Below are positions 1 through 29,848 of a stretch of DNA of 29,848 nt, piece after piece; within the stretch, counting starts at the first letter, position 1; each line of letters starts with the position of its first letter. Under the pieces are notes generated by a model that did no database searches, was not told the origin of the DNA, and saw only the letters and a program-made list of their open reading frames with translations. The position numbers and the translations under genes are program-made. Origin of the DNA: a virus; IMG/VR virus record IMGVR_UViG_3300037584_005912, positions 1 to 29,848 of that record; one strand, 5' to 3'.

Positions 1-6
1 GAATAA

Positions 7-360
7 ATGCCAAAACAATATCTAAAAAGACCAAGAATTTTAAATAACGACATGTACTTTGATGTCTTCGAAGAAAGAGGTGTAAAGTTCTTAAGCATCT
101 CCACAACACAACCGTTTGATGGGTTGCAAAATTATAGCATTGAGGTTTTAGATACTATTTATTGGAGTCATGAACACAAGCTGTTTAACCTTGCTTATAA
201 GTATTATAACGATTATTCTTATTGGTGGGTCATAGCATTAGTCAACAAGAAACCAACAGACTCTCATTACAAAATTGGAGATGAAGTATACATTCCTAGG
301 AATCCTGTTGGATTGGCAGACCTTTTAGAAAGCGGGAGAAGTAATGTCTCGGGATATTGA
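7..360 (+). CDS. 53: gp53-like / LysM-like baseplate wedge protein
   Basis: This 117-residue protein resembles T4 gp53-type baseplate wedge subunits. Such proteins help build the wedge around the tail hub and carry a LysM-like fold. The signature is 'YKYYNDYSYWWVIALVN' near residues 65-82, matching the family pattern of a Tyr-rich helix followed by a WW-x-I-A-x-x-N turn. It is followed by 'GDEVYIP', the usual closing strand of this fold. The first bases of the window (gaataa) end in TAA directly before this ATG, so an upstream gene probably ends here. The gene overlaps the next large virion-type gene by 17 bases, which fits a structural operon. Family assignment is by motif recall, and a LysM-type tail assembly protein is the alternative. 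Confidence 0.72.
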   Translation: MPKQYLKRPRILNNDMYFDVFEERGVKFLSISTTQPFDGLQNYSIEVLDTIYWSHEHKLFNLAYKYYNDYSYWWVIALVNKKPTDSHYKIGDEVYIPRNPVGLADLLESGRSNVSGY

Positions 361-3300
361 AAGATTCGGCAATGTTGGAGATTTTAAAACATATATTGAT
401 AGTTTAGCTAAATCAATTACCACCCCCATCTTCAGTAATCTTGATAAATCAAATTATAAGATTACTGGAGATGGACCACTAAAATACGTATATGATAATA
501 CTAGTCGCCCTGCTAGCATAGGCCACCCTATGTTTTTGAAATACTTAGGCGACATAAACAGTATTACACCAGAAAGAACTCTTCATAATTCTAATACCTT
601 TAATTTTAAAACAAATTTAGAAACTATAATAGATGATGGTATTAGCAGTCACGAAGATTTTAAGGATCTAAAGGCTCCAGCAAAGGTAAAACTAAAAAAA
701 GCCTTTAAAGGTGCCGGTGTCGATTCTTTGTTTGCAAATAAAGTTATTAGACAAGAGATTTTTGGTATCAATTTTAACGCATCTGATACCAGTATTGTGT
801 ATTTTCTACTAGCAAAATATGAAGTAGAAACAAGAGCTAGCAATAAAAAACTAATAGCAGATGTTATATTTGAATCCTTGATACTTACAGTCTATGATAA
901 TGCAGAAGAAGGGGGCTTGGATTTAACTCCCGGTTTTTGGGACATGTTTAAAGACGAAGCCGAACTTCTTGCTGAGGCAGCAGCATCTGGGAATATAGAC
1001 ACGGTTGCTCGTATGGCGAGTGCTGTTGCTCAAAATCAAGTAGTGGGCGATGGGGAGTTGACAGCCGGAGAGTACCTCAATTATGTGCAATGTGCTTTAT
1101 TCGCAGATATATTTGCGGAGGGATACTCAATGACAAATTACCCAACGGATGTAACAGGAAGAAAACCGGGCGAATCTCATTACAATAGACGCGTGTTTCC
1201 GATAACCATTAATGGTTCTAAGGGACATAAGCCAAACGATTTTATGAATCACCTTTTATATCCGAATAGCGTCAAGTCAAAGTTTAGCAATTACGATGTT
1301 CTCAAAGCCGCAAATAAAGACGCTAATATAACAAAAAATCGCAAAAGTCTAACTAAAACACTAAGCTTTATTGATGTTGTAACTGATCCTGATAGCGGTG
1401 AAACTTTTCTCAATGAAACGATTGTTGATAAAATCCAAGGTTTCACCGGCGGAGGAAATGTAACGGCCGGCAGTGTTAAGCAATATTTTAGTGCCACTGG
1501 GACTGCTGCTACCCAGTACATAAAATCTTATGTAGAGTACACTAGAAGAAAACTAATACTTGTTAGAAATGGACAAATTACCAATGCTGATTTTAAAACG
1601 GAATTTGGATCCGATGTAGCGACCATAACAACAAAACTTAATAATATCCTTCAAGCAAGAGATCGAGGTATAATCAACCAAGGAAGAATTTCTGAAGATA
1701 GCCCAGAGCTTGTAAATTTAAGCATAAAATTTAATGGTACCAACCCTTCTATGGCAAGAAAAGATGTCGAAGTTAGCCTTCAAATAAAACTCACAGGTCT
1801 AGATATGATGGACACAGTTATAGCCGGCGACGTCGATGCGAAAGACTCATACACAATCGAATCACTAATTGAATTTCCATATGTCAACCGTAAACCAAGG
1901 GCCATACCAGTCAGGAACCACTATGACCCCATGAGAAACCGGTTGAGGTTGAAAGTATCTGCAGTTGGTAGTGGAAACAATAGTGATTTAATTATTGACC
2001 TAACAACAATAGATCATTCAATATCGCGAGATTCTGCTACTGGTTTTGTTACTCTAGACGTAAACTACAGAGGCTTTTTTAATTCAGTTTTTTCAATGCC
2101 ACTCATGGATTGTTTAGCAGATGACACCATGTTCAATGATAGAATAAACAGATCTAAGAATATTAAAACTAAGCTTAATAAATATTACGATAATCCGAAT
2201 GCAACAACTTTGGAAGCCGCCCGAGACGAACTAAGAACTGATCGGACACAACTGGAAGCTGAGACGGGAAATATTAGTGGCTTGACCATATTGGACAGGT
2301 TGATGGCCAAAAAACGTTTTTATGAATATTCAATATCCGACTCCACAATAGCTTCTTTTGAGGCAACAGGCTTTTTCGATTATGGATATGTAGCTGATCT
2401 AAAGGCTGCTGGTACAAATTTAATAACCATTTCGCCATCTTTGGTAACCACAAACTCAGCGACCGGTGCACCTGCTACTTCAACTCCAAAAGATATTCAT
2501 GACATGGCAATAAGTGGATCCGACGAGCCACCAGATCCGGCTAATCAATTAAGCGGATATTGCGTTTACTTAGGTGATGTTGTAGATGAATTTGCAGACG
2601 CTCTTTATACAAAGGCTTCAAGTGGGTATACTGTTTACCCCAACCATCTAAAAAAATCGATTTCTATCGAAAACATGTTTACCTTACTAAGCTCGATTGA
2701 AATGTTTAATCCCGTCGATGGCGACAAAAGAGCAATATTTAATTTAGCTCAAATTCCTATAGATATTGGATTTTTCTCTAGATGGTTTGATCAAACAGTT
2801 ACTAAAAAGGGTGTTTCTTTCTTACCTTTCCAACAAGCAGTCGGGTCTTTGATCGAAAGATTGATTAATAATACTTTATTTGAAGTCTGTCTGGGAGATG
2901 CGATGTATAATGAGAAACCTCCCATACTTAGGACCGGATTTTTTCATGATTGCCGTAAATGGGAAAATGTAAATCCAACGGCGACAAAACCAGTTTTCAA
3001 TAATCCTCTAGAGGAAGTTTTAATGAATAGTTCTTACATAAAAGAAATCAACAATGACTGGATTACCAAAAATTCAATTATTTTAAAAAGAGATGCTAGT
3101 TTTAAAGTAAGCCCTCCGAAAACTGTAGACGGTAATGCAATACCATCTAATGAAGGAACGGTTTATTTTGTTGCCTACATGCAAAGACCATCTTTTAATT
3201 TTCACAAAGTTGGAGATTCCGGACGTGGATTTGATGATACAACACCCGAAATACATTATGGTAGAAAGTTTACCAATGCAAATTTTTTAAGCAATGTAAC

Positions 3301-3961
3301 ATTTACAAAAACAACTCAGCCGTTCTTAAGAGAATCCAGATTTGCAAATAACTCGGGCATGACATTGCTTTCCAACTTTTACGACTTAGATTTTTCTTTT
3401 AGCTCAAACGGTGCCAACACTTTATTGTACCCCGGAACGGCGATTGATTTTTACCTGAGGGATTGGACCAGTGCTCAAAAGTGGAACCCGCACATTGGAG
3501 GCAAAATCCCCGGCAGCACCGCATACAGAACCCCATCTCCTGCTCAAAAACTAGGTTTTGGAGGTTACTATATCGTTTCATCAGTCGATTACAAACTAGG
3601 TCCTGTACCGGAAGATTTTGAAATAAAAGTTTCCACTAAATTTATAGGCACAGATGCATTAGATGGACTTGGCATTGAGTCAGATACTCCAGCGACAGTA
3701 GGAGGTGCTACGGTGGACACGGAGGAAACTGATGGCCTTGAAGAGGATATAGATGGCGATGGCTCTAGTAGTACACCGGCAAAGACAATGAAAGAAAAGT
3801 ACGATGATGGAGAATTATATGTTTTAAAAAATGAAGTTCCCACTCTATTGAATGCGGAAACGTTAGAAAGCGATGCACGGCCGGATATTCCGGTTCTCAC
3901 TAAAAACGCAGACGGGACATATACTCCGGCTGGTAGTGTGAAAAAGTCAGAGCTGGAGTAA
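344..3961 (+). CDS. Large virion structural protein, possibly baseplate/hub associated
   Basis: This is a 1205-residue protein of unrecognised family. It starts inside the end of the gp53-like gene with a GGGAGA ribosome site, so it is translationally coupled to a baseplate gene. It has few cysteines and many Asn, Thr and Ser residues, typical of beta-rich virion proteins. Near residues 1065-1110 the run 'GGYYIVSSVDYKLG' followed by 'EIKVSTKFIG' resembles the closing beta strands of phage hub/tail proteins (G-Y-x-V-x-x-V-x-H-K pattern). A long acidic tail follows, containing one DxDxDG loop ('DIDGDG'), which could bind calcium. The structural role is inferred from position, size and composition; no catalytic motif is visible. 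Confidence 0.6.
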   Translation: MSRDIERFGNVGDFKTYIDSLAKSITTPIFSNLDKSNYKITGDGPLKYVYDNTSRPASIGHPMFLKYLGDINSITPERTLHNSNTFNFKTNLETIIDDGISSHEDFKDLKAPAKVKLKKAFKGAGVDSLFANKVIRQEIFGINFNASDTSIVYFLLAKYEVETRASNKKLIADVIFESLILTVYDNAEEGGLDLTPGFWDMFKDEAELLAEAAASGNIDTVARMASAVAQNQVVGDGELTAGEYLNYVQCALFADIFAEGYSMTNYPTDVTGRKPGESHYNRRVFPITINGSKGHKPNDFMNHLLYPNSVKSKFSNYDVLKAANKDANITKNRKSLTKTLSFIDVVTDPDSGETFLNETIVDKIQGFTGGGNVTAGSVKQYFSATGTAATQYIKSYVEYTRRKLILVRNGQITNADFKTEFGSDVATITTKLNNILQARDRGIINQGRISEDSPELVNLSIKFNGTNPSMARKDVEVSLQIKLTGLDMMDTVIAGDVDAKDSYTIESLIEFPYVNRKPRAIPVRNHYDPMRNRLRLKVSAVGSGNNSDLIIDLTTIDHSISRDSATGFVTLDVNYRGFFNSVFSMPLMDCLADDTMFNDRINRSKNIKTKLNKYYDNPNATTLEAARDELRTDRTQLEAETGNISGLTILDRLMAKKRFYEYSISDSTIASFEATGFFDYGYVADLKAAGTNLITISPSLVTTNSATGAPATSTPKDIHDMAISGSDEPPDPANQLSGYCVYLGDVVDEFADALYTKASSGYTVYPNHLKKSISIENMFTLLSSIEMFNPVDGDKRAIFNLAQIPIDIGFFSRWFDQTVTKKGVSFLPFQQAVGSLIERLINNTLFEVCLGDAMYNEKPPILRTGFFHDCRKWENVNPTATKPVFNNPLEEVLMNSSYIKEINNDWITKNSIILKRDASFKVSPPKTVDGNAIPSNEGTVYFVAYMQRPSFNFHKVGDSGRGFDDTTPEIHYGRKFTNANFLSNVTFTKTTQPFLRESRFANNSGMTLLSNFYDLDFSFSSNGANTLLYPGTAIDFYLRDWTSAQKWNPHIGGKIPGSTAYRTPSPAQKLGFGGYYIVSSVDYKLGPVPEDFEIKVSTKFIGTDALDGLGIESDTPATVGGATVDTEETDGLEEDIDGDGSSSTPAKTMKEKYDDGELYVLKNEVPTLLNAETLESDARPDIPVLTKNADGTYTPAGSVKKSELE

Positions 3962-3968
3962 TTAATAT

Positions 3969-5222
3969 ATGGCTAGACAATTTAATTCTAGAAATTATAG
4001 TAGTACTTTGTATAGATACTTTATGCGTAACAAATATCAATCTTTAGCTCATCACAAGAATGGTGGGCTTGGAGACAAAGTGATAAACGATTTTCACTTC
4101 GTTGAACGTCTGCACTACGGGTGCATTGATCACGAAAACACATCTGTGGTACCAGACCAAAGATACCTTGTTGATATTAACGGCGGTAGAGTGTTTGATT
4201 TTGTTGCTGACTCGTTTGCTTTAATGCGTCTGAATATGGAACAAGCCTTACAAAGAAATCTGATTTCTCAGAGAGGATTTGAACTCGCCAATTTAAATAT
4301 AAAAATGTCATACGAAGATCCTAAGTTGAAATATGGAGAATACCTAGGCGATATTCTCCAATTATACAACGAAACACACATACCAATTGTACTTGGTAAT
4401 AATAGTATAGCATCTTATAATGACTATGTCAACCATTTTTTTAAATTTATTTTAAATCAACCAAAAGATGTTCCTATAACCATGACAAGATGGATGACAT
4501 CAAACAAATCTTCTATCTTAGACACAGGTTTAGGTATTATGCTGGAGGATATGGGCTACGATGATGACCAAACAAAAATAAATAACATCATTGACCATCC
4601 TTGCTTTGGATACTTTAAAAACATTAGTCTTAACATGGGGTTTTCAATATCTCACCAGAATCCTAATATTATTGTAGGTGACTTAAGCTCTCCTGCAACA
4701 GAAACAATAAGATATTCATATGGTTTATTTAATTTAAAAGATATATTTTCTAAAAGATATATAAAAACAAATACTATAGATATAAATATTCTATATGATA
4801 TTATTAATATATATTATAATAAATATGTTTTGAAAAACCCTCAAACGAGAATCGTAATGAGGAAATGTGGCAAGACAGTCTCAGAGTTTGTCCAAAGAGA
4901 AAACATTCAAACAGATATCAGACCCCACACTCCTCTGCAGGAGATATATTTCTACGCTCAAATTAGAAACCTAGAAGACGGCATGCCTTTTGACCCAGAC
5001 AGAATGGGGCACATCCATAGTAAAGCAAAATATCTTTTAAAAAATGTTGACAAACCCTCAGCAATAAGTTATATTGATAATATATTCCGTGATCAACTTT
5101 GGAATAAAAATGGTGGCTTCCATGATTTGAAAAGAAGAATATTTCAAAATTCTGGGACATCAACAGAGGCACAGCGACAACAGACTGGAGGAGGTCCGTC
5201 TAGCAGTGGCTCGTCATACTAG
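3969..5222 (+). CDS. Hypothetical protein, probable virion component
   Basis: This 417-residue protein begins 7 bases after the large structural gene and ends at the ribosome site of the polymerase gene. I do not recognise its family. It is rich in Asn, Ile, Tyr and Asp and has no signal peptide or membrane segment. It ends in a low-complexity tail of Gln, Gly and Ser ('GGGPSSSGSSY'), as seen in some virion or neck proteins. Its context, the last gene of the structural block before replication genes, favours a structural or assembly role. That is inference only. A promoter-like sequence for the downstream polymerase lies within its last 180 bases. Confidence 0.5.
   Translation: MARQFNSRNYSSTLYRYFMRNKYQSLAHHKNGGLGDKVINDFHFVERLHYGCIDHENTSVVPDQRYLVDINGGRVFDFVADSFALMRLNMEQALQRNLISQRGFELANLNIKMSYEDPKLKYGEYLGDILQLYNETHIPIVLGNNSIASYNDYVNHFFKFILNQPKDVPITMTRWMTSNKSSILDTGLGIMLEDMGYDDDQTKINNIIDHPCFGYFKNISLNMGFSISHQNPNIIVGDLSSPATETIRYSYGLFNLKDIFSKRYIKTNTIDINILYDIINIYYNKYVLKNPQTRIVMRKCGKTVSEFVQRENIQTDIRPHTPLQEIYFYAQIRNLEDGMPFDPDRMGHIHSKAKYLLKNVDKPSAISYIDNIFRDQLWNKNGGFHDLKRRIFQNSGTSTEAQRQQTGGGPSSSGSSY
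5047..5075 (+). promoter_or_regulatory. Candidate internal sigma-70 promoter upstream of polymerase
   Basis: TTGACA at 5047-5052 and TATATT at 5070-5075 are separated by exactly 17 bases, the same architecture as the intergenic promoters of this window. It lacks the TG of the extended -10 (the bases are AGT). It lies inside the preceding gene, about 155 bases before the polymerase ATG, which has no promoter of its own. Confidence 0.45.
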
Positions 5223-5230
5223 GAGGACAA

Positions 5231-6418
5231 ATGCTATTCCAATTAATGGACAACAAAACCGACTGTGCCGGTACATACCTTAGCGGTCAATTCGTCTGGG
5301 ATAAAATACCAGATGGAATATCAAAAACGTGGTCATACTCTGATCACTTGTATAGCAGAGACATCGAATACGCCAATTTGCTGGTGTCTGGTAAGTCGAT
5401 AGACGCTGTTTGCCCTGAGCACCTAAGGGAGCGATGGGATTTCGTTAAAAACCTCATGAAAGCCCATTTCAAAGCTTTCTCGGCATCCAAAATTAACCTT
5501 GATGACGTTTGTTTCTACGACGTTGTGCCGAGAAAACAACTTCAACATTATTTTGAAGCTCGTAACGACATTACACAGTGGGTATTTGATTCCGTAGAGC
5601 AACCTGATAACTATAATTTTTTAAAACGGATACAGGCAGCCACACGAGAACTAAAACAATATCCCGTTAACCTAAATTCATTTGCTGTCTACTGTTCATC
5701 GGCTGATGACCCGAAAGCAAAACATCTTTACGATCAATTCGGCGAAAGCACTCCATATGTTGACTATGACATTTTCGGAACTGTGACGGGTCGACTCACT
5801 ACAAAGAAATACTCTTTCCCAATCTTGAATCTTAAGACGGAACTGAAGAGACATGTTAGACCAAACAACAGTGTGTTTCTTGAACTTGACTTCAACGCTG
5901 CTGAAGTCCGAACAATGCTTGCACTGCAAGGCCACAAACAACCTGAGGAGGATATACATGAGTGGAATATCAAAAACGTTTTTAAAAAAGAACTTAGCCG
6001 AGACAAAGCTAAAACAAAATTATTTGCTTGGCTCTATAACCCCGACTCCCAAACAATACAATCAGATTTCTACGATCGGGACAACCTTAGAGAAAAATAT
6101 TATGATGGAGAAAAGGTTCAAACCCCTTTCGGTAGATCGATCCCTGCTCCCTTTCGCAAGGCACTCAACTACCTATTGCAATCAAGCTCCTCGGACAACA
6201 CCATGGACAGGTTTTGCGAAATTTCTAACTTTCTTAGGGCAACACGATCCCATGTTGCTTTCGTTGTTCATGATAGCGTTGTCATCGACCTACACAAAGA
6301 TGACAGGAGATTAATTCCTGAGTTGGTTGAGATGTTCGGCAATACTAAACTTGGAAAATTTAAAGTCAATTGCTCTCTCGGAAAAAACTTGGGTTCAATG
6401 AAAGAGTTTAAGTGGTGA
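5231..6418 (+). CDS. Family A DNA polymerase, polymerase domain only
   Basis: This 395-residue protein carries the family A (Pol I/T7-type) core. 'TGRLTTKKYSFPILNL' (186-201) is the TGRLSS...PNLQNIP segment. Motif A is 'LELDFNAAEVR' (217-227) with catalytic D220. Motif B has R257, K261, F265 and Y269 at the spacing of Pol I R754/K758/F762/Y766. Motif C is 'HDS' (347-349) with catalytic D348. The usual Glu after that Asp is replaced by Ser. There is no N-terminal 3'-5' exonuclease or 5' nuclease domain, and fingers and palm are compact compared with the roughly 600 residues of Klenow. Phe at the 762 position predicts discrimination against dideoxynucleotides. AGGAGG sits 5 bases before the ATG. 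It could be a repair or accessory polymerase, since a DnaE-like gene begins at 29718. Confidence 0.9.
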   Translation: MLFQLMDNKTDCAGTYLSGQFVWDKIPDGISKTWSYSDHLYSRDIEYANLLVSGKSIDAVCPEHLRERWDFVKNLMKAHFKAFSASKINLDDVCFYDVVPRKQLQHYFEARNDITQWVFDSVEQPDNYNFLKRIQAATRELKQYPVNLNSFAVYCSSADDPKAKHLYDQFGESTPYVDYDIFGTVTGRLTTKKYSFPILNLKTELKRHVRPNNSVFLELDFNAAEVRTMLALQGHKQPEEDIHEWNIKNVFKKELSRDKAKTKLFAWLYNPDSQTIQSDFYDRDNLREKYYDGEKVQTPFGRSIPAPFRKALNYLLQSSSSDNTMDRFCEISNFLRATRSHVAFVVHDSVVIDLHKDDRRLIPELVEMFGNTKLGKFKVNCSLGKNLGSMKEFKW

Positions 6419-6606
6419 GTAAATTCTCAGTAGGCGATCTTGTGCAAGTCGTTGATTCGGTTACTACTGGATTTGTTCAGGGAGAAATTGGCCTTGTAAC
6501 AAGTGTTGAAAGAATGAGATCAAATCATTATATTTATTGGGTTTTATTCGGAAAAGAAAAGAAAGACGTCCCCATGTGGGACATTGAAATAAAAAAAATA
6601 TCATGA
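6412..6606 (+). CDS. Small SH3/KOW-like protein (tandem copy 1)
   Basis: A 64-residue protein starting at GTG (6412 or 6415) over the stop codon of the polymerase gene, so it is translationally coupled. It has the pattern 'FSVGDLVQVVD...GEIGLVTSV', the first strands of a small SH3/KOW-like barrel. The same layout recurs in the next two genes and in three others in this window. Function is unknown. Such small barrels often bind nucleic acid or partner proteins, but nothing here identifies a ligand. Confidence 0.68.
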   Translation: MVSKFSVGDLVQVVDSVTTGFVQGEIGLVTSVERMRSNHYIYWVLFGKEKKDVPMWDIEIKKIS

Positions 6607-6833
6607 TTGAAGTTGGAGACCTCGTCGTTGTAATTTATCCTTACATGGATTGGGACTGGCAGAGATATAAGATAGGCGACATTGGAATCCTCATGGAAAT
6701 TAGAGAATACTCCAGTTACACTGTGGCTAAAGTCAGACTATTTAGAACTGACATAATTGAAAGCATACCTTTAGATTATATTGCCTTACTGGGAGATAAA
6801 AATGGAAGTGGGAGATCTGGTGATACTGATTAG
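6603..6833 (+). CDS. Small SH3/KOW-like protein (tandem copy 2)
   Basis: A 76-residue paralogue of its neighbours, starting with ATG that overlaps the preceding stop (ATGA). The core reads 'IEVGDLVVVIYP', then 'YKIGDIGILMEI', with a closing 'IPLDYIALL'. The final roughly 11 residues run over the start of the next gene in another frame and look unstructured. Function is unknown; tandem paralogy and coupling are seen directly. Confidence 0.68.
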   Translation: MIEVGDLVVVIYPYMDWDWQRYKIGDIGILMEIREYSSYTVAKVRLFRTDIIESIPLDYIALLGDKNGSGRSGDTD

Positions 6834-7008
6834 ATCGCCATTTGAAGAAAAAAATATTTTTGGATATGTCAATGGGGATGTGGGATTGGTTAAAAAAGTA
6901 ATTCGACACGAAAGTGTTTTCGAGACATGTCTTGTGATTTTATTTAAAGACTTTAAAGAGTACCACATACCAAGTACGTACATGAAAACAATGGAGAAAA
7001 AATGTTAA
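6802..7008 (+). CDS. Small SH3/KOW-like protein (tandem copy 3)
   Basis: A 68-residue protein. The ATG at 6802 is chosen over an upstream ATG at 6781 because GGGAGA lies 6 bases before it and because it aligns 'MEVGDLVILI' with 'IEVGDLVVVI' of copy 2. The second strand pair is 'VNGDVGLVKKVI'. It overlaps the end of copy 2 by 32 bases and the start of the FtsZ-like gene by 7. It completes a run of three diverged paralogues. Function is unknown. Confidence 0.66.
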   Translation: MEVGDLVILIRSPFEEKNIFGYVNGDVGLVKKVIRHESVFETCLVILFKDFKEYHIPSTYMKTMEKKC

Positions 7009-7805
7009 TGGTTGGTCTCGGCAATGCCGGCAAAAATATTGTAAAGCTGTTTAAGCCTCACACAAAAAATTATAAAATTATTGTTCTCGACGAAGATGAG
7101 GGGATACCTAAACAAGATTCTGTTGAGAAATATGATGAGCAACCAATCAAACTTACACAGAAGGGACTCAAATCTCACTCTGAAGCCATTCTATTTGTCT
7201 GTGGAGGTGGTAAGATAGCTGGAGCATCCTTACGTGTTCTACAGGCTCTGGAGAGCTTTAAAACAACAGTTGTTTATATCGTACCTGATCTTGAATTTGC
7301 ATCGACCAGAGAACAAAAGAGACATAGAGTCCACTTTGGGGTATTACAAGAGTACACCCGCTCAGGTAAGATAGATAAGATGGTTATTTTAGATAACAAA
7401 ACCCTGTTCACACATGCAGGCACAGGTACTGCGTTAAAATATTATGATAAAGTAAATTATTTTATTTATTCCACATTTCAGAATTTGTTATACTGTCAAC
7501 ATGTTGATCCTGACTTTGGCAAGTTGCATGAAAAAAAAGATATCTCTAGGATATCGACAATAGGAATGGGAAAATTAGATGGAGAAGAAAATCTGCTCTT
7601 TGAACTTGACAACATTACTGAAACATGCTATAATATTAATATAGATGAGGAAGACCTTGACAACGATGAAGGTATCATACCGAAATGTCAACAACTAGTT
7701 CGAGACAATAAAGAAAAAAATAGAGATACTTCATTTGCTATATGGAAATCTAGTGAAGGAAACCATTACTACTCTATCCACTCTACTCATTTTATTCAAG
7801 ACTAA
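7002..7805 (+). CDS. Divergent FtsZ/tubulin-superfamily protein
   Basis: This 267-residue protein reads like an FtsZ/tubulin GTPase domain. 'MVGLGNAGKNIV' (3-14) matches the T1 loop GxGGxGxN. 'VCGGGKIAGASL' (66-77) sits where GGGTGTG (T4 loop) belongs. 'VVYIVPDLEF...EQKRHRVHFGVLQE' (90-117) matches the strand and helix after T4. 'MVILDNKTL' (127-135) matches the IPND(K/R)LL segment. 'DPDFGKL' (169-175) aligns with the T7 loop NxDFxDV. The Thr residues of T4 are absent, and the second T7 acid is Lys, so nucleotide hydrolysis may be altered or lost. Phage tubulins (PhuZ, TubZ) place or partition DNA, and a similar role is an inference. The usual C-terminal domain is short. GGAG lies before the ATG at 7002. 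Confidence 0.62.
   Translation: MLMVGLGNAGKNIVKLFKPHTKNYKIIVLDEDEGIPKQDSVEKYDEQPIKLTQKGLKSHSEAILFVCGGGKIAGASLRVLQALESFKTTVVYIVPDLEFASTREQKRHRVHFGVLQEYTRSGKIDKMVILDNKTLFTHAGTGTALKYYDKVNYFIYSTFQNLLYCQHVDPDFGKLHEKKDISRISTIGMGKLDGEENLLFELDNITETCYNINIDEEDLDNDEGIIPKCQQLVRDNKEKNRDTSFAIWKSSEGNHYYSIHSTHFIQD
7606..7634 (+). promoter_or_regulatory. Internal consensus sigma-70 promoter
   Basis: TTGACA (7606-7611), a 17-base spacer, and TGC-TATAAT with the hexamer at 7629-7634: a full consensus match with extended -10, inside the FtsZ-like gene. It would transcribe the small gene at 7818 independently. Confidence 0.55.
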
Positions 7806-7817
7806 TACGGAGGAACA

Positions 7818-8036
7818 ATGATGGACTTAGACACCCTTAGGACACTTAAGAGAAACAAAAAGGAGCTTTTGATGGCGGAGGAGAGGATCCTCGAAGCCGT
7901 ATCCACTGATTACAAGAACGGGCACTTAACAGATCCAATTGTAACTGAAAAGATATTCGAAATATCAGAATTAATTGTAAAAGTGTCCGTCAAAATCGAA
8001 GAATGCCGAGAACAATTGAAAAAAAATAAAAAATAA
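7818..8036 (+). CDS. Small helical protein, hypothetical
   Basis: A 72-residue, highly charged protein (Lys/Glu rich) predicted as two long helices: 'LRTLKRNKKELLMAEERI' and the C-terminal 'SELIVKVSVKIEECREQLKK', with heptad-like hydrophobic spacing. It has GGAGG 5 bases before the start; a second Met follows immediately. Family is not recognised. A perfect internal promoter in the preceding gene could give it separate expression. The stop codon lies just before the promoter of the nuclease-like gene. Confidence 0.6.
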   Translation: MMDLDTLRTLKRNKKELLMAEERILEAVSTDYKNGHLTDPIVTEKIFEISELIVKVSVKIEECREQLKKNKK

Positions 8037-8037
8037 T

Positions 8038-8066
8038 TTGACAATCAACCTCTGATGTGTTATATT
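8038..8066 (+). promoter_or_regulatory. Sigma-70 promoter with extended -10
   Basis: TTGACA (8038-8043), 17-base spacer, TATATT (8061-8066) preceded by TGT. Predicted start near 8073, 13 bases before the ATG of the nuclease-like gene, with AGGAGG between. Confidence 0.85.
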
Positions 8067-8085
8067 ATTAATACTAGGAGGGCAA

Positions 8086-8847
8086 ATGGACAAATATTCT
8101 CACTCTGAACTTTTAGAGTTTAATTCTTTCAATCGTTTAAAGAAAAATGAAAATAAAATGTTTTCATGGCACCACGAAGGTGGCTCAGACTCAACTGTCT
8201 CGGACATTCGTGTTACTTGCAACAAGACCAATGCTTCATTTTATTTAGAGGTCAAAAATGCTCACTCAAGCCAATCGGCACAGTTTACAGCAATCCCTAA
8301 TTTTAAAAATAAAAAATTTATTCATACAGGAGTGGTAAAAACTAAAGCATCTGTTAAAATCATAGACCACATGAATAAAAACTTTGAAAAGTATTCAAAA
8401 GTTTCAACTGAAGGTATTCAAATTGACGGGATTGATACTTTACTCAGGCAGCACTTTATTGAACACTATGAAATGAAAAAAGTTAAATTTATTGTCTTTA
8501 CGAACGGCGTCGAAGACAAACTAGTTGACCTACACACTGCTTCTTGGAGAGTAAGGTTTGCGAAATACAGAATTATTGGCAACGGCTCAAGCCGTGTCTC
8601 TATTAAACACAGAGAAGCAGCAAAAAAAGTTCTAAAAGAAAATGGCTACAAAGGAGAAACAAAATTGATACACGATGGCAACAAAAGCAGGTTGTATATA
8701 AATTCGCCTGTGCCGATTTGTGGTATGCGTTTGTTCTCTGGGGATTTACAATTTTATATTTCAGAAAAAAATATAGTTGGTGATTCATGGTATGAAATCA
8801 GACAACTATCTTCAAGTCAGTCTCCCACAGTTATTCTAACTTTATAA
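8086..8847 (+). CDS. Putative PD-(D/E)XK-type nuclease
   Basis: A 253-residue protein driven by its own strong promoter. The segment 'SDIRV' (39-43), then 'FYLEVKNAHSSQSAQF' (52-67), gives the D...ExK arrangement of PD-(D/E)XK nucleases: D40, E55 and K57. The following S-Q-x-x-Q-F is reminiscent of restriction enzymes and host-DNA-degrading phage nucleases. The rest of the protein is basic and shows no other recognised domain. If the motif is real, likely roles are attack on host DNA or on competing phage DNA early in infection. There is no companion methyltransferase in the window. The call rests on one short motif, so a non-nuclease DNA-binding protein remains possible. Confidence 0.48.
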   Translation: MDKYSHSELLEFNSFNRLKKNENKMFSWHHEGGSDSTVSDIRVTCNKTNASFYLEVKNAHSSQSAQFTAIPNFKNKKFIHTGVVKTKASVKIIDHMNKNFEKYSKVSTEGIQIDGIDTLLRQHFIEHYEMKKVKFIVFTNGVEDKLVDLHTASWRVRFAKYRIIGNGSSRVSIKHREAAKKVLKENGYKGETKLIHDGNKSRLYINSPVPICGMRLFSGDLQFYISEKNIVGDSWYEIRQLSSSQSPTVILTL

Positions 8848-8865
8848 AAAAGTTTATAAAATTAC

Positions 8866-8894
8866 TTGACAAACCCTTTTCAATATGTTATAAT
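8866..8894 (+). promoter_or_regulatory. Sigma-70 promoter with extended -10
   Basis: TTGACA (8866-8871), 17-base spacer, TGT-TATAAT (hexamer 8889-8894): perfect consensus. Its only close target is the 25-codon membrane micro-ORF at 8922. Confidence 0.85.
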
Positions 8895-8921
8895 AATAGT
8901 ATAAAGAAAAGGAAGGACACC

Positions 8922-8999
8922 ATGGAATTAGTTCTCGGAACTGTAATTTTTATATTTGGCTTTACCTGGTTTTGGTATTGGCTTCACGAAAAATTTTAA
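8922..8999 (+). CDS. Micro-ORF: 25-residue single-pass membrane peptide
   Basis: The ORF encodes 25 residues: a short acidic start (MEL), then 'VLGTVIFIFGFTWFWYWL', one aromatic-rich membrane-spanning helix, and a charged end (HEKF). GGAAGG lies 7 bases before the ATG, and a perfect sigma-70 promoter lies just upstream. A dedicated promoter and ribosome site argue that it is a real gene despite its size. Possible roles are an inner-membrane effector such as superinfection exclusion or inhibition of a host membrane protein; there is no direct evidence for either. Confidence 0.6.
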   Translation: MELVLGTVIFIFGFTWFWYWLHEKF

Positions 9000-9039
9000 A
9001 AAATACTTGACAAGGTATCAAAACTATGTTATATTATAT
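8999..9039 (+). repeat. 41-bp direct repeat carrying a promoter (copy 1)
   Basis: Identical over 41 bases to 9162-9202. It contains the complete promoter (-35, spacer and -10) of the 9056 micro-ORF. Identity across the spacer, which is normally free to vary, points to recent duplication or gene conversion. Confidence 0.9.
9007..9035 (+). promoter_or_regulatory. Sigma-70 promoter with extended -10
   Basis: TTGACA (9007-9012), 17-base spacer, TGT-TATATT (hexamer 9030-9035). Predicted start near 9042, 14 bases before the ATG at 9056, with GGAGG between. Confidence 0.85.
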
Positions 9040-9055
9040 TATCATTGGAGGATAT

Positions 9056-9151
9056 ATGAATAAAGACTGGATCAAAATAGAAGCAAAGAAAAGAGGAATT
9101 ACTGAGCAGCAATTTCTAGCAATGCTTCTAGCTTCTGGTGTAATCAGATAA
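9056..9151 (+). CDS. Micro-ORF: 31-residue helical peptide
   Basis: This ORF encodes 31 residues. 'MNKDWIKIEAKKRGITEQQF' is followed by 'LAMLLASGVIR'. The sequence suggests a helix-turn-helix-sized piece (GITEQQFLAML) but is too short for a full DNA-binding domain. It has its own promoter and a GGAGGA ribosome site, so expression is likely. Function is not recognised. Confidence 0.58.
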   Translation: MNKDWIKIEAKKRGITEQQFLAMLLASGVIR

Positions 9152-9161
9152 AAAACTTTAT

Positions 9162-9202
9162 AAAAATACTTGACAAGGTATCAAAACTATGTTATATTAT
9201 AT
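9162..9202 (+). repeat. 41-bp direct repeat carrying a promoter (copy 2)
   Basis: Identical to 8999-9039, offset 163 bases. Carries the promoter of the WYL_2-like gene at 9230. Confidence 0.9.
9170..9198 (+). promoter_or_regulatory. Sigma-70 promoter with extended -10
   Basis: TTGACA (9170-9175), 17-base spacer, TGT-TATATT (hexamer 9193-9198). Predicted start near 9205, 25 bases before the ATG at 9230. Confidence 0.85.
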
Positions 9203-9229
9203 ATGTTCAACACAACTATAGGAGGTTTT

Positions 9230-9493
9230 ATGAACAACACTAACTCAATCAATATCACAGTATACACCGGCACTTTCACAAAGTCAAATGGTCAAACTCG
9301 TACAATGAACTTCATTCGCCCGTCTGAAGCACCTTCTGGGACTTTTCCAAGTTCTTTGAAAGAGCGAAGCTTGCGTCCTGGATTTGAAACCGTATGGGAC
9401 ATCGACGCTGGTGGCTATCGAACATTTAACAGTAACACTCAAGTGGGATCTTTGTCTAGTGCAACCCGCATGGTAACTGTTGACAAATTCTAA
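9230..9493 (+). CDS. WYL_2-like (Sm/SH3-fold) small protein
   Basis: An 87-residue protein. The start at 9230 is fixed by AGGAGG and by the promoter, whose start site lies downstream of the earlier in-frame TTG. 'VYTGTFTKSNGQTRTMNF' followed by 'ETVWDIDAGGYRTFNSNT' matches the pattern of phage WYL_2/DUF2693 proteins, which have an Sm-like SH3 barrel: a TFTKxxGxxRTM hairpin, then VWDxxxxGxRxF. These are common in T4-like phages and their function is unknown. The gene sits in the promoter-per-gene accessory region, which suggests early expression. Confidence 0.65.
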   Translation: MNNTNSINITVYTGTFTKSNGQTRTMNFIRPSEAPSGTFPSSLKERSLRPGFETVWDIDAGGYRTFNSNTQVGSLSSATRMVTVDKF

Positions 9494-9514
9494 TAGTTGT
9501 TTCTGTAAAGGTTT

Positions 9515-9535
9515 GCGGCTACCTTAAAAGGCCGC
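9515..9535 (+). terminator. GC hairpin after the WYL_2-like gene
   Basis: GCGGC (9515-9519) pairs with GCCGC (9531-9535), with inner CCTT/AAGG pairing. The following tract (ctatt) is a poor U-run, so termination would be weak; RNA processing or stabilisation is an alternative. A sister hairpin lies at 9802-9824. Confidence 0.5.
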
Positions 9536-9573
9536 CTATTATTCACACACGCACACACTGTAAGGAGATTTTT

Positions 9574-9789
9574 ATGAGTAAAAGTGGATATGAATTACGA
9601 GCAGGTCTGCTCGGACAAGCAGAAGGCATCTTGACTGCAAGATACCATTCAAAGTTTCACGAGGTTGAGTTATCAATTCAACTTGGTAAAATTGAACCAA
9701 AAGATGCTAAGTTTCCATCTTATCCAACAATGGAAGAGATTATTTCACAAGCAGACATTCTGCTAGCTTTTGTTAATAACAAAGGTTAA
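9574..9789 (+). CDS. Small conserved-type phage protein, hypothetical
   Basis: A 71-residue protein: 'YELRAGLLGQAEGILTARYH' forms a helical N-terminus, a variable middle follows, and the C-terminus is 'PTMEEIISQADILLAFVNNK'. This layout resembles a small protein often seen in T4-like cyanophages, though that is recalled rather than tested. AAGGAG lies upstream of the ATG. There is no promoter of its own, so it is probably co-transcribed with the WYL_2-like gene across a weak hairpin. Function is unknown. Confidence 0.6.
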   Translation: MSKSGYELRAGLLGQAEGILTARYHSKFHEVELSIQLGKIEPKDAKFPSYPTMEEIISQADILLAFVNNKG

Positions 9790-9801
9790 TCTCATAGGTT
9801 C

Positions 9802-9824
9802 GCGGTCTCCTTTCAAAAGGCCGC
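9802..9824 (+). terminator. GC hairpin between 9574 gene and tRNA
   Basis: GCGG (9802-9805) pairs with CCGC (9821-9824), extended by CCTT/AAGG. Only three T follow before the tRNA starts at 9828. It is closely related to the hairpin at 9515-9535. It could be a weak terminator or a processing site that frees the tRNA 5' end. Confidence 0.45.
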
Positions 9825-9827
9825 TTT

Positions 9828-9901
9828 GCACTTGTAGCTCAGCTGGATAGAGCATCCGCCTTCTAAGCGGACGGTCACAGGTTCGAATCCTGTCAAGTGT
9901 A
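9828..9901 (+). tRNA. trnR-UCU: tRNA-Arg (anticodon UCU)
   Basis: A full cloverleaf of 74 bases. The acceptor GCACTTG pairs with CAAGTGT (one G-U), and the D arm is GCTC/GAGC. The anticodon stem is TCCGC/GCGGA with loop CTTCTAA (anticodon TCT), and the T arm is ACAGG-TTCGAAT-CCTGT. Discriminator A is at 9901. CCA is not encoded. It reads AGA, a codon the A+T-rich phage genes use heavily, so it probably supplements the host pool. Confidence 0.95.
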
Positions 9902-9973
9902 CTTTTTTGTAGAAAACGAAAAATGCCAAAAATTTTTTTTGACCATTTTTTGAGATTTTATCATGGAGGACAA

Positions 9974-10564
9974 ATGAAGGACAGATATACAAAAGATAAG
10001 GTGACTCTTAGAGAGCACCTAGACAAAATAGACCAAAATGGTACTGTTAGTGCTCATGCTAAAAGGTCATTAATCCGAAGATTAAAGCAAAAATTCAAAG
10101 ATATGGGATACACACGTCTTTCTAAGAACCAGTTTCTTATTGAAGATTACATTGACATGATCTTTGAAACGCAAGATCATCGATGCACTCACTGGATTGA
10201 AACGAAGGAAGGCCAACTCAACGGAGTTTGGAACAGACCAGGATCTGGTTATTCTTTGTGGAAAAGAGAGGATGTAGTCTATGAATTAGACCATGTTTTT
10301 CCAGTGAATGCTGGTGGCACAGATGGATTCGAAAACTTTCAATTCTTGTCTGCAAACGCCAATGCATTTGTAAAATGCTCACTGACTTATGATGATCTTC
10401 TTAAAAGAGTTGACTTGTCTTTAAAATTAAAGAACAGAATTAAAAGAGTCTTAAGAAGACGAAAAAAACTTTTCAAATCTGAACGCTGGACGGATTGGAT
10501 ACAAAAAGTTGAGGCGATGGAAGCCCAAATAAAAAAAGTAGAAAAAGTTGAAGAAACTGCTTGA
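9974..10564 (+). CDS. HNH-like endonuclease family protein
   Basis: A 196-residue basic protein. The start at 9974 is chosen for GGAGG 5 bases upstream; the longer frame from 9923 adds a low-complexity Phe-rich stretch without a ribosome site. 'VYELDHVFPVNAGGTDGFEN' (about 101-120), then 'FQFLSANANAF', matches the HNH core (x-D-H-x-x-P-x-x-x-GG-x-x-x-x-x-N-x-Q-x-L-x-x-x-x-N). The zinc-type cysteine pairs of many HNH proteins are missing; only 'RCTHW' precedes the core. Long basic helices follow. It could be a free-standing homing endonuclease beside the tRNA, or a host-takeover nuclease. Its TGA stop lies inside the -35 box of the SSB promoter. Confidence 0.62.
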   Translation: MKDRYTKDKVTLREHLDKIDQNGTVSAHAKRSLIRRLKQKFKDMGYTRLSKNQFLIEDYIDMIFETQDHRCTHWIETKEGQLNGVWNRPGSGYSLWKREDVVYELDHVFPVNAGGTDGFENFQFLSANANAFVKCSLTYDDLLKRVDLSLKLKNRIKRVLRRRKKLFKSERWTDWIQKVEAMEAQIKKVEKVEETA

Positions 10565-10589
10565 CATACCCTGATGGATATGTTATAAT
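10561..10589 (+). promoter_or_regulatory. Sigma-70 promoter of the SSB gene
   Basis: TTGACA (10561-10566), 17-base spacer, TGT-TATAAT (hexamer 10584-10589). The -35 box contains the stop codon of the HNH-like gene. Predicted start near 10596. Confidence 0.88.
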
Positions 10590-10595
10590 AAGAAT

Positions 10596-10665
10596 GGGAG
10601 TACGGTTGAAACCCTGCTTACCTTAGTGAATTAACACAATAAAATAAATAACCTTGGAGAAAATT
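10596..10665 (+). promoter_or_regulatory. Long 5' leader of the SSB mRNA, candidate autoregulatory site
   Basis: About 70 bases separate the predicted start from the SSB ATG, against 12-25 for most promoters here. The first half can fold (GGTT/AACC near 10604-10613 with outer GTA/TAC), and the second half is an A+T-rich single-strand-like run (aattaacacaataaaataaa) before GGAG. T4 gp32 represses its own translation through a leader with a structured 5' end and an A+U-rich run, so a similar control is inferred. Confidence 0.35.
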
Positions 10666-11439
10666 ATGGCTATTAATATTGAAGCAATGCGTGCTAAACT
10701 TAACGCATCTAAAAACGGTGGAAAACAATCATCAAACAAAAGCACCATGTGGCGACCAAAAGCTGGTGACCAGATGATCCGTATCCTCCCAACTGCGGAC
10801 GGAGACCCGTTCCGTGAATTTCATTTCCACTATAATGTTGGAAAAAACCCTGGAATTTATTGTTCCAAACGTAATGATGGTGGCGAATGTCCTATCTGCG
10901 ACTTTGCGTCAAAACTTTGGCGAGATGGAGTCGAGAACGATGATCAAAACCTCAAAAACGAAGCAAAGAAATTGTTCGCTCGAAAGCGTTACTACTCACC
11001 TGTTCTAGTTCGTGGAATGGAAGGTGAGGGTGTAAAAATCTGGGCTTATGGTAAGACTGCTTATGAGACCCTTTTGGGTTATGTATTGGATCCTGACTAT
11101 GGAGACATTACTGACGCTCAAACTGGTACAGACATTAAATTGACTTACACAATCCCAGGCACCCCTGGCTCCTTCCCAAAAACTGGACTTCAGCCTCGTC
11201 GTCGTCCGTCTGTCCTCTGTGACGATGCGATTGCTGACTGTCAAGATTTGCTAGACTCAGTACCTGATATTGACAACCTCTTTGAGGTAAAGTCCGTTGA
11301 AGATGTACAGGCTCTGCTGGATGGTTATCTGTCCTCCGACTCTTCGGCAGAGTCCTCTTCAAGAGAGACTCAGAAGTATCAAAAGAAAACAGGTGATGAT
11401 GTAGATAAGGCTTTCGCAGCGTTCATGTCTGAAGAATAG
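10666..11439 (+). CDS. 32: gp32-like single-stranded DNA-binding protein
   Basis: A 257-residue protein matching the T4 gp32 type. The basic N-terminus (1-27) would be the cooperativity region. The OB-fold core begins with 'WRPKAGDQMIRILPT'. The zinc ligands H53/H55, C66, C75 and C78 appear in 'FHFHYNV...YCSKRNDGGECPIC', equivalent to the H...C...CxxC of gp32. The Ser-rich linker ends in an acidic tail ('GDDVDKAFAAFMSEE'), which in gp32 contacts replication and recombination partners. It coats ssDNA at the replication fork and during recombination with UvsX, encoded just downstream. The start at 10666 has GGAG upstream; an earlier in-frame codon at 10654 falls on that ribosome site. An intrinsic terminator follows. 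Confidence 0.92.
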   Translation: MAINIEAMRAKLNASKNGGKQSSNKSTMWRPKAGDQMIRILPTADGDPFREFHFHYNVGKNPGIYCSKRNDGGECPICDFASKLWRDGVENDDQNLKNEAKKLFARKRYYSPVLVRGMEGEGVKIWAYGKTAYETLLGYVLDPDYGDITDAQTGTDIKLTYTIPGTPGSFPKTGLQPRRRPSVLCDDAIADCQDLLDSVPDIDNLFEVKSVEDVQALLDGYLSSDSSAESSSRETQKYQKKTGDDVDKAFAAFMSEE

Positions 11440-11466
11440 TTATAGGTCCTCCTGTGTTAAGGGTTT

Positions 11467-11505
11467 GGTCGTTTGTCCCTTGGTTAAAAAAAACGACCCT
11501 TTTTT
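11467..11505 (+). terminator. Intrinsic terminator after SSB
   Basis: GGTCGTTT (11467-11474) pairs with AAACGACC (11491-11498), followed by C and a run of six T. The stem is perfect and the U-tract strong. It isolates the SSB message from the lipoprotein-UvsX pair, for which I see no separate sigma-70 promoter. Confidence 0.85.
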
Positions 11506-11522
11506 ATATATAAGGAGAAATT

Positions 11523-11669
11523 ATGACTACATTAATTTTAACTCTTCTCTTCGCTTGCGGAGATAAAGAAGAGGAAACAGACTCAGCAGTAACCGAAGAA
11601 GTTGAAGAAGCTGTTGAAGAATCCCCCGAAGAAGAAGCTGAAGATACAGCGACTTCCGAGGAGGAATAA
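11523..11669 (+). CDS. Candidate small acidic lipoprotein
   Basis: A 48-residue ORF with AAGGAG 5 bases upstream and a stop codon abutting the UvsX ATG. It starts 'MTTLILTLLFACGDKEEETD': a very short hydrophobic stretch ending in L-F-A-C, which resembles a lipobox, with Cys12 then Gly-Asp. The rest is almost all Glu, Ala, Thr, Ser and Val, a disordered acidic tail. If lipidated, it would be exported and anchored, where phage lipoproteins such as T5 Llp block superinfection. Against this, the N-terminus has no positive charge and is short for a signal peptide. The alternative is a cytoplasmic acidic peptide, for example a DNA mimic or UvsX partner, since the two genes are adjacent. Confidence 0.55.
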   Translation: MTTLILTLLFACGDKEEETDSAVTEEVEEAVEESPEEEAEDTATSEEE

Positions 11670-12776
11670 ATGACAAAGGCAGGAAAGATCGACATCAATG
11701 CGATGAAGAAATTTGTCAACAAAAAAGTTGGGCTAGATATAGCACATGACTTGAATAAAGACAATCCTACCGAAGTCAAAGAATGGATTCCAACTGGTTC
11801 ACGCTGGTTGGATTCTATCGTTTGCCGAGGTAAGATGGCTGGTATTCCCGTTGGGAAGATCACCGAGCTTGCTGGTCTTTCATCGGCTGGTAAGTCTTAC
11901 ATGGCTTGTCAAATTGCTGCACAAGCACAAAAAAAAGGACATTGCGTTGTCTACTTTGACGCCGAGTCCGCAATCGACCCCTTGTTCCTTGAGAACTCCG
12001 GCATCGATATTAATAATAGTTTCTTGTACATCCAAGCAGTTTCAGTAGAGAAAACCTTGGAAACAATCGAGGATTTAATGAGTCAATATCCAGAGACACA
12101 GTTTTTGTTTATCTGGGACTCAATTGCAGCAACATCTTCTGAAAAAGACTTAGAAGGTGACTTTAATCCTCAATCATCAATGGCGGTAAAGCCTCGGATC
12201 TTTGCGAAAGCATTCCCGAAACTCACTATCCCATTGGCGAATCAACAATGCACCCTACTGTTGATCAATCAACTTAAGACGAACATTACTTCAAACGTCG
12301 CAGAAGCCATGACAACACCTTTTGTTGCTCCGGGTGGAAAGGCAATCGAGTACTTCTGTTCGCTTCGTATTTGGCTTACAAAGCGTAAAGCAAAAGCCTC
12401 TTACGTCACAGATCCAACTGGTCTTAGGGTCGGTTCTGAAGTGAAGGTTAAGGTTGAAAAGTCCCGTTTCGGGTCTGAAGGTCGCACATGTGGCTTTAAG
12501 ATTCTCTGGGGCAAAGACGTTGGCATCCAAGATGAAGAATCGTGGCTTGAAGCATTAAGAGCATCTGGCTCTGATCGTTTTAAACCCGGTGCTTGGAACA
12601 AAATTTACGACCGCAATGGTAAAGAGTATAAGTTCCAAAGATCCAGCTGGACTAAGAGGCTCCAAGACAAGGAGTTTCGATCAGTTGTGTTTGATATCAT
12701 GGATGAAGAAATCATTAGAAAATTTGAGTCTGAAGGCAAGAACTTTGGTCTCGAAGGAGAATCCGAAGAAGCTTAA
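11670..12776 (+). CDS. uvsX: UvsX/RecA-like recombinase
   Basis: A 368-residue strand-exchange ATPase. Walker A is 'GLSSAGKS' (69-76). Walker B is 'FLFIWDS' (145-151) with D150. The RecA-type 'VVYFDAESAID' (93-103) carries a probable catalytic Glu (E99), and 'LLLINQLKTN' is the L2-adjacent sensor segment with its Gln. It ends with an acidic tail, as in RecA and UvsX. It forms a filament on ssDNA coated by the SSB and drives recombination-dependent replication and repair. The ATG follows the lipoprotein stop directly, with GAGGAG inside the end of that gene as ribosome site. A strong terminator follows. Confidence 0.93.
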   Translation: MTKAGKIDINAMKKFVNKKVGLDIAHDLNKDNPTEVKEWIPTGSRWLDSIVCRGKMAGIPVGKITELAGLSSAGKSYMACQIAAQAQKKGHCVVYFDAESAIDPLFLENSGIDINNSFLYIQAVSVEKTLETIEDLMSQYPETQFLFIWDSIAATSSEKDLEGDFNPQSSMAVKPRIFAKAFPKLTIPLANQQCTLLLINQLKTNITSNVAEAMTTPFVAPGGKAIEYFCSLRIWLTKRKAKASYVTDPTGLRVGSEVKVKVEKSRFGSEGRTCGFKILWGKDVGIQDEESWLEALRASGSDRFKPGAWNKIYDRNGKEYKFQRSSWTKRLQDKEFRSVVFDIMDEEIIRKFESEGKNFGLEGESEEA

Positions 12777-12795
12777 ACGCTGAAGGTAACTCATC

Positions 12796-12833
12796 AGCCT
12801 CGTTGGTTCGCCATCGGGGCTTTTTTTGTTTTT
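12796..12833 (+). terminator. Intrinsic terminator with UUCG tetraloop
   Basis: AGCCTCG...CGGGGCT outer stem (12796-12802 with 12815-12821, one G-U), a T-T mismatch, then TGG/CCA closing a TTCG tetraloop. A run of seven T, G and five T follows. Very strong terminator after uvsX. Confidence 0.92.
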
Positions 12834-12867
12834 GGACAACTATTTATGAAGATTGCGGAGACCACCT

Positions 12868-13608
12868 ATGAAACTTACAGAAGCAAAGCTGAAACAAATG
12901 ATCAAAGAAAGTCTTTCCAAAAGGCAAGCAATGGCTGCTGACATTAATACCTCTGGTCTTCCAATGGGTACATACTCAGCACAGCATTATGCTAATGATC
13001 CAATAGCCGACTATCTTGAACGTGGGAGAATAATAAAAAAATTATTTCATCAACATGCCGACCACGCGTTCATGGACACTCTTGTTACAGTGCACTACAG
13101 AGACTTGGCAGACCTCCCAAGGTTTAAGGCAGAAGTAACCTCTCGTGATGAACTCTCTTGTGTCGCCTATAAATCAGGAGAAACCTTTAAGTTTGGTCAC
13201 CCATTAGGACAAGCCGGAGTTGGCATTGCAGTTAAAGGTAGAATAACACTCTTGACAAACGATGCCGGTATGATGGTCTCAGGCCGTGGAGAAATGTACA
13301 CAAATCAGCGTCCTGAAAGAACAAAGTCATCTGGAGCCAACAAGGGAGTCGCAGTGGTTCCAAGCATCTACGATATTGTTAGTGCTAATTCAGCGTATGT
13401 TTTAGACAACGAAGACTGGAACCCTTCAACCAGCGATGTTAGAGTAAATGAAGCCCTAGTAGACAACTGGAGAATCTATGCCTATGTTGTCGAAAGCGAG
13501 GAAGCTGAAGCGTACGTTCGAAATCTGATAAGGGGCAGCCTTATTGATACTGGTAGAGTTGTTTCCTCTGCGGAGTTCGGCCTAAGAATAAAAAAGTTTG
13601 AAAGATAA
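12868..13608 (+). CDS. Leader-peptide protein of unknown function, possibly capsid-packaged
   Basis: A 246-residue protein starting 'MKLTEAKLKQMIKESL', the shared leader of this window. ATG 12868 is preferred over the TTG at 12853 because GGAG lies before it and because it aligns with the other leaders. After the leader I recognise no domain. A central region 'GVGIAVKGRITLLTNDAGMM' looks like a beta hairpin. The protein stands alone between a terminator and a promoter, so it needs its own transcription start, and no sigma-70 site is visible. An ACTATTTAT element lies 29 bases before the ATG, as it does before the gene at 23813. Both I-K-E/S and L-T-E/A fit the T4 prohead-protease cut rule. 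Packaging and ejection are inferred. Confidence 0.6.
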   Translation: MKLTEAKLKQMIKESLSKRQAMAADINTSGLPMGTYSAQHYANDPIADYLERGRIIKKLFHQHADHAFMDTLVTVHYRDLADLPRFKAEVTSRDELSCVAYKSGETFKFGHPLGQAGVGIAVKGRITLLTNDAGMMVSGRGEMYTNQRPERTKSSGANKGVAVVPSIYDIVSANSAYVLDNEDWNPSTSDVRVNEALVDNWRIYAYVVESEEAEAYVRNLIRGSLIDTGRVVSSAEFGLRIKKFER

Positions 13609-13611
13609 TAC

Positions 13612-13640
13612 TTGACAAACCCTCCGACATATGTTATAAT
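13612..13640 (+). promoter_or_regulatory. Sigma-70 promoter of the 5' exonuclease gene
   Basis: TTGACA (13612-13617), 17-base spacer, TGT-TATAAT (hexamer 13635-13640): perfect consensus. Predicted start near 13647, 14 bases before the ATG. Confidence 0.88.
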
Positions 13641-13660
13641 ACTATAAACTTGGAGGATAA

Positions 13661-14611
13661 ATGAAAAACGTTATTATTATTGACGCGTTGAACATGTTTC
13701 TACGCTCTTATGTGATTAGCCCTCACTTAAATAAAAAAGGGTGGCCTGTAGGAGGCACCATTGGCTTCCTAAAGTCTTTACAGAAGGTTGCTAGGGACTT
13801 TGACGCTGATGAGATTATTGTCGCTTGGGATGGCCATGAGGGCTCCGCAAGACGACGTTCAATGAACAAGGACTACAAAGGTGGTCGCAAACCGGTGAGA
13901 TTCAATCGTAGAATGGTTGAGATCCCTGAAGACAAACAGGAGGCTAACAAAGGCTTTCAACAAGTAAGGCTGATGGAGTACCTCAACGAGATGCCTGTTA
14001 TACAACTTGTAGCAGATTTTACAGAAGCAGATGATATCATAGCACTTGTAATTAACCACGAGAGATATGCTGGGTGGAAGAAGACAATCATATCTTCAGA
14101 CAAAGACTTCTTTCAGTTATGTCGAGAAGACGTGCAGATCTATAGACCAATACAAAAAAAGATTGTTACAAGGCAAACGGTCATCGATGAGTTTAAGATC
14201 CACCCCAACAACTTTGCTCTCGCAAGAGCAATCGCTGGTGATTCCTCAGACAATTTACCTGGAATCAAAGGAGCAGGTCTCAAGACAATTGCCAAGAGAT
14301 TCCCGTACTTGATCAGAGAGGAAGAATTCACAACGGCTGACATCATCAGAGATTGTGCCATGAAAGGTAAAAAATTAAAAATTCATGAAAACATTCAATC
14401 TAATGAAAAATTAATAAAAGATAACTATGCGATTATGCAACTGCAATATCCCAACATACGACCGATGAATAGAGAAATTGTCAAGAATGCAATTAACGAC
14501 TTCGAACCGTATTTTGACAAAATAAAATTTTCTCAAATGTTAGCCGAAGATGACGGTCTTTCGCTAAATTTTAATGATTTACAGACTGTTTTTAGAAAAA
14601 TAAAAAGATAG
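13661..14611 (+). CDS. 5'-3' exonuclease / flap endonuclease (RNase H-like)
   Basis: A 316-residue FEN-family nuclease with an N-terminal PIN-like domain. 'IIIDALNMFLRSY' carries the first metal-binding Asp (D8), and 'IIVAWDGHEGSARR' (about 52-65) supplies the next. 'DFTEADDIIA' (about 118-127) and 'IISSDKDFFQL' (about 140-150) complete the acid cluster. 'GDSSDNLPGIKGAGLKTI' (about 192-209) is the helix-3-turn-helix that grips DNA. It resembles T4 RNase H and Pol I 5' nuclease, removing RNA primers and flaps during lagging-strand synthesis. The phage family A polymerase lacks this domain, so the activity is supplied separately. It stands alone between two promoters. Confidence 0.92.
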   Translation: MKNVIIIDALNMFLRSYVISPHLNKKGWPVGGTIGFLKSLQKVARDFDADEIIVAWDGHEGSARRRSMNKDYKGGRKPVRFNRRMVEIPEDKQEANKGFQQVRLMEYLNEMPVIQLVADFTEADDIIALVINHERYAGWKKTIISSDKDFFQLCREDVQIYRPIQKKIVTRQTVIDEFKIHPNNFALARAIAGDSSDNLPGIKGAGLKTIAKRFPYLIREEEFTTADIIRDCAMKGKKLKIHENIQSNEKLIKDNYAIMQLQYPNIRPMNREIVKNAINDFEPYFDKIKFSQMLAEDDGLSLNFNDLQTVFRKIKR

Positions 14612-14617
14612 TTTTAC

Positions 14618-14646
14618 TTGACAACTTGACTTGAATAGGTTATATT
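14618..14646 (+). promoter_or_regulatory. Sigma-70 promoter of the helicase-RNR operon
   Basis: TTGACA (14618-14623), 17-base spacer, TATATT (14641-14646). It lacks TG (the bases are GGT), the only intergenic site here with a weakened extended -10. Predicted start near 14653. Confidence 0.8.
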
Positions 14647-14676
14647 TATTCATACACTAAAAATACTGGAGGACAA

Positions 14677-16032
14677 ATGAACGATTTAACATCGAACGAA
14701 ACCTTTGTAAGGTTTGGAAAAAATTTCCAAGAAAAACTATGCCAACTTATGCTTGAAGACAGGCCCTTCTTTGATCAAATCATGGAAGTTCTAGATATCA
14801 GCTTTTTTCAAAGCAAATATCTTCAAGTATTTGCACAGACGCTCATCAACTACAGAAACAAATACAACACTCATCCAAATTCAGAAGTGATGATGTCGTT
14901 GTTGAGAACTGAACTCAATCATCATGATAAAGCCACCGCACAAGCGGTACGGGAGTTTTATGCTCGTATCCACACATCGGATGGCGTAGAAGAAGCTGCG
15001 TTCATCAAAGACAAGGCTATCGACTTCTGTCGTAAGCAAGTATTAAAGGGGGCTATGATCAAGTCTGCATCCCTCCTCAAGTCATCTTCATTTGAAGAAA
15101 TTGAGAAAGTGATCAAGGAGGCCTTAGTTCTTGGAACAGACAACAACTTTGGACACGACTTTCGCAAAGATTTGCTTAAACGTTTTGAACTGGTTTCACG
15201 AGATCCAACTTCAACTGGTTGGCCACGAATGGATGAGATTGTTAAGGGAGGCCTTGGAAAGTCAGAGTTGGGTGTTGTTGTCGCTCCAACTGGTGCTGGT
15301 AAGTCTATGGTGCTCGTGCATCTCGCAACTCAAGCAATCCTTCAAGGCAAGACTGTTGTCTACTATACGCTCGAACTTAAAGATACGGTGGTCGGTCAAA
15401 GATTTGATTGCTGTATCACCGATGTTCCTTTGCAAGAGCACAGAGAAAGACAAAAAGAAATCATAACAAAAATCAAAGATCTTGAAGGTACTCTAATTAT
15501 TAAAGAGTATCCAACAAAGTCTGCATCTGTTCAGACTCTCAAGAACCATATCGAAAAACTTCGCAAGCGTGGTATAGAACCTGATATGGTTCTTGTTGAC
15601 TATGCTGATTTGCTGAGACCAGTGAGGTCATCAAGCGAGAAGAGACATGAACTTGAAGAGACCTATGAGGGACTGCGTGGTTTAGCTCAAACATACGAAT
15701 TTCCAGTTTGGACTGCATCTCAAACTAATCGCGGAGGACTTAATGCAGAGGTTATTACAATGGAGGCAATATCTGAAGCATTTAACAAATGCTTTGTCGC
15801 TGACTTCATTTTCTCTCTTTCACGAACAGTTCAAGACAAGCAAGCAAACAAAGGAAGGCTATTCGTTGCTAAGAATAGGAACGGACCTGACGGTCTTGTA
15901 TTTGACGCTTTTGTTGATTGGTCCACAGTCTCAATCAAAATTTTAGACAGAGATGAGACGGCTGAAAAAATGCAGACAACAGCAGAGCAAATGCAAATGC
16001 TAAAAGATAAATATGCAAAAATGGGGCAATAA
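14677..16032 (+). CDS. dnaB: DnaB/gp41-type replicative helicase
   Basis: A 451-residue protein with a helical N-terminal domain (1-150) and a RecA-like motor. Walker A is 'APTGAGKS' (203-210), followed by 'YYTLELKD' (229-236) with catalytic E233. 'MVLVDYADLL' (304-313) is Walker B, and 'TASQTNRGG' (346-354) is the H3/H4 sensor with Q349. It unwinds DNA 5'-3' on the lagging strand as a hexamer. It is somewhat shorter at the N-terminus than bacterial DnaB and closer to T4 gp41. GGAGG precedes the ATG, and its stop overlaps the RNR start (TAATG). No primase gene is visible in the window. Confidence 0.93.
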   Translation: MNDLTSNETFVRFGKNFQEKLCQLMLEDRPFFDQIMEVLDISFFQSKYLQVFAQTLINYRNKYNTHPNSEVMMSLLRTELNHHDKATAQAVREFYARIHTSDGVEEAAFIKDKAIDFCRKQVLKGAMIKSASLLKSSSFEEIEKVIKEALVLGTDNNFGHDFRKDLLKRFELVSRDPTSTGWPRMDEIVKGGLGKSELGVVVAPTGAGKSMVLVHLATQAILQGKTVVYYTLELKDTVVGQRFDCCITDVPLQEHRERQKEIITKIKDLEGTLIIKEYPTKSASVQTLKNHIEKLRKRGIEPDMVLVDYADLLRPVRSSSEKRHELEETYEGLRGLAQTYEFPVWTASQTNRGGLNAEVITMEAISEAFNKCFVADFIFSLSRTVQDKQANKGRLFVAKNRNGPDGLVFDAFVDWSTVSIKILDRDETAEKMQTTAEQMQMLKDKYAKMGQ

Positions 16033-17960
16033 TGGAAGCATCATCAACTTACACTCTCGAAGAAAGAGAGTACTTTAGAAAATTAACACAGGAGAGTAGC
16101 AGAATGAATTTGGAAAAAGAGATCTTGTCGGATATAACGGTCCACATGAAGTATGCAAGATATCTCGAAGATAAACAACGTCGAGAAAATTGGGACGAGT
16201 TAGTGACTCGCAATATGGAGATGCACATTAAAAAGTTTCCACACATTGAAACACAAATTAGAGAAAATTATAAGATGGTATTTGACAAAAAAGTCTTACC
16301 CTCAATGAGAAGCATGCAGTTTGGAGGTAAGCCTATTGAGGTATCTCCCAACCGTGTGTTTAATTGTGCATTTGCCCCTGCTGATGATCCTCGAGTATTC
16401 GGAGAGATCATGTTTTTACTTTTAGGTGGAACTGGTGTTGGATATTCTGTGCAAAAACATCACGTCGATAGTTTACCCGAAATCCATAGACCCTCAGCGA
16501 AAAGAACAAGAAGATTTTTAGTTGGGGACTCAATTGAAGGCTGGGCTGATTCTGTAAAAGCGTTAGTGATGTCATACTTTAAAGGTACATCACGACTACG
16601 TTTTGACTTCTCAGACATCCGTCCAAAAGGTGCGAGACTAGTTACCTCGGGCGGAAAGGCACCCGGCCCACAACCACTTCGCGAGTGCCTAGTAAAAGTA
16701 GAGGGAATCTTAGATGCTAAAGAAAATGGTGACAAACTCACTCCTATTGAGGTGCATGACATCATCTGCCATATTGCGGATGCGGTTCTCGCTGGAGGTA
16801 TCCGTCGTGCTGCTCTCATTTCTTTGTTCAGTGCTGATGATGAAGACATGCTTTCGGCCAAGTCAGGGGCATGGTGGGAACTCAACCCGCAAAGAGGAAG
16901 AGCAAACAACTCTGTAGTCATAATGAGACACAGAATTGACGAGCCAACTTTTAAAAACATTTGGAAGAGAGTCGAAGAGTCACGCTCCGGAGAGCCTGGG
17001 TTTTATTTTTCTAACGATAAAGAGTGGGGATGTAACCCTTGTTGCGAAATAGGTCTCCGACCTTTTCAGTTTTGCAATTTGACAGAGATTAACGTATCTA
17101 ATGTTCGAACGCAAAAAGAGTTAGAGGAAAGAGCAAAAGCTGCTTCTTTCATTGGGACCCTTCAGGCATCTTACACTGACTTTCACTATCTTCGTCCTAT
17201 TTGGCAGAGAACAACTGAGAAAGATTCTTTGATTGGAGTTTCAATGACGGGTATTGCCTCTGGTGGAGTTCTCAAGCTTGATCTTAAATCAGCCGCTGAT
17301 CAAGTAAAGATTGTTAATAAAAAAGTAGCAGAGCAAATTGGCATTAAGCCCGCAGCAAGAACCACTTCTGTAAAGCCTGCAGGCACAACATCGCTGACAC
17401 TTGGAACTTCAAGCGGTATCCACGCGTGGCATAACGACTATTATATACGCAGATTACGCGTAGGAAAGAATGAGGCTATCTATTCATATCTCGTCAATAA
17501 CCTGCCTGAGTTGGTCGAGGACTGCCGTTTCCGACCACATGACACTGCTATCCTTTCTGTTCCTCAAAAAGCTCCTGAAGGGGCAATAACACGCCACGAA
17601 ACAGCACTTGATTTGCTGGAGAGAGTAAAGAAAGTTTCTAATGAATGGATTAAGCCCGGTCACATTGATGGCAACAATACACACAATGTTTCTGCGACCA
17701 TTACAATCAAAGATGATGAGTGGGAAACAGTTGGAGATTGGATGTGGATTAACAGAAATGTTTACAATGGATTATCAGTTTTGCCACACGATGGTGGCAC
17801 CTATGTACAGGCACCTTTTGAAGATTGTGATAAAGAAACTTACGAAAGAATGCTTGAATTGGTAAAAAACGTTGACTTAGACCTAATTACAGAAGTTACA
17901 GATGAAACTGATTTAAGTGGAGAAATCGCATGCAGCGGTGGATCCTGTGAAATTTTTTAG
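16032..17960 (+). CDS. nrdJ: Class II (adenosylcobalamin-dependent) ribonucleotide reductase
   Basis: A 642-residue RNR that makes deoxynucleotides using B12 as radical source. 'VFNCAFAPADD' (about residues 107-117) carries the first redox Cys, and 'LLLGGTGVGYSVQ' follows. 'NPCCEI...FQFCNLTEIN' (about 334-352) holds the thiyl-radical Cys with the C-N-L-x-E signature and its redox partner. 'TTSVKPAGTTSLTLGTSSGIH' is the phosphate-binding loop region. The C-terminal 'CSGGSC' (C634, C639) is the reducing pair, with the CxxxxC spacing of monomeric RTPR-type class II enzymes. No small subunit or activase is present, as expected. It is about 100 residues shorter than the Lactobacillus enzyme. It implies a host that makes or imports B12. 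Confidence 0.93.
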   Translation: MEASSTYTLEEREYFRKLTQESSRMNLEKEILSDITVHMKYARYLEDKQRRENWDELVTRNMEMHIKKFPHIETQIRENYKMVFDKKVLPSMRSMQFGGKPIEVSPNRVFNCAFAPADDPRVFGEIMFLLLGGTGVGYSVQKHHVDSLPEIHRPSAKRTRRFLVGDSIEGWADSVKALVMSYFKGTSRLRFDFSDIRPKGARLVTSGGKAPGPQPLRECLVKVEGILDAKENGDKLTPIEVHDIICHIADAVLAGGIRRAALISLFSADDEDMLSAKSGAWWELNPQRGRANNSVVIMRHRIDEPTFKNIWKRVEESRSGEPGFYFSNDKEWGCNPCCEIGLRPFQFCNLTEINVSNVRTQKELEERAKAASFIGTLQASYTDFHYLRPIWQRTTEKDSLIGVSMTGIASGGVLKLDLKSAADQVKIVNKKVAEQIGIKPAARTTSVKPAGTTSLTLGTSSGIHAWHNDYYIRRLRVGKNEAIYSYLVNNLPELVEDCRFRPHDTAILSVPQKAPEGAITRHETALDLLERVKKVSNEWIKPGHIDGNNTHNVSATITIKDDEWETVGDWMWINRNVYNGLSVLPHDGGTYVQAPFEDCDKETYERMLELVKNVDLDLITEVTDETDLSGEIACSGGSCEIF

Positions 17961-17968
17961 GAGAAAGT

Positions 17969-18169
17969 ATGAGAGAAGAACTTGAACAAATTGTTAAAGA
18001 ACTACAACAAACTTTGATGGACCTTGACAAAGTTGATGCCGGAGCCTATGGCTATAAATCTGCCGCACCTCGTGTAAGAAAGGTTTTAATGGAATCAACC
18101 AAAAAAATTAAGGACCTAAGAACCGAAGTTCAAAACAAGAAAAAAGAACACGAATCAAAAGATAATTAA
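17969..18169 (+). CDS. Small basic protein, Hc1/histone H1-like
   Basis: A 66-residue, helical, Lys/Arg-rich protein. 'YKSAAPRVRKVLMESTKKI' and 'KDLRTEVQNKKKE' resemble the N-terminal domain of Hc1-type histone H1-like proteins, with their K-A-A-x-R-x-R-K-x-L...L-A-K-x-I-R-x-E-I-Q pattern. Those bind and compact DNA. The match is by memory of the pattern and is moderate; a generic coiled coil is the alternative. It lies 8 bases after the RNR gene with GGAG upstream, last in the helicase-RNR operon. Confidence 0.5.
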   Translation: MREELEQIVKELQQTLMDLDKVDAGAYGYKSAAPRVRKVLMESTKKIKDLRTEVQNKKKEHESKDN

Positions 18170-18178
18170 CTTTACCCC

Positions 18179-18207
18179 TTGACATCGTGCCCTAAACGTG
18201 TTATACT
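18179..18207 (+). promoter_or_regulatory. Sigma-70 promoter of the groES-like operon, inside a palindrome
   Basis: TTGACA (18179-18184), 17-base spacer, TGT-TATACT (hexamer 18202-18207). Predicted start near 18214, inside the right arm of the palindrome at 18194-18224. Confidence 0.85.
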
Positions 18208-18228
18208 ATGTGTATAACACGTTTTTTT
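18194..18228 (+). terminator. Perfect 13-bp inverted repeat with T-run: terminator overlapping a promoter
   Basis: AAACGTGTTATAC (18194-18206), loop TATGT, GTATAACACGTTT (18212-18224), ending in seven T (18222-18228). Read-through RNA from the RNR operon can form the hairpin. RNA begun at the overlapping promoter starts within the right arm and cannot. The dyad could instead be a repressor operator over the -10. Confidence 0.72.
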
Positions 18229-18242
18229 ATTATGGAGGTATT

Positions 18243-18533
18243 ATGGAATTTAAACCATTTAACAAGCATTTGTGGATTAAACCACAAGAAGAAAAAGAAA
18301 ACAAAGAAGACCCTTTGTTTGTCATGCCCGATGAGTACAAACCACCAAAGTCCCCTTATGTGATAGGCGAAATCATGGACATGGCTGAGGATTGTACAAT
18401 CGATCTTTTACCGGGAGAAACAGTAATAGTGGAAAGATCTACAATTCAAGAAATAAAAGGCAATTTCGAAACTATTTACGTGGTTAAAGAAAACTATGTT
18501 TATGGGAGATTGTTTGATGAGACTAACGAGTAA
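18243..18533 (+). CDS. groES: GroES/gp31-like co-chaperonin
   Basis: A 96-residue protein; ATG 18243 is chosen for GGAGG upstream, and an earlier in-frame start falls before the predicted transcription start. The GroES plan is visible: 'FKPFNKHLWIKPQEE' is the first strand, then a mobile-loop region (about 20-38), and 'VIGEIMDMAED' is the G-x-V/I strand. 'LLPGETVIVERSTIQEI' matches V-x-x-G-D-x-V-x-F, and 'IYVVKENYVYGRL' the closing strand. Like T4 gp31, it would cap host GroEL for folding phage proteins such as the major capsid protein. Cyanophage and other marine phage genomes carry similar genes. Overlaps the next gene by 17 bases. Confidence 0.78.
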   Translation: MEFKPFNKHLWIKPQEEKENKEDPLFVMPDEYKPPKSPYVIGEIMDMAEDCTIDLLPGETVIVERSTIQEIKGNFETIYVVKENYVYGRLFDETNE

Positions 18534-19395
18534 AAAATTAAAAGGATTAATTCTTGAAGTCCTGTCCGAAGAAAGAGAAGTCAATCATCTCGAAGAAGCC
18601 AAAATGGATGAATTAACGGAATTATGCTTTCTAGGTAGAGATGGACCGCCCACCAAAGCTAAACAATCAACCCACACACTCGCTACATGTAAATTGCGAG
18701 GTGATAAATATTATTTAAAGTTTACTGAAAATTTTCACTGGATGAGCAAAACAGATAGATCAATGCAGCTAGCAGTTGAATTCCTTGCTTACAAAATTTA
18801 TCAGCTTTATCCGTCTAACGCACCGGAAAATATTGAAATTGTTTCAGATCCATCTCAAAAAAGAATTGGACTTGCAACAAGAGAAGTTAAAGGCGTCCCC
18901 GGACGAAGTGTAGATTTCAAGCAGTGGGTTGATTCGATTTCTGGTGGTGCTATGGTTGATATATTTTTAGCGAACTGGGACGTCAAGAATACAAACAATT
19001 TTGTTGTTGACACTGAAACTAATATCGCGTCTAGAGTAGATCCAGGTGGTGCCCTTACTTTTCGTGCACAGGGTGGTAGAAAGGGAGATAACTTTTCACC
19101 AAGAGCAGGTGAACTAAATACAATGACAGATCCATCAGATCGTAGAACTTCTGGGTTTTTGTTGTCCGAAGTTGACACCAAGAAAGCTGCTTCTGCATTC
19201 CTATCTGTTGAGTGGAACCAGATTTATAACACCATAGGTGAAGCGTACTCAGAGGTTGAAAAAGAACTGATCAATGCTGACTTGTCTGATCAAGTTGGAG
19301 CTTGGAAACAGGAAGTATCAGAAATTGTAGAAAAATTAAGAACAAGACATGCTGATGTAAAAGAACATTGCGAGTATGTCATGACGCAACCTTGA
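18517..19395 (+). CDS. HipA/PI3K-like kinase-fold protein with shared leader
   Basis: A 292-residue protein starting 'MRLTSKKLKGLILEVLSEE', a version of the shared leader; ATG 18517 is preferred for that reason and for GGGAG upstream. 'KYYLKFTEN' (64-72) offers the ATP-binding Lys (K68). 'QLAVEFLAYKIYQL' (84-97) has a helix Glu. 'DIFLANWDVKNTNNFVV' (148-164) has D155 and N160/N161, as in the catalytic loop of HipA and PI3/4-kinases. 'RVDPGGALTFRAQG' (173-186) has the metal Asp D175. It could phosphorylate host proteins or lipids after ejection, or act in head assembly. The kinase call is by motif and order; substrate unknown. It overlaps the groES-like gene, so it is co-expressed. Confidence 0.6.
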   Translation: MRLTSKKLKGLILEVLSEEREVNHLEEAKMDELTELCFLGRDGPPTKAKQSTHTLATCKLRGDKYYLKFTENFHWMSKTDRSMQLAVEFLAYKIYQLYPSNAPENIEIVSDPSQKRIGLATREVKGVPGRSVDFKQWVDSISGGAMVDIFLANWDVKNTNNFVVDTETNIASRVDPGGALTFRAQGGRKGDNFSPRAGELNTMTDPSDRRTSGFLLSEVDTKKAASAFLSVEWNQIYNTIGEAYSEVEKELINADLSDQVGAWKQEVSEIVEKLRTRHADVKEHCEYVMTQP

Positions 19396-19405
19396 GGAAA
19401 AATAA

Positions 19406-20020
19406 ATGAAATTAAGAGTAATACTAACAGAAGCGAAAGCAGTAAAGTACAACAGGGTCTTAGAAATACTTAAGGGTAAAGACCCAAGCGTAAGAACTAT
19501 TGGAATTATGTCAGGCCAAAATCCAATGGCAAAAAAATCAACAGATCTAGACAACAAATACCTAAAGAAAGATTTGGAAGGCGATCTGAGTTCCGCAGGA
19601 CTTAAATATGTTCGCATCGGAGGTAAGTTTGCTGGTATTTTTGAGCAATCAGTACTTGTTATCAACCCAAGTCAATCTGACTTAGAAAAGCTAAATAGAA
19701 AATATGGACAGTGGGGATTCCTTTGGGGAGAAAAGTTTACAATTGAACCAGGAAATGATACGATGCTATACGAAATGTTCGAAATGGAGTATGATGACCC
19801 AGAAAAGGGAGTAGAAAGATCAGCTCGAGGATTCCACAGAGCCCCAGGGTCAGACGCAGTATCTTTAGTTTACGACCACTCCCAAATGGCTCAAGCAGGA
19901 GATGACTACTCATTCATCCCTAAAGCTACCAAAGGCAATGAAGAATCTAAGGTAGGAAAGAAATTTAATATTCCTGTATACGAAGAATATGACCCACGGG
20001 GGATCGATGAGAGAAATTGA
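19406..20020 (+). CDS. DUF3293-like protein with N-terminal leader
   Basis: A 204-residue protein beginning 'MKLRVILTEAKAVKYNRVLE'. The L-T-E/A step looks like a T4-type prohead-protease site (I/L-x-E before A). The body has 'GIMSGQNPMAKK...N' (about 33-51), 'LEGDLSSAGLKYV', 'FEQSVLVINPSQSDLEKL' and 'YGQWGFLWGEKF'. These match the order of DUF3293 features: T-x-x-NP, N, L-x-x-x-L-x-x-x-G, E-x-S-x-L-V, and the F/Y-G-Q strand. The function of that family is unknown. GAGG precedes the ATG. The end overlaps the ThyX start. Confidence 0.5.
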   Translation: MKLRVILTEAKAVKYNRVLEILKGKDPSVRTIGIMSGQNPMAKKSTDLDNKYLKKDLEGDLSSAGLKYVRIGGKFAGIFEQSVLVINPSQSDLEKLNRKYGQWGFLWGEKFTIEPGNDTMLYEMFEMEYDDPEKGVERSARGFHRAPGSDAVSLVYDHSQMAQAGDDYSFIPKATKGNEESKVGKKFNIPVYEEYDPRGIDERN

Positions 20021-20723
20021 ACTGTATGCTGATGGTATCGGCAAAGTTTCTTATGTGCAGCATGTTGGCGATGATAAAATGATTGCTAATGCTGCCCGCG
20101 TTTCTTTTGGGCAAGACAACACAAAGCCTTTGACCAAGAGAGACGAAAAACTAATTAAATATTTAATCGAACACAAACACACGTCACCATTTGAACACAA
20201 CTCAATTACATTCCTGTTTGAGGTTCCAATGTTCGTAAGGTCTCAACACATGAGACACAGAACGTGGGCATACAATGAAATATCTAGGCGATATACGGAA
20301 GTTGACATGAAGTTCTACGAGCCAAAACAATTTAGAACTCAACACAAAAGCAATCGTCAGGCATCCAATGCGGATGAATTGGCTGATCCATTAATCAAGT
20401 GGAGACATCCCGAAGCATCGTTTGATTCAGATATTCCAGCATCTAAGATTATCAAAAAACATCATTCGCAAAGTCTTAGATTGTTTGACGACCTCATAGA
20501 GGCAGGAGTCTGCCGTGAACAAGCCAGAGGTGTACTGCCACAAAATCTTTATGCTAAGTATTATGGTACCGTAAATCTGAGCAACCTACTTAAGTTCGTG
20601 GACTTGAGAATTCATGAGGGTGCTCAATGGGAAATACAAAAAGTCGCAGAGGCGTGTCTAGACATCGCAACAGAAATTTGGCCGTTCTCCGCTGGTGCGT
20701 ACCGTGAATCAAGAGGGGCCTAA
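20007..20723 (+). CDS. thyX: Flavin-dependent thymidylate synthase
   Basis: A 238-residue ThyX, converting dUMP to dTMP with FAD, NADPH and methylene-folate. The family signature RHRx7S is present as 'RHRTWAYNEIS', followed by RRY. 'EHKHTSPFEHNSITFLFEVP' is the upstream FAD/dUMP region, and 'CREQARGVLPQNLYAKYYGT' is the substrate-binding helix with the conserved R-x-x-L-P. ATG 20007 is chosen for GGGGGA upstream; it aligns with the usual start. With the class II RNR it feeds phage DNA synthesis. It lies among leader-peptide genes, with overlaps on both sides, so it is transcribed with them. Confidence 0.95.
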   Translation: MREIELYADGIGKVSYVQHVGDDKMIANAARVSFGQDNTKPLTKRDEKLIKYLIEHKHTSPFEHNSITFLFEVPMFVRSQHMRHRTWAYNEISRRYTEVDMKFYEPKQFRTQHKSNRQASNADELADPLIKWRHPEASFDSDIPASKIIKKHHSQSLRLFDDLIEAGVCREQARGVLPQNLYAKYYGTVNLSNLLKFVDLRIHEGAQWEIQKVAEACLDIATEIWPFSAGAYRESRGA

Positions 20724-20940
20724 TTTTAACAAAGGTGACCTTGTAGTCTTGCAGGATCCTGATAGAATAACAACGCTTGGCGGTTTGGGTGTTATTATCA
20801 GCGATCCTGTTTTAGTTTTTATAAACGATTGGGAAAATGTTTGTGAATTCCCATCTGAATTCTGGTGTTATGATGTTTATGCTGATGGGCAACTATTTAA
20901 ACAAGTACCACAACAGATGATTCGGAGCTTAAAACAATGA
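20704..20940 (+). CDS. Small SH3/KOW-like protein
   Basis: A protein of about 78 residues that starts inside the end of thyX. No ATG is available: GTG 20704 or GTG 20695 are the options, and neither has a clear ribosome site, so it probably depends on coupled translation. 'FNKGDLVVLQDPDR' and 'GLGVIISDPVLVF' give the same GDLV...G-x-G-V-I barrel start as the tandem genes at 6412-7008 and those at 29269-29660. It ends 'VPQQMIRSL'. Function is unknown. Confidence 0.6.
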   Translation: MNQEGPNFNKGDLVVLQDPDRITTLGGLGVIISDPVLVFINDWENVCEFPSEFWCYDVYADGQLFKQVPQQMIRSLKQ

Positions 20941-21584
20941 AATTGAGATTGAAAATATTGACAGAGAGTAGGTACCGTGGCCTATACGAAATAACAGGAA
21001 TCCAACCTGGGTCCATCGACTTGTTCATTAAACATTTTGTAGATATAGGTATGGAAGTGCAAAATGCTCGCCGTGATTTTTTTACTGGCACATTCGGTGA
21101 CCAAATTGATTCACTCACCGATGCAGATATACCCAGAACATCCTCTAGAGGATATGGAAGTGCACTTGACAAGGTCAAGGTTGCTTTACGCTCTGGGACA
21201 TCACACTGGTACAACCAAGTTTTCGGATCGGACATGGCTGACTTCGTTATCGAAGCAAAGGTTCTCATGTACTTAACCGAACTCGCAGAAGGTTTAGAGA
21301 GAATTGGGTACGAGACTATTACCGGTGAAGAGTTCAATGCATTACCCACCGCTGATAAGAACTTGGTATTTGAAAAACACTTCCTTGAAGACCACCTCGA
21401 CAGTTTTATCAATGACCACGTAAAAATGAATTCGATGAATACCACAGGCTTTCTAGACAATCCGGGAGTAGGTGCTGGACTATACGGTCAAATGAAAGAC
21501 TGGTATATGTCAACAGCAGGAGCCGATGTTCTAGGTGAAAAAATTAAAGAGCTTCTATCGATGGTACCTCAGAGGGCAGTTTGA
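20937..21584 (+). CDS. Leader-peptide protein of unknown function
   Basis: A 215-residue protein whose ATG overlaps the preceding stop (ATGA), with GGAG upstream. It begins 'MKLRLKILTESRYRGLYE', very like the start of the 19406 protein (MKLRVILTEA). L-T-E/S again fits a T4-type prohead-protease site. The body is helical and acidic and has no recognised motif. 'RGYGSALDKVKVALRSGTSH' and 'VIEAKVLMYLTELAEGL' are the clearest helices. Packaging in the capsid is inferred from the leader alone. Confidence 0.55.
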   Translation: MKLRLKILTESRYRGLYEITGIQPGSIDLFIKHFVDIGMEVQNARRDFFTGTFGDQIDSLTDADIPRTSSRGYGSALDKVKVALRSGTSHWYNQVFGSDMADFVIEAKVLMYLTELAEGLERIGYETITGEEFNALPTADKNLVFEKHFLEDHLDSFINDHVKMNSMNTTGFLDNPGVGAGLYGQMKDWYMSTAGADVLGEKIKELLSMVPQRAV

Positions 21585-22321
21585 TTGTATGTCGCTCACT
21601 GGAATCTCTTTTGTATTGCTGGAGAACACAACAAAAATGTTTAGTCCATCAACCAATCTACATAAGCCGATTCGACGATAAATACAAGACCCTTGATTAC
21701 TCAGAGTTTAATGCTTCCAACGCTTACGAATTCTGGGCGAATCTCAACTTTTGCATGTCCCTAACCGGCTTATTGTTATGCCCCAACAACATTGAGAGTA
21801 TAAGAGAAGACGATGGTATCACTATTGTTACAAAAGGCTCAAAGCTATTTAAACCCAAGGCTTCCTCGCTCAAGTGGTTTGACATCGAAGAAAAAGATGT
21901 ACACAATGTATATGATTATTTTGACGTCAGGTCAGCAAGATTACACACGGTAGAATTAATAGAAGATGACAATAAATTTGTCAAGAAAATTAATTTTTTT
22001 CCGTCTTCAAGACATGGCGTAACACAAACAAAAGACCTTGTATCGTTGTCGATATTGACCTCTGAACAGCTTTTGAGTCCTGATTGGGGTAACGGCATAG
22101 CAAGGCTTAAAGTATTGCGTATGATGCATTCTGAAGGCATTACTGGTCCTCTAAGCATGCGTACGGAGAAGAAAACATACTATAAGAAGCCAAAGATTGA
22201 TTTCTACAAAAGAGTGGTCTCCAAGAGAACAGTGCCTCTACATTCATTAGAGGATGTGACAAAAATGCAACAAATCAAAGGTGAAGCATGGAAAACAGTG
22301 CAGATTTTAAAACAAAAGTAA
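21581..22321 (+). CDS. Hypothetical protein paired with nucleotidyltransferase
   Basis: A protein of about 246 residues. The frame opens at TTG 21581, overlapping the previous stop, with AGAGGG upstream. No in-frame ATG occurs near, so a TTG start with coupling is the best reading but is uncertain. The segment 'RFDDKYKTLDYSEFNASN', then 'WANLNFCMSLTGLLLCPNNI', looks like a compact folded domain, and 'DWGNGIARLKVLRMMHSEG' a later one. I do not recognise the family. Its end overlaps the start of the nucleotidyltransferase-like gene by 34 bases, so the two are probably functional partners. Confidence 0.5.
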   Translation: MIVCRSLESLLYCWRTQQKCLVHQPIYISRFDDKYKTLDYSEFNASNAYEFWANLNFCMSLTGLLLCPNNIESIREDDGITIVTKGSKLFKPKASSLKWFDIEEKDVHNVYDYFDVRSARLHTVELIEDDNKFVKKINFFPSSRHGVTQTKDLVSLSILTSEQLLSPDWGNGIARLKVLRMMHSEGITGPLSMRTEKKTYYKKPKIDFYKRVVSKRTVPLHSLEDVTKMQQIKGEAWKTVQILKQK

Positions 22322-23190
22322 ACAACCTCGTTGGTATCATTCCAGTATCGGGCCACGATGATTTTGACTTTGAACAACCATGGCCCAATTGCATGATGCC
22401 CATAGGTCCTTCGTATTCGCTTCTAGAGGCCGCCGTTGTCGAGTGTGCATGGGCAGGATGCAAATCAATTTGGATTGTCGTTAACGACGATATAGCCCCC
22501 TTTGTGAAGAAGGTGGTAGGCAATTGGTGTGAAGACCCAGTCTGGGCTTATAGAACCATGGATCCAATACCGGGAGAGTCTAAAAGAAGAATACCGATTT
22601 ACTATACTGGAGTGAACCCAAAGGATCGTTTCAAAAGAGACTGTCTTTCTTGGTCTGTTATACACGGAGCCTTGACGGCTTTCAAGGTATTCAGTCAAGT
22701 GTCAGATTACATGGTTCCGTCAAAATACTATGTATCGTTTCCGCATGGGTTCTTTCCGGCTTGGTCTCTCCGAGAACATAGGAAAAAAATATCTTCCTCT
22801 CAAAACTGTTACATTACGGCTCAAGGACAGTCTGTTAAAGATGGTGCCTTTACCTCGTTCACTTTTGGGAAAAATGACTGGCTAGAGTTCAGGAGAGTAA
22901 TAAGATCGGGGACGGGACGTAGGGTGCCTGGGTCCAGTATTGATGACGATCTAATGTTACCACCGGAAGAAAGGTGGTCGGCAAGGTTCTTTCCAGTCGA
23001 AAAAGTATTCGCTCCTTTGTCTTTAGAGGGTGCTCATGAGATTCCGGTTGATAATTACTTTAATATAAGAAACTGGGAAGAGTACGTAGACTTCATGACA
23101 GCCTCTAGGTCTGTCAATATCCGGAGACCATCCAAGTCTATATTAACAGGGGGCAGGTACAATCCTTTGAAAAATGATACAGAAACTTAA
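22288..23190 (+). CDS. Sugar nucleotidyltransferase-like protein
   Basis: A 300-residue protein whose first 70 residues resemble the NTP_transferase (GT-A-like) fold. 'NLVGIIPVSGHDDFDF' (about 12-28) is the first strand and nucleotide loop. 'PWPNCMMPIGPSYSLLEAAV' is the sugar-nucleotide P-x-P-x-x-x-P-I...S-L-L-E segment, and 'ECAWAGCKSIWIVVND' the next strand. The usual G-x-G-T-R loop is changed to PVSGHDD, so the substrate may differ. Similar genes in marine phages are thought to act in nucleotide-sugar metabolism. Possible uses are modification of phage DNA or of host surface glycans. Starts within the preceding gene. Confidence 0.55.
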   Translation: MENSADFKTKVNNLVGIIPVSGHDDFDFEQPWPNCMMPIGPSYSLLEAAVVECAWAGCKSIWIVVNDDIAPFVKKVVGNWCEDPVWAYRTMDPIPGESKRRIPIYYTGVNPKDRFKRDCLSWSVIHGALTAFKVFSQVSDYMVPSKYYVSFPHGFFPAWSLREHRKKISSSQNCYITAQGQSVKDGAFTSFTFGKNDWLEFRRVIRSGTGRRVPGSSIDDDLMLPPEERWSARFFPVEKVFAPLSLEGAHEIPVDNYFNIRNWEEYVDFMTASRSVNIRRPSKSILTGGRYNPLKNDTET

Positions 23191-23776
23191 ATTTAAAAAA
23201 CTATTAAATGAATACAAGTCTTGTAAATTTGAATTAGAAATGGTCCGAGAGATACTAAAAGATGGGCACTTGGAGTTTGAAGTATTTTATAGAAGATGGT
23301 GTGCGGAGAATGAAGTTGATCTAGATAAGCTTAATAAAGAAAAAAGCAATCAAGTACAAATGATTTTTGACAATCAAGAAAAGGGACTAATAAAGCTTGA
23401 GAAACCAGAAGAAAAAAACACCAACAAACACAAGAAAGTCTATAGAGAAATAGCTAGAAAAATACACCCTGACAAACTAGAGACATCAGATCCAAGATTT
23501 TGGGAATATACCAATGCCTTCAAAACTGTTACCAATGCCATGGACAATGAGAACTGGGGTGATCTCTTTGAAGTTGTTGAGAAATACGACATTTGGCTTA
23601 CTGAATATGATGAGGCTTGTGATGATATCCAACAGAACATAAAAGACACGAAACACCTAATAGAAACAGAGAAAAAATCTTATTCATGGGCACTACATGA
23701 ATGTGGAGAAGATGACCAATGCAAGGAAAAGGTTGTTAGAAGTTTTCTTCTTCATCTTTTTGGGTGGAAAAGCTAA
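23174..23776 (+). CDS. J-domain (DnaJ-like) protein
   Basis: A 200-residue protein that overlaps the preceding gene by 17 bases. 'KKVYREIARKIHPDKLE' (87-103) is helix II of a J domain with the HPD motif at 98-100. 'FWEYTNAFKTVTNAM' (109-123) is helix III, where J domains have x-x-x-F-K-x-I-x-x-A-Y. The J domain is internal, preceded by a helical region (1-75) and followed by an acidic helical C-terminus with three Cys. It would recruit and stimulate host DnaK, perhaps for head assembly or to release a host target. It lacks the Gly/Phe and zinc domains of DnaJ. The start 'MIQKLKFKKLLNE' is weakly like the shared leader. Confidence 0.7.
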   Translation: MIQKLKFKKLLNEYKSCKFELEMVREILKDGHLEFEVFYRRWCAENEVDLDKLNKEKSNQVQMIFDNQEKGLIKLEKPEEKNTNKHKKVYREIARKIHPDKLETSDPRFWEYTNAFKTVTNAMDNENWGDLFEVVEKYDIWLTEYDEACDDIQQNIKDTKHLIETEKKSYSWALHECGEDDQCKEKVVRSFLLHLFGWKS

Positions 23777-23812
23777 AATTTTAACTATTTATTGCCAGAA
23801 TGAGGGTCCAAT

Positions 23813-24382
23813 ATGAAACTTACAAATGATCAATTAAAACAAATTATTAAAGAAGAGATAGAAGCCGTATTGTCTGAGAAAGAAGGCAAGAAGGATGCAT
23901 GTTATCACAAAGTCCGTGCTAGGTACGATGTTTGGCCATCTGCTTATGCTTCAGGAGCTTTGGTAAAATGTAGAAAGGTCGGTGCTAAAAACTGGGGCAA
24001 CAAGTCCAAAAAGAAAGAGGAGTCACTTCGTGAAGAATTTGAAACTCATGACATGTATGATCCCAAAACTGGTAAAAAATCTGTAGCAAACAAAGAACAA
24101 GATCATACATCAATGGCTAAAAAAGGCTATGTTCATGTTGATCCCAAGAAGATCGAGAAAATTCTCCGAGACGAAGGTGGAGCCGCTGGTATGGATCCAT
24201 TTTTGAAAGAGTTCGGAGATGATATGAAAGATGAAATCCTCAAAGCTCTAGAAGGCATGTCGAGCGTTGCAAAGCATGAAAATGGTGATTATATTCTAGA
24301 CGATGATAAAAATGTAAACTTGCAGGAAGTTAAGAATTGCGGCTGTGGTCAAAATCCTTGCAAGACTTATGGAAGACAATAA
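23813..24382 (+). CDS. Leader-peptide protein with small basic phage domain
   Basis: A 189-residue protein with three parts: the shared leader 'MKLTNDQLKQIIKEEIEAVL' (1-20); a basic domain 'CYHKVRARYDVWPSAYASG' then 'LVKCRKVGAKNW' (about 30-62), widely recurrent in large phages and giant viruses; and an acidic helical C-terminus ending in 'NCGCGQNPCKTYGRQ', Cys-rich and possibly metal-binding. It opens a run of five leader-bearing proteins. GAGGG lies upstream of the ATG, and ACTATTTAT lies 29 bases before it, with no sigma-70 site. Function is unknown; capsid packaging is inferred. Confidence 0.6.
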   Translation: MKLTNDQLKQIIKEEIEAVLSEKEGKKDACYHKVRARYDVWPSAYASGALVKCRKVGAKNWGNKSKKKEESLREEFETHDMYDPKTGKKSVANKEQDHTSMAKKGYVHVDPKKIEKILRDEGGAAGMDPFLKEFGDDMKDEILKALEGMSSVAKHENGDYILDDDKNVNLQEVKNCGCGQNPCKTYGRQ

Positions 24383-24384
24383 AA

Positions 24385-24834
24385 ATGCAACTTTCTAGAG
24401 AACAACTACAACAGATCATCAAAGAAGAGATTGAAGCTGTCTTGAATGAGAAGTGTCAAAAAGGCTATAAGACCCACGATACACGAAAAACAAAAAAAAT
24501 GTTTGGCAAGACGTATCGCAATTGCGTCAAAGCAGAAGAAGCACTTGAGTTAGACGAGGAACAAGATCTTGAAGAGAAAAAGAAAAAAGCTGGAACTGAA
24601 TCAAGTAAGGAATCATCTCTTCGCGATTGGTTTGGTCGCAAAGGAGCCAAAGGAAAGAAAAAAGGTTGGGTCGATTGTAATGCTCCCGACGGATCAGGTG
24701 GATACAAATCTTGTGGTCGATCTGATGGAGAGAAGAGAAGCAAGTACCCGTCATGCAGACCAACCCCAGGTGCATGCAAAGAAAAGGGTAAAGGTAAGTC
24801 ATGGGGCAAAAAAGCTAAAAAAGGGAAAAAATAA
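24385..24834 (+). CDS. Leader-peptide protein with DUF5872-like Cys/Lys-rich domain
   Basis: A 149-residue, very basic protein beginning 'MQLSREQLQQIIKEEIEAVL', nearly identical over residues 8-20 to the previous protein. Next comes 'GYKTHDTRKTKKMFGKTYRN' with Cys, then an acidic linker. A DUF5872-like module follows: 'KKGWVDCNAPDGSGGYKSCG' to 'YPSCRPTPGACKEKGKGK' with four Cys, which may bind zinc. The tail 'KSWGKKAKKGKK' is Lys-rich. High charge and small size suit a DNA-associated internal head protein. ATG 24385 is fixed by the leader and lies 2 bases after the previous stop; the longer frame from 24337 reads through the preceding gene. Confidence 0.6.
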   Translation: MQLSREQLQQIIKEEIEAVLNEKCQKGYKTHDTRKTKKMFGKTYRNCVKAEEALELDEEQDLEEKKKKAGTESSKESSLRDWFGRKGAKGKKKGWVDCNAPDGSGGYKSCGRSDGEKRSKYPSCRPTPGACKEKGKGKSWGKKAKKGKK

Positions 24835-25514
24835 TGAGACTAACAGAAGCAAAATTAAAACAACTAATCAATGAGGAGTATGAAAATGTTTTAATCGAAT
24901 CGTCACTGAAGTCCGCTTTGCCGCCAATTGACGTCAAAGACCTTGTTCCCAAAGCAAAAGAGATGAAGGCTACAAAAGGCAAAGAAGATGTGCTACAAGA
25001 GGCTGGAGGCCTCTTGCTGTTCGCAGCAGCTCTAGCTTTTCCCAAAATACTACAATGGTTGGGAAAAGCTGCCAAAACATTTCTCTCGCAAAAAAAAGTT
25101 TATAACTTTATAGCTAATAAAATAGGTGTTGTGGGCAAAATTCAACTAGATGCAATGGTACAACTTCTCACTGGTGACCTAGGAGATTTTTTGCACTCCG
25201 CCTACTTGAATGTGATTAGATATTCTGTTGTAAAGCCAATAAAACTGTTAGCTAAGATTGGCGGCGAAGAAATGTCTAAAGAGAAGGAAGACGAGATAAC
25301 AGAGGTATTGTTCATTATGCTGTTAGTGTGTGTTGCTATCGCCGGTGTGTCAATGGGGCTTGGAACGGTCACTGCTGGAAAAGCAGCAGGGCATGGATTA
25401 GAATTGACAATCGAAGCGATCACTACGGCAATTAAAGCTTTTGAAACTACTGAATATGCTGGAGCTGTTCCATCAGCACTTAAATTTCTAGAAACAGCAC
25501 ATAAACACCACTAA
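24834..25514 (+). CDS. Leader-peptide protein with hydrophobic membrane segments
   Basis: A 226-residue protein starting 'MRLTEAKLKQLINEEYENVL' (TAATG overlap with the previous gene). L-I-E/S at residues 20-22 is a possible prohead-protease site. Residues 57-77 ('AGGLLLFAAALAFPKILQWL') are hydrophobic, and residues 158-178 ('VLFIMLLVCVAIAGVSMGLG') form a clear membrane-spanning helix followed by Gly/Ala-rich sequence. If packaged and ejected, it could insert in the host membrane, for instance to help DNA entry. That is inference. No family is recognised. Confidence 0.55.
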   Translation: MRLTEAKLKQLINEEYENVLIESSLKSALPPIDVKDLVPKAKEMKATKGKEDVLQEAGGLLLFAAALAFPKILQWLGKAAKTFLSQKKVYNFIANKIGVVGKIQLDAMVQLLTGDLGDFLHSAYLNVIRYSVVKPIKLLAKIGGEEMSKEKEDEITEVLFIMLLVCVAIAGVSMGLGTVTAGKAAGHGLELTIEAITTAIKAFETTEYAGAVPSALKFLETAHKHH

Positions 25515-25524
25515 GGAAAAAAAA

Positions 25525-25980
25525 ATGAACTTAACGGAAACTAAACTTAAAAAAATTATTAACGAACAACTTGAATCGTATGAAGTCAATTTGATGGAAG
25601 GTCTTCTATATGAAGGTGATGATTCTGTGTTAGCTTTGTTCGAAGACGCGATGCTTGAAGAAGGCGGTAATGTATGTGGGGCTTGTTTGTTTGAACAACT
25701 TCAAGAAGCATCATGTGGCTGCCCTGACCTTATGGGCGAAGCCGAGTACCAAGGACGCAAGGTCACTCTCAACAAGCCAACTCGCGGAGACGTAAAGAAG
25801 TTTAAAGTTTATGTCAAGGATCCAAAAACTGGAAACGTAAAGAAAGTCAACTTTGGAGATCCCAACATGAAGATTAAGAAGTCAAACCCCAAGCGTCGCA
25901 AGTCATTCAGGGCAAGACACAATTGCGATAACCCGGGTCCAAAGACAAAAGCGAGATACTGGTCTTGCAAAAAGTGGTAG
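25525..25980 (+). CDS. Leader-peptide protein with DUF6321-like C-terminus
   Basis: A 151-residue protein: leader 'MNLTETKLKKIINEQLESYE', then an acidic stretch with 'LME/G' and 'LLYE/G' steps (possible protease sites) and four Cys. The C-terminus is basic: 'PNMKIKKSNPKRRKSFRARH', then 'NCDNPGPKTKARYWSCKKW'. This end matches the small DUF6321-type domain recurrent in phages (M-K-I-K...N-P-x-R-R-K-S-F-R-A-R-H-x-C...K-T-x-x-R-Y-W-S-C-K). It may bind DNA and act as an internal head protein. The acidic propeptide-like half could be removed during head maturation. Confidence 0.6.
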   Translation: MNLTETKLKKIINEQLESYEVNLMEGLLYEGDDSVLALFEDAMLEEGGNVCGACLFEQLQEASCGCPDLMGEAEYQGRKVTLNKPTRGDVKKFKVYVKDPKTGNVKKVNFGDPNMKIKKSNPKRRKSFRARHNCDNPGPKTKARYWSCKKW

Positions 25981-25990
25981 GAGGATAACC

Positions 25991-26260
25991 ATGGCTACAC
26001 TAACAAGAGATGATGTATGGAAGGTTGTCCAGATGGGTCTTGGGATGCTTGTGATCCCTCTTGCCGGATGGGTATGGAACATGAACGTGGAAGTTGCTGA
26101 ACTGAGAAATGACCTCGGAGATGCAGAGGAGGTAATCTCCTCCCTTGAAAAAAAGCTCCAAGGCTCGGACGACAACGCAAGACAGATAATCGGAATCGAA
26201 AAAGATATCGAATACATGAAAGACAGCTTAGGTCGAATCGAGCAGATGGTGACAAAATGA
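25991..26260 (+). CDS. Small membrane-anchored coiled-coil protein (DUF7443-like)
   Basis: An 89-residue protein: a short polar start 'MATLTRDDVWKVVQ', one membrane helix 'MGLGMLVIPLAGWVWNM' (about 15-31), then a long acidic coiled coil ending 'DSLGRIEQMVTK'. It resembles a small phage family (DUF7443-like) recalled from other large phages. It has no shared leader, although its neighbours do. GGAGGA precedes the ATG. It could be a holin/spanin-type protein or a membrane anchor; neither is proved. Confidence 0.55.
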   Translation: MATLTRDDVWKVVQMGLGMLVIPLAGWVWNMNVEVAELRNDLGDAEEVISSLEKKLQGSDDNARQIIGIEKDIEYMKDSLGRIEQMVTK

Positions 26261-26457
26261 AGTCCGCTTTATTGATGACACTTATGTTGACTGAACCAAC
26301 TGATGACCTTAAAAGAGACATGAAGGCATTAGAAATATTTCTACAAGACAAAGAAGATAAGAAAACCCACTGCCCAAAATTAAAATGGACTCAACCAGAT
26401 ATTGACATATACAAAAAGACACTCCAGTCTCAATTACCACAAGGATGTAAAAAATGA
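26257..26457 (+). CDS. Hypothetical small protein
   Basis: A 66-residue protein with ATGA overlaps at both ends. It begins with a short hydrophobic stretch 'MKSALLMTLMLTEPTDD', too short for a sure signal peptide, and then 'KALEIFLQDKEDKKTHCPKL' and a Cys near the end ('GCKK'). The two Cys and the N-terminus would suit an exported peptide, but this is weak. The tight overlaps show it belongs to the leader-peptide operon. Confidence 0.5.
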   Translation: MKSALLMTLMLTEPTDDLKRDMKALEIFLQDKEDKKTHCPKLKWTQPDIDIYKKTLQSQLPQGCKK

Positions 26458-26894
26458 AACTAACAGAAACAAAATTAAAGCAAATTATCAAAGAAATGAT
26501 GACCTCTGGCCAACTAATCCACAATGGAAAGCCCGCTCTATCAGAAAATGGCAGTAAAATCGAAGATATGTTGATGTCTCGAGATGCCATGTTTATATAT
26601 CAAGCCGAATCTTTGTTGGATGCGATATCCTCTACGCTTGACTCCCTTGAAGCTGATTGGCTAGATGCCCTAGCCAAGGCAGCCGTTGCAAGTGCAACGC
26701 TAAAGAGACTCGCGAGGATAGAAAGTGAACGATATGCCAAAAAACGTAATCATGAACGTCCGGAGCCGAGCCAAGCCCATGATCGTGAGACAGTTATCGA
26801 TGAATTTTTCGATGCCTATGACCGCATACAGTCAATTGTAGGCCAAGAAGAAGCCAAAATAATTCATCGTAATTTTCAAGGTATAGTGGCGTAA
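26454..26894 (+). CDS. Leader-peptide helical protein, hypothetical
   Basis: A 146-residue protein starting 'MKLTETKLKQIIKEMMTSGQ', the clearest form of the shared leader, at an ATGA overlap. The body is helical: 'DWLDALAKAAVASATLKRLA' followed by a basic, Arg/His-rich stretch and 'EFFDAYDRIQSIVGQEEAKI'. No catalytic motif is seen. It is the last gene before a sigma-70 promoter. Confidence 0.58.
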   Translation: MKLTETKLKQIIKEMMTSGQLIHNGKPALSENGSKIEDMLMSRDAMFIYQAESLLDAISSTLDSLEADWLDALAKAAVASATLKRLARIESERYAKKRNHERPEPSQAHDRETVIDEFFDAYDRIQSIVGQEEAKIIHRNFQGIVA

Positions 26895-26943
26895 AAAATC
26901 ACAAAAGCAAATGTTTGATAAATGATTATATGTACCTAAAGAC

Positions 26944-26972
26944 TTGACAAATAAAGCAGAAGATGTTATAAT
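26944..26972 (+). promoter_or_regulatory. Sigma-70 promoter giving a predicted leaderless mRNA
   Basis: TTGACA (26944-26949), 17-base spacer, TGT-TATAAT (hexamer 26967-26972): perfect consensus. The expected start, 7 bases after the hexamer, is 26979, the A of the next gene's ATG. Confidence 0.85.
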
Positions 26973-26978
26973 AATATT

Positions 26979-27869
26979 ATGAAACTTAATTCCAAAACAT
27001 TAAAATCACTTATAGTTGAAGTCATTGAAGAAATGAAGCGACGTGACTTTCTAAAAGGTGCCGCTGGCCTTGCCGGTGCAGCAGCTTTAGGATATAGTTT
27101 ATATGATGACGAAGAAGGAGAAAATCCTCTTAGCATGAAAGACAAGTATAGAGACGCTCCAATGATGACCCGACAAGATGCTATAGATGCTGGTATGAAT
27201 CCTGATGAGTTTTTTCCTCCTGAGGAAGAAGAAAAAGAACAATTTCCCCTTGAGCCAATTGACGAGGATGGATGGAAAGAGTCAAAAGCCCCATACACAG
27301 ACCAACAAGGGAAGTATGCATTGGACCAACTAAGAGTTACACCAGAAAACTTAAGATTTTATACTGTGACTCCTGCTCAAAGCAACACTGCTGATAGTTA
27401 TGTCTATGTTGACATGGGATCGTTCTATGATTTAGCAGAACAAAATCCCGAATTAATTGAACACCTAGACGTTGCGGAAGCTTATTATAACAGCTGGAAC
27501 CTAAAAGAACATTATGAATATGTTTTTGGAAAATTAGTATTTTGGGGCACCTTCAAAGATCCCAACAATCCACTGAGCAGAAAACTTGCACCAAGTTTCC
27601 CGGGAAAAAACATACACAAACAAGATATAAATAATGTAATCTTGCCACTTGCGTGGACGGTGTCTTTGGAATATTGGATGAATCGATTTTTAAGCCTTGA
27701 ATCTAGACTACAGCAGTATCCCGACAATACATCTGACATTCTGGACGAGGCTGGATTGTCTGTTGACGAATATTACGAAATGAAAGCTAGGTATGAAAAT
27801 ACAGTTTCTAGAGTTTCAAACCCTTCTATAGTCGACAACCCAAATTATAAATCAGAGGAGGAAAAATGA
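26979..27869 (+). CDS. Leader-peptide protein with Tat-like twin-arginine motif
   Basis: A 296-residue protein. Residues 1-18 ('MKLNSKTLKSLIVEVIEE') are a shared-leader variant. They run straight into 'MKRRDFLKGAAGLAGAAAL' (19-37), which has the (S/K)RRxFLK motif and Gly/Ala-rich core of a Tat signal; no clear A-x-A site follows. The rest is acidic, with many Tyr, Asn and Pro ('DEFFPPEEEEKEQFPLEP'), and no known domain. Two starts are possible: ATG 26979, exactly at the predicted transcription start, or ATG 27033, which would begin the Tat-like signal. Neither has a strong ribosome site. It may be packaged, exported, or both. Confidence 0.55.
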   Translation: MKLNSKTLKSLIVEVIEEMKRRDFLKGAAGLAGAAALGYSLYDDEEGENPLSMKDKYRDAPMMTRQDAIDAGMNPDEFFPPEEEEKEQFPLEPIDEDGWKESKAPYTDQQGKYALDQLRVTPENLRFYTVTPAQSNTADSYVYVDMGSFYDLAEQNPELIEHLDVAEAYYNSWNLKEHYEYVFGKLVFWGTFKDPNNPLSRKLAPSFPGKNIHKQDINNVILPLAWTVSLEYWMNRFLSLESRLQQYPDNTSDILDEAGLSVDEYYEMKARYENTVSRVSNPSIVDNPNYKSEEEK

Positions 27870-28000
27870 TTTTATTTTTAATGTATTTGTGCTGTGTCAC
27901 AGAACCAGATTATTTTCAAATGGCGAATGACAACATCGATGCATATTATGAAAAGTGCATCTTGATAGCAAATGATCCTGAGAGTTGTCATAAAAATTAA
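27866..28000 (+). CDS. Small secreted- or lipoprotein-like protein
   Basis: A 44-residue ORF overlapping the previous stop (ATGA), with AGAGGAGG upstream. It begins 'MILFLMYLCCVTEPDYFQMA': a short hydrophobic run ending in two Cys, resembling a minimal lipoprotein signal (x-L-C), then an acidic helical stretch with two more Cys. It has no N-terminal positive charge. It resembles the 11523 product in layout: short hydrophobic start, Cys, acidic tail. Function is not recognised. Confidence 0.5.
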   Translation: MILFLMYLCCVTEPDYFQMANDNIDAYYEKCILIANDPESCHKN

Positions 28001-28009
28001 ACAAAAAAC

Positions 28010-28038
28010 TTGACAAGACCTCCTGAACATGTTATATT
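28010..28038 (+). promoter_or_regulatory. Sigma-70 promoter of the UvsE gene
   Basis: TTGACA (28010-28015), 17-base spacer, TGT-TATATT (hexamer 28033-28038). Predicted start near 28045, 12 bases before the ATG. Confidence 0.87.
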
Positions 28039-28056
28039 ATATAAAACGGAGGACTT

Positions 28057-28995
28057 ATGACTAACTACAATCTTGGATACGCATGTATCAACACTGAACT
28101 ATCATCACGCAAAGTAAAGGTATCAACAAACCGCACAATGCGTAAGAAAACATTTCAAGAGAAAGGTCTCGACTATGTGTCGGAGATCATTCTTGCGAAC
28201 TGTACTGACCTGCTGACCATTCTCGAGTGGAACGCAAAACACGACATTCACTTTTATCGCATGTCGTCGGAAATTTTTCCATGGGCTTCAGAATATGATC
28301 TCGAAGATCTCAAAGACTTTGATGCCATCGAAGAAGCCCTTTTTGAAGCCGGACTCTATGCGAACGAACACGACATTCGTCTAACGTGCCATCCCGGCCC
28401 TTTCAACAAACTTTGCTCACCAAACGAGAGCGTTGTTCAAAACACCATCAAAGACCTTGAAGTCAACGGTAAGATGATGGACTTGCTTTGTCAACCTCGC
28501 TCTCCTTGGGCAAAGATCAACATTCATGTAGGAGCAGCATACAATGATAAACCTATGGCCCTTGCTAATTTTTGCAAGAACTTCGATAGACTATCAGACG
28601 CAGTCAAAACGCGACTGACGGTCGAGAACGACGACAAGGAGTCTTTGTACTCCACACAAGAACTATACGATGGTGTGTTCAAAGTCATTGGTATTCCAAT
28701 TGTCCATGACTATCACCATCATCACCTGTGCACTGGCGGACTAACACAACAGGAAGCAGTCGAACTCGCACTCAAAACATGGGGTGATGTTGTCCCTGTC
28801 GTGCACTACAGCCAGTCACGAGCGATTGAGCACAACAACCCTAAGATCAAACCACAAGCCCACAGCGACTCGTATTGGACACCTATTGAGACGTTTGGTC
28901 ACCGCATGGACATCATGCTCGAATGTAAACATAAAGAAGTTGGACTATTTAAGATGAGGGAGCTAATGTCTTCCCGTTGCATCGCAGCCAAGTAA
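28057..28995 (+). CDS. uvsE: UV damage endonuclease (UvdE/UvsE family)
   Basis: A 312-residue TIM-barrel repair nuclease that nicks DNA 5' of UV photoproducts and other lesions. The family marks occur in order: 'LGYACINTEL' at the start, 'FYRMSSEIFPW', and 'RLTCHPGPFN' with a metal His. Then come 'INIHVGAAYNDK', 'RLTVENDD' with a metal Glu, 'PIVHDYHHHHL' with metal Asp/His, 'VHYSQSR', 'HSD', and 'DIMLECKHKE' with the final Glu and a Lys. Length fits the family (about 300). In a marine phage it would repair sunlight damage in the absence of nucleotide excision repair. GGAGG precedes the ATG. Confidence 0.95.
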   Translation: MTNYNLGYACINTELSSRKVKVSTNRTMRKKTFQEKGLDYVSEIILANCTDLLTILEWNAKHDIHFYRMSSEIFPWASEYDLEDLKDFDAIEEALFEAGLYANEHDIRLTCHPGPFNKLCSPNESVVQNTIKDLEVNGKMMDLLCQPRSPWAKINIHVGAAYNDKPMALANFCKNFDRLSDAVKTRLTVENDDKESLYSTQELYDGVFKVIGIPIVHDYHHHHLCTGGLTQQEAVELALKTWGDVVPVVHYSQSRAIEHNNPKIKPQAHSDSYWTPIETFGHRMDIMLECKHKEVGLFKMRELMSSRCIAAK

Positions 28996-29005
28996 GGAGG
29001 TAAAC

Positions 29006-29269
29006 ATGTCAGAATTCTGCGAAGTTTGTGAATGCGATCCATGTGATTGCTATGATGGATACAGTCCGGAGGAGTCTACCATGAAACACGTATACATTTA
29101 TGACGAGCAAAAAGAATTTTATTATGTACCTCGAGCACCTTCGCTATGCGAAGCAAGAACCAGAGCTTCAATTTTCATGAAGCATTTTGGCGATGAACCA
29201 CTCATTGTTAACCCTCAAGCGTGGGAGATTTTATCTGAGACACATGTTGTCCGATTTTTGGAAGAATAA
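29006..29269 (+). CDS. Small protein with N-terminal Cys cluster
   Basis: An 87-residue protein with AAGGAGG upstream. The N-terminus 'FCEVCECDPCDCYDG' has five Cys in a CxxCxCxxCxC array, likely to bind zinc. The rest, 'KHVYIYDEQKEFYYVPRAPS' and onward, is a small alpha/beta domain of unknown family. A second ribosome-like site (GGAGGA) sits before an internal ATG at 29081, which would give a 62-residue form without the Cys cluster. The stop overlaps the next ATG. Confidence 0.6.
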   Translation: MSEFCEVCECDPCDCYDGYSPEESTMKHVYIYDEQKEFYYVPRAPSLCEARTRASIFMKHFGDEPLIVNPQAWEILSETHVVRFLEE

Positions 29270-29487
29270 TGTTTAATGTCGGAGACCTTGTTGAGTTTAA
29301 ACCTAGTGGCATTTGTTTAGATTATCTTCACCCCCTCAAAAGGGTCGGGATAATTATTTCAATTGATAGAGGTGAAGTGAAATCACTTTGGGGTACGACT
29401 GAAGACCGCATTGTTGTCAGGTGGTTACCCGGCAACAATAATCAAGTCTGCACCTCAGTCAGAATTAAACCCCTAGGAAAACAATGA
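29269..29487 (+). CDS. Small SH3/KOW-like protein
   Basis: A 72-residue protein starting at a TAATG overlap. 'FNVGDLVEFKPSG' and 'RVGIIISIDRGEV' match the GDLV...VGIIISI pattern of the gene at 20704, and 'DRIVVRWLPGN' supplies later strands. It is one of six related small barrels in the window. Function is unknown. Confidence 0.63.
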   Translation: MFNVGDLVEFKPSGICLDYLHPLKRVGIIISIDRGEVKSLWGTTEDRIVVRWLPGNNNQVCTSVRIKPLGKQ

Positions 29488-29660
29488 GTGAAAAAAAAAT
29501 AGATTTAGGAGATTTTGTAAGATGTATCTGGTTAGATCAAGAAAGTTTTGCAATCGCCCTAGAATTTGAAGCAAGAGCTTTTTATAAAATTTACAAAGTA
29601 TATGATTTTTATGCTAATGAATATTATTGGGTTGATGAAGCGGATTTAGAAAAAGTTTAA
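29484..29660 (+). CDS. Small SH3-like or related protein
   Basis: A 58-residue protein at an ATGA overlap: 'MSEKKIDLGDFVRCIW', then 'RAFYKIYKVYDFYANEYYWV'. The 'DLGDFV' start and beta-rich, Tyr-rich body suggest a diverged member of the GDLV barrel group. The similarity is weaker than in the other five. It ends just before the promoter of the DnaE-like gene. Confidence 0.55.
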   Translation: MSEKKIDLGDFVRCIWLDQESFAIALEFEARAFYKIYKVYDFYANEYYWVDEADLEKV

Positions 29661-29668
29661 GTTTTTAC

Positions 29669-29697
29669 TTGACAAGTCCTCTTCATCATGTTACATT
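29669..29697 (+). promoter_or_regulatory. Sigma-70 promoter of the DnaE-like gene
   Basis: TTGACA (29669-29674), 17-base spacer, TGT-TACATT (hexamer 29692-29697). Predicted start near 29704, 14 bases before the ATG. Confidence 0.82.
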
Positions 29698-29717
29698 ATA
29701 TACAACACGGAGGACTT

Positions 29718-29848
29718 ATGAACTTAAGAAAAGAACAATTTGTAAACTTGCACGGACACTCGTGCTTTTCATTATTTGATGGCTTTGGGTTTCCCCAAGA
29801 GCACATGGATTTTGCCTATGAGAATGGATCTCGAGCACTTGCTCTCAC
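29718..29848 (+). CDS. dnaE: DnaE-like DNA polymerase III alpha, PHP domain (partial)
   Basis: Only the first 43 codons are inside the window. 'FVNLHGHSCFSLFDGFG' has the HxH motif and the S-x-F/L-D-G turn that open the PHP domain of bacterial family C polymerases (typically H-L-H-x-H-S-x-Y-S-L-L-D-G). 'DFAYENGSRALALT' matches the helix and strand leading to T-D-H-G. GGAGG precedes the ATG, with its own promoter. A stand-alone PHP phosphoesterase is the alternative. If the gene is a full DnaE, this phage has two unrelated DNA polymerases. Confidence 0.72.
   Translation, partial: MNLRKEQFVNLHGHSCFSLFDGFGFPQEHMDFAYENGSRALAL

Follow-up and report, generated by a model that had tools for sequence, protein, structure and literature searches.

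The window, by which we mean the whole stretch of viral DNA that was analysed (29,848 nt; positions 1 to 29,848 of IMG/VR record IMGVR_UViG_3300037584_005912, whose assembly consists of this one virus record), carries a gene for a protein of 267 aa, P0001, downstream of a DNA polymerase gene. The features used in the text are as follows.

5231-6418, + strand, family-A DNA polymerase domain protein (polA), 395 aa, the constant upstream neighbour (PF00476, 4e-9; phrog_17, 3e-17)
6412-6606, 6603-6833 and 6802-7008, + strand, three small SH3/KOW-like ORFs in a row, separating the tubulin-fold gene from polA
7002-7805, + strand, predicted tubulin/FtsZ-fold protein P0001, 267 aa (ORF call; AlphaFold2 with Foldseek/VIA; conserved family)
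7008-7037, + strand, T1-like glycine loop MVGLGNAGKN, residues 3-12 (conserved glycines)
7200-7223, + strand, T4-position loop CGGGKIAG, residues 67-74 (register from PhuZ and FtsZ profile alignments)
7347-7367, + strand, signature of the family where H5 ends, QEYTRSG, residues 116-122; no other element is as conserved (H5 is 102-121 in the model)
7386-7400, + strand, end of S6 and IPN equivalent, ILDNK with Asn132 (conservation; in register with FtsZ)
7440-7457, + strand, start of H7, YYDKVN with Tyr148 and Asn152 (conservation; profile-alignment register)
7503-7526, + strand, T7 equivalent VDPDFGKL, residues 168-175 (acid counts; DSSP of the model)
10654-11439, + strand, gp32-like single-strand DNA-binding protein (PF08804, 6.6e-16; phrog_1192)
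11670-12776, + strand, UvsX-like recombinase (phrog_97, 9e-59)
13661-14611, + strand, 5'-3' exonuclease (PF02739, 4.5e-27)
14677-16032, + strand, DnaB/gp41-like replicative helicase (phrog_19, 5e-78)

The ORF at 7002-7805 is intact, with an ATG start and GGAG just 5' of it, and its first 7 nt are shared with the small ORF before it, which is an arrangement typical of translational coupling. The protein contains GLGNAGKN (residues 5-12), CGGGKIAG (67-74), ILDNKTL (129-135) and DPDFGK (169-174). The preliminary description of this DNA had read these as T1-like, T4-position, IPND-like and T7-like segments in the order of FtsZ, and all of them were found in P0001 in that order. Because they are kept by 25 close relatives in IMG/VR (62-88% identity to P0001, single-protein search) and by a family of 145 members, we believe that these sequence motifs are not due to chance.

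AlphaFold2 was run without templates. The first model, based on the 24 closest sequences, was already tubulin-like (pLDDT 70, pTM 0.73), and it was replaced by a deep-alignment model because its C-terminal domain was poor. With the 145-sequence alignment, the pLDDT was 95.3 and the pTM was 0.92, and all five models were above 94. The two-domain tubulin fold with the central helix H7 is present in this model, and both domains were matched by known structures (residues 1-267). Foldseek against the PDB gave 293 matches at E <= 0.001, of which the best 50 were all FtsZ, TubZ or CetZ, and the best was FtsZ 1fsz (7.6e-11). In the VIA alignments, the Z scores were 23.8 for CetZ 3zid (247 residues, 2.9 Å), 22.0 for FtsZ 2r6r, 21.7 for TubZ 4ei7 and about 20 for tubulins, and they ranged from 23.8 to 19.8 across about 250 of the 267 residues in all of the best 50. 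The FtsZ/tubulin-like identity first proposed for P0001 was therefore upheld, and the structural comparison recovered the tubulin/FtsZ fold, not a plain Rossmann dehydrogenase. It is almost certain that P0001 has a tubulin fold, and by this predicted fold it is a member of the tubulin/FtsZ superfamily.

Profile comparisons gave independent support that is modest but real. The family profile scored 42.4 against the profile of phiKZ-type PhuZ, where the maximum of the null was 23.6 (100 column shuffles). The score against the FtsZ profile was 25.8 with a null maximum of 26.5, and it probably fell within the null because the FtsZ profile was shallow. The best profile match in the PDB was FtsZ, in register at S6-H7, with an E of 0.26, which is weak and not significant alone.

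With P0001 alone, searches of Pfam, PHROGs and PDB sequences returned nothing useful. Weak matches to elongation factor P and dihydropteridine reductase were set aside, as were weak DEAD-helicase matches. The cut-off of the curated tubulin family PF00091 was not reached: P0001 had no match, and 19 of the 145 members matched weakly (best E 0.0058). The family itself is large. A profile search found 47 relatives in IMG/VR, and profiles of divergent branches found at least 595 and 421 confirmed IMG/VR stretches. The working alignment, from which all conservation figures are taken, holds 145 sequences, mostly 25-82% identical to P0001, and family members are 264-298 aa long. No relative was found by tblastn of P0001 and three divergent members against 50,697 named phages, and two pattern scans of GTDB bacterial and archaeal genomes found no family member, so within the reach of these scans the family has no cellular members. 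In the literature, of which our coverage was incomplete, we found no account of this tubulin-fold family.

The next conserved gene downstream of polA is the tubulin-fold gene. When loci were fetched by polA alone, the tubulin-fold gene was present in 75 of 80, and in the remaining five the contig ended at most a few hundred bases from polA. Its start codon lies -16 to +30 nt from the polA stop in 112 of 187 distinct loci; in the clade of the window, one to three SH3/KOW-like ORFs (copies of about 190 nt) are inserted between the two genes. The distances of the polymerase and the tubulin-fold protein were strongly correlated (Mantel r 0.90; maximum of 500 permutations 0.14), which indicates that both genes are inherited together. 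An operon neighbourhood with polA is not proof of a physical partner. Downstream of the tubulin-fold gene is a replication block of gp32, UvsX, 5'-3' exonuclease, DnaB helicase and class II ribonucleotide reductase.

In contigs of 114-193 kb, the tubulin-fold gene is single-copy, a T4-type gp23 capsid was found in 11 of 11 and a contractile sheath in 10 of 11. It is a core gene of a large, uncultured T4-like phage lineage. A canonical tubulin/FtsZ partner was sought in the same genomes and none was found, and no family-B polymerase was recognised in the long contigs. HMMs for the gp45-type clamp and the gp62-type loader subunit matched nothing in ten long contigs, a weak negative in which divergence may hide these proteins, and this leaves room for another processivity factor.

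The polymerase has features of its own. With 395 aa, it has no room for a 3'-5' exonuclease, and its motif C is VHDS, not VHDE, which is conserved across the lineage.

The side of P0001 that would hold a nucleotide is well conserved. In the T1 loop, G5 is kept in 99% of the 145 sequences, G7 in 100%, A9 in 94% and G10 in 97%. Asn132 (98%) aligns with FtsZ Asn165 and tubulin Asn206, residue 148 (Y, F or H in 97%) with FtsZ Phe182 and tubulin Tyr224, and Asn152 (99%) with FtsZ Asn186 and tubulin Asn228. The FtsZ and tubulin equivalents of these three positions are guanine-contact residues. By alignment register, the base-contact residues 132, 148 and 152 thus appear to be kept. Arg109, in gap-free register with FtsZ Arg142, is Arg or Lys in 92%. 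We believe that a nucleotide is probably bound, and some members may not bind it because Lys71 and Asn12 are not universal. The kept T1 loop and base contacts would also fit a GTP-driven protein with other catalytic residues.

The side that would hydrolyse the nucleotide and build a filament is largely gone. The T3 loop, which contacts the gamma-phosphate in tubulin/FtsZ GTPases, is absent: strands S2 (25-31) and S4 (61-67) are only 29 residues apart, with no S3-T3-H3. The T4 signature [SAG]GGTG[SA]G is replaced by GGGKIAG in P0001 and G[SAG]GK[IV][SA]G in the family; G68 is kept in 100%, and Lys71 stands where FtsZ has Thr108. The T4 loop without Thr, remarked on earlier in this one protein, is true of the whole family, with Lys at that position in 69% of the 145. 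Among the same sequences, a T7 acid was found at position 171 in 40, at position 174 in one and at both in none. Of the earlier remark that the second T7 acid is Lys, the loss of the acid stands (D or E at 174 in 1/145), whereas the Lys itself is not conserved (22%). DSSP shows no helix from H7 (149-167) to the strand at 184-190, and therefore no H8. The final strand is 255-262 and P0001 ends at 267, with no H11 and no C-terminal tail; about 5 residues follow S10, and the FtsZ-type C-terminal linker and the FtsA/ZipA-binding peptide are absent.

Because T3, T4, T7, H8 and H11 all depart from those of the known proteins, P0001 does not qualify as a GTPase of the FtsZ, TubZ or PhuZ type by the features that define these. 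It has been shown for tubulin, FtsZ and phiKZ TubZ that protofilament subunits touch through loop T7, through S9 and through the base of H8, and that a rearrangement of T3 is needed for protofilament assembly (PMC3678025). Since the T7 acids, H8 and T3 are lost, a canonical hydrolysing head-to-tail filament is unlikely. Loss of the acids alone does not exclude a polymer, as the single catalytic mutant D190A of PhuZ still polymerises into stable GTP-bound filaments (PMC4244570). We consider it very likely that P0001 does not turn over GTP. The idea in the preliminary description that the protein may bind a nucleotide and not hydrolyse it is supported by the loss of T7 acids across the aligned family and is extended by the predicted absence of T3 and H8.

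The most conserved element lies elsewhere. Q116 and R120 are invariant in 145 of 145 sequences and S121 is kept in 99%, giving the family form QEY[AT]RSG, which is not a known tubulin motif. R183 is kept in 90%, and I184, T186, L202 and Y210 in at least 90%. In the tubulin fold, the C-terminal end of H5 is on the face opposite the nucleotide, and the Q116/R120/S121 patch is predicted on that side. Invariance of this patch across proteins of 25% identity suggests that it may serve a constant partner or substrate.

We tentatively believe that P0001 is a minimal tubulin-fold protein that holds a nucleotide without turnover and works together with the family-A polymerase of the phage as an adaptor. 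A former GTPase filament protein would have been reduced to a nucleotide-bound adaptor and retained for its partner. By prediction and alignment, the pocket has been kept (T1 glycines, Asn132, aromatic 148, Asn152 and the basic residue at the FtsZ Arg142 position), and what makes a GTPase filament self-activating has been lost (T3, the T4 signature, both T7 acids, H8 and the C-terminal tail). The nucleotide would be bound without turnover. The operon suggests that the protein may be an adaptor for the polymerase encoded just upstream, which it could contact through the Gln116/Arg120/Ser121 patch at the end of H5, opposite the nucleotide. That P0001 works with the polymerase or the replisome is about as likely as not. 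A more specific form, in which the fold was turned into a constant accessory subunit of the replicase, such as a factor that lends processivity to a bare family-A polymerase domain or loads it, is rather doubtful. We know of no described system in which a tubulin fold is an accessory subunit of a replicase.

Two other explanations, a decoy FtsZ and a static scaffold, take up roles suggested in the preliminary description (capping or poisoning of filaments, positioning of phage DNA), and we regard both as unlikely. P0001 could be a decoy FtsZ whose nucleotide face docks on the conserved bottom (T7) face of host FtsZ and stops host division during infection; having no active bottom face of its own, it would cap or poison the filaments of the Z-ring. 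A kept pocket side with a lost catalytic side is the asymmetry expected of a filament cap, and several phages make FtsZ inhibitors, for example, Kil of lambda (PMC3961180), Hdi of T5 (PMC10714956) and Icd of P1 (PMC11897509). However, those inhibitors are peptides or small proteins, and the accounts of them do not mention an FtsZ fold; T3, part of the subunit interface, is missing from P0001; and its most conserved patch is predicted on the face opposite the nucleotide. A single-copy, lineage-universal gene tied to polA also resembles a gene of the replication core more than one for host takeover, and a replication role is more likely than an FtsZ poison because of the operon link to the DNA polymerase. 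The protein could also be a static scaffold, comparable to a PhuZ spindle that does not turn over, whose non-dynamic nucleotide-bound filaments or rings would support the replication site or position phage DNA. The replication block around the gene and the stable GTP-bound filaments of catalytically dead PhuZ (PMC4244570) fit such a scaffold, but the parts for protofilament contact and assembly (PMC3678025), namely T7 acids, H8 and T3, are gone here, and the H11 and C-terminal tail of PhuZ have no counterpart.

That P0001 is still a nucleotide hydrolase, with other residues reaching the nucleotide of its neighbour, is quite improbable. Candidate residues exist in Gln116 and Arg120, which never vary in the alignment, or Arg183, whereas the lack of T3 and H8 speaks against subunits stacking head to tail in the usual way. 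Least of all do we believe that P0001 is an NAD(P)-type Rossmann regulator with a superficial likeness to FtsZ. An N-terminal GxGxxG and weak Pfam matches to TrkA_N and saccharopine dehydrogenase point that way, but GxGxxG is all that is held in common: both domains of the model match tubulins with Z of 20-24 over about 250 residues, and no dehydrogenase is among the best 50 fold matches.

Known phage tubulins (PhuZ and TubZ) are GTP-driven filaments of a few phage groups. PhuZ and the phiKZ-type TubZ resemble P0001 in being phage-encoded, of the tubulin fold and of the replication phase, with similarity in T1 and the T4 region above the null. In contrast, PhuZ keeps T3 and the LDxxD acids of T7 (8/8 sequences), both of which the P0001 family lacks, and has 312-336 aa, compared with 267 aa. 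PhuZ also has a C-terminal H11 and a tail used in the filament (PMC3678025), which are absent in P0001. PhuZ comes from nucleus-forming jumbo phages, whereas the present family is found with T4-type gp23 capsids on contigs of 114-193 kb with no named relative. Bacillus TubZ of type III plasmid partition is similar in structure (Z 21.7 to 4ei7); it has about 400 aa, an H11 tail and an intact T7.

Bacterial and archaeal FtsZ gave the best Foldseek matches, is colinear in T1, IPN and H7 and likewise ends soon after S10, but P0001 has no GGGTGTG, T3 loop, NVDFAD, H8, H9 region, C-terminal linker or conserved peptide. Archaeal CetZ had the top structural score (3zid, Z 23.8); however, the compared CetZ structures are cellular proteins of 330-360 aa at about 15% identity, and the catalytic loops are altered in P0001. 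Among viral proteins, the first model was best matched in fold by BFVD A0A6J5RW92 (5e-7), "FtsZ Cell division GTPase" of an uncultured Caudovirales phage. It is also virus-encoded and FtsZ-like, but with 452 aa and 11% identity it is a different protein.

To the phage tubulins is added a large family whose gene is part of the core of an uncultured T4-like lineage and whose fold persists without T3, T7 acids and H8. If confirmed, this would show the use of the tubulin fold without its motor cycle and would tie it to DNA replication, instead of or besides cytoskeletal movement. The family can be tested by mutation and biochemistry because hundreds of homologs exist.

Other genes of the window were also observed. 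Two further SH3/KOW-like ORFs lie at 20695-20940 and 29269-29487, so that five are alike in the window (GDLV...G.[IV]G). A class II (B12-dependent) ribonucleotide reductase, ThyX and a UvdE-type UV endonuclease are encoded at 16032-17960, 20007-20723 and 28057-28995, respectively, and this set perhaps reflects a sunlit aquatic habitat. The ORFs at 344-3961 (1205 aa) and 3969-5222 (417 aa), whose products had no Pfam or PHROG match, are conserved with a gp53-like baseplate gene and polA. At least eight ORFs that otherwise differ from one another (12868-13608, 18514-19395, 23813-24382, 24385-24834, 24834-25514, 25525-25980, 26454-26894 and 26979-27869) begin with nearly the same peptide, M[KRNQ]LT..KLKQ[IL]I[KN]E, and most of them have an I-x-E/L-x-E site about 14 residues in. 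This peptide resembles the T4-type capsid-targeting sequences that a gp21-like protease cleaves, and the products of these ORFs may be packaged internal head proteins.

Follow-up and report, generated by a model that had tools for sequence, protein, structure and literature searches.

One N-terminal leader on many unrelated proteins of marine phages as a probable capsid-targeting propeptide

Why should genes whose products are otherwise unrelated begin with nearly the same peptide? The question is raised by a phage fragment of 29,848 bases from IMG/VR (the window, meaning the whole stretch of DNA analysed; the record extends no further), in which the original prediction had located ten such genes and read their common start as a signal directing proteins into the prohead for injection with the DNA. 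All ten start sites were recovered, as follows.

12868..13608, + strand: K-class (long) leader gene directly after UvsX, 246 aa, MKLTEAKLKQMIKESL...; the only candidate leader end is I12-K-E14, before S
18517..19395, + strand: K-class leader gene, 292 aa, MRLTSKKLKGLILEVLSE before E; kinase-like signature NWDVKNTNN ... RVDPGG
19406..20020, + strand: short-leader gene, 204 aa, MKLRVILTE before A; DUF3293 body
20937..21584, + strand: short-leader gene, 215 aa, MKLRLKILTE before S
23813..24382, + strand: K-class leader gene, MKLTNDQLKQIIKEEIEAVLSE before K; body with the YDVWPSAYASGALVKCRK domain, also in S-CREM2 gp160
24385..24834, + strand: K-class leader gene, MQLSREQLQQIIKEEIEAVLNE before K; KKMFGK.Y.NCVK and DWF domains
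24834..25514, + strand: K-class leader gene, MRLTEAKLKQLINEEYENVLIE before S; hydrophobic segments in the body
25525..25980, + strand: K-class leader gene, MNLTETKLKKIINEQLESYEVNLME before G; C-terminal domain DUF5754-like/phrog_7595
26454..26894, + strand: K-class leader gene, 146 aa, MKLTETKLKQIIKEMMTS...
26979..27869, + strand: K-class leader gene, MKLNSKTLKSLIVEVIEE, with a Tat-type signal MKRRDFLKGAAGLAGAAAL (about 27033-27092) immediately next

The ten bodies share no common Pfam or PHROG family, with the exception of phrog_727 in 23813 and 24385, which bears out the claim that the downstream sequences are unrelated. The further claim that a single leader serves all ten held for the eight K-class genes and failed for 19406 and 20937, in which the start is a distinct, shorter leader, MKLR(L)(V/K)ILTE. 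When scored with a position-specific matrix (PSSM) trained on other contigs only, six of the eight long leaders reached at least 15 bits and the remaining two 10-13, and residue-shuffled ORFs from the window and seven relatives of 141-191 kb yielded no hits at 10 or above.

Several of these genes were traced in relatives. The homolog of 12868 in L236 retains the leader as MRLTHKKLKQMILESL, the ortholog of 25525 in G022 also bears it, and four further homologs of 18517 keep both leader and kinase-like signature. A fold search with the AlphaFold model of 18517, which is of low confidence (pLDDT 51), gave no significant PDB match, with kinases among several weak top hits; the term kinase therefore describes a motif only. 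No homolog of 24834 or 26454 was found among the fetched loci. The Tat-type signal of 26979 scored above the cut-off (TAT_signal, E 1e-6). A direct scan for relatives of this gene found none, and full-length homologs, 23% identical, were reached via L299; these carry a W-type leader (described below) with the junction LEE before ALTRRQFLAG.

The K-class leader comprises about 22 residues, MKLTxxxLKQIIKEELxxVLxE, and is rich in Lys with no aromatic core. It stands on at least 334 non-redundant proteins of viral contigs among the fetched loci (median 116 aa), and a degenerate DNA pattern derived from it matched at least 119 stretches among viral contigs. In bacterial and archaeal genomes totalling 257 Gb the same pattern had no match, and a second pattern gave one site, on a marine MAG contig that has several K- and W-type leader genes aboard and looks like misbinned phage. 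A text search for the leader string found no match, and among named phages a tblastn search with the leader by itself returned only the huge phage LR756508 (E=2). The top gp23 match is also LR756508. No K or W leaders were present in 50 kb each of S-CBWM1 and S-TIM5. Searches of Pfam and PHROGs with 110 K-class proteins identified few known domains, among them pentapeptide repeats and RNase_T (exonuclease).

The leader is also selective as to the proteins that carry it. Equal occurrence in cytoplasmic replication proteins had been named as an observation that would count against prohead targeting; homologs of seven replication proteins of the window lacked both the K and the W leader, and TerL, portal, scaffold and gp23 proteins were likewise free of a leader. 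A general cytoplasmic motif was ruled out, the leader being missing from replication proteins and nearly missing from cellular genomes.

Conservation points to a peptide with a defined end. The PSSM has 22 conserved positions finishing in L/M/I20-x-E22, and conservation drops from 1.1 to 0.27 bits immediately past E22. At L8, L16 and L20 the full set of six Leu codons occurs, so selection acts on the peptide. The leader is amphipathic, with a hydrophobic moment of 1.20 against 0.76 in shuffles. The sequence [LIMV]20-x-E22 occurs in 135 of 334 leaders compared with 6.4 expected, and (L/I)-x-E ends peak at E22, E21 and E18; 55 of the 334 have no [LIMV]-x-E within positions 17-30. The cleavage steps originally proposed included one after IKE at residue 14, before S, which did not stand as the general position, the likely end being usually E18 or E22. 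For 12868 and 26454, however, no [LIVM]-x-E is found at positions 18-25, and the internal I12-x-E14 is the only one. This triplet is nearly invariant in K-class leaders, so that the cut could fall there or E14 could serve docking. The residue after the cut (P1') extends beyond A, G and S in the class overall, E and Q being common.

The same genomes contain a second leader, MKLLLENWRxYLxE (W class), found at 30 N-termini and in 1 of 8,594 internal 40-mers. Among the domains that it heads are NUDIX, guanylate kinase, HAD, protein kinase, GNAT and ART-like ones. Homologous bodies carry a K leader in one phage and a W leader in another (E=3e-19 and 4e-10). Such a swap is seen in the 26979 family, and the KKMFGK..NCVK domain has a K leader in the window and a W leader in L331. 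The short leader is exchanged as well: family 19406 begins MKLRVILTE before A in the window, and many of its relatives have a long K-class leader in its place, ending ...EVIDE or ...EVMSE before A. The L/I/M-x-E junction before A is retained in 8 of 17 anchored members despite the swap, and all eight members of family 20937 have S, G or A at P1'. A junction that is kept while the leader is replaced is suggestive of a processed targeting peptide, for which this pattern would be expected.

If the leader is a signal for the prohead, a protease of the T4 gp21 type should be present in the genome, as the original prediction required. None lies within the window, which is a fragment of 29.8 kb. The S77 prohead protease (T4 gp21-type, identified by Pfam PF03420) was found in the window's closest large relative, G022 (UvsX 88%), and in every one of the 11 records of at least 120 kb that bear leaders or are closely related. 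Among large leader-bearing records PF03420 is present in 14 of 21, with none of the seven that reach 141 kb lacking it, and among smaller ones in 12 of 29; it occurs in the near relatives G022, G023, G024 and G028, and also in G059. In G025, G026 and G027 gp23 is present without S77, the contigs stopping near gp23, short of the usual protease position, and records with neither gene are fragments. In relatives, gp23 (PF07068) and S77 lie together in one module, which places them in a T4-like head lineage. The head genes run TerL, portal, ..., protease, core protein, S21-like protein, ..., gp22-like scaffold, gp23.

Leader genes are found at this module more often than chance predicts. Of 14 modules, 10 have a leader gene no more than two genes away from the protease, where the genome-wide leader frequency would predict 21% per module (p=6e-5); the modules are not fully independent, since those of G017 and G018 are identical. 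In G022 the leader gene directly adjoins the protease; modules G003 and G014 have none next to it. The conserved prohead core protein of about 140 aa begins MKKxxLKKxLKPLIKECIxEALLE, a motif that matches leader positions 8-22 residue by residue and that in all 13 family members scores beyond the 99th percentile for internal segments. Some cargo leaders, MNKEKLKKIIKQVIHE (L299) among them, are intermediate between this motif and the K leader. In addition, gp23 has the site LL(R/K)E before A in 11 of 11 modules, with LLRE before S in G022, and the protease has LLTE close to its own N-terminus, which indicates one site type common to leader ends, gp23 and protease. This agrees with the L/I-x-E cleavage rule of T4 gp21 (PMC9026906).

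These observations also bear on what kind of protein is being brought to the head. The leader could be an assembly helix of the prohead core, borne by structural or scaffolding proteins that are degraded or retained in the head rather than by injected effectors. Adjacency to the protease and the motif shared with the core protein are compatible with this, as is the scaffold-like, Lys/Glu-rich appearance of some of the proteins in the slot beside the protease. Most leader genes, however, sit in variable clusters well away from the head module; the cargo includes NUDIX, guanylate-kinase, HAD, protein-kinase, GNAT, ART-like, pentapeptide-repeat and exonuclease domains; and 334 non-redundant bodies are unlike one conserved scaffold. 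This explanation is accordingly regarded as improbable. A destination unconnected to the head (for instance the host membrane, part of the tail or a phage compartment) has the better part of its appeal in the amphipathic helix, a common membrane and assembly signal, for which the moment of 1.20 against 0.76 is what would be seen. It accounts poorly for the adjacency to the prohead protease, the core-protein match, the survival of the L-x-E junction through swaps, the interchange with a T4-CTS-like class and the lack of the leader on every replication protein tested, and it is considered very improbable. Least credible, and largely refuted by codon variation, is the view that a DNA cassette made up of promoter, ribosome site and start region was copied along with genes and that its peptide has no role: T4 internal-protein genes are known mobile cassettes and leader genes do cluster, one following directly upon another in 35 of 95 cases against 5.6% expected, but synonymous variation is free at invariant residues and conservation ends abruptly at E22.

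The preferred reading, a capsid-targeting propeptide, invites comparison with the capsid targeting sequence (CTS) of T4, MKTYQEFIAE. As in T4, one N-terminal leader is found on unrelated proteins (334 bodies overall, and ten in the window) and has an (L/I)-x-E end, although 55 of the 334 have no [LIMV]-x-E at positions 17-30; the short class ends in ILTE before A or S. The W-class leader has the T4 CTS pattern aromatic-x-x-aromatic-[ILV]-x-E, and the F..F[LMF].E leaders of S-CREM2 likewise show the aromatic-x-x-aromatic-hydrophobic-x-E arrangement. The K-class leader does not have the pattern and thus represents a new variant, not a plain member of the T4 CTS family. It differs from the T4 sequence in being about 22 residues long, Lys-rich and free of aromatics, in matching a core protein and in heading hundreds of bodies; moreover, two or three leader classes occur here side by side and are exchanged. 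To our knowledge, the long propeptides of phiKZ and SPN3US do not share one common short motif. Those phages resemble the present lineage in having inner-body or ejection proteins, many of which are packaged within the head and cleaved by a gp21 homolog after x-E (PMC9026906, PMC5694885), packaging and cleavage here being predicted, and differ in that the head here is gp23-type. The short N-terminal leader, L/I-x-E end, S77 protease and gp23-type head are all held in common with the T4 system of IPI-III, Alt and gp21 (PMC9026906). Judged on these sequence features, packaging would work like the T4 CTS system and the K class is a new leader class.

Published virion data allow a partial check. 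Kinase, NMNAT, SAM hydrolase and Cas9-like nuclease have been detected in virions of the cyanophages S-CREM2 and S-SCSM1 (PMC10665884, PMC9602691); the S-CREM2 study does not mention a targeting leader (PMC10665884). On reanalysis, the packaged SAM hydrolase, Cas9-like nuclease, APH-like kinase and cytidylyltransferase of S-CREM2 have F..F(L/M)xE at or near the start. This T4-CTS-like motif, defined post hoc once the data had been inspected, occurs in 6 of 16 non-structural virion proteins compared with 3 of 165 others (p=1.3e-5). The motif was then frozen and applied to S-SCSM1, where it lies near the start of three annotated genes: the virion NMNAT (MKSFLQFLKE before A), a small head-operon gene (MKTFKQFMSE before S) not reported in virions, and a probable chance hit. 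The result is positive but small, being confined to NMNAT. These phages thus resemble the present lineage in having virion enzymes with T4-CTS-like leaders and differ in having no K-class leader. The bodies of 23813 and 24385 each match parts of S-CREM2 gp160, the latter through its KKMFGK.Y.NCVK and DWF domains, and gp160 was detected in CsCl-purified virions by mass spectrometry with seven unique peptides (PMC10665884). Since gp160 has no recognisable leader, the match supports the cargo and not the K leader directly.

Taken together, the protease adjacency, core-protein motif, leader swaps and gp160 support the predicted targeting to the prohead, strongly so for the relatives; cleavage and ejection are inferred. 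The leader is very probably a capsid-targeting propeptide that is removed by the prohead protease, leaving cargo in the head and most likely injected. Late in infection, the N-terminal amphipathic helix would dock cargo on the assembling prohead core, whose protein of about 140 aa appears to bear the same helix at its N-terminus. The S77 protease would then cut the leader at the predicted E residues, after L/I/M-x-E (at E22, E21 or E18 for long leaders and at ILTE for short ones), and should also cut gp23 at L-L-(R/K)-E before A or S. The freed protein would remain in the head beside the DNA and, by analogy with the T4 internal proteins and Alt, would most likely enter the host upon infection. 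The docking partner of the leader and an effector function of the cargo are likewise putative. A more speculative extension, less likely than not and offered tentatively, is a modular head 'address code' of marine gp23 phages in which a K class derived from or mimicking the core protein, the T4-CTS-like W class and the short leaders all finish in the protease motif and are freely exchangeable among hundreds of families of injected effectors. For the 26979 family, prohead cleavage would leave a protein that starts with a bared twin-arginine signal, and the injected protein might then be exported by the host Tat system in a relay from head to periplasm.

If this reading is correct, an N-terminal signature would place hundreds of uncharacterised marine phage families in the phage head, and would provide for each protein a likely role (packaged and probably injected) and a predicted cut site. 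A mechanism shown in detail mainly for T4 would be extended to an abundant marine lineage in which exchange of leaders between cargo families is made visible. The leader is also a candidate for a short tag by which proteins of choice could be brought into phage heads, and the long-standing question of the route by which cyanophage enzymes reach virions becomes testable.

A Tat-type signal follows immediately upon the predicted leader cut (slash) in a window gene and in its homologs from two related loci; the leaders differ, and the signal abuts the cut in each:

window 26979-27869, leader gene with Tat-type signal, VIEE/MKRRDFLKG
L299:20014-20964, homolog with Tat-type signal, LEE/ALTRRQFLAG
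L323:3001-3948, homolog with Tat-type signal, LEE/ALTRRQFLAG

Several long tandem-repeat proteins in the related loci L043, L087 and L117 carry K-class leaders. Pentapeptide repeats, whose fold is familiar from gyrase inhibitors that mimic DNA, were matched by 5 of the 110 K-class proteins scanned.

Smaller genes of the window include several encoding paralog-like proteins that open with a (V/K)GDLV motif, and one lying amid leader genes whose N-terminus is perhaps a further short leader:

window 6412-7008, 20695-20940 and 29269-29660, small paralog-like proteins, (V/K)GDLV start
window 26257-26457, small gene, MKSALLMTLMLTE/P

Within the head gene cluster of a related locus, a ribosomal protein S21 homolog comes after the core protein and before the scaffold in gene order, and equivalents occur in the same cluster of other head modules:

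L145:16239-16469, minus strand, S21 homolog (PF01165, E 5e-15)

The virion enzymes gp6, gp12, gp14 and gp154 of cyanophage S-CREM2 (OR473000), already published and with a Cas9-like nuclease among them (PMC10665884), have T4-CTS-like N-termini, of which that paper makes no mention. Leader genes of both K- and W-type, together with a deaminase-like gene, are all present on contig L331 (PBSV01000031), which is labelled an Opitutia MAG and is probably misbinned phage.
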